A stretch of DNA of 64,000 bases from Limosilactobacillus reuteri (GTDB taxonomy: Bacteria; Bacillota; Bacilli; Lactobacillales; Lactobacillaceae), in NCBI RefSeq assembly GCF_013694365.1, contig NZ_CP059275.1, positions 62,001 through 126,000 on the forward strand. Direction: 5' to 3'. A program made the position numbers and the translations under genes. Position 1 is the stretch's first letter. Every line of letters starts with the position of its first letter. Shown here in pieces: positions 1 to 64,000 of this stretch. The notes under the pieces were generated by a model that made no database searches, was not told the origin of the DNA, and saw only the letters and a program-made list of their open reading frames with translations.

Positions 1-150
1 GCTATTGATAGCAACTCTAACTTTGGGAACGTTCTAAAGAGCTGGGCCAAAAACCGCATCGAACAACTTCCTTTATCCGTACACTTTATCGATAACGCAA
101 AAAGCTTCAAGAAATCTGTTAAGCACCATCTTTCTTACATTCACAAGTAG
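1..150 (+). CDS. 3' end of an unrecognised gene
   Basis: Reading frame 1 is open from the first base to a TAG at 148-150, giving the last 49 residues of a protein whose start lies outside the window. The fragment is basic, rich in Lys and His, and ends in SYIHK. I do not recognise a family. In lactobacilli fni often follows the phosphomevalonate kinase gene, but this tail does not look like that kinase. That it is the end of a real gene is supported by the exact stop-to-start join at 150/151. Confidence 0.6.
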   Translation, partial: AIDSNSNFGNVLKSWAKNRIEQLPLSVHFIDNAKSFKKSVKHHLSYIHK

Positions 151-1194
151 ATGGAATCACGTCATGCCCAACGAAAAAACGAACACCTTTCATTAGCTGC
201 CAAATATTATGACCAGGTTCATCAACATCATTATTTTGATCAAGTGCGTCTAATTCATGATAGCTTACCTGAAATGACAACAGATGATGTTGATTTGCAT
301 GTCCAGTTAGCTGATAATTTAGAAATTGAATGTCCTTTTTATATTGAGGCAATGACTGGCGGAAGTGATCAAGCCCTTAAAGTCAACCAACAACTTGCTC
401 AATTAGCTCATAAACACCATTTAGCAATGGCAACTGGATCTCTCAGTATTATTTCAAAAGACCCCCAATCCTTTTCGTCTTTTGAAATAATTCGCGAAGA
501 AAATCCAAACGGTATTATTTTTGCAAATTTAAGTGCAAATGCCAGTCTTGACCAAGCGATAAATGCTATTTCCCTTTTGAAGGCAAATGCCCTTGAACTG
601 CATATCAATGCGGCCCAAGAATTAATTATGCCTGAAGGTGATCGCGATTTTAATTGGTTGGATAACATCCAATACCTTGTCAGTGAACTAGAAGTCCCAG
701 TTATTGTAAAAGAGGTTGGCTTTGGAATGAGCAAAACGACGATTGCCAAACTGCAAACCCATGACGTTCACCTCATCAATGTTAGTGGACGTGGTGGGAC
801 AAACTTTGCAGCGATTGAGAATCGGCGTAACCATGATATTAATTTTGAGAGTTTATTGGACTGGGGACAAACAACTCCCGAATCACTATTGGAAGCTCAT
901 TCAATTCGGCGCGGTAAAACTGAAATTATTGCCTCTGGCGGAATTACTTCTCCCCTCGATGTTATCAAGGCTGGTGTATTAGGCGCCCGGGCAGTTGGTG
1001 TTGCCGGTTACTTCCTCAATATTCTTCAAAATGAAGGCTATGAAGCATTAGACCAAACGCTCGGTGAATGGCAAGTGATTGTCAAACGCTTGCTCGCGCT
1101 CCTTGGTTGCTCATCATTTACCGAGCTTTCACGTGTTGAATATGTTTTAGGAACAGACTTACTATCATATGCTCGTCAACGACACTTACGCTAA
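151..1194 (+). CDS. fni: Type 2 isopentenyl-diphosphate delta-isomerase
   Basis: This 347-residue protein has the usual length for the FMN- and NADPH-dependent type 2 isomerase, which interconverts isopentenyl and dimethylallyl diphosphate at the end of the mevalonate route. Visible family marks are EAMTGGS near residue 67, which helps bind FMN and substrate; the glycine-rich SGRGGTNFAAIENRR segment near residue 214; and the phosphate-binding ASGGI segment near residue 265. It supplies the allylic primer for undecaprenyl carrier lipid and other isoprenoids. Other mevalonate genes are not in the window. The identification is firm. Confidence 0.95.
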   Translation: MESRHAQRKNEHLSLAAKYYDQVHQHHYFDQVRLIHDSLPEMTTDDVDLHVQLADNLEIECPFYIEAMTGGSDQALKVNQQLAQLAHKHHLAMATGSLSIISKDPQSFSSFEIIREENPNGIIFANLSANASLDQAINAISLLKANALELHINAAQELIMPEGDRDFNWLDNIQYLVSELEVPVIVKEVGFGMSKTTIAKLQTHDVHLINVSGRGGTNFAAIENRRNHDINFESLLDWGQTTPESLLEAHSIRRGKTEIIASGGITSPLDVIKAGVLGARAVGVAGYFLNILQNEGYEALDQTLGEWQVIVKRLLALLGCSSFTELSRVEYVLGTDLLSYARQRHLR

Positions 1195-1683
1195 ATGGTG
1201 ATTGAAGTGAATAAAATTAATTGGGGCAAATCAATTACAGTTGGTATAACGGCTGGTCTTGTTGCCGGCCTTGTTAAACTTGGTTGGGAAAATATTCTCC
1301 CACCACGGACACCAGAGCGAGATCAAACAAACCCACCACAAAAAATGCTTGAGCAATTTGGCGTTCCAACACAGATTACACATGCTACTTATACCTATTC
1401 CGGCCAACAGTTGCCATGGGTAAGCTATGTTGTTCACTTTAGTTTCTCAGCTGGTTTTGGAGTTCTCTATAGTATCGGTGGACAGTTAGCGCCGTGGATC
1501 AAAAAAGGCGATGGAATACCATTCGGGATTGCTGTTTGGGATTTCTTCCACCTCAAGTTAATGCCATTAATGGGAACAGTGCCTGCTGCAAAAGATCAAC
1601 CACTTGAAGAACATGTTTCTGAATTTTTAGGACATGCAATCTGGATGTGGACGATTGATGCATTAATAAAAAGTAAAAAATAA
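1195..1683 (+). CDS. YagU-like (DUF1440) membrane protein
   Basis: The 162-residue product resembles the YagU/DUF1440 inner-membrane family, whose E. coli member has been linked to acid resistance. The opening segment (GITAGLVAGLVKLGWENILPP) is a glycine-rich membrane helix followed by a PPRTPERDQTNPP loop typical of the family. Two more hydrophobic stretches follow, around residues 75-95 and 105-125, and a short Lys-rich tail ends the protein. The start is ATG at 1195, but a GTG three codons in could also serve. The role in this organism is unknown. Confidence 0.8.
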   Translation: MVIEVNKINWGKSITVGITAGLVAGLVKLGWENILPPRTPERDQTNPPQKMLEQFGVPTQITHATYTYSGQQLPWVSYVVHFSFSAGFGVLYSIGGQLAPWIKKGDGIPFGIAVWDFFHLKLMPLMGTVPAAKDQPLEEHVSEFLGHAIWMWTIDALIKSKK

Positions 1684-1691
1684 AAATAATA

Positions 1692-1705
1692 AAAGAGGCT
1701 GGGAA
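1692..1705 (+). repeat. Left terminal inverted repeat of the IS
   Basis: AAAGAGGCTGGGAA matches the reverse complement of 3492-3505 at all 14 positions. Confidence 0.9.
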
Positions 1706-1724
1706 AAAACTCCTAGTCCAAAAT

Positions 1725-1770
1725 AAAAACCGGATGATGAATTTTTTGAACAATTCATCATCCGGTTTTT
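1725..1770 (+). terminator. Hairpin upstream of the transposase frame
   Basis: The arms 1725-1743 and 1752-1770 pair perfectly over 19 bp around the 8-base loop TTTTGAAC, and the right arm ends in a run of five T. Such structures just inside IS ends can stop outside transcription from entering the transposase gene. The structure is visible; the function is inferred. Confidence 0.75.
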
Positions 1771-1838
1771 ATGTACACAGGAAATCGTTCCTGATATGAT
1801 GTAATTACCCCTAAAAACAACCAAAGGGAGCGATTTCC

Positions 1839-3426
1839 ATGTATCAAAATTATACCATAGGACAAACCGAATTCGTACTAAACTATAACTATGATTTACC
1901 ACAAAATCATATTGCGCGGCTAATTAGTGATTTTGTCGACTCGATTCCACAAAATGTGCTATTAGAAGATTCAGGAGCGGCTACCGGCCGCCCTTCATCG
2001 CATCCAGCAATTATGCTTAAGATTCTCTTGTTTGCCTACGCACGTCAAACTTATTCTGGAAGAAAGATTGAAATGATGTTGGATGAGAACCTGCCAATGC
2101 GTTGGTTAGCCCATGATTATACTTATAGCTACCATACCATCAATAACTTTCGACGCAGTCAGTACGCTAGTAAGCTAATTAAACATGCCTTTGTCTACTT
2201 TACCATGGCTTTGAAAGATCACGGACTAATTCAAAATGATGCAGTTTTTATCGATGGGACCAAGGTAGAAGCCGATGCCAATAAATATTCATTTACTTGG
2301 CGGCGGGCGGTTGAAAAGTATCACGCTAAGTTAAGAGAAAAGACGAGTAAGCTTTATGGGGAACTAGTAGAAAAACAAGTGGTGCAAGAAATGGCACCCG
2401 AGCTGGTTACTTCTGCCGAAGGCATGGAAGTAATGAAACAAGAGCTTGCGGAGAAAATCATTAAGTTAGATGAATAGATTAAGCAAGAATCAAAAATCAT
2501 CAAAGGTGGTTCAGTTAGAAAACGGCGCCATCAATTAAGCAACGACCTAATTCCGCGTGCCAAAAAGTATGAACGTACCGAAGATATCTTCCAAGGTCGT
2601 AATAGCTATTTCAAGACTGATCATGATGCGACTTTTATGTGTATGAAGGAAGATCCGATGATGAATCGGGAGTTGAAGCCCGGCTATAACCTGCAAATCG
2701 CTACACATAAGCAATTTGTCCTTGATTACGGGCTGTTTTCAAATCCAACTGACACCAGGACCTTAGTGCCATCCCTTACCCAGTTTCATGCTTTAGATTT
2801 CTTTAAGCATATCGTTGCCGATGCCGGTTATGGTAGTGAGTACAATTATACAATGATTCTTGATCGGTTTGAAAAGCGGCCGGTTATCCCATACACCACC
2901 TATCAAAAGGAACAGAAACGTAAATTTAAAAACGATCCAACTAAATCACAAAATTGGCAGTATAATGCCGAGGATGATTACTACATCGATCATTTAGGAG
3001 TCCGTTTTAGCTTTTATCGTTATAGTAAGCGAACCGATAAATATGGTTTCGAACGTGGTTTCAAACTCTATCGAGCGGATAAGCACCAACTGTCAGTGCA
3101 ATTGGATGAGTTGGCAAAAACACCAGGTGGTCGTCAACGCTATATGAAGGTTAACCCAACCTGGAATTATTACAAGGCTAAAGTTAAAGATGCCCTCTCA
3201 AGTGACGAAGGCAAGGCAATTTATCGTCGACGGAAGTTCGACGTTGAGCCAGTCTTTGGTCACATGAAGAGGGATTTTGGCATACGCCGAACTCATCTCC
3301 GTGGCCAAGGGGCTGTGGAAAATGACATTGGGGCTAGCCCTGGTGGCATTAAATCTAACGAAACTTGGCCAATCAATTAGTCGATTGGCGACTAATTTTA
3401 TAAATAATTTAAAATTCGGACTATGA
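1839..3426 (+). pseudogene. IS1182-family transposase with a nonsense codon and a frameshift
   Basis: Frame from ATG 1839 stops at TAG 2475-2477. The same frame then continues without further stops into recognisable transposase sequence (SVRKRRHQLSND, TFMCMKEDPMMNRELKPGYN), so the TAG is a point nonsense change. Near the 3' end, the four G at 3330-3333 put the reading frame into a false tail (GASPGGIKSNETWPIN). Dropping one G restores a natural tail, LALVALNLTKLGQSISRL, ending at TGA 3424-3426. The ancestral protein would be about 529 residues. With both lesions the element should not make a full transposase. Confidence 0.85.
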
Positions 3427-3461
3427 TTTTTGAATCGATCAAAAATCATAGTCCGGATTTT
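3411..3461 (+). terminator. Hairpin at the 3' end of the transposase
   Basis: The arms 3411-3433 and 3439-3461 pair over 23 positions with one T/G wobble, around the 5-base loop ATCGA, and the right arm ends in TTTT. The ancestral transposase stop (TGA at 3424-3426) lies inside the left arm. It looks like an intrinsic terminator that works in both directions. Confidence 0.75.
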
Positions 3462-3491
3462 ACTGTTAGAGAACCAAGAATTAATAGTTAA

Positions 3492-3505
3492 TTCCCAGCC
3501 TCTTT
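3492..3505 (-). repeat. Right terminal inverted repeat of the IS
   Basis: TTCCCAGCCTCTTT is the exact reverse complement of 1692-1705. The next base begins the ATG of a repeated copy of the transposase 5' ORF, so the native right flank is absent. Confidence 0.9.
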
Positions 3506-4144
3506 ATGTATCAAAATTATACCATAGGACAAACCGAATTCGTACTAAACTATAACTATGATTTACCACAAAATCATATTGCGCGGCTAATTAGTGATTT
3601 TGTCGACTCGATTCCACAAAATGTGCTATTAGAAGATTCAGGAGCGGCTACCGGCCGCCCTTCATCGCATCCAGCAATTATGCTTAAGATTCTCTTGTTT
3701 GCCTACGCACGTCAAACTTATTCTGGAAGAAAGATTGAAATGATGTTGGATGAGAACCTGCCAATGCGTTGGTTAGCCCATGATTATACTTATAGCTACC
3801 ATACCATCAATAACTTTCGACGCAGTCAGTACGCTAGTAAGCTAATTAAACATGCCTTTGTCTACTTTACCATGGCTTTGAAAGATCACGGACTAATTCA
3901 AAATGATGCAGTTTTTATCGATGGGACCAAGGTAGAAGCCGATGCCAATAAATATTCATTTACTTGGCGGCGGGCGGTTGAAAAGTATCACGCTAAGTTA
4001 AGAGAAAAGACGAGTAAGCTTTATGGGGAACTAGTAGAAAAACAAGTGGTGCAAGAAATGGCACCCGAGCTGGTTACTTCTGCCGAAGGCATGGAAGTAA
4101 TGAAACAAGAGCTTGCGGAGAAAATCATTAAGTTAGATGAATAG
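3506..4144 (+). CDS. IS1182 transposase N-terminal fragment (repeat of 1839-2477)
   Basis: This segment is identical to 1839-2477: the start-to-nonsense-codon part of the transposase, 212 residues. It holds the N-terminal DNA-binding region (SSHPAIMLKILLFAYARQTYSGRKIE) and the first catalytic stretch (AVFIDGTKVEADANKYSF, around residues 131-148, where an Asp of the DDE set is expected). It begins exactly at the ATG and ends exactly at the TAG. That makes it a second listing of an ORF inside the element above, not a second genomic copy. Confidence 0.85.
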   Translation: MYQNYTIGQTEFVLNYNYDLPQNHIARLISDFVDSIPQNVLLEDSGAATGRPSSHPAIMLKILLFAYARQTYSGRKIEMMLDENLPMRWLAHDYTYSYHTINNFRRSQYASKLIKHAFVYFTMALKDHGLIQNDAVFIDGTKVEADANKYSFTWRRAVEKYHAKLREKTSKLYGELVEKQVVQEMAPELVTSAEGMEVMKQELAEKIIKLDE

Positions 4145-4864
4145 ATGAATCGGGAGTTGAAGCCCGGCTATAACCTGCAAATCGCTACACATAAGCAATT
4201 TGTCCTTGATTACGGGCTGTTTTCAAATCCAACTGACACCAGGACCTTAGTGCCATCCCTTACCCAGTTTCATGCTTTAGATTTCTTTAAGCATATCGTT
4301 GCCGATGCCGGTTATGGTAGTGAGTACAATTATACAATGATTCTTGATCGGTTTGAAAAGCGGCCGGTTATCCCATACACCACCTATCAAAAGGAACAGA
4401 AACGTAAATTTAAAAACGATCCAACTAAATCACAAAATTGGCAGTATAATGCCGAGGATGATTACTACATCGATCATTTAGGAGTCCGTTTTAGCTTTTA
4501 TCGTTATAGTAAGCGAACCGATAAATATGGTTTCGAACGTGGTTTCAAACTCTATCGAGCGGATAAGCACCAACTGTCAGTGCAATTGGATGAGTTGGCA
4601 AAAACACCAGGTGGTCGTCAACGCTATATGAAGGTTAACCCAACCTGGAATTATTACAAGGCTAAAGTTAAAGATGCCCTCTCAAGTGACGAAGGCAAGG
4701 CAATTTATCGTCGACGGAAGTTCGACGTTGAGCCAGTCTTTGGTCACATGAAGAGGGATTTTGGCATACGCCGAACTCATCTCCGTGGCCAAGGGGCTGT
4801 GGAAAATGACATTGGGGCTAGCCCTGGTGGCATTAAATCTAACGAAACTTGGCCAATCAATTAG
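4145..4864 (+). CDS. IS1182 transposase C-terminal fragment (repeat of 2661-3380)
   Basis: This segment is identical to 2661-3380, from an internal ATG to the stop of the frameshifted tail, 239 residues. It carries the second half of the DDE catalytic domain: HIVADAGYGSEYNY near residue 49, where the second catalytic Asp is expected, and RRRKFDVEPVFGHMKRDFG near residue 201, with the likely catalytic Glu. The last 17 residues are out of the family's frame. The 183 bases that separate the two ORFs in the element are missing here. Confidence 0.85.
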   Translation: MNRELKPGYNLQIATHKQFVLDYGLFSNPTDTRTLVPSLTQFHALDFFKHIVADAGYGSEYNYTMILDRFEKRPVIPYTTYQKEQKRKFKNDPTKSQNWQYNAEDDYYIDHLGVRFSFYRYSKRTDKYGFERGFKLYRADKHQLSVQLDELAKTPGGRQRYMKVNPTWNYYKAKVKDALSSDEGKAIYRRRKFDVEPVFGHMKRDFGIRRTHLRGQGAVENDIGASPGGIKSNETWPIN

Positions 4865-7054
4865 ATGATTACATTTGATGAACAACAACGTGTTTTTCAC
4901 TTAAAAAATAAAGAAATTTCCTATTTATTTTCAATAGAAGAGGGAAATATCCTCAGTCACCTTTATTTTGGACCGGCAATTCGTAACTACCATGATGAAC
5001 GCCGATATCCACGAGTTGATCGTGGATTTTCAGGGAACCTTCCTGGATCGATGGACCGAACTTACTCTAAAGATGATTTGTTGCAGGAGTATTCGGGAAA
5101 CAATACCGGAGACTATCGTGTGCCTGCAATTATTATCAAAACAGAAAATGGTTCACGACTGACTGATTTCCGTTACAAGTCTTATAAGATTTTACCGGGG
5201 AAGCCCAAACTAGCTGGGTTACCTGCATCTTATGTTAAAAGTGATAAAGAAGCAGAAACATTGGAAGTTACTTTGGTTGATGAAACAATCGGTGCACAAC
5301 TTATTCTTTCATACACTATCTATAACGAACGGCCGGTTATTACACGGAATGCGCGGTTAGTAAACACAAGCAATCAAGAATTACGAATTGAAAAGATTGC
5401 CTCAATGCAACTGGATTTAACTAAACATGATTATGACGTTATCTCCGTTCCAGGCCAATACGCTCTTGAACGACAACCTGAACGACAAGAATTACGTCGG
5501 GGAATAACAGAATTTTCTAGCCGTCGAAATTCTAGTTCTCATCATATGAATCCGTTTGTGGCCTTGGTTGACAAGAACACCGATGAATTTCAGGGAAATG
5601 CTTTGGGAGTGCTCCTTGTCTACTCAGGTAATCACCAGTTTACCTTGGAAAAAGATCAGATCGACCAGATTCGCTTAATAACTGGAATTAATGATTATAA
5701 CTTTGAATGGGTTCTTGAACCGGGAAAAGATTTTCAGACACCTGAAGCAATCATGGGCTTTAGTCAGCGTGGCTTAAATGGGATGTCACAAGTATTCCAT
5801 AAGTTATTACGAGACCGGGTTGCTCGCGGTAAGTATCAATATGCAGACCGACCAATTGTTATTAATAACTGGGAAGCGACCTTCTTTGACTTTGATGATA
5901 AGAAGTTAGACCAAATTATTGATGAAGCAAAGCCATTGGGAATTGAAATGTTTGTTCTTGATGACGGCTGGTTTGGCCACCGGAATGATGATAATTCATC
6001 GCTTGGTGATTGGTTTGTTAACCAGGATAAGCTTACTGGTGGATTAAAGCGGGTAGCAGACCGGACCCACGAGCATTGCATGAAATTTGGTCTCTGGTTT
6101 GAGCCAGAAATGATTTCAGTTGACTCTAAGTTATATAAGGAACATCCAGACTATGCCTTACATGAACCAAACCGTGGAATGACACTTTCTCGTAATCAAT
6201 TAGTGCTAGACTTTAGCCGTAAAGAAGTCGTTGATAATATTTACAATCAAATGTGCTTAATTTTAGATAAGGTGCCACTTGACTATATTAAATGGGACTT
6301 CAACCGTAATCTTACTGAGGTCTTCTCTAGCGCAGCGGATGCAGAACATCAAGGAGAAGTTAGCCACCGTTATGTTTTAGGTTTATATGACTTAATGGAG
6401 CGGTTAGTTACCCGTTATCCTAATATCTTGTTTGAAGGCTGTTCTGGCGGTGGTGGCCGCTTTGATGCTGGTATTCTTTACTACATGCCGCAAAGTTGGC
6501 CATCAGATGATACAGACGCGGTTGAACGTTTAAAGATTCAATACGGAACATCTTTAACTTATCCAATCTCATCTATGACGGCGCATGTATCGGTTTCACC
6601 TAACCAGCAAACTGGCCGTTCTACCAGTTTTAAGATGCGGGGCGATGTTGCCATGAGTGGGGTCTTTGGATATGAACTTGACTTAGCAGATTTGACTGAA
6701 GAGGATCGGCAAATGGTAAAGGAACAGATCAAATTTTATAAGGCTCACCGCCACTTAATTCAATATGGTGACTTTATTCGCTTAGAAAGTCCTTTTGATA
6801 GCAATACAGTCGCCTGGGAATTTGTCAGTCCGGATAAGTCAGAAGCACTGCTATTTATGTTTAAGCAGTTGCATACTAACCGTTTTGAAATTAATAATAC
6901 CAAGATGGCAGGGCTTGATCCAACAATTGATTATCATGATGAAATGACTGATAAGACTTATGGTGGAGATGAATTGATGAATGTCGGTTTGTTCCGTGAC
7001 CCGACTCGTACGGGGGACTTCACTTCCGAAGTGCATTACTTTAAAGGTAAATAA
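4865..7054 (+). CDS. aga: Alpha-galactosidase, GH36
   Basis: The 729-residue enzyme hydrolyses terminal alpha-1,6-galactose from melibiose, raffinose and stachyose. Length and layout fit the tetrameric bacterial GH36 group: an N-terminal beta-sandwich, a central barrel and a C-terminal sheet. The nucleophile is Asp478 in DYIKWDFNR and the acid/base is Asp548 in WPSDDTDA; both positions match those known for the Geobacillus enzyme. FVLDDGWFG near residue 364 and the glycine-rich GCSGGGGRFD near residue 523 line the active site. No signal peptide is seen, so it acts in the cytoplasm. The next gene is a LacI-type regulator, a plausible controller. Confidence 0.95.
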   Translation: MITFDEQQRVFHLKNKEISYLFSIEEGNILSHLYFGPAIRNYHDERRYPRVDRGFSGNLPGSMDRTYSKDDLLQEYSGNNTGDYRVPAIIIKTENGSRLTDFRYKSYKILPGKPKLAGLPASYVKSDKEAETLEVTLVDETIGAQLILSYTIYNERPVITRNARLVNTSNQELRIEKIASMQLDLTKHDYDVISVPGQYALERQPERQELRRGITEFSSRRNSSSHHMNPFVALVDKNTDEFQGNALGVLLVYSGNHQFTLEKDQIDQIRLITGINDYNFEWVLEPGKDFQTPEAIMGFSQRGLNGMSQVFHKLLRDRVARGKYQYADRPIVINNWEATFFDFDDKKLDQIIDEAKPLGIEMFVLDDGWFGHRNDDNSSLGDWFVNQDKLTGGLKRVADRTHEHCMKFGLWFEPEMISVDSKLYKEHPDYALHEPNRGMTLSRNQLVLDFSRKEVVDNIYNQMCLILDKVPLDYIKWDFNRNLTEVFSSAADAEHQGEVSHRYVLGLYDLMERLVTRYPNILFEGCSGGGGRFDAGILYYMPQSWPSDDTDAVERLKIQYGTSLTYPISSMTAHVSVSPNQQTGRSTSFKMRGDVAMSGVFGYELDLADLTEEDRQMVKEQIKFYKAHRHLIQYGDFIRLESPFDSNTVAWEFVSPDKSEALLFMFKQLHTNRFEINNTKMAGLDPTIDYHDEMTDKTYGGDELMNVGLFRDPTRTGDFTSEVHYFKGK

Positions 7055-8074
7055 ATGACTGGTATCAGAAAAATAGCACGTGAGGCTGGTGTATCTCCTG
7101 CCAGCGTTTCACGTGTCTTAAGCAATGATTCATCTTTTTCAGTAGGTGAACAAACAAGAGCACGAATTAAAAAAGTAGCAGCAAAGTATAATTACCATCC
7201 CCACCTAAACAGGACCGTTACTCCGCCGCCAACTCCTCGTTCAATTCTAGTGCTTACAACTCATTCGCTCGAGACAGAAGCTCATGACCCTTATTTCATT
7301 CAAGTCCATGATGGAATTATTCAGGAAGCTTCCAAGCAAAACATTCAAATCAAAGCTTTTGTTCGTTTTCCCAATAAAGCCTTTCAATTTACTGACGCTC
7401 AAAAATATGATGGCGTAATTGTTGCCGGAGTTTTTACGCAAGAATTCTACGCTAATTTAGCTAAAAACAATCCCCATATCGTTTTAATTGACGACTATCG
7501 ATATCTCCCCGCTTACGATATTATCCGTAATTCGTATTTTGAAGCCACTCAGATCGTTCTTGATCAGTTACTAGAAAATGGACTTAATAAAATCGCCTTT
7601 ATCGGTGGAAATATTCATCCCATGAATAATAATGGCGAAACGACAGACTCGTATCAAGATATTCGAGCTAAGGCCTATTTGATGTGGACAAGACTTCATA
7701 ATATTTCTCCATTGATTGTCCTTAATGGGTGGACTCCTAAAGATGGCTTTGACAGCATGAATACTCTTTTGAAAGATAATTTTCAGGCCGCCTTAATAGC
7801 TAGTGACCAACTAACTATCGGCGCATATCGAGCCCTGAAGCAACACCAGCTTAAAGTTCCTCAAGACCTTCAAATTATTAGCTATAATGATTCGGATATT
7901 GCTGAATATTTAGTTCCGTCTCTTTCATCAATCAATCCAGCGAGTTTTTTAATGGGGACAATAGCAGTTCAAAGACTAGTCCACCGTCTGAATAATCCAA
8001 ATGAAATCCCTATTCATATTAATTTGCCTGCCAAAGCCACTTGGCGCGAAAGTTCAGAAATTAATTTGAATTAG
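7055..8074 (+). CDS. LacI-family transcriptional regulator
   Basis: The 339-residue protein opens with a classic LacI helix-turn-helix (IRKIAREAGVSPASVSRVLS, residues 4-23) and a hinge region ending around residue 60. A periplasmic-binding-protein-like sensor domain follows, with IIIRNSY-type linker sequence and ASDQLTIGAYRAL near residue 248. It sits between an alpha-galactosidase and a fructokinase, so control of galactoside or sucrose-family sugar genes is likely. The effector cannot be read from sequence. The family call is secure; the regulon is inference from neighbours. Confidence 0.9.
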   Translation: MTGIRKIAREAGVSPASVSRVLSNDSSFSVGEQTRARIKKVAAKYNYHPHLNRTVTPPPTPRSILVLTTHSLETEAHDPYFIQVHDGIIQEASKQNIQIKAFVRFPNKAFQFTDAQKYDGVIVAGVFTQEFYANLAKNNPHIVLIDDYRYLPAYDIIRNSYFEATQIVLDQLLENGLNKIAFIGGNIHPMNNNGETTDSYQDIRAKAYLMWTRLHNISPLIVLNGWTPKDGFDSMNTLLKDNFQAALIASDQLTIGAYRALKQHQLKVPQDLQIISYNDSDIAEYLVPSLSSINPASFLMGTIAVQRLVHRLNNPNEIPIHINLPAKATWRESSEINLN

Positions 8075-8953
8075 ATGTTATTAGGAAGTATTGAAGCTGG
8101 CGGTACTAAGTTTGTCTGTGCTGTCGGTGACGAAAATTTTAATGAAATTGATAAAAAAATCATCCCTACAACCACCCCCGAAGAAACTTTAGGGGCTTCA
8201 ATTGAATTTTTTAAGCAGTACCCTGAACTAGCTGCACTTTCAATTGCCAGTTTTGGACCAATTGATACTAATCCGGCTAGTGAAAAGTACGGTTATATTA
8301 CTGATACTCCTAAAGTTAAGTGGCAAAATTGCAATTTTGTCGGCACAATGACTGACGCCCTCAATATTCCCGTCTACTGGACAACGGACGTCAATGGTTC
8401 GGTTTACGGTGAATATGTCAATTTAAAAGATAAGTATGATAATCCGGCCTTGGTTTACTATACCCTTGGAACTGGCGTGGGTGCTGGAGCAATTCAAAAT
8501 GGCCGCTTTATTGGTGGAATTAGTACCCCTGAAATGGGCCACGTTCGCTTACAACGCCACCCAGCTGATCTAAACTTTACTGGTATCTGCCCTTACCACC
8601 ACGATTGCTTGGAAGGATTGGTAGCTGGACCAACTTTCAAGGCGCGGCTCGGTATTAGCGGCGAAGATGTTCCTGATAATCACCCTGTTTGGGATATCAT
8701 GGCATATTACGTTGCACAAGCGGCAGTTCAGGTAACTGCCATTTTGCGGCCACAAAAAATTATCTTCGGTGGAAGTGTTTCGCGCCCAGCCTTTCTTGAA
8801 CGGGTTCGGAAGCAATTTGCAATGTTATGGAATGATTATCTTCCAGTTGGATCGCTCGATGAATATATTGTCAACCCTTCTGTTCCAGGAAATGGCTCTG
8901 CTACTCTCGGTAATTTTGCATTGGCTAAACACTTAATCGAAACAAATAAATAA
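8075..8953 (+). CDS. scrK: Fructokinase, ROK family
   Basis: The 292-residue kinase phosphorylates fructose at C6 using ATP. The N-terminal phosphate loop GSIEAGGTKFVCAV and the GTGVGAGAI segment near residue 131 are ROK marks. The zinc-binding stretch keeps its His and Cys ligands (GHVRLQRHP, then CPYHHDCLEG, roughly residues 152-190), which is characteristic of the ScrK/Gmk-type fructokinases and less so of glucokinases. Free fructose from sucrose or raffinose breakdown is the probable substrate, which fits the alpha-galactosidase nearby. Confidence 0.92.
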   Translation: MLLGSIEAGGTKFVCAVGDENFNEIDKKIIPTTTPEETLGASIEFFKQYPELAALSIASFGPIDTNPASEKYGYITDTPKVKWQNCNFVGTMTDALNIPVYWTTDVNGSVYGEYVNLKDKYDNPALVYYTLGTGVGAGAIQNGRFIGGISTPEMGHVRLQRHPADLNFTGICPYHHDCLEGLVAGPTFKARLGISGEDVPDNHPVWDIMAYYVAQAAVQVTAILRPQKIIFGGSVSRPAFLERVRKQFAMLWNDYLPVGSLDEYIVNPSVPGNGSATLGNFALAKHLIETNK

Positions 8954-9625
8954 ATGAAGGAAATCGTTCAAGAAGTAGTTAATACCGGGTTTAATGGAAT
9001 CCTCTTAATTGCTGCCAACCCAGTCGATATCTTGACATATGCTGTTCAAAAAATTTCTGGTTTTCCAGCACATAAAGTAATTGGATCAGGAACCTCTCTT
9101 GATTCGGCACGCTTAAGAGTAGCGATTGGTAAAAAGCTAGCTATTAATCCCCGAGATGTTCATGTTGATATGTTAGCAGAGCACGGTGATTCAGAATTTG
9201 CTGCTTATTCTTGTGGGACAATCGGTGGAACGCCTTTAATGGATTATGTTTTAGCTAATGGGCTAACAAAGCAAGAATTGTTAAAACTAGAAGAACAAGT
9301 ACGTAATAAGGATTATGAGATTATTAACCGGAAAGGCGCAACATATTATGGAGTAGCGACTTCTTTGGCAAGAATAACAAAAGCAATTTTGTATGACCAA
9401 AGTACAGTATTACCCGTAAGTGCATATTTAGATGGTGAATATGGAGAAAAAGATATTTACCTCGGGACACCGGCTGTAATTGATAAAGACGGTATTCAAA
9501 GGGTAATAGAATTACCATTAGATTCGCGTGAACAAGAGGCTTTAATTAATTCAGCATCAGTTTTGCGTGAAACGACAGCCAATGGAATGACTAAAGCGGG
9601 TCTATTGAACTATCTTTGGAAATAA
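8954..9625 (+). pseudogene. L-lactate dehydrogenase, N-terminally truncated
   Basis: These 223 residues match only the second part of L-lactate dehydrogenase, which is normally about 310-320 residues. Present are AANPVDILTY, the substrate-binding GTSLDSARLR and the catalytic His in AEHGDSE. Missing are the first 90-100 residues with the GxGxxG NAD-binding fold and the mobile active-site loop with its Arg. The ATG used here is an internal Met in the family. Without the NAD site it cannot be a normal dehydrogenase. A remnant, or one half of a frameshifted gene, is most likely. Confidence 0.85.
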
Positions 9626-10264
9626 GTGCCCAGCTCAGTTTTGATTGGTGCGCTTTCTGGTTTTTTGTATCATGATCGAAAAAGTTATTTTAAGGTAATG
9701 ACGCCGTGGCATGGTTTTATTGTGGGGATTTTGATGGAAAGTATTCAAATGCTTTTTATCTTACTATTCGGTCCCACGGGATGGGTCTTAGTTAAATATA
9801 TTGCCCTGCCAATGATCTTGGTTAATTCACTGGGGACATCGATTTTCTTATCAATCATTTCAATGTACCTTCACCAAGAGGAAGAACTGCGCGCTATGCA
9901 AACTCATTCTGTCTTGCAATTAACAAATGAAACCTTGCCTTATTTTCGTCAAGGATTAAATAAAAGCTCAGCGCAACAAGTAGTCAAAATTATTAAAAAA
10001 TATACTAATTTTGATGCAGTGAGTATCACTGACAGACAACGAATACTGGCGCATATTGGGGCTGGTGATGATCACCATATTCCAGGAAATAGGTTAGAAA
10101 CTTCTTTATCCAGTAATGTGATCAAAACGGGCCAAATAAAGATCGCAAATAATAGTAAAATGATTGGTTGTATCGATCCCAATTGTCCTTTAGAAGCAGC
10201 GATTGTTGCTCCTCTGCGAATTGGGAATGAAGTTATCGGCACGTTAATGATCGATGGCATTTAA
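9626..10264 (+). pseudogene. LytS-type sensor, middle fragment (last 5TMR helices plus GAF)
   Basis: The 212-residue segment continues the protein whose N-terminus is at 10265-10657. It starts inside the LytS-type 5TM receptor domain (SSVLIGALSGFLYH), has helices near residues 28-70, and then a GAF-like domain (roughly 85-210) ending IGTLMIDGI. The histidine-kinase and ATPase domains that follow in LytS are missing, and no segment in the window supplies them. Its first 19 bases (9626-9644) are identical to the last 19 bases of the N-terminal fragment. So the two overlap in the native gene, in different frames. Confidence 0.85.
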
Positions 10265-10657
10265 ATGATATATTTAACAATTTTAATGGCTGAGCGCGTT
10301 GGTTTAATTATTATTCTAGCGTTTTTGCTGGTTAGTGTACCCCTATTTCGCCGCCTATTATTTAATCAAACCATTAGTGCCAAAATTCAGCTAACGATTC
10401 TTTTTTCTATTTTTGCTATTATGGCTAATATGACGGGAATAGAAATTGACGCAAATAACCAGTTGCATAATAAAATTATTCTTACGGCCATTTCAACAAA
10501 TGACTCGATTGTCAATGTCCGAATTTTGGCTGTTTCAGTTGCTGGAATTATTGGTGGGCCATGGGTTGGTAGTTTAGTAGGATTAGTAGCGGGGGTCCAT
10601 CGGATTATTCAAGTGCACCCCTGCAAGGTTGGTTTTATGTGCCCAGCTCAGTTTTGA
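10265..10657 (+). pseudogene. LytS-type sensor, N-terminal fragment
   Basis: The 130 residues make the first four helices of a LytS/5TMR sensor: MAERVGLIIILAFLL, an interior helix, then NDSIVNVRILAVSVAGIIGGPWVGSLVGLVAGVHRIIQ, the family's hallmark. The frame breaks near 10616-10619, a run of four C. With one more C the sequence would read HPLQGWFYVPSSVLIG and join the fragment at 9626 smoothly. So the native gene upstream-to-downstream order is this segment, then 9626-10264. Confidence 0.85.
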
Positions 10658-11524
10658 ATGAAAGAAAAAGCAGCCTTTCACGTTAATGGCTACCTCGGGT
10701 TACTCGGGGCGATTATTATCGGTTTAATTAGTTTGTGGCTGATGTTTGTTGGCTTTACGCGTAATTTTCCGGTAGTCCTGACAATTGGAATTATTTTATT
10801 CTTGATTGTGATTCTTTTTAGTACATCATTGACAATTATTCAGCCAAATGAAGCCAAAGTTTTAACTTTTTTTGGTAATTATATTGGGACTATTCGTGAT
10901 GCGGGCTTATTTATGACGGTACCATTTACAAATAAGGAGACTGTTTCTCTTCGTGTCTGCAATTTTAATAGTCAAATTTTAAAGGTCAATGATTCGAAAG
11001 GTAATCCAGTCGAAATTGCGGCCGTTATTGTCTACAAAGTTGTCGATACCGCAAAAGCACTCTTTTCGGTTGATGATTATGAGCAATTTGTTCAAATTCA
11101 AAGTGAGTCTGCGGTTCGTCATGTTGCTAGTGAATATCCCTATGATAGTTTTGAAGATCAAGATGCAATTACCCTTCGCGGGAATCCCACCGAAGTATCA
11201 GAGCGTTTAACTGCTGAACTGCAAGAACGGTTAAATGTCGCGGGGGTCAAAATTATTGAAACACGGTTAACGCACTTAGCCTACGCAACTGAAATAGCGA
11301 GCGCCATGCTGCAAAAACAACAGTCATCAGCAATCCTATCAGCGCGCAAGATAATCGTTGAGGGGGCTGTTTCAATTACTGAAGAAGCGATTGAACGCCT
11401 AAGCAAGGAAGCCAACCTTGATTTAACAGATGAGCAACGTTTGCAAATTATCAATAATATCATGGTAGCAATTATTAGTGAACGGGGAACGCAACCAGTA
11501 ATAAATACAGGGACACAAGGATAA
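10658..11524 (+). CDS. SPFH/band 7 domain membrane protein
   Basis: The 288-residue protein has two membrane helices near residues 12-33 and 37-60, then a band-7 domain (TIIQPNEAKVLTFFGNYIG onward to about residue 250). The family assembles into oligomeric scaffolds at ordered membrane patches and often partners with membrane proteases or flotillin-like functions. It resembles the larger of the prokaryotic SPFH types with an N-terminal hairpin anchor. The tail ends GTQPVINTGTQG. A purine-rich AAGGA stands just before its stop, as if a gene followed closely. A specific partner is not evident. Confidence 0.85.
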   Translation: MKEKAAFHVNGYLGLLGAIIIGLISLWLMFVGFTRNFPVVLTIGIILFLIVILFSTSLTIIQPNEAKVLTFFGNYIGTIRDAGLFMTVPFTNKETVSLRVCNFNSQILKVNDSKGNPVEIAAVIVYKVVDTAKALFSVDDYEQFVQIQSESAVRHVASEYPYDSFEDQDAITLRGNPTEVSERLTAELQERLNVAGVKIIETRLTHLAYATEIASAMLQKQQSSAILSARKIIVEGAVSITEEAIERLSKEANLDLTDEQRLQIINNIMVAIISERGTQPVINTGTQG

Positions 11525-12892
11525 GTGCAATTACCAAATGAATTTGTCACGAAATACAAAAAACTAATGGGAGCAGAGGCCGATGAGTTTTTATCGGCAC
11601 TTGCTCAGTCAAGTTATAGTGGTTTTCGCGAGAATCCATTAAAGAACGGACAGCCGGTTGCAACAATTGAAAAAGCCACGGGAAAAGTACCGTATGTGCC
11701 GACAGGATATTATGGTCAAGTGAATGGAAAATCATTAGACCATGTTACTGGATGGGTATATAGTCAAGAGCCGTCAGCAATGTTTGTAGGAGAAGTGGTT
11801 AATCCACAAGCTGGAGAACGAGTGCTAGACTTGTGTGCAGCTCCGGGAGGTAAAACAACACACCTCATCGCTAAAATGAACAACCAGGGACTATTAGTTG
11901 CTAATGAAATTTTCCCTAAACGGGCGAAAATTTTGGCTGAAAACCTGGAACGATGGGGAGCAAAAAATGCAGTTGTTACTAGTGAGAGTCCCGCAGATTT
12001 AGAAAAACAATTTCCTCAATATTTTGACCGGATTCTTGTTGACGCGCCTTGTTCGGGAGAAGGAATGTTTAGAAAAGAGCCTGCCGGAATTGAATATTGG
12101 TCACCAGAATACCCTGCTGAGTGTGCTAACCGTCAGCAGAAGATCCTAGCATCCGCAATGAAAATGCTAAAGCCAGGAGGAACATTAGTCTATTCGACCT
12201 GTACTTTTGCACCAGAAGAGGATGAACAAACTATTTCATGGTTGCTTGGTGATTATCCGGATTTAAAACTCGTCCCGATTGAAAAGGCAGTGGGGATGGA
12301 TGATGGTCGTCCAGAATGGGCTGATGGCAATGAAGAGTTGAAAAAGACAGTCCGATTATTCCCGCACCATCTCAAGGGGGAAGGACATTTCATTGCTAAG
12401 TTAGTAAATGGTAAGCCAGAGTCAACTAATGAAAAGCGCAAAAAGAAGAATAAGCGGAAAAAGCAATCGATTGTTAAACCGGACAAAGAACAGGTCAAAC
12501 TCTTTAACCAGTTTGCTACAAGCGTTTTTCCAGACTATCAACCACACCAATTGATTTTATTTGGTGACCAGCTCTATGATTTGCCATTAGAAGAGGACAA
12601 AATCGAGGGACTAAATGTACTTCGGCCTGGACTTCACCTCGGTACTTTTAAGAAAAATCGATTTGAACCAGCGTTGGCATGGGCCCTTGCTAGCTTACCA
12701 CAGGAGGCAAAACGGGTCATTGACCTAAACAGAGAACAGTGGCACCAATATGTCCATGGGGATGTAATCAATATTGATGCTGACCTTCCGAATGGTTGGT
12801 ATTTACTAGTATGCGACAAACATACCGCTGGTTTTGGAAAGTTGGTCGGTAAAACAATCAAAAACTTTTATCCCAAGGGGTTACGTTTTTAA
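11525..12892 (+). CDS. rsmF: 16S rRNA m5C methyltransferase (RsmF/RsmB type)
   Basis: The 455-residue protein is an S-adenosylmethionine-dependent RNA cytosine-C5 methyltransferase of the NOL1/NOP2/Sun group. DLCAAPGGKTTHL near residue 101 binds the cofactor; DAPCSGEGMF and YSTCTFAPEEDE carry the two family cysteines. The C-terminal 150 residues form the extra RsmF region, separated by a very basic linker (EKRKKKNKRKKQS, about residues 302-314). It starts with GTG. The probable target is C1407 of 16S rRNA, but related enzymes in Gram-positives modify several sites. Confidence 0.9.
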   Translation: MQLPNEFVTKYKKLMGAEADEFLSALAQSSYSGFRENPLKNGQPVATIEKATGKVPYVPTGYYGQVNGKSLDHVTGWVYSQEPSAMFVGEVVNPQAGERVLDLCAAPGGKTTHLIAKMNNQGLLVANEIFPKRAKILAENLERWGAKNAVVTSESPADLEKQFPQYFDRILVDAPCSGEGMFRKEPAGIEYWSPEYPAECANRQQKILASAMKMLKPGGTLVYSTCTFAPEEDEQTISWLLGDYPDLKLVPIEKAVGMDDGRPEWADGNEELKKTVRLFPHHLKGEGHFIAKLVNGKPESTNEKRKKKNKRKKQSIVKPDKEQVKLFNQFATSVFPDYQPHQLILFGDQLYDLPLEEDKIEGLNVLRPGLHLGTFKKNRFEPALAWALASLPQEAKRVIDLNREQWHQYVHGDVINIDADLPNGWYLLVCDKHTAGFGKLVGKTIKNFYPKGLRF

Positions 12893-13705
12893 ATGGATCA
12901 ACACTTGATTGCGCTTGATCTTGATGGCACAACATTAAATAATCAATCGAAATTAACAAACGAGACAATTATAACTTTACGTGCCCTTGCCCGGGATGGA
13001 CATATTGTCAGCATCATCACTGGCCGTCCTTACCGAATTGCCAAACATATTTACGATGAAATTGGGATTAAAACTCCGATGGTAAACTTTAATGGGGCCC
13101 TAACGCATATACCTCATGAACACTGGGATAAAGAATATGATGTTGAATTAACACGGGAGCTAGCCCTCGATCTTCTAGCCCACCGGAAAGAACTAGGAAT
13201 TAAAACAATTACCGTTGAAAATAAACATCATGTATGGGCTAATCAAGCTAGTAATGATTTACCCGAATTCTTACCGAACAAGTTGCGCGATGATCAAATC
13301 CTAACCGCGACTAACTTAACAGGCAATCCAATCGCAATGACGATCCAATATGAACCAGAACACCAAGAAGAAATCATTAAAGCAGTTAATGAAAAATACG
13401 GCGATTTTGTTGAACCACGAGTATGGGGTGGCCCTTACAACATCTTAGAACTGATCCATCGTGGCACTCATAAGGAGTCAGGAATGTTTTATATCGCTAA
13501 GCAGTACCAAATTAACCGGCAAAATATTATTGCTTTTGGTGACGAGCATAATGATTTAGAAATGCTTGATGCAGCTGGACGTGGCGTTGCAATGCATAAT
13601 GCCATTTCTGAGCTTAAAAGTATTGCTAATGATGTGACCCCAATTGATAACGAGCATAACGGGCTGGCGAAATACTTGCAAGCTTATTTCAAAGTTACAA
13701 TATAA
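12893..13705 (+). CDS. Cof-type HAD phosphatase
   Basis: This 270-residue hydrolase has the HAD nucleophile motif LDLDGTTLN at residues 8-16, the SIITGRP motif II at about 41-47, and the motif IV stretch IIAFGDEHNDLEMLDAAG near residue 215. The large cap domain in between is the type IIB cap of the Cof family. These enzymes dephosphorylate sugar phosphates, flavin precursors or pyridoxal phosphate, and the substrate cannot be set from sequence. Confidence 0.92.
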   Translation: MDQHLIALDLDGTTLNNQSKLTNETIITLRALARDGHIVSIITGRPYRIAKHIYDEIGIKTPMVNFNGALTHIPHEHWDKEYDVELTRELALDLLAHRKELGIKTITVENKHHVWANQASNDLPEFLPNKLRDDQILTATNLTGNPIAMTIQYEPEHQEEIIKAVNEKYGDFVEPRVWGGPYNILELIHRGTHKESGMFYIAKQYQINRQNIIAFGDEHNDLEMLDAAGRGVAMHNAISELKSIANDVTPIDNEHNGLAKYLQAYFKVTI

Positions 13706-13942
13706 ATGGCAGAAAAAACATTTACAACAACCGAACTCGCTGAGTTCGATGGTCGAAATGGACATCCTGCATACGTTGCCGTTAAAGGCGTTGTTTACGA
13801 TGTCTCTAACGTTCCGCAATGGAAGGATGGTAAACACCATGGAAACCTTGCTGGTCGTGATTTAACTTCAGTAATGCCTCGTTCTATCCATCTGGAATCA
13901 GTCCTTGAAGGTATCCCTGTTGTTGGCAAACTAGTTGACTAG
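13706..13942 (+). CDS. Cytochrome b5-like heme/steroid-binding domain protein
   Basis: The 78-residue protein is a free-standing cytochrome b5-like domain: FTTTELAEFDGRNGHPAYVAVKGVVYDVS, then GKHHGNLAGRDLTSVMP and a final VVGKLVD. It lacks the canonical HPGG heme-binding signature of true cytochrome b5 and is closer to the short bacterial and MAPR-like members. No membrane segment or export signal is visible. A role in heme or redox handling is suggested by the family only; most lactobacilli make no heme. Confidence 0.88.
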   Translation: MAEKTFTTTELAEFDGRNGHPAYVAVKGVVYDVSNVPQWKDGKHHGNLAGRDLTSVMPRSIHLESVLEGIPVVGKLVD

Positions 13943-14104
13943 ATGTCATCAATGATCCTCTTTTATTTTACAGCATTAGTTTTATTCTGCAATAAATTTT
14001 CACAATTATTCCAGCCGTTTATTGAAACTATTTCAGCAAGTGTGAAAAATAACTTTTGGATCTTGATAATTATTAGCAAAAAGAAGATACTGAAGAAGAG
14101 ATAA
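13943..14104 (+). CDS. Hypothetical 53-residue membrane peptide
   Basis: An ATG-to-TAA frame fills the whole space between the cytochrome b5-like gene and the response regulator. The product has a hydrophobic start (MILFYFTALVLFC), a second hydrophobic patch (FWILIIIS) and a Lys/Arg-rich end. I recognise no family. It could be a small membrane peptide or a doubtful ORF call; the only support is that it occupies a complete tile in the series of coding segments. Confidence 0.45.
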   Translation: MSSMILFYFTALVLFCNKFSQLFQPFIETISASVKNNFWILIIISKKKILKKR

Positions 14105-14758
14105 ATGTATAGAGTACTTGTGGCGGATAATTATCCCATCATTCGAATGGCAGTTAAAAATCTGGTTGAACAACTAGATAATTTTAAAGTAATTGCTGAA
14201 GAAACAACCGGAATAGATGCCTCATTACGGGTTGAACAAGGTGACATTGATATCATTATTATGGATTTAGCGATACCACCTGGTGAAAATGGTCTGATCA
14301 CAATCAAAAGAATTCATGAACATTTCCCTAACACCAAAATTATTATTTTTTCTTCTCGTAATGAACCTCAATACATCAATCAGGCAATTTATAATGGCGC
14401 AAATAGCTATATCTTTAAAAGCTCCTCTCCAAAAGAACTAGTTCATGCCCTAAGACACGCTATTAATGGTGAAAAATACTTAGACAATAATATTATGGTA
14501 ACGAAGAAAGATTTATTAGTTATCAAAGGCGGTTCTCCGCACTTCGATTTAGGAAATTACGTTGCTCTTTCGAAACGTGAGCAAGAAATCTTACCGTTAA
14601 TCGTTCTCGGATATACTAATAAAGAAATTGCTACTAAGATGTTTATATCCCCTAAAACTGTTGAAGCCCATAAGACAAAGATTATGCAAAAATTAAACCT
14701 TGCTTCACACGCAGAACTTCTCCACTATGCAGTTAAACATCAATTAGTAGACCTATAG
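14105..14758 (+). CDS. NarL/FixJ-type response regulator
   Basis: The 217-residue protein has an N-terminal receiver domain, with the early acidic residue in VLVADNYP, the phosphoacceptor Asp in IIIMDLAIP around residue 56 and the conserved Lys in YIFKSSSP around residue 105. A C-terminal LuxR-type helix-turn-helix follows (LSKREQEILPLI, then NKEIATKMFISPKTVEAHK). It would bind DNA as a dimer when phosphorylated. No histidine kinase is beside it in this window, so the partner is unknown. Confidence 0.92.
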   Translation: MYRVLVADNYPIIRMAVKNLVEQLDNFKVIAEETTGIDASLRVEQGDIDIIIMDLAIPPGENGLITIKRIHEHFPNTKIIIFSSRNEPQYINQAIYNGANSYIFKSSSPKELVHALRHAINGEKYLDNNIMVTKKDLLVIKGGSPHFDLGNYVALSKREQEILPLIVLGYTNKEIATKMFISPKTVEAHKTKIMQKLNLASHAELLHYAVKHQLVDL

Positions 14759-15649
14759 ATGGATATTAAACGCTTTGTTTATCAACGAAAAAGACTCGGC
14801 TACTCACAAGTTGCCTTAAGCAAGGGGATTTGTACCCAGTCGACCTTAAGCAAGTTTGAAAGCAATGGTCAAGTACCATCACTCACGATTTTGGCGCAGC
14901 TTTGTGAGCGGCTAGGATTAACGATTGATGATTTAAGTAAGGACAATACGTCTTCAATTCGTTATATCCGGAGTCTGCTAGACCAAATTGAATTAGCTTT
15001 AATGATTGAACACTTTCCACAGGCAGTTAGTAACCTTAAGAAGATTCGGCTTGAAGATTTAAAATCGCCACAAGACCGGATGCAATATTATTATTTAAAA
15101 GGGATGATTTACACTTTAACTAATAATAACGCGTCGACAAGTCTTTTTAACTTTACTAAGATTTTAGATGAACTGGATGAGCAACATCGGACGATCTTTT
15201 CACCATTAGCATATTTAGGATCAGGGATCTTATATGCACGACAAAATTCAATGGAACATGCTGATTTCTTTTTCTCAAAGGTTATTGCATTCTTAAGATC
15301 AAAGGCTGATGAAGACTTAGCGGGTGTTGATCGGAACTATTATCTACGGATTGTAACGATGATGTACTACGCTGCCGAGTATCATTCATTAAACAAGCGG
15401 TTGGAAGTTAGTAACCAAGTGTTGGAGGCTACGACAAAGATCTGTGCTAGCAACCACGTTACTTATTTCTTACCACGAATCAAATTACTAGAAGCAAATA
15501 ATACAATTGAGTTAGGAGAAAACTCGAAAAAAATACGTCAACTTTTAACTGAAGCAGAAGTATTTGCGCGGTTCAATAAAAATAATGTTGTTGAAGTTCA
15601 AGTAGCTGCTCTGTTAAATAACTTTGATAAGACAATTAGTAATAAATGA
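14759..15649 (+). CDS. XRE-type regulator with TPR-like C-terminus (Rgg-like)
   Basis: The 296-residue protein begins with an XRE helix-turn-helix (RKRLGYSQVALSKGICTQST at about residues 11-30, then LSKFESNGQVPSLTILAQL). The rest is all-helical and looks like the TPR-type repeat region of Rgg/PlcR/MutR regulators, which often sense short peptides. No obvious peptide pheromone gene is next to it; the 53-residue peptide two genes away is membrane-like and an unlikely pheromone precursor. The effector is unknown. Confidence 0.82.
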   Translation: MDIKRFVYQRKRLGYSQVALSKGICTQSTLSKFESNGQVPSLTILAQLCERLGLTIDDLSKDNTSSIRYIRSLLDQIELALMIEHFPQAVSNLKKIRLEDLKSPQDRMQYYYLKGMIYTLTNNNASTSLFNFTKILDELDEQHRTIFSPLAYLGSGILYARQNSMEHADFFFSKVIAFLRSKADEDLAGVDRNYYLRIVTMMYYAAEYHSLNKRLEVSNQVLEATTKICASNHVTYFLPRIKLLEANNTIELGENSKKIRQLLTEAEVFARFNKNNVVEVQVAALLNNFDKTISNK

Positions 15650-15982
15650 ATGGCTGACGAAAAAGATACTCCCTTTTCCCCAATTGAAAATAAAGTGATG
15701 GATGCGTTGGAAGAAGTTATTGACCCAGAATTGGGAATTGACCTCGTTAACCTTGGCCTTATTTATGATGTTAAAGTTGATGATAATGGTGAATGTACGG
15801 TTACAATGACTTTAACGACAATGGGCTGTCCATTAGGCGACATCTTAAATCGCGACATTACCAAGGCGGTTACTTCTGTTGAAGGTGTAACTAAATGTAA
15901 TATTAACCTTGTGTGGGAACCCGTCTGGGATTTGTCAAGAATGAGTAGGTTTGCTAAAATTGCATTAGGAATTCACGGTTAG
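15650..15982 (+). CDS. sufT: SufT-like Fe-S assembly factor (MIP18/DUF59)
   Basis: The 110-residue protein is a DUF59/MIP18 member: DALEEVIDPELGIDLVNLGLIYDV around residues 18-41 and MTLTTMGCPLGDIL with the conserved Cys near residue 63. Family members help mature Fe-S proteins. Its place beside sufB, and so natively at the downstream end of the suf operon, supports the SufT role. The last 20 residues (WDLSRMSRFAKIALGIHG) are typical of the lactobacillar form. Confidence 0.9.
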   Translation: MADEKDTPFSPIENKVMDALEEVIDPELGIDLVNLGLIYDVKVDDNGECTVTMTLTTMGCPLGDILNRDITKAVTSVEGVTKCNINLVWEPVWDLSRMSRFAKIALGIHG

Positions 15983-17392
15983 ATGAGTAATGATGCAGCT
16001 AGCATTATAAATAATAATGACCAGTACGAATACGGCTTTCACGATAACGTTGAGCCGGAATACTCAACTGGGAGAGGATTAACAGAAGAAACTGTCCGCA
16101 AAATTTCAGCTGCTAAGCATGAACCTAAATGGATGCTAGATTACCGGCTTAAAGCCTACAAGATTTATAAAGAATTACCGATGCCAAAATTTGGGCCAGA
16201 TTTATCAGAATTAGACCTGAAGAACATGCTTTACTACCAAAAGATGACGGATAAAAAGTTTCGCGACTGGGATGATGTGCCCGAAGATTTAAAACGGACT
16301 TTTGATCGCTTAGGAGTTCCGGAAGCAGAGCGAAAATACCTTGCTGGTTCTTCAGCTCAGTATGAATCTGAAGTCGTTTATCACAACATGAAAAATGAGT
16401 TTGAAAAGCTGGGGATTATTTTTACTGATACAGATACAGCCTTAAAAGAATATCCAGAATTATTTAAGAAATGGTTTGGTAAATTAGTTCAACCAACTGA
16501 TAATAAATTTGCGGCCCTAAATGCAGCAGTATGGTCGGGCGGTTCATTTATTTATGTACCAAAGGGCGTTAAGACAAAGACGCCAATTCAATCTTACTTC
16601 CGGCTTAATGCGGAAAACTCAGGACAATTTGAGCGAACCTTGATTATTGTTGATGAAGGGGCAAGTGTTGATTATGTTGAAGGATGTACTGCTCCCAATT
16701 ACTCTTCTGATAGTCTCCATGCTGCCGTTGTTGAAGTTAACGTCTGCAAGGATGCTTATTGTCGTTACACAACTATTCAGAACTGGTCTGATAATGTTTA
16801 TAGTCTAGAAACAAAACGGGCAGCAGCAGCAGAAAACGCAACCATGGAATGGGTCGATGGGAACCTTGGCTCAAAAGTCACGATGAAGTACCCAAGCGTC
16901 TACCTTAATGGTGAGGGGGCACGGGGAACCATGCTTTCCATCGCAGTTGCCAGCAACGGAATCCACCAAGATTCGGGAGCCCGAATGATCCACAATGCTA
17001 AAAACACATCTAGTTCAATTGTTTCGAAATCGATTGCTAAGACGGGGGGCTCAACTGATTACCGCGGAACGGTCCGCTTTGGTAAGCACTCTGATGGCTC
17101 TAAAGCCCACGTTGAATGTGATACGATCATTATGGATGACCAATCATCCTCAGATACGATCCCATATAATGAAATTGACAATGCTCATGTCGCAATGGAA
17201 CATGAGGCAAAAGTATCTAAGATCTCTGAAGAACAGCTTTACTACCTTATGAGCAGGGGAATTTCAGAAGCAAAGGCAACTGAAATGATTATTATGGGCT
17301 TTGTGGAACCATTTACGAAACAATTACCGATGGAATATGCAGTTGAATTGAACCGTTTGATCAGTTTTGAGATGGAAGGTTCAATTGGTTAA
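15983..17392 (+). CDS. sufB: SufB, Fe-S cluster scaffold subunit
   Basis: The 469-residue protein is the scaffold subunit of the SufBC2D complex on which Fe-S clusters are assembled. The long beta-helix core and the C-terminal end ([19 protein letters not shown]) are standard for SufB. The first 8 bases, ATGAGTAA, are the same as the last 8 of sufU (17847-17854), so natively sufU overlaps and precedes sufB. A strong ribosome site sits in the end of sufU. Confidence 0.97.
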
Positions 17393-17854
17393 TTGGGACT
17401 ATCTAAGTTAAGTGGTTTATACCGTGAAGTGATTCTCGATCATGCCGATCATCCACATAATAAGGGAGAATTAGCAACTACTACGAATGCAATGACCCTT
17501 CATAATCCGACTTGTGGAGATACGATTAATCTTCAGGTTGAAGTAGAAGATAACAAGATCAAAAATATTGCCTATACTGGTGAGGGCTGTACTATTAGTC
17601 AAGCATCAGCAAGCATGATGACCGATGCTGTTAAAGGAAAAACAACTGAAGAAGCCCTTGCGATGGCAAAGACTTTTTCTGATATGGCAATTGGCAAAGA
17701 ACATTCAGAAGCTGACTTGGATCAACTAGGGGATGCCCGGATTCTTACTAGTATTATGGAATTTCCAGCCCGAATAAAGTGTGCCACGCTCTCATGGTGG
17801 GCATTACAACGAGCACTGTTGAAGGATAGCGAGGAGGAAGAAAATAATGAGTAA
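17393..17854 (+). CDS. sufU: SufU, sulfur-transfer protein for SufS
   Basis: The 153-residue zinc protein accepts persulfide sulfur from SufS. The ligands Cys41, Asp43, Cys66 and Cys130 are all present (NPTCGDT, GEGCTIS, RIKCATLSW) and match the Bacillus SufU pattern. The start is TTG, and this is well supported because the 14 bases TTGGGACTATCTAA also form the end of sufS (19080-19093). It would be translated by coupling with sufS. Confidence 0.96.
   Translation: MGLSKLSGLYREVILDHADHPHNKGELATTTNAMTLHNPTCGDTINLQVEVEDNKIKNIAYTGEGCTISQASASMMTDAVKGKTTEEALAMAKTFSDMAIGKEHSEADLDQLGDARILTSIMEFPARIKCATLSWWALQRALLKDSEEEENNE
17831..17837 (+). promoter_or_regulatory. Ribosome binding site for sufB, inside sufU
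   Basis: GAGGAGG lies ten bases before the ATGAGTAA at 17847 that equals the start of sufB. The site is kept only because it falls within the sufU coding sequence. Confidence 0.8.
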
Positions 17855-19093
17855 ATGGACAGCAATACGAATGATTATTTAGCCGACTTTCCAGCACTTA
17901 ATCAGCGAGTTAATGATGAACGCTTAGCCTACCTTGATAATGCTGCGACTGTTCAGCGCCCGCGTCAGGTAATTCAGGCACTTATTAACTTTTATGAACA
18001 AGATAATGCAAATGTTCATCGAGGGGTTCATACCCTAGCAGAACGTGCAACTAAGGATTATGAAGAAGCGCGAAAAAAAGTGCAAAAGTTTATTAACGCG
18101 TCGAGTGCTAATGAGATTATCTTTACAAAGGGATGTACGGATGGGTTGAATCTCGTCGCTGCAACTTATGGCGAACAAAATATTCAACCTGGTGATGAGA
18201 TTGTTATTTCAATAATGGAACACCATAGTAACCTTATTCCTTGGCAACAATTAGCTAAGGAAAAGGGTGCTACCCTGAAATATATTGAATTAACTCCAGA
18301 TGGCGAACTTGATCTTGCAGATGCTAAAAAGAAAATTACCGATAAGACAAAGATTGTGGCAGTAGCTCATGCTAGTAATGTATTAGGAACAGTGACGCCC
18401 TTGAAAGAATTAGCAACGATTGCGCACCAACATGGGGCAATCGTTGTCGGTGATGGAGCACAAGCAGTTCCCCATATGCCAGTCGATGTACAAGATCTTG
18501 ATGTTGACTTTTACGCTTTCTCTGGTCATAAGATGATGAGTCCAATGGGAATTGGGGTTTTGTACGGAAAAGAGAACTTATTACGAGCGATGTCTCCTTA
18601 CCAATACGGTGGAGAAATGATTAATGACGTTCACCGGAATGAGAGTACATGGGCTGATATCCCGTTTAAATTTGAAGCGGGAACCCAAAATATTGCCGGG
18701 GCAGTTGGGCTTGGAGCCGCGATTGATTATTTAAATGGTATTGGAATGGATAGGATTGTGCAAAAAGAACAGGAACTTGTTAATTATGTTTTACCCAAGT
18801 TAATTGCTATTCCAGATGTCGAAGTTTATGGTCCGCAATCGCCAGCAAAACATACTGGGGTAATTTCCTTTAACATCAAAGGTCTCCATCCCCATGATGT
18901 TGCTACGGCCCTTGATATGGATGGGGTAGCAGTCCGTGCTGGTCACCATTGTGCGCAGCCACTCATGGAAGACTTGGGAGTAACAGCAACCGCTCGTGCC
19001 AGTTTTTATTTTTACAATACTAAAGAAGATGCTGATCAATTAATTAACGCAATTAAGGAAACAAAGGAGTTCTTTAACATTGGGACTATCTAA
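17855..19093 (+). CDS. sufS: SufS, cysteine desulfurase
   Basis: The 412-residue pyridoxal-phosphate enzyme takes sulfur from cysteine for Fe-S cluster assembly. Lys226 in FSGHKMMSP forms the Schiff base and Cys366 in GHHCAQPLM carries the persulfide. HHSNLIPWQ around residue 122 and the C-terminal SFYFYNTKEDAD are class features of group II desulfurases, which need SufU here. Its first 20 bases repeat the end of sufD (20364-20383), so sufD natively precedes it with overlap. Confidence 0.97.
   Translation: MDSNTNDYLADFPALNQRVNDERLAYLDNAATVQRPRQVIQALINFYEQDNANVHRGVHTLAERATKDYEEARKKVQKFINASSANEIIFTKGCTDGLNLVAATYGEQNIQPGDEIVISIMEHHSNLIPWQQLAKEKGATLKYIELTPDGELDLADAKKKITDKTKIVAVAHASNVLGTVTPLKELATIAHQHGAIVVGDGAQAVPHMPVDVQDLDVDFYAFSGHKMMSPMGIGVLYGKENLLRAMSPYQYGGEMINDVHRNESTWADIPFKFEAGTQNIAGAVGLGAAIDYLNGIGMDRIVQKEQELVNYVLPKLIAIPDVEVYGPQSPAKHTGVISFNIKGLHPHDVATALDMDGVAVRAGHHCAQPLMEDLGVTATARASFYFYNTKEDADQLINAIKETKEFFNIGTI
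19064..19069 (+). promoter_or_regulatory. Ribosome binding site for sufU, inside sufS
   Basis: AAGGAG stands ten bases before the TTG at 19080 that equals the sufU start. It supports the TTG start codon of sufU. Confidence 0.7.
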
Positions 19094-20383
19094 ATGACAG
19101 AATTAAACTCAGCAAAAGAACAAATAATTGCTGCTAGTAAAGCAAATAATGAACCTCAGCAATTGATTGATCGCCGGCTTAGTGCTCGGGAGTTAATGGA
19201 AAAGCTTCGTTTGCCACGGATGCAACGGTTCGATTTTCGAACTTGGCCCCTTATTGCGGAGCGGCCATTGAAATGGATTGAATCAGACGCCGACTTAGTT
19301 GAAAAATCAGTCACCGATGATGAAGTAATTAAGGTAACTCAGTTTGGGCAAACTTTGCTCCACGTTAACTTGCCACAAAAACTTCAAGATCAGGGGGTTA
19401 TTCTCACAGATATCTTTACTGCTGCGCGCGAATATCCTGAACTTTTCAATAAGTACTTCATGACCGCTATTAACCCCGAAGAAAACCTATTAACTGCTTA
19501 TCATCTTGCCTACCTTAATGCCGGTTTATTCCTCTATATTCCAAAAAACGTTGAAATTGAAAAGCCAATTGAGGCTGAGATTATTCAGGACAGTACTCAA
19601 GATGAGCCTCTAATTTCGCATATTCTAGTAATTGCCGATCGTGGCAGCCGCATTAAGTTTATCCAACACCTTACAACTGTTGGTGATCATGAAAATGCCG
19701 CTAATATGATGATTGAATTAATGGCGCAGGAAAATAGTGAGATTGATTTTTCTTCCTTAGATGAATTTGGTCCCCATACTCATACTTACTTTAAGCGGCG
19801 TGCCGATATTGGCAAGGATGCGCACGTTGAATGGGCAGTCGGCTTGATGAACGATGGTGCCACAGTTGGTGATATGGATTCCGAATTGCTAGGTGATGGG
19901 GGTTATGCTAACTCAAAGATGATTGCCGTAACTACTCGTGACCAAGAAGTTGGCGTCAACAACCGCGTTACTAATCACGGCAAGCATACTACCGGATTGA
20001 TAAACCAGCGAGGTGTTATTCTTGAAAAGTCTGAATTGATTTTTAATGGAATTGGGCAAATTATTCATGGTGCTCATGGTGCAAAGGCTGATCAACAAAA
20101 CCGGGTATTGATTATGTCCGATCAAGCACGAGGAGATGCTAACCCAATTCTGTTAATTGACGAAAATGATGTTGAGGCAGGACATGCGGCTAGTGTTGGC
20201 CCAGTTGATCAACAACAAATGTATTACTTAATGAGTCGGGGAATTCCGCGCGCACAAGCAGAACGAATGGTTATTCGAGGATTCCTAGGAGCAGTCTTGA
20301 GTGCAATCCCAGCAGCGGATGTACGAAATAAGTTAATTACGATTCTTGAAAGGAAGCTCGCCGATGGACAGCAATACGAATGA
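19094..20383 (+). CDS. sufD: SufD, Fe-S assembly subunit
   Basis: The 429-residue protein is the SufB paralogue in the SufBC2D complex. The beta-helix region (GGYANSKMIAVTTRDQEVGVNN), the conserved His-rich IIHGAHGAKADQQNRVL and the end (SRGIPRAQAERMVIRGFLG) mark it as SufD. It ends with ATGGACAGCAATACGAATGA, the same bases that start sufS. AAAGGA at 20349-20354 would be the ribosome site for that gene. Confidence 0.95.
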   Translation: MTELNSAKEQIIAASKANNEPQQLIDRRLSARELMEKLRLPRMQRFDFRTWPLIAERPLKWIESDADLVEKSVTDDEVIKVTQFGQTLLHVNLPQKLQDQGVILTDIFTAAREYPELFNKYFMTAINPEENLLTAYHLAYLNAGLFLYIPKNVEIEKPIEAEIIQDSTQDEPLISHILVIADRGSRIKFIQHLTTVGDHENAANMMIELMAQENSEIDFSSLDEFGPHTHTYFKRRADIGKDAHVEWAVGLMNDGATVGDMDSELLGDGGYANSKMIAVTTRDQEVGVNNRVTNHGKHTTGLINQRGVILEKSELIFNGIGQIIHGAHGAKADQQNRVLIMSDQARGDANPILLIDENDVEAGHAASVGPVDQQQMYYLMSRGIPRAQAERMVIRGFLGAVLSAIPAADVRNKLITILERKLADGQQYE

Positions 20384-21181
20384 ATGGCAACACTAGAAAT
20401 AAAGGATCTTCACGTTTCAGTTAAAGATGAAGAAAGCAAAGAAGAAAAGGAGATCCTTAAAGGGGTTAACCTTAAGATGAAGACTGGAGAAATCCATGCA
20501 ATTATGGGACCAAATGGAACTGGTAAGTCTACTCTTTCTCAAACCATCATGGGTCATCCTAACTATCATGTTACAAAAGGCGATATCCTTCTTGATGGGG
20601 AGAGTATTGTTGATATGCCGGTCGATGAACGAGCACGAAAAGGTCTCTTTCTTGCAATGCAATATCCCGCTGAAATTCAAGGGGTTACTAATGCTGAATT
20701 TCTTCGGGCTGCGATCAATGCTCGTCGTCCTGAAGATGATCAAATTTCGGTAATGGACTTCATTAAGAAACTCGATAAGAACTTGGAATTGCTTGATATG
20801 AGTCAATCCATGACTGAACGTTATCTTAATGAGGGATTCTCTGGTGGTGAAAAGAAGCGGAATGAGATTTTGCAGCTTTTAATGATTGAACCTAGTTTTG
20901 CGATTCTTGATGAGATTGACTCTGGACTTGATATTGATGCCCTTAAGGTGGTTTCAAAGGGTGTTAATTCAATGCGGGGCGACAACTTTGGTTCATTAAT
21001 TATTACCCACTATCAACGTCTTTTGAACTACATCGTTCCTGATACAGTTCACGTAATGATGGGTGGCCGAATTGTTAAAACTGGTGGCCCTGATCTTGCC
21101 AAGAAACTTGAAGATGAAGGTTACGCTGGCTTACGTGACGAATTAGGTCTTGATATCAAACTTGTAGATGATGAAGACTAG
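20384..21181 (+). CDS. sufC: SufC, ABC-type ATPase of the SUF system
   Basis: The 265-residue ATPase has Walker A GPNGTGKST near residue 43, a Q-loop at LAMQYPAEIQG, the signature FSGGEKKRNE near residue 155, Walker B FAILDEIDSGLD near residue 172, and the switch His in IITHYQR. It binds SufB and SufD and drives their rearrangement during cluster assembly. It is normally the first gene of the operon in Firmicutes but appears last in this series. Confidence 0.97.
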   Translation: MATLEIKDLHVSVKDEESKEEKEILKGVNLKMKTGEIHAIMGPNGTGKSTLSQTIMGHPNYHVTKGDILLDGESIVDMPVDERARKGLFLAMQYPAEIQGVTNAEFLRAAINARRPEDDQISVMDFIKKLDKNLELLDMSQSMTERYLNEGFSGGEKKRNEILQLLMIEPSFAILDEIDSGLDIDALKVVSKGVNSMRGDNFGSLIITHYQRLLNYIVPDTVHVMMGGRIVKTGGPDLAKKLEDEGYAGLRDELGLDIKLVDDED

Positions 21182-21388
21182 ATGATTCAACAAAATTATA
21201 TTCTTCACTCATTTGACTGTTTAAATACAGCCACTGCCGCCCGATTACATGATATGGGCTTGTGTGAAGGGTGTCCGATTAAAGTAGTTCAAAAATATCC
21301 TTTTCATGGCCCAGTGATAATCGAAAATGATCACCAACGAATTGGTTTGCGGTACACTGTTTTTACGATGCTTACGGGGGCAGAATAA
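21182..21388 (+). CDS. feoA: FeoA, ferrous iron transport accessory protein
   Basis: The 68-residue protein has the SH3-like FeoA fold: ATAARLHDMGLCEGCPIKVVQKYPFHGPVII. It is thought to interact with FeoB in the cytoplasm. It stands directly before feoB, the usual order, so this part of the window is in its native gene order. Confidence 0.9.
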   Translation: MIQQNYILHSFDCLNTATAARLHDMGLCEGCPIKVVQKYPFHGPVIIENDHQRIGLRYTVFTMLTGAE

Positions 21389-23380
21389 ATGACAACAGTT
21401 GCACTGATTGGAAACCCTAATACTGGTAAAACTACCCTGTTTAACTCGCTCACTGATAAATACGCCTATGTCGGTAATTGGACAGGAGTCACAGTTGAAA
21501 AGAAACAAGGAACGCTTAAGGGAACAGATATTATTATCATCGATTTACCTGGCGTATATTCACTCGATCCTTTGACAAAAGACGAAGCAGTGGTAACTAA
21601 CTACTTAATGCATAACCAACCTAATATGGTCTTAAATATTACAAATGCTAGTCAGTTAAAACGAAACCTTTTGCTAACAATCGAGGTATTGGAACTCGGC
21701 TATCCTGTTGTATTGGTTCTTAACATGATTGATGATCTCCGTCGATCAGGGTACGACTATGACCTTGACCTGCTTGAAAAAAGGCTGGGTTGTAAAGTAA
21801 TGACAACAAATGCGCGTGGACATCAAGGGATTGATCAATTACGAAAAGAAACTATCAATTGTAATTCGCTCCACCCTACCCAACTAGATTTAGATTATCC
21901 CCCGATGATCAAGCAAGCAATCAGGCAGGCAAGTACAGCGTTGGAAAGTGATTATTCTTTTGCGCCCCAGGTTGCGCGTTGGTTAGCGATTCAATTCATA
22001 AGTAAGAATAAAGTAATTCGTAAATTTGCCCGGGAAAAAGAGCTAACTCCCCTTCTTTCGCAACAAAAATATTATGACGCGCAAAAGTTCGCTGACCAAA
22101 TTTTTGAAGTCCGGCTACAGTTTATTGAGGACACTCTCAACCAGGCCCGTCATCCACTTAACAATGGTGGGCAAGTTGAGATAACAAGTCGAATCGACAA
22201 AATCGTTACCAACCCGATTCTTGGCTTACCAATTTTCGTCCTAATTTTCTTTGTAATGTTTAAGATGTCCTTTGATTGGGTTGGCACCCCACTTTCCGAT
22301 ATGCTTGATCAGTTTATATCAGGCCCAGTTTCAACTACTACCGACCAAACCCTCGCTAGTCTAGGGGCAATTCCTGCATTACGGTCGTTAGTCGTTAACG
22401 GCATTATTGCCGGGGTTGGTGGAGTTTTAGCCTTTATTCCACAAATCTTCATGCTCTTTGCCTGCATTTCCCTGCTTGAGGACTCTGGTTATATGGCGCG
22501 GGCAGCGTTAGTAACGGACCGGGTTATGCAGATGATTGGTTTAAATGGTAAGTCTTTTATTCCATTAATTATTGGTTTTGGTTGTAACGTTACGGGAATC
22601 ATGGCTGTGCGAACAATTGAACAGCCTAAAGAACGACTGATCACTACCTTAATCATGCCGTTTATGAGTTGTTCAGCCCGCCTACCGATTTATAGCTTAT
22701 TCGTTGCCGCCTTCTTCCCACGTCACCAAGCACTGATTGTTTTATCAGTCTACTTCTTAGGAATTGTCGTGGCTTTAGCAATGGCAAAATTCTATCAAGT
22801 AATCTTTAAGGTAAAAGAAAGCTCAGTGTTTGTAGTTGAACTTCCTCACTATCATCTTCCCCGTCTTGATATAATTTGGCACGGAACATGGGATAAGGGT
22901 AAAGGATTTATTAAAAAGGCTGGGACAATTATTTTTGCTGGAACTGTTTTAATCTGGATCTTATCAAGTTTTGGTCCTAGTGGTTTTGTTACTAATTCGG
23001 CTAATAGTTTTGCTGCCGACCTTGGACACATCCTTGTTCCGATCTTTAAGCCAATTGGTATTGACCAGTGGCAGCCAATTAGTGCTTTGTTTACAGGGAT
23101 CCTTGCCAAAGAGGTTATTACTTCTAGTATGATGGTAATGTTCCATACAAGCAGTAAAGCATTCCTCATCGCTTCACTTGGTCAGTTTATGACTCCGCTT
23201 TCTGCTTATACGTTATTAGTCTTTATTCTCTTATATGCACCATGTTTCGCAACGTTAGCAACTATCAAACAAGAAACTGGTTCTACAAAGTGGATGCTTT
23301 ATTCTGTTGCATCCAGTTTAGTCGTTGCGTACGGGCTTGCATTTATTATCTTTCAGGTTGGTCGATTATTTATTGGGTGA
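21389..23380 (+). CDS. feoB: FeoB, ferrous iron transporter
   Basis: The 663-residue transporter starts with a GTPase domain: G1 GNPNTGKTT at residues 8-16, G3 DLPGVYSL near 53, G4 NMIDD near 113. A helical spacer follows and then a membrane domain with the two Gate regions. GFGCNVTGIMAVRTI and MSCSARLPIY contain the family's cysteines thought to contact Fe(II). It imports Fe(II). Its place beside the SUF genes suggests that iron entry and cluster assembly are genetically linked here. Confidence 0.96.
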   Translation: MTTVALIGNPNTGKTTLFNSLTDKYAYVGNWTGVTVEKKQGTLKGTDIIIIDLPGVYSLDPLTKDEAVVTNYLMHNQPNMVLNITNASQLKRNLLLTIEVLELGYPVVLVLNMIDDLRRSGYDYDLDLLEKRLGCKVMTTNARGHQGIDQLRKETINCNSLHPTQLDLDYPPMIKQAIRQASTALESDYSFAPQVARWLAIQFISKNKVIRKFAREKELTPLLSQQKYYDAQKFADQIFEVRLQFIEDTLNQARHPLNNGGQVEITSRIDKIVTNPILGLPIFVLIFFVMFKMSFDWVGTPLSDMLDQFISGPVSTTTDQTLASLGAIPALRSLVVNGIIAGVGGVLAFIPQIFMLFACISLLEDSGYMARAALVTDRVMQMIGLNGKSFIPLIIGFGCNVTGIMAVRTIEQPKERLITTLIMPFMSCSARLPIYSLFVAAFFPRHQALIVLSVYFLGIVVALAMAKFYQVIFKVKESSVFVVELPHYHLPRLDIIWHGTWDKGKGFIKKAGTIIFAGTVLIWILSSFGPSGFVTNSANSFAADLGHILVPIFKPIGIDQWQPISALFTGILAKEVITSSMMVMFHTSSKAFLIASLGQFMTPLSAYTLLVFILLYAPCFATLATIKQETGSTKWMLYSVASSLVVAYGLAFIIFQVGRLFIG

Positions 23381-23533
23381 ATGAAATTAATTATTAACGT
23401 TATTATTATTGCTGCAATTATTGCGTTAGCCTTTTACCTCCTTGTTAAGACTTTTCAACGAGGCAAGCAAGGGAAATGTGCAGCTTGTGACTACGATTGT
23501 GAAATTAAAAAGCTGGCAAAGAATAAAAAGTAA
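23381..23533 (+). CDS. FeoB-associated Cys-rich membrane protein
   Basis: This 50-residue peptide has one membrane helix (IINVIIIAAIIALAFYLLV) and then a cytoplasmic, Lys-rich tail with three cysteines (CAACDYDC). It matches the FeoB-associated Cys-rich protein family, placed like FeoC. Iron binding or FeoB regulation is presumed from the family and position. Confidence 0.85.
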   Translation: MKLIINVIIIAAIIALAFYLLVKTFQRGKQGKCAACDYDCEIKKLAKNKK

Positions 23534-24955
23534 ATGGAAACACAAAACTGGCTATTAAAGCAAGCAGCAACTCAGCCGAATCAGATTGCGATTGACGATG
23601 GTAATGAACGCCTATCATTTGCTGAATTAAAAAAACAGGTAGAGGTACTTGTGGGAAAAATTGACCATCTTAATCCTGGTTCGCGGGTAGGCATCCTAGC
23701 TACTAATACTCTGATGAGCTATAAATTATCACTAGCGATCATGTGTAGTGGCCGCACGATTGTCTGGTTGAACTGGCGGCTTGCTGGTGAAGAGCTTGAA
23801 CGACAGATTAAAGATAGTGGACTTCAGTTGTGTTTGGTTGAAAATTCTCTCTGGCGATCAGGGATGACGGATCCTTTTAAGTCTTACAGTGCGTTCTTGA
23901 TAACAAGTGCTGATCCAGGAGAGCTAATTCCAGTATTTAAATCAAACTGGGTAGCCAGCATTATGTATACTTCTGGGACGACTGGTAGGCCGAAAGGAGT
24001 TTTGCAAACTTTTGGCAACCATTTTTATTCAGCAGTCTCTTCTGCATTGAATTTAGGTTTATCATCCGCAGATAAGTGGTTGTGTGTAGCGCCGATCTTT
24101 CATATTAGTGGTTTTTCGATTATTATGCGGGGATTAATTTACGGGATGACTGTTCGCTTGGTTGAGAAGTTCCGTGCTGAAGAACTTGAACGAATTTTAG
24201 CAAATGAAACGGTCACCATTATGTCGGTTGTGCCTTTTATGCTGAAAAAGCTCATTCAGCAGCAAAATAAGACTAATACGCACTATAATTCAGCATTTCG
24301 TTGTATGTTACTTGGGGGCGGAACGATTGATCGAGAAACGCTCGAAGCATGTTTGCAACGGTCAATTCCTGTTGTTCAATGCTATGGAATGACGGAAACA
24401 TGTTCCCAAATTGTTGCATTACGGTCAGCTGATGCACTCCTAAAATTAGGATCAGTTGGGCAGCCACTATTCTCAACCCAACTAAAACTTAGTAAAGATG
24501 GTGAAATTCTGCTGAAAACACCAGCTTTAACTCCGGGCTATCTTAACCTGCCTGATAAGTTGCCTTCTAAAATGATTGACGGGTGGTACCGGACAGGAGA
24601 TATCGGTCATCTGGACAAAGAAGGATATCTCTATATCGATGGTCGCGCAGATGAAATGTTGATCTCTGGTGGAGAAAATATTTTCCCCCAAGAAGTTGAG
24701 CAGGTCTACCAACGTTACCCACAGATTAATGAAGTTGCAGTCGTTGGTCAAAATGATTCTGTCTGGGGCCAAGTACCAGTTGCCTTTGTCGTCAGTGATC
24801 GTCGTCTTTCTCCAACTAAGCTAATAAATTATGGTTATGAACATCTGGCGCGATATAAAGTTCCTCAACACTATATTTTTGTTTCAGAATTGCCAAAAAA
24901 CGCGAGTGGTAAGATTCGCCGATTTATGTTACGAGAAAAATTGAATAATGAGTAA
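23534..24955 (+). CDS. menE: O-succinylbenzoate-CoA ligase
   Basis: The 473-residue protein is an AMP-forming acyl-CoA ligase. The phosphate loop MYTSGTTGRPKGV (about residue 144), the QCYGMTETCSQ motif and the WYRTGDIGHLDKEGYLYIDGR segment are diagnostic of the superfamily, and the C-terminal Lys is in ASGKIRR. The next gene is menB, which points to the ligase that activates 2-succinylbenzoate in DHNA synthesis. The size agrees with MenE. Without menB beside it, I would call only a generic ligase. Confidence 0.88.
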   Translation: METQNWLLKQAATQPNQIAIDDGNERLSFAELKKQVEVLVGKIDHLNPGSRVGILATNTLMSYKLSLAIMCSGRTIVWLNWRLAGEELERQIKDSGLQLCLVENSLWRSGMTDPFKSYSAFLITSADPGELIPVFKSNWVASIMYTSGTTGRPKGVLQTFGNHFYSAVSSALNLGLSSADKWLCVAPIFHISGFSIIMRGLIYGMTVRLVEKFRAEELERILANETVTIMSVVPFMLKKLIQQQNKTNTHYNSAFRCMLLGGGTIDRETLEACLQRSIPVVQCYGMTETCSQIVALRSADALLKLGSVGQPLFSTQLKLSKDGEILLKTPALTPGYLNLPDKLPSKMIDGWYRTGDIGHLDKEGYLYIDGRADEMLISGGENIFPQEVEQVYQRYPQINEVAVVGQNDSVWGQVPVAFVVSDRRLSPTKLINYGYEHLARYKVPQHYIFVSELPKNASGKIRRFMLREKLNNE

Positions 24956-25777
24956 ATGACAACAGTTGATTGGCAACCGGTTAAAGATTATTCTGAAATT
25001 ATTTTTGAACGAGCGGGAAAGATTGCAAAAATTACAATGAATCGTCCAGAAAAGATGAACGCCTTTACCCCCGTTACAATTCAAGAAATGATCGACGCGT
25101 TTACCATCTGTCGTGATGATAGCACAATTGGGGTGATTATCCTAACTGGTGCTGGTGATAAGGCTTTCTCATCTGGTGGTGACCAAGGAGTTCGTGGTAA
25201 TGGTGGATACGTTGGTCCAGATAAGATTGCCCGTCTCAATGTCCTTGATTTGCAGCATTTAATCCGGATTATCCCTAAACCAGTCATTGCGATGGTAAAA
25301 GGTTGGTCAGTTGGTGGCGGAAATATCTTGCAACTTGTTTGTGATTTAACGATTGCTGCTGACAATGCTAAATTTGGTCAAACTGGTCCTAAGGTCGGAA
25401 GTTTTGATGCTGGCTATGGATCTGGTTATCTTGCCCGCGTAATTGGTCATAAACGGGCAAAGGAAGTCTGGTTCTTAAATCACTTCTATAGTGCCGATGA
25501 AGCCTACCAGATGAACTGGATTAATAAAGTTGTGCCATTAGACCAAGTTGAATCGGTTACCTTGGACTGGTGTAACGAAATCTTGAAGAAGTCACCAACG
25601 GCATTACGGTTTATTAAGGCTGCCATGAATGCTGATACTGATGGACTGGCTGGCCTCCAACAGCTCGGTGGTGATGCGACGATGCTCTTCTACACCACTG
25701 ATGAAGGTAAAGAAGGGCGGGATGCCTTTAACGAAAAACGGGACCCTAATTTTGACCAGTTCCCTAAATTCCCATAA
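24956..25777 (+). CDS. menB: 1,4-dihydroxy-2-naphthoyl-CoA synthase
   Basis: The 273-residue crotonase-fold enzyme closes the naphthoate ring from succinylbenzoyl-CoA. MenB-specific features are the loop [17 protein letters not shown] near residue 75, [21 protein letters not shown], and the C-terminal [18 protein letters not shown]. The characteristic Asp in the [10 protein letters not shown] stretch is present. Length and motifs agree with the bacterial standard. Confidence 0.95.
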
Positions 25778-26152
25778 ATGAACCTATTAGAAAATTTAGA
25801 TATTCAAACTCAATCAGTCACAGCCAACAAGTGCGTTATCACTGTTAAAGTAAGTGATAAGCTCAAGCAACCTTATGGAATCGTTCATGGTGGAATAAAT
25901 GCAGTCCTCGCTGAAACCGCAGCTTCCTTAGGTGCCAATCAATGGTTAGCTGATCGTCAACAAGATCAAATAGCTCTCGGTGTTAATATTACCACAGAGC
26001 ACCTCATTGCGGTATCGAATGGTAAATTAAGAGCAATTGCAATTCCGATCAAACGTGGCCGGCGAATCCAAACCTGGCAAGTCGATATCCATTGCAATGA
26101 TCAATGTACTAGTACCAGTATAGTTACTTTGATCAATCAACCCCGGTCTTAA
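25778..26152 (+). CDS. Hotdog-fold thioesterase (PaaI type), probable DHNA-CoA hydrolase
   Basis: The 124-residue protein has the PaaI/4HBT hotdog signature: YGIVHGGINAVLAETAASLGAN around residues 31-52, with the catalytic Glu in AETAAS. In the menaquinone route a protein of this type removes CoA from dihydroxynaphthoyl-CoA, and the menB neighbour supports that task. Biochemical assignment is by context only. Confidence 0.8.
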   Translation: MNLLENLDIQTQSVTANKCVITVKVSDKLKQPYGIVHGGINAVLAETAASLGANQWLADRQQDQIALGVNITTEHLIAVSNGKLRAIAIPIKRGRRIQTWQVDIHCNDQCTSTSIVTLINQPRS

Positions 26153-26728
26153 ATGCGCTTCAATGAAAAAGATGAAGAAAAGTACCTTAAGCTGATTAAC
26201 AATACCCGTCGCGGAAGCAATAAAGACTTCGAAGAGTTATTTCGCCGTTATTGGCCGCTCGTTCGCCGACTGTGGCAACGATATAATATTAGCGGCCTTG
26301 AATTGGCGGATTGGGAACAGGAAGCCCGCGTTGTGATGCTAGAAGTTATTCGTTTATACAATAATCAGGGGTTGCGCATGTTTAGCTGCTTTTTTAAGGA
26401 ATGCTTAACTAACCGGATTCGTGATATCCAACGACAAACTCAGGCCCACAAACGGATTCCAGCAGGCTGTCTTTACGCATTAAGCGATGATTTTGCTGAA
26501 ACACTTACCGACTTTTTACATCATTCTCCTGATGATATTATTTATTGCCGGCAGAGTCTTGACCGTTTACTTTGCCGCTGTTCTACATTTGAACGAAAAG
26601 TACTAGTTTATCTTCATACTGGTTATTCGATAACTGAGATTGCTGGTACCCTTGATTGCTCTAAACGGAGCGTTCAAAGTGCCTTGCATCGTTGCCACGA
26701 CAAGCTATTAAAAGTATTAATGAAGTAA
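26153..26728 (+). CDS. Sigma-70 family factor, SigH/ComX-like
   Basis: The 191-residue protein has region 2 (KDFEELFRRYWPLVRRLWQRY, then LADWEQEARVVMLEVIRLY) and a C-terminal region-4 helix-turn-helix (YSITEIAGTLDCSKRSVQSALHR). It lacks region 3, as SigH and ComX do. In lactobacilli such genes are called competence or stationary-phase sigma factors. No competence gene is next to it here. Confidence 0.85.
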   Translation: MRFNEKDEEKYLKLINNTRRGSNKDFEELFRRYWPLVRRLWQRYNISGLELADWEQEARVVMLEVIRLYNNQGLRMFSCFFKECLTNRIRDIQRQTQAHKRIPAGCLYALSDDFAETLTDFLHHSPDDIIYCRQSLDRLLCRCSTFERKVLVYLHTGYSITEIAGTLDCSKRSVQSALHRCHDKLLKVLMK

Positions 26729-27913
26729 ATGGAAAATATAGGTAACTTTACAGTAGCAAAACGATGGGGATCTTTTCTGCTACTATATTTAGGATATATG
26801 ATTTTATTTGCTGACCGCACAGTGATGAATATTTCCCTTGCTTACATCGGTAAAGACTTTCATGTTGGGGCGGCAGCGTTAGGGGCAACCGCCAGTGCGT
26901 TCTTCTTAGGGTATACTTTGATGCAGATACCTGGAGGATACTTAACTGATAAGTTTGGCAGTAAACTGATGGTAATTATTTCCTTGTTTGCCTGGTCGTT
27001 GATGACAATGGTGACTGGCTGGGCGTGGTCCCTTGCTGCCTTGATTGCGATTCGGTTTCTGTTTGGGATTGCAGAAGGGCCATATCCAGCAGCGGCATTA
27101 AAACGAATTTCTGAAAATTATGATAAGAGTGAGAAATCACAAGCAACTTCTGCTTTAATTTCATCGAATTATGCCGGGGCAGCAGTAGCGCCACTAATTA
27201 TTGTGCCAATTATTGCTAGCAGTGGTTGGCGAAATGCCTTTGTTTGGCTTGGGGTTGGTGGGTTTATTATTTTACTTACCTATTACCTGGTAGAACGGCC
27301 AATTAATAGCAGCCAAGAAAATGGGCAGGCGCGTTCCAAGATTGAATGGAAAAAGATTGACCACCGTGTCTGGGCCTTTGTAGTAATTGGACTTGCGCTG
27401 AATATCATTACTAAGGGACTTGAAACCTGGATGCCAGTTTATTTCTTGCAAGAACAGGGAATTAACTTGAAGAACTTAGCATGGTTAGTGCCATTACCAG
27501 TTATTTTTGGAGGTATTGCAGCATTTATTTCTGGCTTTGTGATGGTGCACTTGTTTAAGAAGCATGAACGGTGGATGATTAGTATTGCTTCATTCCTGAC
27601 ATTGGTTTTCATGTTTGGGCTCTTCAAGTCCACCTCATTAGTAGGTGTTGTGATCTTTGATGTCTTGATCTATTTCGTTAAATCATTGGCATTTACTGGC
27701 ATCTTTAGTTTCATTGCGCAGATTTTATCAGAAAAAACTTATGGATCATCAATTGGGATTGTTAATTTTGGTGGACAGCTTGGTGGCTTTGTTGGTCCGC
27801 TCTTAATTGGGTGGATTGTTCAAGCAGCAGGCTCATATTCAGCCGCTTTCTTCGGCCTTGTTATCAGTGCATTAGTTGCAGTGATTGCATGTTTGTTTAT
27901 TAGAAAAGCGTAA
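26729..27913 (+). CDS. MFS transporter, anion:cation symporter type
   Basis: The 394-residue protein has 12 predicted helices in two sets of six, with the loop motif GGYLTDKFGSKLMV after helix 2 and RFLFGIAEGPYPAA in helix 4, typical of the ACS subfamily (hexuronate, glucarate, galactonate porters). The substrate is not deducible. The flanking genes give no catabolic context. Confidence 0.85.
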   Translation: MENIGNFTVAKRWGSFLLLYLGYMILFADRTVMNISLAYIGKDFHVGAAALGATASAFFLGYTLMQIPGGYLTDKFGSKLMVIISLFAWSLMTMVTGWAWSLAALIAIRFLFGIAEGPYPAAALKRISENYDKSEKSQATSALISSNYAGAAVAPLIIVPIIASSGWRNAFVWLGVGGFIILLTYYLVERPINSSQENGQARSKIEWKKIDHRVWAFVVIGLALNIITKGLETWMPVYFLQEQGINLKNLAWLVPLPVIFGGIAAFISGFVMVHLFKKHERWMISIASFLTLVFMFGLFKSTSLVGVVIFDVLIYFVKSLAFTGIFSFIAQILSEKTYGSSIGIVNFGGQLGGFVGPLLIGWIVQAAGSYSAAFFGLVISALVAVIACLFIRKA

Positions 27914-30802
27914 ATGGATTTCTCATTTAAAAAACGACCGGTAAAAAGACTATATGGTGAATATACTATTTTATTCATCTTTTTAGCCTTATGTATTTTC
28001 GGGACATACTTAATTACTGGTCATACTTTTATCCTTAGCAAAGATGCTCTCAATCAGCATTTACCCTTACTAGCAAAGTATCGGGAAGCACTGGTTAGCT
28101 TCTTCCACCATCCCCGCCTAAACTTCTGGTCATGGCAAATGGGGCTAGGCAGTGATACCTTTCAAGTATATTCTTACTATACGATTGGAGACGTTTTCTC
28201 TTACCTTGTACTACTTTTTCCCGTGGCAAAGATTACCCTCGCCTACCAGGTAATTAATATTATCCGGATGTATTGTGTTGGCCTCGCTTTTGTCTACTTC
28301 GCGCAACACTTTAAATTTCGGAATAGCGTCATTTTGATGGGGGCAACAACCTACCTGGTCAATTCGTTTTTACTCTATGCCTGTATCGCCCAGCCGTTCT
28401 TTACCACGCCATTTATTATCTTTCCTTTAATCGTGGTCCAGATTGAACGGATATTGCAAGAAGGCTCGCCCTGGCCGCTTGCTGGTGCCTTTACATGGAT
28501 GCTAGTAAGCAACTATTACCTTGCTTACGTTTTAGGAATTGGTTCATTTCTCTATCTTGTCCTTCGTGTAGGAACGCATTATCGTCGCACGCTTAATTAT
28601 GGGAAAGCCTTGCTTAAACTCGCCTTTGCGACAATTACTAGTGTCCTCTTATCCGCGGTCTTGCTCGTCCCAGAAATTATCGCGGTCACAAATTCAACCC
28701 GGACTGGATCATTATTTGCTAATGGTTTAAAAACCTATCCTCTTTACTACTATCTCTTTTTGCCTAAGTCACTGATTAACGGTGGTCAATGGTATTTCAT
28801 GTTCTGGTCTGCGCTAGGGATTGTTTCAATTGGTTTTATCGCCCTTGTTTACATTTATTCTCGTCCCCGAAAGTATCCCCTGCTAACGATTAGCCTTGGT
28901 CTTTCCTTAATCATGCTGCTAATTCCAGCAGTCGGCGCTTTCTTCAACGGAATGATGTCAGCTTCTAACCGTTGGACGCTCTTGATCTACCTTCCATTAG
29001 CAATGGCCGTCTGTATTCTAGCAGAGAACATTCCAACGCTTGATCAAAAGACAATGGCGGTCCTAAGTTGGGCAACAGGGATTTACCTCATTGTCTTGAT
29101 TGCAACCTTCTTCTTTGACAATGAGAATGATATTTTTATGCCGGTTATTTTCTTAATTGGCTCCCTAATGGTCATCTGGTTGATTCACTTAAATAAACTT
29201 ACTCATCCTTACCGGTGGTTACTAGCGATTACAATGCTTAACGCTGGGGTGAACGCAATTTACGCGGCTTTCCCCTATAACGGAGATTTCTCTAGTAGTA
29301 TGCTGAGCCGGGGAGAGTATCAAGCAATTACTAGCAACCGTTACGGTAACCTTGATCAGGATTTGAAGAATAATTCTTTTTACCGCGTTTCAACAATTAG
29401 CCAAAATAAGATTATTGACGGCCCGAACCTTGATAACGACCTTACTTCTGGATTGCATAACATTGATTCTTACTATTCACTGCAAAATAAATATTTGGGA
29501 CAGTTTAATACAAGCCTACAAAATAACCAGTATCAGGCTAATATCCCCATTCGGCAAGCCGATGATCGGACAATTATGAACAATTTCTTTAGCGTCAAAT
29601 ATCTCTTTGTTCAAAGCAATGGTGATAACGCGACAAAGATTCCCGCTGGTTACTTTTTAGATAAAGCAACTGATCCAGTCATCAATTATGATGAAGGACA
29701 GCCAAGCAATCCCCAAAGCAAAGATGAGTTTGTGCCCACGCAAACAATGCGGTACAAAACGAACTATGCTTTCCCATTACTTTACTGGCAAGATAACTAC
29801 ATTAGTAAAAAAGATTATCAATCACTCTCACCAACTGAAAAAGAACGCGTTTTAGCTACCGGTGTTCTGGTTGATAAGCAAGAAAAGCTTCGAGGAATGA
29901 AGGCCGCTAATCTCAAGACGCATGTCTATCCCCTTAAAAGCGAGTTAGTTTCTAACCGCTTGAATAAGGTTAACCCGGCTAAGCTGACCTATACCGATAG
30001 TGAAGAAACTTATCAATTGCAATTACCAGAACTGCAAAGTAAAAAAATGCAGCAAAAATTAAAGGGCAGCGAGTTGCATATTGAATTTTCTAAGATTAAG
30101 TACACTCCTTTCTCCATGAAAGAACAGATTGCCTATGAGCAAGCACATCTGAAGGAAACGGTCCTTAATCCCGGAAATGTTATTAATCAGCGCTATACCC
30201 ACTATCGCTATTGGCGTTACCACGTTTTAAATGGTTCACCTGATATTAGCTTTAAGCTTAATGTCGGCAGTAAGTTTGGAACTGCTACGATTGAACAGGC
30301 GCGGCAAAGTACCCTTTCTTTATTTAAACACGTTACTAATTCGACGCTTAATATTGGTTATTATGATGGCAAACTGCCAACTTCACTCACCTTCCAGCCT
30401 TCAAAGCTGGGAACTTATAAGCTCAAATACCGGGTAGTAGCAGAAAAACTAGATAATAATTATTATCGTGAAGTTAAAACATTGCAACGCCATCGTCTAG
30501 AGGACGTTAAATTCAAACGCAACCAAGTTCAGGGAACGATTAAAACTACTCGTCCTGGCGTCCTCACCTCTTCGATTCCTTATTCTACTGGTTGGTCAGT
30601 GAAAGTTAATGGGAAAAAGACAACTACCTTACGAACAAACCAGGCTTTCTTAGGAGTATACTTACCTGCCGGAACTCATCATGTTACCTTTAGCTATGAG
30701 TTGCCAGGAATCAAATTAGGCGTATTACTCAGCTTGATTGGCCTAGGCTGGACCATTCTTGCCGGAATCATTACGATCGTATGGGAGCGGAAGCGCAAGT
30801 AA
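27914..30802 (+). CDS. YfhO-family multi-pass membrane protein
   Basis: The 962-residue protein has about a dozen helices in the first 460 residues, a long extracytoplasmic part with many Tyr and Asn (roughly 470-925), and one last helix before the basic end VWERKRK. The DALNQHLP motif after helix 1 and SNYYLAYVLGIGSF are typical of YfhO. Family members act in glycosylation of lipoteichoic acid or other envelope polymers, using lipid-linked sugars. The substrate here is unknown. Confidence 0.9.
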   Translation: MDFSFKKRPVKRLYGEYTILFIFLALCIFGTYLITGHTFILSKDALNQHLPLLAKYREALVSFFHHPRLNFWSWQMGLGSDTFQVYSYYTIGDVFSYLVLLFPVAKITLAYQVINIIRMYCVGLAFVYFAQHFKFRNSVILMGATTYLVNSFLLYACIAQPFFTTPFIIFPLIVVQIERILQEGSPWPLAGAFTWMLVSNYYLAYVLGIGSFLYLVLRVGTHYRRTLNYGKALLKLAFATITSVLLSAVLLVPEIIAVTNSTRTGSLFANGLKTYPLYYYLFLPKSLINGGQWYFMFWSALGIVSIGFIALVYIYSRPRKYPLLTISLGLSLIMLLIPAVGAFFNGMMSASNRWTLLIYLPLAMAVCILAENIPTLDQKTMAVLSWATGIYLIVLIATFFFDNENDIFMPVIFLIGSLMVIWLIHLNKLTHPYRWLLAITMLNAGVNAIYAAFPYNGDFSSSMLSRGEYQAITSNRYGNLDQDLKNNSFYRVSTISQNKIIDGPNLDNDLTSGLHNIDSYYSLQNKYLGQFNTSLQNNQYQANIPIRQADDRTIMNNFFSVKYLFVQSNGDNATKIPAGYFLDKATDPVINYDEGQPSNPQSKDEFVPTQTMRYKTNYAFPLLYWQDNYISKKDYQSLSPTEKERVLATGVLVDKQEKLRGMKAANLKTHVYPLKSELVSNRLNKVNPAKLTYTDSEETYQLQLPELQSKKMQQKLKGSELHIEFSKIKYTPFSMKEQIAYEQAHLKETVLNPGNVINQRYTHYRYWRYHVLNGSPDISFKLNVGSKFGTATIEQARQSTLSLFKHVTNSTLNIGYYDGKLPTSLTFQPSKLGTYKLKYRVVAEKLDNNYYREVKTLQRHRLEDVKFKRNQVQGTIKTTRPGVLTSSIPYSTGWSVKVNGKKTTTLRTNQAFLGVYLPAGTHHVTFSYELPGIKLGVLLSLIGLGWTILAGIITIVWERKRK

Positions 30803-31528
30803 GTGCATAAGAAGTTTACCTATATTGTCTACCAAATTATCATGGCTATCTTAGCCGTTATCTCGATTGGAATGCTAATCGCATATTATGCTAAGTGGAT
30901 CAATATTGATGCCTACCCTTACAATATGATTGACAATGGGATTTGGTTGGTCTTCTTTACTGATTACGTTATCCGCCTGATTATTTCACCAGATAAACGC
31001 GAATTTGTTAAAGATAATATCTTTGACCTTCTATCAATCATTCCTGCCAGTAGCCTCTTCTTTCTCTTCCGAATTGGGCAAATTGGTAGAACTTTTCAGA
31101 TGCTTAAACTCATGCGCATTATGCGTTTGGTCGGTTTTACCGGTCGGTTGGGTGTCTTCTTTGAGCGAAATGAGTTGCTCTACTACTTGTACATTACGAT
31201 TGCTGTCATAATGGTAGCCGCAGCAATGTTTTGCATCTCGGAGAAAGTCTCTTACGAAACAGCCCTGTGGTGGGCAATTACAACTGCTACTACGATTGGT
31301 TACGGGGATGTGATTCCTAAGACCGGAATTGGCCGGGCAGCCGCGATTGTCTTGATGCTCTTGGGAATTGGTTTTATTGGGATGCTTACCAGTACGATTA
31401 CTGAGTTCTTTGCCAAAAAAGACGAACGAAAGATTTCCGCCCAGTTAGTCAAAATCCAACATGAAAATCGCCAACTAAAGGCTGAGTTAGATGAAATCAA
31501 GCGTTTGATTCAGAAAAATAAACGTTAG
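30803..31528 (+). CDS. Voltage-gated-like potassium channel subunit
   Basis: The 241-residue protein has six helices, a basic S4-like helix (RIGQIGRTFQMLKLMRIMRLV, spaced Arg), and the selectivity filter TIGYGD at residues 164-169. A coiled-coil tail (QLVKIQHENRQLKAELDEIKRL) likely assembles the tetramer. It starts with GTG. Potassium selectivity follows from the filter; gating is inferred from the S4 pattern. Confidence 0.92.
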   Translation: MHKKFTYIVYQIIMAILAVISIGMLIAYYAKWINIDAYPYNMIDNGIWLVFFTDYVIRLIISPDKREFVKDNIFDLLSIIPASSLFFLFRIGQIGRTFQMLKLMRIMRLVGFTGRLGVFFERNELLYYLYITIAVIMVAAAMFCISEKVSYETALWWAITTATTIGYGDVIPKTGIGRAAAIVLMLLGIGFIGMLTSTITEFFAKKDERKISAQLVKIQHENRQLKAELDEIKRLIQKNKR

Positions 31529-31987
31529 ATGAAAGAATTTACTGGAAAATTTAATGTTCAAAGTGCAAAAATCGGGATTGTTGTTGCTGATTTTAACGAA
31601 ACTGTCACTAAACAATTAGTGCAGGGAGCTACCGAAATGTTAGCTAAGTTTGACCTTGAAAACGTTGATGTATACCATGTGCCGGGAGCATTTGAAATTC
31701 CGTTTATGACAAAACAATTATTGACAAAAAAGGAATATGACGGCATTTTGACGTTAGGCGCTATTATCAAAGGTGAAACAGATCACTACGATTTAATTTG
31801 TCAAAATGTTGCTGGCGGCGTAATGAATCTTAACTTAACGAGCAATATTCCAATTACATTTGGCATCCTTACTACCGATAACATTGAACAGGCAATGCAA
31901 CGCGCGGGACTCAAAGCGGGTAATAAAGGAGCGATCACTGCACAAAGCTTACTAGAGATGATTTCGTTAAATCGACAAATAAATTAA
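31529..31987 (+). CDS. ribH: 6,7-dimethyl-8-ribityllumazine synthase
   Basis: The 152-residue enzyme joins the pyrimidine and the four-carbon unit to make lumazine, the step before riboflavin. The motifs [22 protein letters not shown] (with the catalytic His) and [12 protein letters not shown] are standard. It is the last gene in the usual ribD-E-BA-H operon but comes first here. Confidence 0.97.
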
Positions 31988-33169
31988 ATGGATGTAAAGA
32001 AAATTCAAGCAACGATTAAGCATTTGCAAGAAGGTGGTTTAGCAATTGTCATGGATGATGCAGACCGCGAAGCAGAAGGCGATTTGGTGGGGCTTGCTAG
32101 TGAAGCTACTCCCGAAAAGGTTAATTTCATGACTAAGTATGCCCGTGGATTGATGTGTGTTCCCATGGCACCGGAAGTAGCTGAACGATTGAAATTACCT
32201 CAGATGACTGCTGATAATTCAGATCCTTTTGGTACGGCTTTTACGATCAGCGTTGACCATCATTCGACAACAACGGGAATTTCAGCTTTTGATCGTTGGC
32301 GCACTATTACTCATCTTGCCGCACCGACTGCTAAAAACGAAGACTTCTACAAACCAGGTCATATCTTTCCTTTAGTTGCAAAGAAAAATGGAGTATTAGA
32401 ACGAAATGGACATACTGAAGCTGCTGTTGACCTTGCGCGCTTAGCTGGGGTGGAACCAGTTGCTTATATCTGTGAGATTTTAAAAGACAATGGTGAAATG
32501 GCACGATCAGTTGAACTCCATGAGAAAGCAGCCGAATTTAGCTTACCCATCATTACGATCAAAGAACTTCAGGAATACCGGCAAAGTCTAGCGAGCAAAC
32601 CAGTAGCAGAGGTGCACCTCCCGTCTCAGTATGGTGACTTTCGCTTACGGTGGTTTGATGGCAATAATCTAGCGCTAATAAAGGGAGATATTGATCCAAC
32701 TACTCCTGTAATGGTTCGCTTGCATTCAGAATGCTTTACTGGCGATGTTCTTGGTTCCCTTCGCTGTGATTGTGGTCCTCAACTTCATGAAGCAATGCGC
32801 CGAATTGAGAAAAACGGCAACGGGGTTATTATTTATTTGCGTCAAGAAGGTCGTGGAATTGGTTTAGCAAATAAGTTGCGAGCTTACTATTTACAAGAGC
32901 ACGACTATGATACTGTCGAAGCCAATGAAAAATTAGGTTTTGCGCCTGATGAACGGCAGTATGACCAAGCAGTTGCGATTTTACATCAATTAGGGATAAC
33001 CAAGATTAACCTACTTACTAATAATCCCGATAAAATTGCGCAATTACAACTTGGCGATATTGAAATCAATGAACGGATACCATTAGAAATCGCACCTAAT
33101 AACTACGATGAGAATTACTTAATCACAAAGAAAAATAAATTTCATCACTTACTGAATCTGGAGGCTTAA
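31988..33169 (+). CDS. ribBA: Bifunctional DHBP synthase / GTP cyclohydrolase II
   Basis: The 393-residue fusion makes both riboflavin precursors. The N-terminal half (DDADREAEGDLV near residue 23, then the HTEAAVDLARLAG region) is the dihydroxybutanone phosphate synthase. The C-terminal half (LHSECFTGDVLGSLRCDCG, about residues 245-263) is GTP cyclohydrolase II with its zinc cysteines. The end of the gene has a GGAGG five bases before its stop, the likely ribosome site for the native downstream gene ribH. Confidence 0.97.
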   Translation: MDVKKIQATIKHLQEGGLAIVMDDADREAEGDLVGLASEATPEKVNFMTKYARGLMCVPMAPEVAERLKLPQMTADNSDPFGTAFTISVDHHSTTTGISAFDRWRTITHLAAPTAKNEDFYKPGHIFPLVAKKNGVLERNGHTEAAVDLARLAGVEPVAYICEILKDNGEMARSVELHEKAAEFSLPIITIKELQEYRQSLASKPVAEVHLPSQYGDFRLRWFDGNNLALIKGDIDPTTPVMVRLHSECFTGDVLGSLRCDCGPQLHEAMRRIEKNGNGVIIYLRQEGRGIGLANKLRAYYLQEHDYDTVEANEKLGFAPDERQYDQAVAILHQLGITKINLLTNNPDKIAQLQLGDIEINERIPLEIAPNNYDENYLITKKNKFHHLLNLEA

Positions 33170-33772
33170 ATGTTTAGTGGTTTAGTTGCGGAAACGGGAC
33201 GAATAGTAAAAATTACCCAGGATGGCGAAACGATTGAATTGGTGGTTGAACCCCATAGTGATGATTTTTTAACTACCGTGCAACTTGGCGATTCAATTGC
33301 GGTAAATGGGACATGTTTAACGGTCGTAGAAATCAATAATAATCAATTTATGACGACATTAATGCCGCAAACCTTTGAAAAGACAACGTTCAAAAACTTG
33401 GAAAAAGGGTCCCTGGTAAATCTTGAACGTTCATTGCAAGTTGGCGCACGGCTAGAAGGTCATATTGTAACGGGGCATGTTGACGAACTATCACGAGTTT
33501 TAAAGCGGACTGTCAATGAAAATGCTATTGAAGTGCAATTTAGTCTTCCGCAACGCCTACAAGGTCAAGTGGTAGCGCAAGGAAGTGTCGCGATTAATGG
33601 CGTAAGTTTAACCGTGATGGAAACTGGTGATGACTGGTTTATGGTTGGGCTGATTCCGCACACTCAACTCGTGACTAACTTAGATACGCTTAAAATAGGG
33701 GATGAAGTTAATCTAGAAACCGATATTTTAGGCAAATATGTAGTCGCAAATTTACTAGGAGGCCGAAAATAA
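33170..33772 (+). CDS. ribE: Riboflavin synthase alpha subunit
   Basis: The 200-residue protein has the two tandem lumazine-binding domains: MFSGLVAETGRI and the second copy beginning at GHIVTGHVDELS near residue 97. It dismutates two lumazines to riboflavin. Its first 8 bases, ATGTTTAG, repeat the end of ribD, so ribD natively precedes it. AGGAGG in its last 18 bases would serve the native next gene, ribBA. Confidence 0.97.
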   Translation: MFSGLVAETGRIVKITQDGETIELVVEPHSDDFLTTVQLGDSIAVNGTCLTVVEINNNQFMTTLMPQTFEKTTFKNLEKGSLVNLERSLQVGARLEGHIVTGHVDELSRVLKRTVNENAIEVQFSLPQRLQGQVVAQGSVAINGVSLTVMETGDDWFMVGLIPHTQLVTNLDTLKIGDEVNLETDILGKYVVANLLGGRK

Positions 33773-34831
33773 GTGGAAGATGTTCATTTCATGCAAATGG
33801 CAATCGCTGAAGCAACAAAGGCCGGCAATGAAACCTGGAAAAATCCTCGTGTTGGGGCAGTTATTGTGAAGAATGGTCAAGTTTTAGCGCGAGGTCATAC
33901 TCACGAATATGGTGGAATTCACGCTGAACGGGATGCAATAGGTAAACTTACGCCGAAACAGTTACAGGGAGCAACTCTTTATGTCACGTTGGAACCCTGC
34001 AATCACTATGGGAAACAACCGCCATGTAGTCAGGCGATTATTGACGTGGGCATCAGAAGGGTTGTGATTGCGGAAACAGACCCGCACCAGCTTGTCACCG
34101 GGAAAGGAATTGCTACGCTTCAACAGCAAAATATTATTGTCAAAACGGGCGTCCTTAAGGAAGCAGCACAGGCCTTAAATCCGCATTACGATTTTTTCTA
34201 TCGGTACCGACGACCATGGGTAACTTTAAAACAAGCAGTGAGTCTTGACTATCGCGTGGCCGCAGAAAAAGGTCAACGAACGGCGATTACTAATTCTGCT
34301 GTGGCAAAAATGGTTCATACCGAGCGTGGTAATTTTCAAGGAATCTTGATTGGAAGCCAAACCGCAATTATCGATAATCCAACTTTATTAACGACTAGTC
34401 CGACAAAGTTTCCGCCAGTAAGGATTGTTCTTGACCGCCGGGGACGTTTAAAAGATAATCCAACCTTACACTTGTTGACTGACGGGCGGGCACCTACTTG
34501 GATTTTTACGGAAAATGGCACTATGCAAGGCCAGTTTGCTAAAGATGTGCGGGTATTTTACCGACAAACGTGGTCAATTGCTGACATTTTACATGAACTT
34601 GGTCGACAAGAAATTCAATCTGTTTATGTAGAAGGTGGCCCGACAATTCATCAAGTATTTTTACAGGAAGGCTTATTTGAAGAGATTATTACATACGTAG
34701 CTCCCCACATGCTTGGCAAAAAAGGTGTTAGCGGCATGAAACTAGCTTACCCAATGAATTTTACCCATCAGGAAATTAAAATCTTAGAAAATAATATTAG
34801 GATTGCGGAAAGGAAGATTGAAAATGTTTAG
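33773..34831 (+). CDS. ribD: Bifunctional riboflavin deaminase-reductase
   Basis: The 352-residue fusion carries out steps two and three. The zinc deaminase half has HAERDAI and EPCNHYGKQPPCSQAI; the reductase half has LKQAVSLDYRVA and VEGGPTIHQVF. It starts with GTG. Its tail ATGTTTAG (34824-34831) equals the ribE start, with AAAGGA ten bases ahead. In many Firmicutes an FMN riboswitch lies before ribD; that region is not present in this series. Confidence 0.96.
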   Translation: MEDVHFMQMAIAEATKAGNETWKNPRVGAVIVKNGQVLARGHTHEYGGIHAERDAIGKLTPKQLQGATLYVTLEPCNHYGKQPPCSQAIIDVGIRRVVIAETDPHQLVTGKGIATLQQQNIIVKTGVLKEAAQALNPHYDFFYRYRRPWVTLKQAVSLDYRVAAEKGQRTAITNSAVAKMVHTERGNFQGILIGSQTAIIDNPTLLTTSPTKFPPVRIVLDRRGRLKDNPTLHLLTDGRAPTWIFTENGTMQGQFAKDVRVFYRQTWSIADILHELGRQEIQSVYVEGGPTIHQVFLQEGLFEEIITYVAPHMLGKKGVSGMKLAYPMNFTHQEIKILENNIRIAERKIENV

Positions 34832-35773
34832 ATGACCAAAAAGATAATTCTTGACTGCGATCCTGGACATGATGATGCATTGGCGTTAACGATGGCTATT
34901 GCTTCACCGAAGATTGATGTCCTTGCCGTAACAACTTCTGCTGGTAATCAAACACCGGATAAAACCTTAAATAATGCGATGCGGATGTTAACCTTACTTC
35001 ATCGAGAAGATATCCCGGTTGCTCAGGGAAATCAAACTCCGCTGGTCGAGCCGCTTGAAACTGCACCGGAAGTTCATGGTGAGACGGGGTTAGATGGTGC
35101 GGACCTTCCTGATCCCGATTTCAAAGTTCAACCAATTCCGGCTATTGAATTGATCGCTAAAACTCTTCGTGAAAGTGATGAGAAAGTCACTCTAGTTGTC
35201 ACCGGTCCAATGACAAATGCAGCCTTATTCTTGCGAGTCTATCCCGACTTGGCAAAAGAAAAGATTGATCAAATTGTCTTCATGGGTGGGGCAATGGGAC
35301 TTGGCAATTGGCGGCCATCAGTTGAATTTAATATTTTTGTTGATCCAGAAGCAGCTAAAATTGTAATGAACTTTGGTCTGCCTCTGGTAATGGCACCATT
35401 GAACGTGACCCATAAAGCTCAGATTATGAAGGATGAAATTGAACAAATCGGGCAAATCGACAATCCAGTTGCCCAGGCTTTCTATGGCCTCCTAAACTTC
35501 TTTGAACAGTATCATAAAAATCCTAAGTGGGGTTTTAAAGGTGCGCCCCTCCACGATCCATGTACGATTGCTTGGTTGATTGATCCTACTATGTTCGGTA
35601 CTGACAAAATGAATGTGGATGTTGAAACTCAGGGCGATCTCACACGGGGAGAGACGGTTTGTGATTACTATCAATTAACCGACAAGCCTCAAAATACTGA
35701 AGTTCTTCTTGATATTGACCGTGAAAAATTCATCCAATTAATCATGGATACCCTTCAAAATTTTTCTAAATAA
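34832..35773 (+). CDS. Inosine-uridine type nucleoside hydrolase
   Basis: The 313-residue enzyme cleaves ribonucleosides to base and ribose. The calcium-binding DCDPGHDDALAL at residues 8-19 is the family mark, with VVTGPMTNAALFL near residue 126 and the C-terminal LHDPCTIAWLI. Substrate breadth, pyrimidine or purine, is not clear from sequence. Confidence 0.93.
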   Translation: MTKKIILDCDPGHDDALALTMAIASPKIDVLAVTTSAGNQTPDKTLNNAMRMLTLLHREDIPVAQGNQTPLVEPLETAPEVHGETGLDGADLPDPDFKVQPIPAIELIAKTLRESDEKVTLVVTGPMTNAALFLRVYPDLAKEKIDQIVFMGGAMGLGNWRPSVEFNIFVDPEAAKIVMNFGLPLVMAPLNVTHKAQIMKDEIEQIGQIDNPVAQAFYGLLNFFEQYHKNPKWGFKGAPLHDPCTIAWLIDPTMFGTDKMNVDVETQGDLTRGETVCDYYQLTDKPQNTEVLLDIDREKFIQLIMDTLQNFSK

Positions 35774-35887
35774 ATGAAGAAAAACAAAACTACACAACCT
35801 AAGAAGCATTCAAAGAAGAAGTTTACTATTTTAGCCCTTTTAGCTGGCGCGATTGCTTTACCAATTTATTTAGTAAAGAAAGCGTAA
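35774..35887 (+). CDS. Small one-helix peptide, twin of the one at 38156
   Basis: The 37-residue peptide has a very basic N-terminus (KKNKTTQPKKHSKKK) and a single helix, FTILALLAGAIALPIYLV, ending KKA. The pattern LLAGAIALPIYL is much like LVAGALIWPMYL in the 38-residue peptide after the nuclease-ATPase gene. I know no family for either. They could be small membrane subunits or toxin-like peptides of the system between them; that is conjecture. Confidence 0.6.
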   Translation: MKKNKTTQPKKHSKKKFTILALLAGAIALPIYLVKKA

Positions 35888-38155
35888 ATGTTAGATATCC
35901 TGGATTACACTAAACAAGAATTAATTTCTGATGCTGATTTTTGGAAATTTGCAGGCGAACACCTTGAAAAGCCAACTGAATTTAGGGGCGTTTCATTTGT
36001 TTCTTCAATTAAGTTTATTGAGGAGCAACTGTTACCGCGCTATGATAAGGTCACTTTAATCCTTGGCTTAAGCGATAATGGAAAAGAATCAATTGGTAAA
36101 CGGATGAGGCAGTTAAATGACCGGACTGAATTTGTCAATTATGGTTATGAACACCCTGATAGTGAATTTACGAAGCGAATTTTAGATGGGAGCTTGCGAC
36201 TTTTATTCACAAAGCAAGAATTAATTCATACCAAAATGTACTTAATGACAAGTGACGACCGGTATCTCTCATTTGCCGGTTCGATGAATTTAACTGAAGC
36301 AGCAATTCATCGTAATTTAGAACAACTCGATAGTGACTATGGAATGCAGACGGATCCGCTTTATCAATGCCATGTTCAGATGTTCGACGATAACCTTCGC
36401 CATGCGACTACCTATCTGGACGCAAAGAAAATGGCCGGGTTCATTAAGGCGAAAAATAAAGAGCAACTTCAGATTAATGTCTATACCGATACGGTGAATA
36501 TGGTGAAAAACAAGGATACCGGTGACAAGGATGCGGTGATTATCCCGGCAGAAGAAGTAAAAGAATATAAGGATCAGTATAGTTCTGACGAGGAATTAAA
36601 GAAACTATCAGCTCCAGAAAAATTGAGTGTTGCCCAAACTGTCAAGCTCTTTGGTAATGCTGGCTATAAGAAACGCAATCTCGAAAATATCGGGAAAGAA
36701 CTCTACAGCCTTACCCAGGTAGTTAAACATGTGTCTCGAAACGATGATAACTCAGGAAAGGTTACCCGTGAAGAAGACCTCTACCCTAAACCAGTCTTGT
36801 TTTATAACAATGGTCAGTTATTTGAAGCGCCCCGTGTTGGTGATAATGTAAAGTCAGAATTAATAACATCGAATTTAACGGGTGACCGGCTCCGTGAACA
36901 GCTGCAATTATTTAGTGATATTGCCCATGAGTACGATAATTACAAAGAAGTCGGTGAGGGGTGGCAGGCATGTGATTTCATGTGTTTCCTATTTGAAGCG
37001 CCCTGGCTATGGAAAATCCGTAATATGTATGAATTATCGCCAAGCAGTAAATCACGCGAAGATGTTCCCCTCGGAGTAGCCTTGATTGGTCAAGGACGGA
37101 CCGGGAAGTCGACGTTGGGAAAGCGGCTAGCAGCCAAGCTAACGGGGAGTGGCAACTTCCTTGATGGCGGTGTTTTTGATGCTAAAAATTATGCATTAGG
37201 AAAGTCCAATATCAATATGACGATTACAACGGTTTTAAGCGATTATATGTATAGTGCTGGTCCTGTTAATCCGATGATGATTGATGATATTAGTCCTGAC
37301 TTAACGACACGGCCATATTTTGATCGCTTCATTAAAGAAATTACTAACAATCGTAGTTTAACTCAGCCACTCCCATCATTTATTTTTACGATGAATCGTC
37401 GTGAGGGTGATAGTAAATCGCAATTTTCCCTTAAACCGGAAATTATGCGTCGTTTATGGTACCTCAGCTTTGAATCAACTTTTGCCGGGGATGAGGATGA
37501 ACGTGAAGCTAAATTAAATGACTTGCTTGAGCGCGCTAACGATCAGCTTTATCGTTATTGCCAAGTTGAACTCGCAAAATTCTTCAATGACGTGTCGCCA
37601 GAAACAGAACAAAAGATTGAGAAGGATTACCTTTATCCCATCAAATATGTCTTGAAACAAGCGATGAACCAATTTGGGATGTTTGAGCTTGTTAAAGACT
37701 ACTTCGATGATAATTATGATTACTCACTCTTTGTTGGTCGGAATGATTGGACAATGCTGATTAACCAGGCAGAAGTGGGGGCTGATCTAACGTTTATTCA
37801 GCAGGATGGTCAGTTAAAAGCGCAAATTAATAAGCAGCTTTTTAATAAGGTTTCAGATAGTACGGCGCGAAATAATGGTTCAATGATGATGGAACGGTAC
37901 TTCCAATACCTGCCGCGAAAGTATCGGATTAGTTATCAATATACTAGTACCGGTTTTATTGTCGATGTTGCTAATTTTGATCAGTGGCTTAACAGTGATA
38001 CCCTTCAGCAAAAGTATAATAGCAGCGAGGTAGCTCGGGACGCTCAAAAGGTAAATACTGATGCAAAGGTGACTGAATTGCTTGCCCGGTTAACAGAGGC
38101 ACAAGAAAAGCAAGCGCACCGCCATGGGATATTTAGCTGGCTTAAAAAGAAATAA
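35888..38155 (+). CDS. PLD-type nuclease fused to a P-loop ATPase
   Basis: The 755-residue protein joins two activities. Near the N-terminus IHTKMYLMTSDD (His114, Lys116) followed by GSMNLTEAA (Ser132, Asn134) is one phospholipase D-type catalytic half-site, as in dimeric PLD nucleases such as BfiI. A linker of about 200 residues follows, then an ATPase: Walker A GQGRTGKS at 401-408, Walker B MMIDDI at 463-468, and a sensor-like FIFTMNR at 498-504. The tail ends in a basic HGIFSWLKKK. Its neighbours are Mrr endonucleases and a Type I restriction locus, so a defence role is inferred. Confidence 0.8.
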   Translation: MLDILDYTKQELISDADFWKFAGEHLEKPTEFRGVSFVSSIKFIEEQLLPRYDKVTLILGLSDNGKESIGKRMRQLNDRTEFVNYGYEHPDSEFTKRILDGSLRLLFTKQELIHTKMYLMTSDDRYLSFAGSMNLTEAAIHRNLEQLDSDYGMQTDPLYQCHVQMFDDNLRHATTYLDAKKMAGFIKAKNKEQLQINVYTDTVNMVKNKDTGDKDAVIIPAEEVKEYKDQYSSDEELKKLSAPEKLSVAQTVKLFGNAGYKKRNLENIGKELYSLTQVVKHVSRNDDNSGKVTREEDLYPKPVLFYNNGQLFEAPRVGDNVKSELITSNLTGDRLREQLQLFSDIAHEYDNYKEVGEGWQACDFMCFLFEAPWLWKIRNMYELSPSSKSREDVPLGVALIGQGRTGKSTLGKRLAAKLTGSGNFLDGGVFDAKNYALGKSNINMTITTVLSDYMYSAGPVNPMMIDDISPDLTTRPYFDRFIKEITNNRSLTQPLPSFIFTMNRREGDSKSQFSLKPEIMRRLWYLSFESTFAGDEDEREAKLNDLLERANDQLYRYCQVELAKFFNDVSPETEQKIEKDYLYPIKYVLKQAMNQFGMFELVKDYFDDNYDYSLFVGRNDWTMLINQAEVGADLTFIQQDGQLKAQINKQLFNKVSDSTARNNGSMMMERYFQYLPRKYRISYQYTSTGFIVDVANFDQWLNSDTLQQKYNSSEVARDAQKVNTDAKVTELLARLTEAQEKQAHRHGIFSWLKKK

Positions 38156-38272
38156 ATGAAGTGTCCATGTCATAACTTATCAAAGAACCAAAAGATTGTT
38201 TTATTAACCCTTGTCGCAGGAGCCTTAATTTGGCCAATGTACTTGCTATATAAGCTGGCAAAGAAAAACTAA
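38156..38272 (+). CDS. Small one-helix peptide, twin of the one at 35774
   Basis: The 38-residue peptide starts with MKCPCHNLSKNQK, containing two Cys and a His, followed by a helix VLLTLVAGALIWPMYLLY and the basic end KLAKKN. It resembles the peptide on the other side of the nuclease-ATPase gene in helix length, the AGA motif, the central Pro and the basic tail. The CPCH start is unique to this copy. Function unknown. Confidence 0.6.
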   Translation: MKCPCHNLSKNQKIVLLTLVAGALIWPMYLLYKLAKKN

Positions 38273-39199
38273 ATGATTGACTATACAACGTTAAAACATC
38301 AAGCCGATGGTACTCCGACTTGGGATGCATTTTTAGGAATTATTTTAAAAGTTGCCGTTGAAAGGCAGAATTGGCAAAGCAGTGAATTGATACAAAGAAC
38401 TTTAGAAGAAGCTAATTTACCGCAAAGCATGTTGCAAATGCGTTATCCACAAAAGAGTCACGATTTGGTCATGCGTAATCGAGTTAGTTTTGCTTTAAGT
38501 GATTTAGCAATTTCAGGTTTATTAGACCGACCCGAGAGAGACCTTTACCTCCCAACTAGTCGCGGGCAAGAGCTTAGTAAAGAATATGGAATTAATATAA
38601 CGAGAACTTTGATCCATAATGAGCCAGCTTACAAGAAATATAAACAAGAAAAAAGTAACCAAAAGAAAAATAGACAGAAGCGAGAAAATAAAGATTTGGT
38701 TGAAAGTCAAATTAAGGAATGGTTTAATCAGCAAAACGAAAAAACGCAGGATGAATTATTAAATCACTTGGTAAAAATGAATCCATATAAATTTGAAAAT
38801 TTAATGGTTCAGTTGTTATCTGTAATGGGCTACAAGGGTGATGAAGGGCAAGCCTTAGTAACACAAAAATCAAATGATCATGGGATTGATGGAATTATTA
38901 ATCAAGACCCACTAGGTTTGCAAAAAGTTTATCTTCAATTAAAAAGATATGCGCCAGATAATTCAGTTCAAATGCCAGAAATTACAGCATTTAGTGGTTC
39001 AATTAAGCTCAAGCATGCAGATAGAGGTGTATTTATTACAACTTCTACATTTACTCAAGGTGCAATTAACGCAGCAAAGGACTTAAATATTACACTGGTT
39101 AATGGTGAGATGTTAACTAATTTAATGATTCAGTATCAAGTTGGAGTAGAAGTAAAAGAACATTATATGACATATAAAATTGATGGTAATATGTTTTAA
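38273..39199 (+). CDS. Mrr-type restriction endonuclease (first of two)
   Basis: The 308-residue protein has an N-terminal winged-helix-like domain and a C-terminal Mrr catalytic domain. Asp206 in DHGIDGII and Gln222-x-Lys224 in VYLQLKRY form the QxK form of the PD-(D/E)xK site; Glu175 in PYKFENLM is the likely extra acidic residue. The linker between the two domains is Lys-rich. Mrr proteins cut modified or foreign DNA. A paralogue follows directly. Confidence 0.9.
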   Translation: MIDYTTLKHQADGTPTWDAFLGIILKVAVERQNWQSSELIQRTLEEANLPQSMLQMRYPQKSHDLVMRNRVSFALSDLAISGLLDRPERDLYLPTSRGQELSKEYGINITRTLIHNEPAYKKYKQEKSNQKKNRQKRENKDLVESQIKEWFNQQNEKTQDELLNHLVKMNPYKFENLMVQLLSVMGYKGDEGQALVTQKSNDHGIDGIINQDPLGLQKVYLQLKRYAPDNSVQMPEITAFSGSIKLKHADRGVFITTSTFTQGAINAAKDLNITLVNGEMLTNLMIQYQVGVEVKEHYMTYKIDGNMF

Positions 39200-40117
39200 A
39201 TGGGTGAAATCATGGCAGAATATAAGAGAAGATCAGTAGAAAAAGCAATTATTATGGCATTAAGAGATTTGGGTGGGTCAGCAAGCCGAAAATCTATTCG
39301 GAAAGCAATTGCAGATAATGAATATGATGGATTAACTTATGATCAAGTCTATTCAACTAAAGAAGGTAAAACGGGCACTTATTCACCATTCTTGTTTGAC
39401 TTTAACTTTGGTATTCGAAATTTGCGCAGTATTCAATATATTGAAGCTCCTCATCGTAATCAGGATATTGTTCTTACTAAGGCCGGAGAGAACGATGATT
39501 TAACAAATTATCCTTCGTTAGAACAGAAAAAAGAAATTGGTGCTTATTGGGATAAGAAAAATAAGGAACGTGCTGAACGTAATAAAAATAAAGTAAGTGA
39601 AGAAAGCGGAGACGAATCAACAGGACCAGAAGACCAAGAGGATACTAAAGATTTAAACTGGAAAAACCAATTGATTACTCAATTAATGAAGTTTGATCCT
39701 AGTAAATTTGAAAGTTTTTCGCGCTTATTGATTTCAAAAATGGGTGTTGTAATTGATAAAGATCGCGGAATTGTTCGTTCCGGTGACCATGGAATCGATG
39801 GCTTTGGATATTTTACATCTGATGAATTCAGAACTAGTCGGGTAGCGATTCAATGTAAAAGGTACACAAAAGGAGCAGTATCAGAACCTGAAATCGATAA
39901 GTTTAAAGGAGTAATGGATAGTTTTAATGCTGAATATGGGATATTTATCACAACTAATCATTTCACAGATCGTGCTCGAAAAAAGGCAACCCAAGGAAAT
40001 AATACTGTAACATTAATTGACGGGCAGACACTAGCTGAATTGGTTGAAAAATATCAATTACATATTACGCCAGTTAATACGTATGCTTTGGATGATTATT
40101 ACTTCGATTTGAAGTGA
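39200..40117 (+). CDS. Mrr-type restriction endonuclease (second of two)
   Basis: The 305-residue protein has the same plan as its neighbour: a winged-helix-like start, a charged linker (EESGDESTGPEDQEDTKD, acidic here where the neighbour's is basic) and an Mrr domain with Asp200 in DHGIDGFG and Gln218-x-Lys220 in IQCKRY. The two catalytic domains are alike but the N-terminal parts differ, so they may read different DNA. There are two possible starts, ATG at 39200 and at 39212. Confidence 0.9.
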   Translation: MGEIMAEYKRRSVEKAIIMALRDLGGSASRKSIRKAIADNEYDGLTYDQVYSTKEGKTGTYSPFLFDFNFGIRNLRSIQYIEAPHRNQDIVLTKAGENDDLTNYPSLEQKKEIGAYWDKKNKERAERNKNKVSEESGDESTGPEDQEDTKDLNWKNQLITQLMKFDPSKFESFSRLLISKMGVVIDKDRGIVRSGDHGIDGFGYFTSDEFRTSRVAIQCKRYTKGAVSEPEIDKFKGVMDSFNAEYGIFITTNHFTDRARKKATQGNNTVTLIDGQTLAELVEKYQLHITPVNTYALDDYYFDLK

Positions 40118-41278
40118 TTGGGAGATATTACAATTCCTATCAAAACTTACCCATATACAAGAAAATACGAGACAAAAAATATAACAAAATTTAAGTATAT
40201 TCATTATGGCGATATACATACAGGAAAAGCAAAAAAAATAAATGAACCTAGTAAGTTACCATCAATAACTAAGGGAAATTACTCTACTTTAAGAAATGGT
40301 GATGTCGTGGTGGCCGATGCTTCGGAAGATTATAAGGGAATTGCAGATGCCGCTATCTTACTAAGCACTGGAGCATTTTCAATTATTGCCGGATTACATA
40401 CAATAGCTTTTCGTCCAAACAGAAAATTAGTATTTCCAATGTTTATATATTACAATCTCCAAACAAGTAGATTTAAGCATTATGGATATCATGTTGGAAC
40501 TGGTCTTAAAGTATTCGGTATTTCAAGTAATTTGTTTTTTGATTATTCAGCATTTTATCCTTCACTCATAGAACAGCAAGAGATTTCAAAACTAATTGAA
40601 TCGTTAGAGAATCTGCTTTCTCTCCAGCAACGAAAATTGAAGCAGTTAAATTTATTACAGAGATATATCAAAGAAAAGACTTTACCTTCACAAAAAGAGC
40701 TCCCTAAATTAAGATTTTTGACTACACCGTATAATACTTATAAATTCTCGGAACTATTTAAAAAATCAACTAAGAAAAATGATGGACAAATTTTGCAAAA
40801 TCATGTTATATCTGTTGCAAGCATGAGATGGGGGAAATTACCAAAAAGTTCTTCTGAAGCATATATGAAAACCTATTTTATCTTTAATAAGGGTGATATA
40901 GCGTATGAAGGCAATAGAAGTAAAAGTTATTCTTTTGGCAGATTTGTAGCAAATGATTTAGGAAACGGAATTGTTTCTCATGTATTTAGCGTTTTTAACT
41001 CTAAAATTAATTTCAATCTTGAGTTTCTAAAAAATTATATTAATAGTGAACAAGTTATGCGGGACCCACTAAGGATGTCCACCTCTCGTACAACAATGAT
41101 GACTAATTTAGTTTTGAAAGATATTGCTAAGCAAACACTCATGATACCCTCAAAAGATGAACAAGATTTATTAGGAAGTCTATATAAAATTACTCAGTCA
41201 ATGATTGAACTTAATAAAAAACAACAACAAGAATTAATCTATCTGAAAAAATACCTCCTCCAAAAGCTCTTTATCTAA
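40118..41278 (+). CDS. hsdS: Type I restriction specificity protein, second copy, likely silent
   Basis: The 386-residue protein has two target-recognition domains separated by a helix with LESLENLLSLQQRKLKQL and ends in the same KKYLLQKLFI as the other HsdS. It begins with a TTG and lacks the opening stretch (VRFKGF...DWEHRKL) that the copy at 42215 has. It looks N-terminally cut. In lactobacilli and streptococci such a copy beside a recombinase is a silent donor cassette. Some translation from TTG cannot be excluded. Confidence 0.87.
   Translation: MGDITIPIKTYPYTRKYETKNITKFKYIHYGDIHTGKAKKINEPSKLPSITKGNYSTLRNGDVVVADASEDYKGIADAAILLSTGAFSIIAGLHTIAFRPNRKLVFPMFIYYNLQTSRFKHYGYHVGTGLKVFGISSNLFFDYSAFYPSLIEQQEISKLIESLENLLSLQQRKLKQLNLLQRYIKEKTLPSQKELPKLRFLTTPYNTYKFSELFKKSTKKNDGQILQNHVISVASMRWGKLPKSSSEAYMKTYFIFNKGDIAYEGNRSKSYSFGRFVANDLGNGIVSHVFSVFNSKINFNLEFLKNYINSEQVMRDPLRMSTSRTTMMTNLVLKDIAKQTLMIPSKDEQDLLGSLYKITQSMIELNKKQQQELIYLKKYLLQKLFI
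40621..40639 (+). repeat. 19-bp sequence shared by both hsdS genes (copy in 40118 gene)
   Basis: TCTCCAGCAACGAAAATTG is identical to 42760-42778 and lies in the helix between the two recognition domains of each HsdS (LQQRKL). If the two genes are natively in opposite directions, this forms an inverted pair at which the nearby recombinase could swap domains. Confidence 0.7.
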
Positions 41279-42214
41279 ATGTCTCGGAAACACTACAGTA
41301 CAAAGCTATTTTATAAATACTACATGGATTGGATTAAGCTTTATAAGGAAAAAGCAGTTCGAAAAGTGACGTTGGATAAATATTATTTAACGCACCGAAA
41401 AATTAAAGAGCTTGCACCAGAGTTACATATGAATGAACTTACTCGCCAATCATATCAAAAATTGTTAAATAACTATGCTGCTACTCATGAAAAACAAACT
41501 ACTCTTGATTTTCATCATCATCTAAAAGCAGCCTTAGTTGATGCACTAGACGAAGGATTACTGGAACATGACCCTACACGGCGAGCAATTATAAAGGGAG
41601 TTGATCCTAGCAATAAAAAGAATAAATTTTTGAATCTTTATGAATTACAAAAACTACTCCGCCATCTTGATCTAGGCGACGAATTAAACTGGGATTGGTT
41701 TATCTTATTAGTATCAAAAACTGGCTTACGATTTGCGGAAGCGTTAGCCTTAACTCCAGAAGATTTTGATTTTGAAAGGCAACAAATTATCGTTAATAAA
41801 TCTTGGAATTATAAAACGCCAATTGGTAATTTTCAAAAAACTAAGAATGAATCTTCAAACCGCGCTGTGATGGTTGATTGGCACCTTATGAATCAATTTA
41901 AATCACTTATTCGAAATAAAGAAAGTGACTGGCCAATTTTTGTGCCACACAATAAAAGAGTATTTAATTCAACTGTTAATGGCTTATTAGAAAAATATTG
42001 CTATAAATTAGATATACCAACTATTTCGATTCATGGTTTACGCCATACTCATGCCTCATTATTACTTTATGAAGGAGTGTCAGTTGCTAGTGTTGCCAAA
42101 AGACTAGGTCATGCCAACACCACAACGACCCAAGAAACCTATATTCATATTATTGAGGAACTCGAAAATAAAGATAATGATAAAGTCTTACATCATCTAT
42201 CTCAACTAAACTAA
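41279..42214 (+). CDS. Tyrosine recombinase (XerC-like), probable hsdS invertase
   Basis: The 311-residue recombinase has the full catalytic set: Arg151 in TGLRFAEAL, His252 and Arg255 in IHGLRHTH, His278 in RLGHAN and Tyr288 in QETYIH; a Lys around 187-189 fits the beta-hairpin position. The N-terminal SAM-like DNA-binding domain is present. It lies between two hsdS genes, the typical place of the enzyme that inverts hsdS segments. A phage integrase is less likely because no other phage gene is near. Confidence 0.92.
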   Translation: MSRKHYSTKLFYKYYMDWIKLYKEKAVRKVTLDKYYLTHRKIKELAPELHMNELTRQSYQKLLNNYAATHEKQTTLDFHHHLKAALVDALDEGLLEHDPTRRAIIKGVDPSNKKNKFLNLYELQKLLRHLDLGDELNWDWFILLVSKTGLRFAEALALTPEDFDFERQQIIVNKSWNYKTPIGNFQKTKNESSNRAVMVDWHLMNQFKSLIRNKESDWPIFVPHNKRVFNSTVNGLLEKYCYKLDIPTISIHGLRHTHASLLLYEGVSVASVAKRLGHANTTTTQETYIHIIEELENKDNDKVLHHLSQLN

Positions 42215-43447
42215 ATGGATAAAAAGCCCGAAAAATTGGTGCCTGAAGTCCGTTTTAAAGGATTTACTGACGATTGGGAGCATCGTAAGTTGGAGAACGT
42301 TTTTACAAAGTATCAAAAAAGGATCAATCCTACTCAGCAAAATCTAGAATTGTGGAGTTTGACCATTGACCAGGGGTTAGTAGCAAAAACTAAGAGATAT
42401 GATCGTAGTTTTTTAGTTAGAAAGAACGATATATTTAACCTTGTTCCTAAGGGATACTTTGTTTACAACCCGATGAACATCACTTTGGGAACTATAGATG
42501 TAAATAAGTACCATAGTATAGCTGTTTCAGGATATTATATTGTCCTCAAAAGCAATGATCAGTTTAATGTTGCTTTTCTTGCATCTTTATTGCATACGAG
42601 CAGTATGATCAACAAATATAAAAGGTTTTCGACTGGATCATTATTAGAAAAACAAAGGTTGCAATTTCCGAATTTTGCAAAAGTAAAAATCATTAGTCCT
42701 AGACTATCTGAACAAACAAAAATCGGATTATTAATGAATCAAATTAATAATCTAATCGATCTCCAGCAACGAAAATTGGAACTGCTTAAACAGCTTAAAA
42801 AGGCGATGTTACAACAATTGTTTGCTGATAAAAATAGCAAACAGCCAAATTTAAGATTTAAAAAATTTAAGGGTGATTGGGAACAGCGTAAGTTGGGAAC
42901 AGTGGGTAAAGCTCAGTCTGGAATTGGATTTCCTAATAAGGAACAAGGTGGTCAAAAGGGAGTTCCATTTTTTAAGGTTTCGGATATGAATAATAATGGA
43001 AATGAATTTGAAATGACTACTTCGAATAATTATGTTACTGAACAACAAATTATCAGCAAAAAATGGAAAACAATAACCAAAGTTCCAGCAGTTATTTTTG
43101 CAAAAGTTGGAGCTGCTTTAATGCTGAATAGAAAAAGACTTGTTACAGTTCCGTTTTTGATTGACAACAATACAATGGCATATATATTCAGCAAGAACTG
43201 GGATCCATATTTTGGTAAGGTCTTGTTTGATACACTAAATTTACCCAAATATGCACAAACAGGTGCTTTGCCTTCATTTAATGGTTCGGATATTGAAAAT
43301 ATCAAAGTAATGTTTCCTAACCAAGTCGAACAACAAATAATTGGTTGTTTCTTTGAAAGTATTAATGGACTCATCACTCACCAGCAAAATAGACTTACTC
43401 AACTAACTGCCTTGAAAAAATATCTCTTACAAAAACTTTTTATCTAA
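42215..43447 (+). CDS. hsdS: Type I restriction specificity protein, expressed copy
   Basis: The 410-residue protein sets the DNA target of the methylase and restriction complex. It has two recognition domains, each starting with the same type of sentence (DDWEHRKLENVF near residue 19, GDWEQRKLGTVG near residue 220) and each ending in a helix with LQQRKLELL or HQQNRLTQL. It starts with ATGGATAA, which also ends hsdM (45102-45109). Thus natively hsdM precedes it and overlaps it, so this is the copy that is translated with hsdM. Confidence 0.95.
   Translation: MDKKPEKLVPEVRFKGFTDDWEHRKLENVFTKYQKRINPTQQNLELWSLTIDQGLVAKTKRYDRSFLVRKNDIFNLVPKGYFVYNPMNITLGTIDVNKYHSIAVSGYYIVLKSNDQFNVAFLASLLHTSSMINKYKRFSTGSLLEKQRLQFPNFAKVKIISPRLSEQTKIGLLMNQINNLIDLQQRKLELLKQLKKAMLQQLFADKNSKQPNLRFKKFKGDWEQRKLGTVGKAQSGIGFPNKEQGGQKGVPFFKVSDMNNNGNEFEMTTSNNYVTEQQIISKKWKTITKVPAVIFAKVGAALMLNRKRLVTVPFLIDNNTMAYIFSKNWDPYFGKVLFDTLNLPKYAQTGALPSFNGSDIENIKVMFPNQVEQQIIGCFFESINGLITHQQNRLTQLTALKKYLLQKLFI
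42760..42778 (+). repeat. 19-bp sequence shared by both hsdS genes (copy in 42215 gene)
   Basis: It is identical to 40621-40639 and lies at the same place in the protein, between the two recognition domains. The bases on either side differ, so the exact match is 19 bases. Confidence 0.7.
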
Positions 43448-45109
43448 GTGAATAAAGCACAAGAAATAACAAGTCAATTATGGGAAATGGCAAACCGCTT
43501 ACGGAGCAATATGGATGCCAGCGAATATCGAAATTATATTTTAGGTTTTATGTTTTATCGGTATCTTTCAGAACATCAAGAAAAAAGTATGGTTGAAAAC
43601 AAATTGATCGATATTGCAGAGGGTCAGAGTGTAAATGACGCATATAAAGAACAAGCAAGCGGTGAAGACCTAAATGATTATTTAGAAGAAATCGCTTCTT
43701 CGCTTGGTTATGCGATTGCCCCTGAATATACATGGGCAACAATTGTCGATAAAGTCAATAATAATACAATTGCTCCCTCAGACTATCAGGATATGTTAGA
43801 TAGTTTTAACCATAATCTAAGCCTTAATCGGAATGCTAAAGTAGATTTTCATGGGATATTTGATGATATGAACCTAGGTAATTCTCGTCTAGGTAATTCA
43901 ACATCAGCGCGGGCAAAGGCATTGACTGATATTGTTAATTTAGTAGACCAAGTTGAATATAGAGATGAAAATGGTAAAGATATTTTAGGAGATATTTATA
44001 CATATCTAATTAAAGAATTTGCCGGAAATTCAGGAAAAAAAGCTGGAGAATTCTATACCCCACACCAGGTTTCTGAAGTATTAGCTAAATTAGCTACATC
44101 AGGTTTAGATCCTGAATTGGAATCCCCAGAAGTGTATGACTTTACTTGTGGAAGTGGATCACTACTATTAACAGTAAAAGATCAGCTCAAGAATAAAGTT
44201 GCACAGAAGAAGTTAAAGTATGCCGGACAAGAATTAAACACGACAACTTATAATTTGGCGCGGATGAATTTAATGATGCATGATGTTCGTTATCAAAACA
44301 TGACGCTAAAAAATGCAGACACGCTTGAAATGGATTGGCCTGATGGTGTAGACGAACATGGGATAGATCATCCGCATAGTTTTGACATGGTTGTGGCTAA
44401 TCCACCTTATTCTGCACGGTGGGATAACAATGATAGTAAGTTAAAAGATCCTCGTTTTAAAGGGTATGGAGCATTGGCACCGAAGACAAAAGCCGACTAT
44501 GCCTTTCTTTTGCATGGCCTATATCACTTAAAACAAGATGGAACGATGGCAATTGTTTTGCCACACGGGGTTCTATTCCGTGGTGCTAAGGAAGCTCAGA
44601 TTCGTAAAGCTTTATTAGAGAAAAATCAGATTGATGCAATTATTGGGTTGCCAGCAAATTTATTCTATTCAACTGGAATTCCGACAGTTGTACTTGTCTT
44701 AAAGAAGAATAAAGAAAATAAAGATGTATTGTTTATTGACGCAAGCAAAAACTTTGAAAAGGGTAAGAACCAAAACGTCTTACGAAAAGAAGATATTGAT
44801 AAGATAATTGATACATATAAGGAAAGAAAAGACGTTGACAAGTATGCTCATGTGGCAACAATCGATGAAATTAAAGAAAACGACTATAACCTTAATATTC
44901 CGCGATATGTTGATACATTTGAACCTGAACCACCAGTTGATCTTGGGAAGTTAACAAAAGAAATGGAAGAGACTCAAAAAGAGATCGAACAGACCCAAAG
45001 TGAGCTTTTGGGGATGATGAAAGAGCTAACTTCGAAAGACGAGAAGACCCAAAACGACTTAAACGAATTTATCAAAATGTTAGAAAACGAGGTAAGGCGT
45101 AATGGATAA
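43448..45109 (+). CDS. hsdM: Type I restriction-modification methyltransferase
   Basis: The 553-residue adenine methyltransferase has the cofactor motif DFTCGSGSL from residue 231 and the catalytic NPPY from residue 318. The N-terminal helical HsdM domain is complete, and the tail has a long coiled coil (LTKEMEETQKEIEQTQSELL) that contacts HsdS. It starts with GTG. Its last 8 bases equal the start of the hsdS at 42215, and a purine-rich GAGGTAAGG precedes them as the ribosome site. Confidence 0.96.
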   Translation: MNKAQEITSQLWEMANRLRSNMDASEYRNYILGFMFYRYLSEHQEKSMVENKLIDIAEGQSVNDAYKEQASGEDLNDYLEEIASSLGYAIAPEYTWATIVDKVNNNTIAPSDYQDMLDSFNHNLSLNRNAKVDFHGIFDDMNLGNSRLGNSTSARAKALTDIVNLVDQVEYRDENGKDILGDIYTYLIKEFAGNSGKKAGEFYTPHQVSEVLAKLATSGLDPELESPEVYDFTCGSGSLLLTVKDQLKNKVAQKKLKYAGQELNTTTYNLARMNLMMHDVRYQNMTLKNADTLEMDWPDGVDEHGIDHPHSFDMVVANPPYSARWDNNDSKLKDPRFKGYGALAPKTKADYAFLLHGLYHLKQDGTMAIVLPHGVLFRGAKEAQIRKALLEKNQIDAIIGLPANLFYSTGIPTVVLVLKKNKENKDVLFIDASKNFEKGKNQNVLRKEDIDKIIDTYKERKDVDKYAHVATIDEIKENDYNLNIPRYVDTFEPEPPVDLGKLTKEMEETQKEIEQTQSELLGMMKELTSKDEKTQNDLNEFIKMLENEVRRNG

Positions 45110-48100
45110 ATGACTATTTGGAAGAGCGAACTAGCATTTGAAAATGAATTAATTAACCATCTTAGTAATTTAGGTGGAACTAAGCAATGGGAATACTTAC
45201 CACAGATTAAAACAACAGATCAATTGTGGGACAATTTTAAGCGTATTCTTGAGCAACATAATCAAGACCGCCTAGAGAAACCGTTATCGCCAACTGAATT
45301 TAATCAAGTGAAGGCGATAGTCAATAAATTAAATACTCCCTATGAAGCCGGGCAGTTTCTATACGGGACTAATGGAATATCGCAAATTGAAATTGATCGT
45401 GATGATGGTAAACATGTATATTTAACAGTTTTTGACCAGGATCAAATAGGCGCTGGGAATACTGTTTATCAAATTGTTAATCAGATTGAGCGTCCAGCAG
45501 TAATTCCAGGACGGAAGAATCGTTGTTTTGATGTAACAATGTTAATAAATGGGTTGCCGATTATCCAAATTGAGGAAAAAGCTGATGGTCGGGATGCTAA
45601 AGAAGCGTTAAACCAAATGCATCAATATATCGAAGAAGACCAATATTCTGATATTTTTGGCACTCTTCAAATTTTAGTTGCCTTAACACCACATGATGCA
45701 CGTTACATGGCTAATACGACAGCTGACAAGTTTAATACAGATTTTGCTTTTCAATGGCAACGAGCAAAGGATAATAAACCAGTGCTAGATGCAATGCAAT
45801 TTGCGGATCTAATGTTATCGATTCCGATGGCCCATCAAATGGCAACAAATTATATGATTTTGGATGGAACACCCCGTCATCAAATGATAAAGATTATGCG
45901 TCCATATCAAGTTTATGCAACAAAACGGGTCATTAACAAAATTCGTGAGCATACGTTTGGGATTGATGATCAACGAATCGGATATGTTTGGCATACAACT
46001 GGATCTGGTAAAACCATCAGTTCATTTAAGGCTGCCTGGCTTGCATCACGATTACCTAATGTTGATAAAGTTGTATTTATGGTTGATCGAGTGGCCTTAA
46101 CTAACCAAACAGTTGATGAATATATGGCGTACGATCCTGAAAATACTGAAGGAAGTAATGGGGGAGTAGTTACTGATACTGCTAATCGATGGGCATTAGC
46201 TAATAAATTGAAGCGTAAAGGAAACGGAATTATTGTAACTTCTACTCAAAAGATGGATGCAATGGTTCGAAGCAAAGACTTCAAGCCTGTGGATAAGAAT
46301 CTTGTCTTTATTGTTGATGAGGCTCACCGATCAACTTCTGGAGAAATGCTGCAAAGAATTCGGAAAGCTTTTCCTAAATCGGCCTGGGTTGGTTATACTG
46401 GGACTCCTGTATTTCCAGAAGAAAATGGTAAATCTAAAGCCCCGACAACTCGTGATATCTTTGGAGATGTTATTCATACTTATACAATTCAAGATGCCAT
46501 TAAAGATGGTAATGTTCTCGGATTCAAGGTTGATTTTGAGACAACATTAACTGAAAAAGTACTGCGAGAACAGTATCTGCCAGAGTATTTTAAGGCTCGC
46601 TATCCTAAGATGACAGATGAGGAGATTCAAGAACGAATCGTCAACATGAATGAAAACGACATGGACGATAAGGTTGAGCCAAGTGTCTATGATGAAAATC
46701 ATAAACATGTTGAGTTGGTCGTTGAGGATATCTTGAAAAATTGGAGTAAACGCTCTGTTAATGGTAAGTACAATGCAATTCTTACTACTCATGTTGGTGG
46801 CGGGAAAGCATCAACTCCAATGGCGATGGAGTATTATAACGAATTTAAGAAGCAAAATGCTAAAAGGGAACATCCATTACGAATTGGAATTACCTTTAGT
46901 CAAGATACGTCCAATGGTGATAATCAGCTAGAGACGAATGATTCTTTGCGTAACGCAATGCAAGACTACAATGAAATGTTTGGTACTAGCTTTAATGATA
47001 AGCAGGTTAAAGAATATACAGAACAAGTAGTTTCGCGATTGAATCGGACAATTGATGATGGCAAATACTTTGATCTTGTTATCGTTGTTGACCAATTATT
47101 AACGGGCTTTAATGCACCACAATTAAATACTCTTTATGTAGATCGGACATTAAAGGGTGCAGCTTTAATTCAGGCATATTCGCGAACAAACCGGGTTCAG
47201 GATATGCAAACTAAGCCATTCGGCCGAATTGTAAATTACCGGTGGCCTAAACACACGGAAAAATTAATGAAAAGTGCATTGGCAAAATATGCAAACCGCA
47301 ACTCCGTTAACATTCAAGAAGAACTTTTTAACGATGAAGGTAAAAACGATGGTGTTATTGCCCCTTCTTATGGTGAAGTTAAGAAAGAGTTGCATAAGGT
47401 AGTAAACAGGTTAGCTGGTTTTTCAGAAGATTTTACTGATATTCCAGCAAGCGAAAATGCACAAGAACAAATGTACAAAGACTTACGGCAATACAACCAT
47501 TTGATGGCAATTGCCAAACAAGATGATGAATATGACGATACACGCCCTGAAGAATTATTAACTTCATTGGGGATGAGCTTGGATGATGAAGAAATCTTAA
47601 CAACCACTTTAGCAAATCGGCTAAAAACAAAAATTGCTAAAAGACATCATATTGATTTCTCGCAAGTTGACCTCCAAATGGAACACGTTAAAGAAGTGAA
47701 GGTTAATTGGGATTATCTTGAAGGTTTAATTGTCGAGGTAATGAATAAGTATCATGATAACGACATTGAGGGCGCTAAAAAATCCGCTGAAGAAGTAAAG
47801 ATTATTTCCGATAAATTAGAAGATCGGGGATATGCGGCCAAGATTCTAAGATTTATTAAGGAGCTCTTCAAAGGAAAGGTTAAATTTGAATATCCTGTGC
47901 AACAAAAGCACGTTAAAAAGTTAATTGCCCAAAATAATGAAGGTCAACAACGTTCTGCCATTTTTGAGTATAAGAAAAAGTGGGGACTATCTGATATTGA
48001 AGATTCACATTTAGTAAATGAAATCTTAGATAAGCATGTCATTGGTGCCGATGACCTAAACGGAAATGGAGAGCTCGACAACATCGTCATGGAAGGTCAA

Positions 48101-48220
48101 GCGGTATACAAGACAGATGCTGAAACTGAAGAGGTTAAGGGACTTTCAAGGATAAAATATCGAACGAAATTACGTCATTCTATCAATGAGTTTGCAGATG
48201 AATTAAAGAAAAAGTTTTAG
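45110..48220 (+). CDS. hsdR: Type I restriction endonuclease subunit
   Basis: The 1036-residue motor and nuclease subunit has the endonuclease site Asp141...Glu155-x-Lys157 (FDVTML, IQIEEKADG) in its N-terminal domain, Walker A TGSGKT from residue 297 and the DEAH box VDEAHRST from residue 402. Later helicase motifs include VVVDQLLTGFNAPQLNTLYVDR and QAYSRTNR. All key residues are present, so the system appears active. Natively it would be the first gene of the locus. Confidence 0.96.
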   Translation: MTIWKSELAFENELINHLSNLGGTKQWEYLPQIKTTDQLWDNFKRILEQHNQDRLEKPLSPTEFNQVKAIVNKLNTPYEAGQFLYGTNGISQIEIDRDDGKHVYLTVFDQDQIGAGNTVYQIVNQIERPAVIPGRKNRCFDVTMLINGLPIIQIEEKADGRDAKEALNQMHQYIEEDQYSDIFGTLQILVALTPHDARYMANTTADKFNTDFAFQWQRAKDNKPVLDAMQFADLMLSIPMAHQMATNYMILDGTPRHQMIKIMRPYQVYATKRVINKIREHTFGIDDQRIGYVWHTTGSGKTISSFKAAWLASRLPNVDKVVFMVDRVALTNQTVDEYMAYDPENTEGSNGGVVTDTANRWALANKLKRKGNGIIVTSTQKMDAMVRSKDFKPVDKNLVFIVDEAHRSTSGEMLQRIRKAFPKSAWVGYTGTPVFPEENGKSKAPTTRDIFGDVIHTYTIQDAIKDGNVLGFKVDFETTLTEKVLREQYLPEYFKARYPKMTDEEIQERIVNMNENDMDDKVEPSVYDENHKHVELVVEDILKNWSKRSVNGKYNAILTTHVGGGKASTPMAMEYYNEFKKQNAKREHPLRIGITFSQDTSNGDNQLETNDSLRNAMQDYNEMFGTSFNDKQVKEYTEQVVSRLNRTIDDGKYFDLVIVVDQLLTGFNAPQLNTLYVDRTLKGAALIQAYSRTNRVQDMQTKPFGRIVNYRWPKHTEKLMKSALAKYANRNSVNIQEELFNDEGKNDGVIAPSYGEVKKELHKVVNRLAGFSEDFTDIPASENAQEQMYKDLRQYNHLMAIAKQDDEYDDTRPEELLTSLGMSLDDEEILTTTLANRLKTKIAKRHHIDFSQVDLQMEHVKEVKVNWDYLEGLIVEVMNKYHDNDIEGAKKSAEEVKIISDKLEDRGYAAKILRFIKELFKGKVKFEYPVQQKHVKKLIAQNNEGQQRSAIFEYKKKWGLSDIEDSHLVNEILDKHVIGADDLNGNGELDNIVMEGQAVYKTDAETEEVKGLSRIKYRTKLRHSINEFADELKKKF

Positions 48221-48916
48221 ATGGTCATTAATGGTTATCATAAAGAAGAAATAGACAAGACAACCAAAGAATTAGCTGACAAAGGATATAAGGTTGTGGC
48301 AGCTCCTGGTGACGTTTCAAAAAAGGAAACTCATGAAATGCTTGTAAAAGCTGCTGTGGATAATTTTGGACGCCTTGACACTTACATTAACAATGCCGGA
48401 ATTGCACAAATCGGTAATCTCCTAGACGAATCAGCCGAAGAATTTCATAAAATTTACGCTACTAATGTTGATAGTGTTCTGTTTGGGATTCAAGCTGCTG
48501 CTGAACAATTTAGGAAGCAAGATGATGGAGATAAAATCCGTAAAATCATCAATGCTTCAAGTATCGCTGGACACATTGGTTATGAACAATTAGGAGCATA
48601 CTCTTCAACTAAATTTGCTATTCGTGGATTAACACAAGTAGCTGCTAAGGAATTAGCTAAATTTAATATTACGGTTAATGCCTATTGCCCAGGTATTGTG
48701 GGTACCGATATGTGGGACTTTATCGACGAAAAGATGGTTGAAGAAAATAGTGGTGAAAAAGGTCAATACTTAAAGGCCGCTATTGACGGAATTGCTCTTG
48801 GTCGTGTTGAACATCCGTCAGACGTCGCTAACTTTGTCTCCTACCTCGCTTCAGACAAATCTGACTACATGACTGGACAAGCTGTCCAAATTGACGGTGG
48901 AGTTCAATTTATCTAA
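48221..48916 (+). pseudogene. Acetoin/diacetyl reductase (SDR), N-terminally truncated
   Basis: The 231 residues match short-chain dehydrogenases of the acetoin reductase group, usually 255-260 long. The catalytic set is intact (NASSIAG with Ser, AYSSTK with Tyr and Lys, INNAGIAQ), and the end DGGVQFI is natural. The first 25-28 residues with the TGxxxGIG nucleotide loop are missing, and the ATG here is an internal Met. It cannot bind NAD in the normal way. A start lost by mutation or frameshift is likely. Confidence 0.82.
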
Positions 48917-49228
48917 ATGTTTGAAGCTTACAAATACTACTGGGAAAACGCCTTTAAGTACCGGGCTACTTCAACGCGGGCGGATTTTTGGTGGCCAGTA
49001 TTAGTTAATTTCATCATTTTTGTTATTTTATATTTCTTACTAGCAATCGCTGATTTTGCTTCTGTCACTTCGATTATGAATGGCTATAATCGTGGCGTTG
49101 GATTCTTAATTTTCTTACTCTTCATTATTGCAGTATTCGCTATTGCTATTATTATTCCCGGAATTGCTATCTGTGTCCGGCGGGTTCGTGATACCGGTTT
49201 GACTGGCTGGACTGTACTGGTTTTCTGA
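48917..49228 (+). pseudogene. DUF805 membrane protein, N-terminal part
   Basis: The 103 residues show the DUF805 pattern: an aromatic start (YKYYWENAFKYRATSTRADFWWPVLVN), three helices, and the loop CVRRVRDTGLTGW. The protein stops right after WTVLVF, before the final helix of the family. The next segment supplies a matching final helix. Confidence 0.8.
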
Positions 49229-49369
49229 ATGGAAACTATTTCCTCAGTCATTGATATAATCTTCTTAGTGATTCTCTGCTTGCCAACAGGCTATGTCAGC
49301 AAGCATGGGTGGTGGAGTGCCAATTACGGTAATGATATTACTGTTCCATCATTACGAAACAATGATTAA
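49229..49369 (+). pseudogene. DUF805 membrane protein, C-terminal part
   Basis: The 46-residue segment provides the helix SVIDIIFLVILCLPTGYV and a tail that follow the RRVRDTGLTGW loop in DUF805 proteins. Read together with 48917-49228 it completes the family's layout. Whether a nonsense change or a frameshift divides them cannot be told, because the native joint is not kept. Confidence 0.7.
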
Positions 49370-49645
49370 ATGTCATTGATGCAAAATACCTCAGAAATTA
49401 ACAAGACTGATAAGCAGGTGTACTTAATCACTTTATTGCGGAAGAGTACAAATATGCCACAATACATTGACCACATGATTTATGAAACTGCAGAAGGCGG
49501 TCAAAAATTTATGGCACGCTTAGTCGAAGCTTTTTCACGGGCAGGTTACCGGGAAAAGAAGCTTAGCGACGATAAGTACAACCTCGATAACGGACTTGAT
49601 AAGATCACTTTACGGGGATCATACCAACCTATTTACAAGGGATAA
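49370..49645 (+). CDS. Hypothetical 91-residue protein
   Basis: The soluble, mixed-charge product has no membrane segment and no motif that I recognise (for example NMPQYIDHMIYETAEGGQKFMARLVEAF). Length and composition are ordinary for a real small protein. The next gene encodes another small acidic protein. Confidence 0.6.
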   Translation: MSLMQNTSEINKTDKQVYLITLLRKSTNMPQYIDHMIYETAEGGQKFMARLVEAFSRAGYREKKLSDDKYNLDNGLDKITLRGSYQPIYKG

Positions 49646-49855
49646 ATGGAAATTAATGCAGATGCTCTTAAGAACTTCCAAGATTCGAAGTTCAATTTTG
49701 TAGATGCAGATGGTAATGATGTAGACTTTGATAACTTGGACGAAAGTGTAAAGTACACTCTTCGTGACGGTGAAACAGTTGTTGAAGATGATATGCATGC
49801 CAAGGACGTTGTTGATACCATTAATAATGAATATGGTAAGACAATGAACGTTTAA
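49646..49855 (+). CDS. Hypothetical 69-residue acidic protein
   Basis: The product is strongly acidic (DADGNDVDFDNLDESVKYTLRDGETVVEDD) with few hydrophobic residues at the start and a possible small beta fold. No known family is seen. Such acidic proteins are sometimes inhibitors or antitoxins, but nothing in the sequence shows that. Confidence 0.55.
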   Translation: MEINADALKNFQDSKFNFVDADGNDVDFDNLDESVKYTLRDGETVVEDDMHAKDVVDTINNEYGKTMNV

Positions 49856-50389
49856 ATGAAAATCCGGAAAGCAACAATGGCAGATTTAGATGTAGTAGTA
49901 GATATTTTACGTGATGGACGTAACCAGTTAGCTGAGCGGGGCGTTGACCAATGGCAGGGGGATTATCCGAACGTTACCCATGTAAAAGAAGATATTGAGA
50001 ATGGTTATGCTTATCTCGTTAAGGCAGATGATGGACAAACAGTTGGCACGTTAGCAATTGTTGAAGCACCGGATCATTTTTATGACAAACTCAACGGGGA
50101 ATGGCTAATTAATACTGAAAATTATGTTGTAATCCACCGCGTAGCTATTCATTCACGGCACGCAGGAAAAGGATATGCATCCAAATTATTTTTGAGTTTG
50201 ATTGAGTATTTGGAGACCGAGCGTCCAGAAATCAAATCAATTCGTTTAAGCACAAATGAAAATAATATGGCAATGCAACGGATCGCAACTAAGAGCGGCT
50301 TTAAAAAAGTGGGGACCCTCCATGGCGCCTTTCGTCCAAGTGAGTTGTCTTATGTTTATGAACTGTTAACAAAAGTGCGTGTAGCATAA
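49856..50389 (+). CDS. GNAT-family N-acetyltransferase
   Basis: The 177-residue protein has the GNAT acetyl-CoA site in VHRVAIHSRHAGKGYASKLF near residue 97 and the late strand SIRLSTNENNMAMQRI. The substrate is not deducible. It directly precedes the gluconate kinase but shows no sign of belonging to that pathway. Confidence 0.88.
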   Translation: MKIRKATMADLDVVVDILRDGRNQLAERGVDQWQGDYPNVTHVKEDIENGYAYLVKADDGQTVGTLAIVEAPDHFYDKLNGEWLINTENYVVIHRVAIHSRHAGKGYASKLFLSLIEYLETERPEIKSIRLSTNENNMAMQRIATKSGFKKVGTLHGAFRPSELSYVYELLTKVRVA

Positions 50390-51922
50390 ATGAATTATTT
50401 TATCGGTGTTGATGTTGGAACTACTTCTACAAAGGCAGTTCTATATGACCAAAATGCAACTGTGTTAGATCAATTTAGCCAAGGTTATTCCCTTTACCGC
50501 GATGCTAGTGGAATGGCTGAACAAAACCCAACTGCAATTGTCGAAGCAGTCGAAAAAGTTATTCATGATGCAGCACAAAAAGCAGATTTAACAAACGGAA
50601 AATTGTTAGCGGTATCATTTTCTAGTGCTAACCAAAGTGTGATTATGCTCGACAAGAATTTCAATCCCCTTTCACGGGTCATCACTTGGGCTGATACCCG
50701 TGCACGTGATGTCGCCAACGAATTAAAGAATAGTCCTGCTGGTCAGCAAATCTATGCTAAAACAGGTACACCTATTCATCCAATGTCCCCATTGACCAAG
50801 ATTATGTGGCTCAATAAGACACAAGCAGATAAGGTTGCTCAAACTGCATATTTTGGCGATATCAAATCCTACCTCTTCCACCAGTTTTTCAATACATTTA
50901 AGGTTGATGTTTCCATCGCTTCATGTACCGGAATGATGAATGTCAATACGTGTGACTGGGACGATCAAGCATTGGAACTCGCTAACGTCGACTGTTCCCA
51001 ATTACCAGAAATCGTGAACGGAACAACCCAAGCGATTGGCCTAACAGCAGCGGCGCAAGCAAAAATGGGTATCCCCGCTGACACGCCATTTGTCTATGGT
51101 GCCTTTGACGGTGCTTTATCTAATTTAGGTGTGGGTGCAATTAAGCAAAATACTGTTGCCATTACGATTGGAACTTCGGCTGGTGTTCGGGTAGTAACTG
51201 ACCATCCAGTGATCGATCCTCAGCAACGACTCTTCTGTTACGCCGTGGATAAAGGTTTATGGGTCATCGGCGGTCCGCTTAATAATGGTGGCGATGTCTA
51301 TCAGTGGGCCGTTGAACACTTAGTTGACGCTAGTGCAGTTAAAAATGAAAATATTGATCCCTACACTCTTGCTAACCGAGTTATTGAAGGTGTTCCCGCC
51401 GGAGCTCACGGTTTGCTCTTCCACCCATTCCTTGGCGGTGAACGGGCACCATTATGGGACGCTAATGCGCGCGGTAGTTTCTTTGGACTTTCCCACATTC
51501 ATACTCGTGCCGATATGCTGCGCTCAGTAATGGAAGGAATTTGTATGAATATTGCAACTGTTTTCCAAGCGGTTCGTGATCTTGTTGGTAATCCTGCAAG
51601 CGTAACTGCAACTGGCGGTTTTGCGCGAGCTGAAGTTTGGCGGCAAATGTTAGCAGACGTCTTGAACTGTCCGGTCAATATCCCGAACTCATTTGAATCT
51701 GGTTGTCTCGGTGCAATCACCATGGCAATGAAGAGTTTAGGAATGATTGAAAACTATGAAATCATTAAAACATTAGTTGGTGATATCAGTTCTTATCAAC
51801 CAAATCAAGATGCGGTTAATGTTTATCAAAATTACTTACCACTTTTTAAGCAGGTCGAAGGATTATTAACACCAGCCTATTCGACCATCGCTAAATTACA
51901 ACAACAATCTACTACTCATTAG
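50390..51922 (+). CDS. gntK: Gluconate kinase, FGGY family (copy 1)
   Basis: The 510-residue kinase phosphorylates gluconate to 6-phosphogluconate. The opening IGVDVGTTSTKAVLYD is the ATP-binding phosphate loop; the later AITIGTSAGVRVV, the GERAPLWDANARG motif and TATGGFARAEVWRQMLAD are of the FGGY type. The gene next to it encodes a gluconate permease. A near paralogue is at 54272. Confidence 0.9.
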   Translation: MNYFIGVDVGTTSTKAVLYDQNATVLDQFSQGYSLYRDASGMAEQNPTAIVEAVEKVIHDAAQKADLTNGKLLAVSFSSANQSVIMLDKNFNPLSRVITWADTRARDVANELKNSPAGQQIYAKTGTPIHPMSPLTKIMWLNKTQADKVAQTAYFGDIKSYLFHQFFNTFKVDVSIASCTGMMNVNTCDWDDQALELANVDCSQLPEIVNGTTQAIGLTAAAQAKMGIPADTPFVYGAFDGALSNLGVGAIKQNTVAITIGTSAGVRVVTDHPVIDPQQRLFCYAVDKGLWVIGGPLNNGGDVYQWAVEHLVDASAVKNENIDPYTLANRVIEGVPAGAHGLLFHPFLGGERAPLWDANARGSFFGLSHIHTRADMLRSVMEGICMNIATVFQAVRDLVGNPASVTATGGFARAEVWRQMLADVLNCPVNIPNSFESGCLGAITMAMKSLGMIENYEIIKTLVGDISSYQPNQDAVNVYQNYLPLFKQVEGLLTPAYSTIAKLQQQSTTH

Positions 51923-53266
51923 ATGCCTTTACTTATTGTTTTAATCGGGGTTATTATCTTAATTTTCATGATTGTTAAACTAAAGATGAACACTTTCGTT
52001 AGTTTAGTAATCACATCATTCATCGTTGGTTTGTTACTCGGCCTTCCACTTACAAAAATTCCGCAGACAATTGAAACCGGGATCGGGGGCCAATTAGGAC
52101 ACTTAGCTATTATCTTTGGTTTCGGGTCAATGCTTGGTAAATTAGTTTCTGATGCCGGTGGTGGATATCGAATTGCAACAACATTGATTAATAAGTTTGG
52201 TCGGCGTTGGATCCAAGTTGCTGTTATCCTTGCCTCCTTTATCATTGGGTTAGCATTATTCTTTGAAGTTGGGCTTGTCGTTGTTTTACCAATTATCTTT
52301 ATTATCGCCCACGAGCTTGATATGCCATTGATGTATCTTGGTATTCCAATGGCAGCAACCTTAAACGTTACCCACGCTTTCTTACCACCACATCCCGCTC
52401 CAACTGCTATCACGGACATTCTTGGTGCAAACCTTGGACACGTCTTGCTGCTTGGTATTTTAGCTGCAATCCCAACAATCATTATTGCTGGTCCAGTTTA
52501 TAACTGGGTATTACAAAAAGTTTATCCGCGTGTTTACCGTAAAAATATTGATATTTCAGTTCTTGGCGAATATAAAGAATTCAAGCTTGAAGAAACGCCT
52601 AAGTTCGGTATCTCCGTTCTAACTGCAATGATGCCAGTTATTTTAATTGCCGTTGCTACTATTTGTTCATTTATTTTCCCTAAGAACAATCCAGTTAATG
52701 AATTCATTCAATTTATTGGTGCACCTGACCTTGCAATGCTTCTTTCATTAATCTTCGCAATCTTTACAATGGGATTATGGCGAAACAAGAAAATGGAAGA
52801 AATTTCAACCGCCCTTGCCGACTCAATCAAGCAAATTTCTGTAATGCTTTTGATCATCGGTGGTGGTGGTGCCTTCAAGCAAGTTCTTGTTGATGGTGGA
52901 ATTTCAAAATATATTTCTGGTTTATTCGCTCAAACTAACATTTCACCAATTCTAGCTGCTTGGTTAATTACTGCTTTATTACGGATGTCACTTGGATCCT
53001 CAACAGTTGCTGCGATGACCGCTGCCGGCCTTGTGGTTCCAATGGCTCACCAATTTGGCGGTAACTCAATTATGGCAACATTGATGGTTCTTTCCATCGG
53101 TGCTGGTTCTGTCTTTTGTGGACACGTTAATGATGCCGGTTTCTGGATGATTAAGGAATATTTTGGTCTTTCATTAAAGGAAACTTTACTTTCGTGGACA
53201 ACTCTTACTTCCGTCTTAGCTCTTGCTGGATTGGGAGCCGTCTATGCCATTTCATTATTTGTCTAA
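51923..53266 (+). CDS. gntP: Gluconate:H+ symporter
   Basis: The 447-residue permease has the GntP family pattern with about 12 helices, including HLAIIFGFGSMLGKLVSDAGG near residue 52, NVTHAFLPPHPAPTAI near residue 147 and DAGFWMIKEYFGLS near residue 405. It brings gluconate in with protons. It is placed between the first kinase and the regulator, as expected of a gnt operon. Confidence 0.95.
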   Translation: MPLLIVLIGVIILIFMIVKLKMNTFVSLVITSFIVGLLLGLPLTKIPQTIETGIGGQLGHLAIIFGFGSMLGKLVSDAGGGYRIATTLINKFGRRWIQVAVILASFIIGLALFFEVGLVVVLPIIFIIAHELDMPLMYLGIPMAATLNVTHAFLPPHPAPTAITDILGANLGHVLLLGILAAIPTIIIAGPVYNWVLQKVYPRVYRKNIDISVLGEYKEFKLEETPKFGISVLTAMMPVILIAVATICSFIFPKNNPVNEFIQFIGAPDLAMLLSLIFAIFTMGLWRNKKMEEISTALADSIKQISVMLLIIGGGGAFKQVLVDGGISKYISGLFAQTNISPILAAWLITALLRMSLGSSTVAAMTAAGLVVPMAHQFGGNSIMATLMVLSIGAGSVFCGHVNDAGFWMIKEYFGLSLKETLLSWTTLTSVLALAGLGAVYAISLFV

Positions 53267-54271
53267 ATGACGCAACATACTACTATCGCTGACGTTGCTA
53301 AAGCAGCTGGTGTTTCGGTGACTACTGTTTCACGTATTATTAATGGTCGTTATGATAAAATGCGCTCAGCAACGCGGAAACGGGTGGAAAAAGCAATTAA
53401 AGACCTTCACTTTGTTCCAACCGCTTCTGCTCGACAGCTTCGCCAAACTCATAGTCACGTTGTTGGAATCCTCGTTGGAGATATTTCTAACCCCTTTTCA
53501 TCTTTACTTGCCAAAGGGATCGATGATGTTTTGCAACAGGCAGGCTATGATATCCTCCTCATGAATACGAACAACTCTCAGGAAAATGAAAGTCGTGCTC
53601 TTCAGCGACTATACCAACAACGAGTTGACGGCATTATTGTCCAACCTAATTCCCGTCACTTTAGTCAATTTGCTCCTGCTATTCATAACGATATTCCACT
53701 AGTGATCGTTGACCGTGAAGTTGATGACCAGCCTTCTACAGTTGGTAAAGTCACTTCTGCTAATCGCGATGCTTGTTATAACCTCGGTAAGATTCTGTAT
53801 CAATATGGTTATCAAAATATTTTAACTGTCAGCGCCCACTTTGCGGAGGCATCGGGTCAAATTCCTCGAATTGCCGGTTTAAAGGTTGCTGCTGCTGATA
53901 ATGGGCTAAGCTATCACAATATTGAAACCCGTGGACATGATCGCCAATGGCTTGCTAAAACGTTTCTGCAACAGTTAAATAAGCTCAAAGGCAAAACTGC
54001 TGTCGTTTCATTAATGGGACCTATTTTATTTGACCTTTTAGCAATTTTTAAAGAACTAAACCTTTCTTTCCCTGATGATCTTGGCTTAGTTAGCTTTGAT
54101 GATTGGGAATGGTCACAGTATGTCGCTAATGGAATTTTTCTGTTGAAGCAAGATATGGAGTTAATGGGTAGCTTAGCAGCTAATAAGCTTTTAACACAGA
54201 TTAACCAACAAAGTACAATCAGTTCCACTACCCTTTTACCAGTTGAAATCATTGCACACCAGTCACTTTAG
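53267..54271 (+). CDS. LacI-family regulator of gluconate genes
   Basis: The 334-residue protein has a LacI-type helix-turn-helix (IADVAKAAGVSVTTVSRIIN, residues 6-25) and a sensor domain (GILVGDISNPFSSLLAKGI near residue 67, VSFDDWEWS late). Its place between gntP and a gluconate kinase makes a GntR-type repressor, with gluconate or its phosphate as effector, the natural inference. Confidence 0.9.
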   Translation: MTQHTTIADVAKAAGVSVTTVSRIINGRYDKMRSATRKRVEKAIKDLHFVPTASARQLRQTHSHVVGILVGDISNPFSSLLAKGIDDVLQQAGYDILLMNTNNSQENESRALQRLYQQRVDGIIVQPNSRHFSQFAPAIHNDIPLVIVDREVDDQPSTVGKVTSANRDACYNLGKILYQYGYQNILTVSAHFAEASGQIPRIAGLKVAAADNGLSYHNIETRGHDRQWLAKTFLQQLNKLKGKTAVVSLMGPILFDLLAIFKELNLSFPDDLGLVSFDDWEWSQYVANGIFLLKQDMELMGSLAANKLLTQINQQSTISSTTLLPVEIIAHQSL

Positions 54272-55801
54272 ATGAACTACTTAATTGGTGTTGACGTTGG
54301 AACCTCTAGCACAAAGGCCGTTTTATATGATCAAGATGCGCAGGTGATCACACAAGCTAATTATGGCTACGAATTGCATCGTAATGCCGCGGGAATGGCA
54401 GAGCAAGAGCCAGAAGAAGTAATTAATGCTGCGGAACAAACTATTCATGATGTGGCTACAGCAGCTGACCTCAGTACAGGAAAACTACTGGCAGTCTCAA
54501 TTTCAAGTGCAAATCAAAGCCTCCTCTTATTAGATAAAAATAAGAAGCCTCTTTCACGGTTAATCACTTGGGCAGATAGTCGAGCTCAGCGCGCAGCAGA
54601 CAACCTTAAGATGATGACTGAAGGACAACAATTATATATGAAGACGGGGGTTCCTGTTCACCCTATGTCAACCTTGACAAAGCTCCTTTGGTTAAGGGAA
54701 GACGAACCTGACTTATTTAACCGCACAGCATATTTTGCTGATATTAAGGCTTACCTTTTCTACCGGTTATTTAATGAATTTAAGGTTGATATGTCAATCG
54801 CTTCCTCAACTGGCTTGATGAACCTTAAAACTTGTGATTGGGATGACCAGGCTCTTCGGGTTGCAGGAATAACCAAAGATCAACTGCCTGAAATTGTCGA
54901 TGGAACAACTCAAGCAACTGGTTTAGTGCCCGAAGCCCAAGAAAAACTAGGAGTACCAGCTGATACGCCATTTGTTTATGGTGCTTACGATGGTGCCCTT
55001 TCAAATATTGGTGTTGGTGCAACCAAGCAAAATACAGTAGCAATTACAATCGGTACTTCCGCAGCTGTACGAGTCGTAACTGATCATCCTGTTATTGATC
55101 CAGAACGCCGCCTCTTCTGCTATGCTATTAATAAAGGATTGTGGGTCGTTGGTGGTCCGCTTAATAACGGTGGCGATGTCTATGAATGGGCAGTAAAACA
55201 CCTTGTCGATAGTAGCGCAGTTAAAAACGAACAGGTCGATCCTTATACTTTGGCAAATCACGTTATTGAAGGAGTACCAGCAGGCGCGCATGGGCTTCTC
55301 TTTCATCCCTTCCTGGGCGGTGAACGGGCACCATTGTGGAATGCTAAAGCGCGTGGTAGTTTCTTTGGGCTTTCTCATATCCATACACGGGCTGATATGC
55401 TACGAGCAGTTATGGAAGGAATTAGCATGAACATTGCAACAGTCTTCCAAGCAGTACGAGCGTTAGTCGGTGAACCAGCGAGCGTTACTGCAACAGGTGG
55501 CTTTGCTCGCTCAAAAGTATGGCGCCAAATGCTTGCTGATATCTTAAACTGTCCGGTTAACGTTCCTGACTCATTTGAATCTGGCTGCCTCGGGTCAGTA
55601 GTTATGGCTATGCAAGGCCTGGGAATGATCGATAGTCTTGATACACCACAGAAGTTCATTGGCAAGGTTAGTTCTTACCAACCAGATCCAGCCGCAGTAA
55701 AAGTATATCAACGCTATACTCCACTCTTCCAACAAATTGAAGATATGCTTGCTCCGGCTTATTCTGAAATCGCTAAACTACAAGAACGCCAAAACAATTA
55801 A
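54272..55801 (+). CDS. gntK: Gluconate kinase, FGGY family (copy 2)
   Basis: The 509-residue kinase aligns over its whole length with copy 1 and shares the motifs IGVDVGTSSTKAVLYD, AITIGTSAAVRVVTDHPVIDP, GERAPLWNAKARG and TATGGFARSKVWRQMLAD. Long stretches in the second half differ at only a few residues, while the first half has diverged more. All catalytic motifs are intact, so both copies are probably active. Confidence 0.9.
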   Translation: MNYLIGVDVGTSSTKAVLYDQDAQVITQANYGYELHRNAAGMAEQEPEEVINAAEQTIHDVATAADLSTGKLLAVSISSANQSLLLLDKNKKPLSRLITWADSRAQRAADNLKMMTEGQQLYMKTGVPVHPMSTLTKLLWLREDEPDLFNRTAYFADIKAYLFYRLFNEFKVDMSIASSTGLMNLKTCDWDDQALRVAGITKDQLPEIVDGTTQATGLVPEAQEKLGVPADTPFVYGAYDGALSNIGVGATKQNTVAITIGTSAAVRVVTDHPVIDPERRLFCYAINKGLWVVGGPLNNGGDVYEWAVKHLVDSSAVKNEQVDPYTLANHVIEGVPAGAHGLLFHPFLGGERAPLWNAKARGSFFGLSHIHTRADMLRAVMEGISMNIATVFQAVRALVGEPASVTATGGFARSKVWRQMLADILNCPVNVPDSFESGCLGSVVMAMQGLGMIDSLDTPQKFIGKVSSYQPDPAAVKVYQRYTPLFQQIEDMLAPAYSEIAKLQERQNN

Positions 55802-56347
55802 ATGGCCGCATGGAAAAAATGGTGGGTTTCATTTGTAATGATGCTTCAAGTAATCGTTGGAATTGTTGTCGTATCATTATGGTTTTATCGTGACCAAACT
55901 TGGACAATTCCAGTTAATGATTGGCTTTATAGCCCCATCGGTCAAAGTTTCTCAGCAGGAGTCGCAGTATTTTTAATCATTGTTGCTTTAACCGTAATAG
56001 CGATTGCTGTTTTTCGTCCCACAACAACTAAACAAATGACAATCGCTAGAGATGGTGCTAATAAAGTTCAAATTGATCAGCATGCAGTTGAACACAGCTT
56101 AACTACTTCAATTGCCAAATTTGACCTTTATAACCCAGTGATTAACCTCAAAATGCACCGGAATAATCATAATGCAGACGTTACCGTTCATGGAATGCTC
56201 TCTAAGAGAACCAATCCAAAACTAATTCATACAGTACTACTCCAGACAATTAAAGAAAACCTAAAACGAGATTTCGACATTGACCTTAATAAATTACACA
56301 TTAAGCTAAGTCCCTACTCAAACAGAGAATCAGTTAACATTGTCTAA
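55802..56347 (+). CDS. amaP: AmaP, membrane anchor of Asp23
   Basis: The 181-residue protein has two membrane helices (roughly residues 9-29 and 44-67) and then a cytoplasmic domain. It matches AmaP, which holds the Asp23 protein at the membrane. Asp23 and the DUF2273 protein follow directly, in the order seen in staphylococci and lactobacilli. Confidence 0.9.
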   Translation: MAAWKKWWVSFVMMLQVIVGIVVVSLWFYRDQTWTIPVNDWLYSPIGQSFSAGVAVFLIIVALTVIAIAVFRPTTTKQMTIARDGANKVQIDQHAVEHSLTTSIAKFDLYNPVINLKMHRNNHNADVTVHGMLSKRTNPKLIHTVLLQTIKENLKRDFDIDLNKLHIKLSPYSNRESVNIV

Positions 56348-56539
56348 ATGAAACTTGCTACAATTGGCGTTATATTAGGATCGCTTATCAGTATTAGTTG
56401 GATTATGTGGGGCTTTTTCCCAATGATCGGTATTCTATTAGCTGTCACTATCTTGGGCGGAATTGGCTATATTCTTGATGCAAAGGGCTATTCATTAAAT
56501 AAACTTGCGATAAAAATGTTAGATAAATTTGCCAACTAA
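56348..56539 (+). CDS. DUF2273 small membrane protein
   Basis: The 63-residue protein has two hydrophobic stretches (IGVILGSLISISWIMWGFF and IGILLAVTILGGIGYIL) and a Lys-bearing tail. It matches DUF2273, the constant partner between amaP and asp23. Its role in the envelope complex is not known. Confidence 0.88.
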   Translation: MKLATIGVILGSLISISWIMWGFFPMIGILLAVTILGGIGYILDAKGYSLNKLAIKMLDKFAN

Positions 56540-56923
56540 ATGACAACCACTACAAATAATAAAACAATTGATGAGCAATTAACATTCGATGATCAAGTAA
56601 TTGAAAAAATCGCTGGGATCACCGCTAGCAAAGTTCCTGGAATCCTTTCCCTTGATGGAAATATGTTTAGTGAATTAGCAGATAAAGTAACTTCCGGAAG
56701 CAATCCAACCAAGGGTATTAATGCCGATGTTGGTGAAAAGCAAGTCGCATTAAAAATGGAAGCTACCATCGAATATGGCAAAAGCGCTCCAGAAATTTTT
56801 AAGGCTGTTTGTTCTGAGGTACAACACGCAATTAATAAAATGACTGGCTTGAATTTAGTTAAGTTTGAGCTACATATCAATGATGTTAAAACAAGAGAAG
56901 AAGTAGAAAAAGATACAAAATAA
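56540..56923 (+). CDS. asp23: Asp23/Gls24 family envelope stress protein
   Basis: The 127-residue protein has the family start (DDQVIEKIAGITASKVPGILSLDG) and end (MTGLNLVKFELHINDVKTREE). Asp23 forms a dense layer under the membrane, anchored by AmaP, and responds to alkaline and envelope stress. A full three-gene set is present. Confidence 0.94.
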   Translation: MTTTTNNKTIDEQLTFDDQVIEKIAGITASKVPGILSLDGNMFSELADKVTSGSNPTKGINADVGEKQVALKMEATIEYGKSAPEIFKAVCSEVQHAINKMTGLNLVKFELHINDVKTREEVEKDTK

Positions 56924-57418
56924 GTGGAGTTACAATACCGCAAAGCGACACTTGAAGATTTACCCAAAATTGTTGAAATTTATAATCAAATTATTCCATC
57001 ACGGTTAGCAACTGCAGATCTCACCCCGATAACGGTTGACGCACGCAAAGAATGGTTTGAAGCATTTGACGAAAATCATCCAATCTGGGTAATTGAACAT
57101 CAAAATGAGGTTCTCGGTTGGGTGGCCCTTGAACATTTTTATGGTCGTCCAGCATATAATCATACTAGTGAAATTGCTATTTACCTTGATCAACGGTTGC
57201 GGAAACAAGGAGTTGGTACAAAAACCATGGAATTCATTATTGGTCAATTGCCTAATTTAGCAGTTGATACAATCGTGGCTTATATTTTTGGCCATAATAT
57301 TCCAAGCCTAAAGTTATTTAAATCGTTTGGTTTTACTCAATGGGGCCTTTTACCACAAGTAGCAGAGCTTGATGGGATTAAACGTGATTTAGTTATTTTA
57401 GGCCGCCATTTTAAATGA
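56924..57418 (+). CDS. GNAT-family acetyltransferase, phosphinothricin-type
   Basis: The 164-residue protein resembles the Pat/YncA-type acetyltransferases (YRKATLEDLPKIVEIYNQIIPSR at the start, LRKQGVGTKTMEFII as acetyl-CoA loop, FGHNIPSLKLFKSFGF near the end). Despite the family name, amino acids or methionine derivatives are the more common substrates. It starts with GTG. Confidence 0.88.
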   Translation: MELQYRKATLEDLPKIVEIYNQIIPSRLATADLTPITVDARKEWFEAFDENHPIWVIEHQNEVLGWVALEHFYGRPAYNHTSEIAIYLDQRLRKQGVGTKTMEFIIGQLPNLAVDTIVAYIFGHNIPSLKLFKSFGFTQWGLLPQVAELDGIKRDLVILGRHFK

Positions 57419-57559
57419 GTGAAGAAAAAAGCTATGCGACGAGAAATAAAACTATTAACTGAAGAAAATCAACAATTACGGCGATATACCTTGCTAGCAT
57501 CAATCGGAATTTTATTAAGTATGATGATTGGGTTAGTTCGAATGGTTCAGAAAAATTAG
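57419..57559 (+). CDS. Small coiled-coil/one-helix protein
   Basis: The 46-residue product begins with GTG (a later ATG at 57434 is also possible), has a charged heptad-like stretch (RREIKLLTEENQQLRRY) and one membrane helix (LLASIGILLSMMIGLV). No family recognised. Many such small membrane proteins exist in lactobacilli. Confidence 0.55.
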   Translation: MKKKAMRREIKLLTEENQQLRRYTLLASIGILLSMMIGLVRMVQKN

Positions 57560-57790
57560 ATGATTTTTAACGATATTATTAGCATTTTATTATTTTGCGC
57601 GTTTGCTTATCTTTTTAATTTTAACTTTCACCGCGATAATTATGCCTATGCTATTGTGATGTTTATCGGCATAATGGTATTTTATGGCGATTTTTACCAT
57701 CATCTCCCAATCAACTGGAAATTGTATATTTTGCTTATTGCTACTTTTTATGGGCTTTATTCACAATCTTCATGGGGAGACAAGCATTAA
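57560..57790 (+). CDS. Hypothetical 76-residue membrane protein
   Basis: The product is nearly all hydrophobic, with about three short helices and many Tyr, Phe and His (FNFHRDNYAYAIVMFIGIMVFYGDFYHHLP). No known family seen. It lies before the HesB-like gene without any clear link. Confidence 0.6.
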   Translation: MIFNDIISILLFCAFAYLFNFNFHRDNYAYAIVMFIGIMVFYGDFYHHLPINWKLYILLIATFYGLYSQSSWGDKH

Positions 57791-58180
57791 ATGAATATCA
57801 CATTTACTGATCAAGCTATCGAACGTTTACAGCGTTATGAACTGTCATCTAAGAAGATGCTCCTAGATTTTGATGATGGGGTTGGTCCATTTTCTGCCGT
57901 TGGGGGTTGCAGTTTAGATGGTGATTATCGACTAATCCTTGTTAAAGAGGATTTAGATACCCCCGATTATAATGAAAAGATTGCCTCTAATTTAGGGGAT
58001 GTTTTTATTAAAGACCATACAGCAGTTCAATTTGATGATGAAATGGAAGTAAGGTTTAACCCGCGTTACTTTACAATGCCACTTGTCAGTCCTAAACGCG
58101 TTTTAACAGATAATCTTGAAGTTCTGGATCTTAGTAATACAGGCTTAAATTCTCAAATTGATCGAGCACATGATTGCTAG
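57791..58180 (+). CDS. HesB/YadR-like protein without the carrier cysteines
   Basis: The 129-residue protein has the A-type carrier fold pattern (MNITFTDQAIERLQRY, LLDFDDGVGPFSAVGGCSLDG). True A-type Fe-S carriers have three conserved Cys. Here only the Cys in GGCSLDG and a last-residue Cys are visible. It is thus better taken as the Gram-positive HesB-like group of unknown function than as an Fe-S carrier. Confidence 0.82.
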   Translation: MNITFTDQAIERLQRYELSSKKMLLDFDDGVGPFSAVGGCSLDGDYRLILVKEDLDTPDYNEKIASNLGDVFIKDHTAVQFDDEMEVRFNPRYFTMPLVSPKRVLTDNLEVLDLSNTGLNSQIDRAHDC

Positions 58181-59116
58181 ATGAGCAAAGAATTAGTATT
58201 TGGACACCAAAAGCCTGATACAGATGCGATTACTGCTGCAATGGCATTTTCATACTTCCAAAACCAATTGGGATACGAAACTGAAGCAGTTGCTTTAGGT
58301 GAACCAAATGATGAGACTAAGTTTGCATTGAAGACTTTCGGTATGGAAGCACCACGCGTAATCGAAACCGCTGCAAACGAAGTAGATAAGGTAATGCTTG
58401 TAGACCACAACGAACCACAACAAAGTGTTAGTGATATCGACAAGGTCACTGTAACGCACTTAGTTGACCACCACCGAATTGCCGGCTTTGAAACGGCTCA
58501 ACCACTCTGGGCAACTGTTCGTCCTTACGGTTGTGTAAGTACAATCATTACAGAATTGTTCCAAGAAAAGCACATTAATATTCCCGCTAACTTGGCTGGG
58601 ATGATGCTTTCTGCTATCATTTCTGATACCTTGCTTTTGAAGTCACCAACTACAACTGACCACGATCGTGAAGCTGTTAAGTACTTAGCAAAGATCGCTG
58701 GTGTTGAAGATTACGAAAAGTACGGCATTGAAATGCTTAAGGCTGGTACTAACCTTGGTGCTAAGTCTGATGCTGATATCGTTGATGGTGATGCTAAGAC
58801 CTTTGAACTTGGCGGCAAGAAAGTTCGTATTGGTCAAGTTAACACCGTTGATTTAGATGATGTTTTTGCTCGTCAAGCTGATCTTGAAAGTCAAATGCAA
58901 AGTATGATGGATGATAACGATTATGATTTATTCTTATTAATCGCTACTAACATCTTAAACAGTGACTCAGAGTTATTAGTTATTGGTGATCCTGCTGAAA
59001 AGGTTGAAGCAGCCTTTGGTAAGAAGCTTAACGAAAACAAGCGGATGAATTTACCGGGTGTTGTATCACGGAAGAAGCAAGTTGTTCCTCCTTTGACTGA
59101 TGCATTCGAAGGTTAA
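58181..59116 (+). CDS. ppaC: Manganese-dependent inorganic pyrophosphatase
   Basis: The 311-residue family II enzyme splits pyrophosphate. Metal ligands are His9, Asp13 and Asp15 in GHQKPDTDA, Asp in VDHNEPQQ, and the VDHHRI pair in the DHH motif. The C-terminal DHHA2 domain holds the substrate loop [10 protein letters not shown]. No regulatory CBS insert is present, so it is the short constitutive type. Confidence 0.97.
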
Positions 59117-59584
59117 TTGGCGTATATTAAAGAAATTCGTGATTTAGTTGGGAATCGTCCCTTAATAATGACCAGTGCTTCTGGGGCACTCTTAAACAAG
59201 CAGAAGGCTGTTTTACTTCAAGAACGGGCGGACACTGGTGATTGGGGTTTCCCAGGCGGCTACATGGAATTTGGCGAATCTTTTGAGCAAACTGTAAAGC
59301 GGGAATTTAAAGAAGATGCGGGAGTTGAAGTCGTGCCTGTCAAACGACTAGCAATTTTTGATCAGAATTTTTACACTTATCCTAATGGTGACCGCGTTCA
59401 ACCAGTTAATGCTTTTTACTTAGTTGAAGAAAGTAGCGCTAAGCATTATCAGCCAAAAATTACAGAAACGACAACTACTGAATATTTTTCGTTAGATAAA
59501 GAACCACCACGTTTTTTTAACAGTCAGCATGAACAAATGTGGCAGATCTTAAAAGATTTTATTCATAATAGGAAAGATATTTAA
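59117..59584 (+). CDS. NUDIX hydrolase
   Basis: The 155-residue protein has a NUDIX box at about residues 47-70 (GGYMEFGESFEQTVKREF, then KEDAGVEV). The pattern agrees with the consensus except that the second metal-ligand Glu of REUxEE is Asp. It starts with TTG. It resembles the group that hydrolyses nucleotide sugars or oxidised nucleotides; the substrate is unknown. Confidence 0.9.
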   Translation: MAYIKEIRDLVGNRPLIMTSASGALLNKQKAVLLQERADTGDWGFPGGYMEFGESFEQTVKREFKEDAGVEVVPVKRLAIFDQNFYTYPNGDRVQPVNAFYLVEESSAKHYQPKITETTTTEYFSLDKEPPRFFNSQHEQMWQILKDFIHNRKDI

Positions 59585-62050
59585 GTGAGAAACGGAAAAA
59601 TTGAACATATGACGCTCGAACAGATCATGGGTGATCGTTTTGGGCGTTATTCAAAATCAATTATTCAAGAACGAGCTTTACCTGACATTCGTGACGGATT
59701 AAAACCGGTTCAGCGCCGGATTTTATTTGCCATGAATAAAGATGGAAATACTTATGATAAAGGGTTTCGTAAGTCTGCTAAATCAGTCGGGAACGTAATG
59801 GGTAACTTCCACCCCCACGGTGATAGTTCAATTTATGAAGCATTAGTTCGGCTAAGTCAGGATTGGAAATTACGTGAACCCCTAATTGAAATGCATGGTA
59901 ACAATGGATCAATGGATGGTGATCCACCAGCGGCCATGCGTTATACTGAAGCGCGGCTTAGTAAAATAGCAGGTTTAATGCTTCAAGATATCGACAAAGA
60001 TACAGTTGAAATGGCCTTAAACTTTGATGATACTGAAAAAGAACCGACAGTTTTACCAGCACGTATTCCTAACTTACTCGTTAATGGAGCAACTGGAATT
60101 TCTGCTGGATATGCTACTGAGATTCCAACACATAATTTAAGCGAAGTTCTTGATGCACTGATTTATCTTATCAAGCATCCAACTGCTTCTTTGGATAAGT
60201 TAATGGAATTTATTCCTGGCCCTGATTTCCCAACTGGTGGAATCATTCAGGGGATTGATGGCATTCGTAAGGCATACCAGACTGGTCGCGGTCGGGTTGT
60301 AGTGCGAGCAAAAACGGAGATTGAAACCTTGCGGGGTGATCGTCAACAAATTAATGTGACGGAGATTCCTTATGAAGTAAATAAGGCGCAACTGGTTAAG
60401 CGAATTAACGATCTGCGCCTTGCCAAAAAAGTTGAGGGAATCGCGGAAGCTCGCGATGAAACTGATCGTAGTGGATTACGAATTGCAATCGAACTAAAGC
60501 GGGGAGCTAATGCGAACGGTATTCTTAATTACTTATTAAAGAACACTGATTTACAGATTAACTATAACTTCAATATGGTTGCGATTGATGACCAGCGGCC
60601 AATGCGTGTTGGATTGAAGCGAATTTTGACTTCCTATCTTGAATTCCAGAAAGAGATTATTCGTCGACGGACACAATATAACCTAACGAAGGCTCAACAA
60701 CGATTGCATATTGTCGAAGGGTTAATCAAAGCACTCTCAATTTTAGATAAGGTCATTAAAACGATTCGAGCAAGTAAGAATCGTAAGGATGCAAAGGAAA
60801 ACTTAGTAAAAGAATACAACTTTACACCTGAACAGGCCGAAGCAATTGTTACCTTGCAACTTTATCGCTTAACAAATACGGATGTAACTGAGCTGAAAAA
60901 AGAACAAGAACAATTAAATTCACGGATTAATGAATATCAGTTAATCTTGACTAACGAAAATGAGCTAGCAAAAGTTCTTACTAAGGAAATTAGGGCCATT
61001 AAGAAGGAATTTGGCAATCCACGACGGACCAAGATTGAAAATCTTGTTGAAAAACTTGAGATTGATACTAAAGTTACGGTTGCCAACGAAGATGTTGTGG
61101 TCTTAGTTTCGCATGCGGGCTATATCAAACGAAGCAGCATTCGTTCCTTCAAGGCATCGGAGGCAGAAGAAAACGGTCTCCGAGAAGACGATTACCCATT
61201 ATTGATTCAACAAACAAATACATTATCGCATTTATTTATGTTTACCAATCTTGGGCATATTATTTACCGCCCAATTCATGAAATTGCAGATGCGCGGTGG
61301 AAAGATACCGGCGAACATATCTCACAAACAATCGGTTTAGCGGATAATGAAGAGATCATTAAAGCAATGATTTTTGATAAACTAGATCAGCCAGGAACAA
61401 TCATCATGGGAACTAGCGATGGTCAAGTAAAACAAACGGCCTTTAATGACTATAAGCCTGGTTCACGTTACAAGAGCCATGCAAGTGTCGCAATTAAGCT
61501 TAGGGATAATGCGCAAGTTGTAAATGTTGATTACTATGAACCAACAAATGAGAACCGTTCACTATTGACGATTAGTCGCCAAGGATATGCAGTGCGGTAT
61601 GATGTTGCAGATGTTCCTGTAACAGGAATCCGGACAGCTGGTGTACGGGCCATTAATTTGAAAGATGATGACCAAGTAGCAGATCAAATCTTGGTTAAGG
61701 ATGGTCAAGATATTGCTGTAATTACTCAACGAGGTGCATTTAAGGAAATGCCAATTGATGAGATTGAAGTTGGGGCACGAGCACGGCGGGGCGAACTTGT
61801 CCTTCGGCGGTTGAAATCACATCCTCATGAAATTGCAGACTTCCTTGCTTACGACCATGATTATCAAGGTGCTTTTGAGACTATTACTAACCGGCCAGCA
61901 TTCCAAGATATAATGGCTACTGACCATCATCTAAGTTCGATTAAGTCAAATGGAACTTTTGTAATTGATACCGATACGCAAGGGGAACCAGTAAAACTTC
62001 GAATGAAACAAACGAATGTTTTATCCGAAGAACCTGTTAGCCAAAATTAA
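59585..62050 (+). CDS. parC: DNA topoisomerase IV subunit A
   Basis: The 821-residue protein is the DNA-cutting subunit of topoisomerase IV, which separates daughter chromosomes. The catalytic Tyr120 is in AMRYTEARL. The quinolone-determining region GNFHPHGDSSIYEAL has Ser81 and Glu85, the drug-sensitive residues. The C-terminal beta-pinwheel repeats are present (VLVSHAGYIKRSS and AVITQRGAFKEMP). It starts with GTG. Natively parE should precede it, but here follows it. Confidence 0.96.
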   Translation: MRNGKIEHMTLEQIMGDRFGRYSKSIIQERALPDIRDGLKPVQRRILFAMNKDGNTYDKGFRKSAKSVGNVMGNFHPHGDSSIYEALVRLSQDWKLREPLIEMHGNNGSMDGDPPAAMRYTEARLSKIAGLMLQDIDKDTVEMALNFDDTEKEPTVLPARIPNLLVNGATGISAGYATEIPTHNLSEVLDALIYLIKHPTASLDKLMEFIPGPDFPTGGIIQGIDGIRKAYQTGRGRVVVRAKTEIETLRGDRQQINVTEIPYEVNKAQLVKRINDLRLAKKVEGIAEARDETDRSGLRIAIELKRGANANGILNYLLKNTDLQINYNFNMVAIDDQRPMRVGLKRILTSYLEFQKEIIRRRTQYNLTKAQQRLHIVEGLIKALSILDKVIKTIRASKNRKDAKENLVKEYNFTPEQAEAIVTLQLYRLTNTDVTELKKEQEQLNSRINEYQLILTNENELAKVLTKEIRAIKKEFGNPRRTKIENLVEKLEIDTKVTVANEDVVVLVSHAGYIKRSSIRSFKASEAEENGLREDDYPLLIQQTNTLSHLFMFTNLGHIIYRPIHEIADARWKDTGEHISQTIGLADNEEIIKAMIFDKLDQPGTIIMGTSDGQVKQTAFNDYKPGSRYKSHASVAIKLRDNAQVVNVDYYEPTNENRSLLTISRQGYAVRYDVADVPVTGIRTAGVRAINLKDDDQVADQILVKDGQDIAVITQRGAFKEMPIDEIEVGARARRGELVLRRLKSHPHEIADFLAYDHDYQGAFETITNRPAFQDIMATDHHLSSIKSNGTFVIDTDTQGEPVKLRMKQTNVLSEEPVSQN

Positions 62051-64000
62051 GTGGCCAAAGAAGAAGTAAAATATGATGCCTCATCCATACAAGTATTAAA
62101 AGGGCTTGAGGCAGTACGAAAAAGACCAGGGATGTATATTGGGTCTACTGACTCACGTGGATTGCACCACCTGGTATATGAAATAGTAGATAATGCCGTT
62201 GATGAAGCATTATCCGGTTATGGTGATGAGATTAACGTCACCATTGAAGCAGACAATGCGATTACAGTTCAAGATCATGGTCGGGGGATGCCGGTTGGGA
62301 TGCATGCTTCCGGTAAGCCGACACCTGAAGTTATTATGACGGTTCTCCATGCTGGAGGAAAATTTGGTCAGTCAGATGGTTATAAAACTTCAGGAGGGCT
62401 TCATGGTGTTGGAGCTTCCGTAGTAAATGCCTTATCATCACATTTGACGCTGACAATTGTCCGTGATCACGTCCGTTACCAAGAAATTTTTAAGGATGGC
62501 GGTCAACCAGTTGGAACGTTGAAAAAATTAGGAAAAACTAAAGCTGAGAACGGAACGACCGTCTCATTCAAGCCGGACCCGAAGATTTTTTCAACTACTG
62601 TTTATGACTACAATACCTTAGCTAATCGGCTCCGTGAGTCGGCCTTTTTATTGAAAGGGATTAAGATTACCCTTACCGATAAGCGAGCTGGTCAAGAAAA
62701 ACAAGATGTATTCCAATTTGACAATGGAATTCAAGAATTCGTTTCTTATCTTAACGAGGGTAAGGACGTTTTAGGAAAGACGCTCTACTTTGACGGAAAG
62801 CAAGATGGGGTCGAAGTTGAAGTAGCGGCTCAATATAATGATGGTTACTCTGAGAGCTTGTTATCATTTGTCAATAATGTCCGAACTCCAGATGGTGGTA
62901 CTCATGAAGCCGGATTCCGGAGTGCCTGGACGAAAACTTTCAATGAATACGCAAAAAAGGTTGGGCTGTTAAAGGCTAATGATAAAAATCTAGAAGGTAG
63001 TGATGTTCGGGAAGGGTTAACAGCCGTTATTTCTGTCCGGATTCCTGAACGTCTACTTCAATTTGAGGGTCAGACAAAGGATAAACTGGGAACTCCTGAA
63101 GCACGGAAGATTGTTGATGCGATTGTCAGTGAGCAGCTTAACTATGCCCTAATGGAAAATGGCGACTTTGCTCAGATGTTAATTCGTAAGGCATTAAAGG
63201 CGCGTGAAGCTCGAGAAGCTGCCCGTAAAGCCCGTAATCAAGCTCGTGGTGGTAAACGAAAGGGCAAAAAAGAACGCAATCTTTCTGGAAAATTGACTCC
63301 GGCCCAATCAAAAAATGCTAAGAAAAATGAATTATTCCTAGTCGAAGGGGATTCGGCCGGTGGTTCAGCCAAGCAGGGGCGTGACCGTAAATTCCAAGCA
63401 ATTTTACCATTACGAGGGAAAGTGCTAAATACAGAAAAGGCGAAGTTAGATGATGTATTAAAAAACGAAGAATTGAACACAATTATCTATACTGTTGGTG
63501 CTGGTGCTGGTTCTGAATTTAACGTTGAAGATTCAAACTACGATAAGATTATTATTATGACTGATGCCGATGATGATGGTGCTCATATTCAGATTCTTCT
63601 TCTTACCTTTTTCTACAAGTATATGCGGCCAATGATCGAAGCTGGAAAGATCTATATTGCTCTTCCACCACTTTATCGCTTGCAACGCGGACGTGGAGCT
63701 AAGACTAATATCACGTATGCGTGGACTAATGAAGAATTAACAAAATTGACTAAAAAGATGGGCAAGGGAGCACAATTACAACGGTTCAAAGGGCTTGGTG
63801 AAATGAATGCTGATCAGTTGTGGGAAACGACGATGAATCCAGAAACTCGGACACTAATCCAAGTTCGGATCGAGGATGCTGAATTAGCTGAGCGTCGTGT
63901 AACTACCTTAATGGGTAATAAGGTGGAACCACGGCGAGAATGGATTGAAGAAAATGTCCAATTCACGTTAGCCGATGATCAAGAATCTGATAAATTAGTT
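62051..64000 (+). CDS. parE: DNA topoisomerase IV subunit B, 3' end cut by the window
   Basis: The frame stays open for 650 residues from GTG 62051 to the window end; the family is slightly longer, so only a short tail is missing. The N-terminal GHKL ATPase part has EAVRKRPGMYIG and DNAVDEAL, with GGLHGVGASVVNAL. The TOPRIM part has LVEGDSAGGSAKQGRDR and IMTDADDDGAHI. GyrB is the alternative, but the pairing with parC and the KVLNTEKA form favour ParE. Confidence 0.95.
   Translation, partial: MAKEEVKYDASSIQVLKGLEAVRKRPGMYIGSTDSRGLHHLVYEIVDNAVDEALSGYGDEINVTIEADNAITVQDHGRGMPVGMHASGKPTPEVIMTVLHAGGKFGQSDGYKTSGGLHGVGASVVNALSSHLTLTIVRDHVRYQEIFKDGGQPVGTLKKLGKTKAENGTTVSFKPDPKIFSTTVYDYNTLANRLRESAFLLKGIKITLTDKRAGQEKQDVFQFDNGIQEFVSYLNEGKDVLGKTLYFDGKQDGVEVEVAAQYNDGYSESLLSFVNNVRTPDGGTHEAGFRSAWTKTFNEYAKKVGLLKANDKNLEGSDVREGLTAVISVRIPERLLQFEGQTKDKLGTPEARKIVDAIVSEQLNYALMENGDFAQMLIRKALKAREAREAARKARNQARGGKRKGKKERNLSGKLTPAQSKNAKKNELFLVEGDSAGGSAKQGRDRKFQAILPLRGKVLNTEKAKLDDVLKNEELNTIIYTVGAGAGSEFNVEDSNYDKIIIMTDADDDGAHIQILLLTFFYKYMRPMIEAGKIYIALPPLYRLQRGRGAKTNITYAWTNEELTKLTKKMGKGAQLQRFKGLGEMNADQLWETTMNPETRTLIQVRIEDAELAERRVTTLMGNKVEPRREWIEENVQFTLADDQESDKLV

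Follow-up and report, generated by a model that had tools for sequence, protein, structure and literature searches.

The assembly from which the window (the whole stretch of 64,000 nt analysed here) was taken is almost certainly a concatenated list of features and not the sequence of a chromosome. In this record the order of the features was kept, their strand was normalised, the spacers between them were dropped, overlapping or nested features were doubled, and pairs of repeats were placed at the end. All of these points are demonstrated below, from the joints of the window, from normal relatives and from the rest of the same assembly.

Tiling of the window by abutting features

The window is divided into 71 segments with zero remainder, namely 70 coding pieces, two of which are truncated by the window edges, and one insertion-sequence segment. 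The coding pieces account for 97.2% of the sequence and the insertion sequence takes up the remainder. A normal start codon was found in 69 of the 71 segments (57 ATG, 9 GTG and 3 TTG), and 69 of the 71 are terminated by a stop codon; the segments without a normal start or stop are only the window-edge pieces and the insertion-sequence segment. At 68 of the 70 joints the stop codon is followed immediately by the next start codon with zero spacer, and the remaining two joints flank the insertion sequence. All 70 coding pieces lie on the plus strand. Only scattered ORFs, the longest of 187 aa, were found on the minus strand of the window, and no chain of abutting ORFs is present there. These zero-spacer joints and the uniform strand bear out the original prediction that the window consists of excised and re-oriented genes without intergenic DNA. 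Its claim that non-coding DNA is kept only in the insertion sequence is right within the window, where no tRNA was found; elsewhere in the assembly the non-coding entries also include rRNA, tRNA and repeats.

One abutting run in the window comprises 66 closed ORFs and also takes in the last ORF, which is open. A control search with ORFs of at least 90 bases revealed no run of three or more abutting ORFs on either strand of 17 pieces (317,601 bp) from four normal genomes of the genus, and none was found in eight further control loci. The chain in the window is therefore not due to chance. Features of the window are collected in Table 1.

Table 1. Segments of the window and pairs of segments with duplicated ends (strands in the third column are those in relatives).
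Position (bp)	Strand	Feature
1..64000	+	71 features joined end to end, every one in sense; place in assembly G000:C1:62001-126000
1..1683	+	Three coding segments, all minus in G037 and G415 as compared
1-150	+	Coding piece cut by window edge
151-1194	+	Type 2 IPP isomerase
1195-1683	+	Coding segment
1684..3505	+	IS1182-family element, whole, with non-coding ends; the only non-coding segment
3506..4144	+	First ORF of the element, second entry; letter-identical to part of 1684-3505, from 1839
4145..4864	+	Second ORF of the element, second entry; letter-identical to part of 1684-3505, from 2661
4865..8953	+	Three segments; strands +, -, - in G037; 163 and 121 bp missing at joints
8954..9625	+	L-lactate dehydrogenase-like gene piece; match starts at profile residue 103
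9626..10657	+	Two pieces of one 587-aa ORF of G037, in reverse order
15983..21181	+	sufB, sufU, sufS, sufD, sufC; each in sense
31529..34831	+	ribH, ribBA, riboflavin synthase, ribD; each in sense
40118..48220	+	Type I restriction-modification: hsdS-like ORF (weak match), integrase, hsdS, hsdM, hsdR
49646..50389	+	Two segments, opposite strands in G037, 494 bp apart there
50390..56923	+	Seven segments, all minus in G037, listed in transcription order
59585..64000	+	parC, then parE (cut by window edge)
10265/9626		Duplicated end (later/earlier start), 19 bp
17393/15983		Duplicated end, 8 bp
17855/17393		Duplicated end, 14 bp
19094/17855		Duplicated end, 20 bp
33773/33170		Duplicated end, 8 bp
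43448/42215		Duplicated end, 8 bp

The IS1182-family element was entered as a whole and then again as its two ORFs, and the first 6 bases of its segment are the last 6 of the preceding CDS. An in-frame TAG splits the transposase ORF at 1839-3380 into pieces. Both halves match the family NF033551, as in IS1182-family insertion sequences, with 150.7 and 137.8 bits; since the ORF is split, neither half reaches the family cut-off of 270. The split and the repeated entry distinguish this copy from the known family. Related copies were found in four Limosilactobacillus plasmid records with 92.8-95.5% identity, and two of the four are annotated as IS1182 family.

Order, strand and spacers in normal relatives

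The window was compared with 120 kb of L. reuteri WF-AA1-C (contig NZ_JAJGTZ010000044.1, here G037). A total of 57 of the 71 segments match this genome with a mean identity of 94.7%. For 54 of the 71 the match spans 95% or more of the segment; these 54 follow one another in strict order, with 28 on the plus and 26 on the minus strand. Eighteen strand switches occur among 49 adjacent pairs. The native gap is positive in 44 of these pairs and four pairs overlap, each overlap being written twice in the window. The spacer missing from the window amounts to 10,126 bp, of which 5,633 bp belong to two large blocks (3,164 and 2,469 bp). The 17 segments without a full-length match in the 120 kb include the insertion-sequence entries and the regions 31529-34831, 35888-38155 and 38273-48916. 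For the last of these regions no full-length match was found in the stretch of G415 either, and G016 matches only two of its segments in full length.

Three other genomes gave the same picture. From G415, a single contig of 1,999,618 bp, 120 kb were compared, with 46 full-length segments and 16 strand switches in 41 pairs (34 positive gaps and 6 overlaps). One of these 46 matches, 54272-55801 (69.8%), is paralogous and located at the place of 50390-51922, and because of it the test of colinearity on G415 came out false. For segments 55802-64000 the compared 120 kb of G415 gave no match. The comparison with G020 and G016 was limited to about 44 kb of the former and 34 kb of the latter; 29 segments of G020 gave positive gaps in all 25 pairs with 10 strand switches, and 26 segments of G016 gave positive gaps in 16 of 21 pairs, four overlaps and six strand switches. 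Normal L. reuteri chromosomes (G037 and G415) thus hold the matched segments in the same order, the paralogue in G415 set aside, and with about 94-95% identity, but they use both strands, have spacers that in most cases measure tens to hundreds of bp, and write overlaps once. The alignment to an L. reuteri genome that had been proposed as a check places the segments at separate intervals, with spacers lost and many segments on the minus strand, and the mapping to G037 supports the original prediction that features were extracted, turned to sense and joined in genome order.

Bases shared by neighbouring genes provide further evidence. In six of the 70 adjacent pairs the last 8-20 bases of the later segment are identical to the first bases of the earlier one, and the same match of at least 8 bases was found in 1 of 4,692 non-adjacent ordered pairs. 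The first four duplicated ends are native overlaps of 19, 8, 14 and 20 bp in both G037 and G415, and of 19, 8, 14 and 18 bp in G016. The fifth (33773/33170) is a native overlap of 8 bp in G415, so that all five of the six pairs that can be checked are native overlaps; the sixth (43448/42215, where 42215-43447 and 43448-45109 have 8 end bases in common) is without counterpart in the relatives. Overlap bases exist once in the real chromosome and twice in the window.

In a list in coordinate order with each gene turned to sense, operons that run against the list show a reversed order of genes without a reversed strand. The order of the suf genes in the window is the reverse of the transcription order in G037 and G415, with the bases of three overlaps (8, 14 and 20 bp) present in two copies, and the order of the rib genes is the reverse of that in G415, with an overlap of 8 bp written twice; in G415 each of the two groups lies on one strand. 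Genes parC and parE are both on the plus strand in G037 with parE upstream, and in the window their order is reversed and 78 bp are missing. Blocks that run the opposite way, such as 50390-56923, remain in transcription order, and spacers of 13-180 bp are missing within this block. Spacers of 18 and 60 bp are missing at the joints within 1..1683, compared to G037.

Two big blocks of the relatives are absent from the window, one of about 3.16 kb at 9626 and one of 2.3-2.8 kb at 49646 (G020, G037 and G415). The first corresponds to the joint after the L-lactate dehydrogenase-like piece in G037, G016 and G415. About 100 N-terminal residues are missing from that piece, and the two pieces that follow, which have 19 end bases in common (9626-9644 and 10639-10657), fall within an ORF of G037 that we read as a histidine kinase. 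By our reading the first block contains the remainder of the kinase together with a response regulator and an LrgA-like protein. A search that was run without a positive control found no match in the window's assembly (G000) for 2,101 bp of the first block and 1,992 bp of the second. The two blocks may be strain differences. Since the genes that border the first block on either side are truncated, a real deletion is as likely for it as a loss at export; the block may also be absent through a gap in the parent sequence. Blocks dropped at export were set aside as proof of a list, though the sum of 10,126 bp includes both.

A Mrr-like restriction endonuclease followed by a type I restriction-modification locus, with two hsdS-type ORFs around an integrase, was observed at 38273-48220, and only short weak matches to this region were found in the regions of G037 and G415. 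The hsdS-type ORFs around the integrase suggest a specificity shuffled by a recombinase, for which spacing and strand are not to be judged from this record.

Rest of the assembly

The assembly is a single contig of 2,085,667 bp, for which a completeness of 100% and a contamination of 0.96% are listed. Beyond the window we sampled 28 pieces, about a quarter of the assembly, the first 20 of which are 20 kb each. Abutting chains on the plus strand cover 71-99.5% of 19 of these 20 pieces and 0% of the twentieth, which is the assembly end; no minus-strand chain was found in the 20. Five further pieces towards the end are covered by chains to 86%, 48%, 19%, 10% and 0% (the last four being L077-L080), and the coverage falls there because RNA and repeat entries take over. 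Two pieces around 16S genes have a coverage of 74% and 50%.

Piece L094 (G000:866001-886000) is occupied by one chain from 102 to 18584, in which the str-S10-spc-alpha block is listed from rplQ to rpsL, reversed and with each gene in sense. Ten of its genes were named by NCBIfam and the others from sequence and place. The textbook order of this block is the opposite. We searched the rplC/rpsJ joint of this piece in 397 genomes of the family, of which 392 match and 5 have no match. The joint is unbroken in G000 alone and gives two or three separate matches in the other 391. Among the matches listed, all places outside G000 end at or before base 660 or start at 660, and for genomes outside the matches listed the split rests on match counts.

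In a cluster of 21 tRNAs (L078) the neighbours are 0-3 bases apart or overlap by 1-2, with one gap of 16, and the 13 tRNAs in two pieces of G037 are 3-183 bases apart; the contrast is supporting only, as different clusters are compared and some native spacers are short. G000 contains three full-length 16S genes, all on the plus strand, plus five partial minus-strand matches. In L081 (G000:C1:1306001-1318000), directly after a full 16S gene, comes an inverted piece of 16S sequence about 300 bp long (183-2050 together), which may be a repeat entry that got in among the genes. The final 20 kb (L022) consist largely of repeat pairs, direct or inverted, with the copies side by side, and after shorter pairs at the start their lengths fall roughly from about 322 to 129 bp. 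For one pair of 231 bp, two more full-length copies (99%) lie at about 468-469 kb, and there are also six partial copies. No third copy with 100% identity is present in G000, and thus not every repeat entry has an exact source in the gene list. Copies of 5S rRNA as inverted neighbours and pieces of a group II intron entered several times were found at the end of G000 (L022 and L079), and both are apparently entries of a repeat list. The original prediction did not mention that overlap bases are doubled, that operons are reversed, that the insertion-sequence ORFs are entered twice, or that the rest of the assembly is alike and ends in repeat pairs.

The GC skew is positive in the window and in 27 of 27 pieces of G000 tested. 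We rejected it as proof, since normal relatives are positive in 9 of 11 pieces and it supports the reading only weakly.

Origin and meaning of the record

Feature FASTA files (.ffn or 'cds_from_genomic') list features in sense and in genome order, without spacers and with overlapping or nested bases repeated. The record resembles such a file in all these respects. It differs in that the entries were fused as one chromosome and that insertion elements and repeat pairs are included. The features of an L. reuteri-like chromosome (CDS, rRNA, tRNA, insertion elements and repeats) would have been exported singly, each in its own sense, and then joined in the order of genome coordinates without spacers to give a one-contig genome. 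We infer that the error arose when a feature FASTA was exported or submitted, and not at a later database step.

It is improbable that the concatenation was made downstream by the makers of the sequence collection or of the scan, with a normal chromosome in the public record. The sequence of the assembly in the collection agrees with the window, as such an origin would have it, but the other genomes in the collection are normal as far as tested, with the rplC/rpsJ joint split in 391 of 391 and no abutting chain in the 17 pieces of four of them, and the terminal repeat pairs resemble an annotator's export. Real reads scrambled by misassembly or a scaffolding error are a far more remote explanation: segments can generally be inverted and duplicated by this route, but at 68 of 70 joints the breaks coincide to the base with start and stop codons, the order is kept, gene borders are invisible to an assembler, and the joint positions already refute it. 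Least probable of all is a real chromosome so compact that it lacks intergenic DNA and carries every gene on the same strand. Such a chromosome would fit a window that is open and sense-coded throughout and a one-contig assembly listed as complete, but the sequence already refutes it, as overlap bases and insertion-sequence ORFs occur twice, operons are reversed with every gene in sense, a zero gap occurs in the relatives at only 1 of 49 (G037), 0 of 25 (G020), 1 of 21 (G016) and 1 of 41 joints (G415), rplC/rpsJ is split in all 391 other matching genomes, and promoters and ribosome binding would be left without upstream DNA.

The concatenated feature list is a data artefact and a database trap, which the completeness figure of 100% does not expose. 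Very probably a whole one-contig L. reuteri-like genome consists of pasted features and yet passes quality checks on gene content, and similar records may exist unnoticed. If this is true, a survey in which the record is included takes in false data, be it on operons, promoters, riboswitches, strand bias, GC skew or gene spacing. Similar records could be detected by tests for doubled overlaps and abutting ORFs. A narrow literature search turned up no account of either this assembly or records of its type. Analyses of RNA, synteny, regulation, spacing and strand on this assembly give false results. Because the window is a pasted gene list, conclusions on spacing, strand, operons and promoters drawn from it are invalid, and other findings on the window are to be dropped where they depend on how genes are spaced or oriented. 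The biology is ordinary, with nothing biologically new, and the gene content and protein sequences of the window are still usable.
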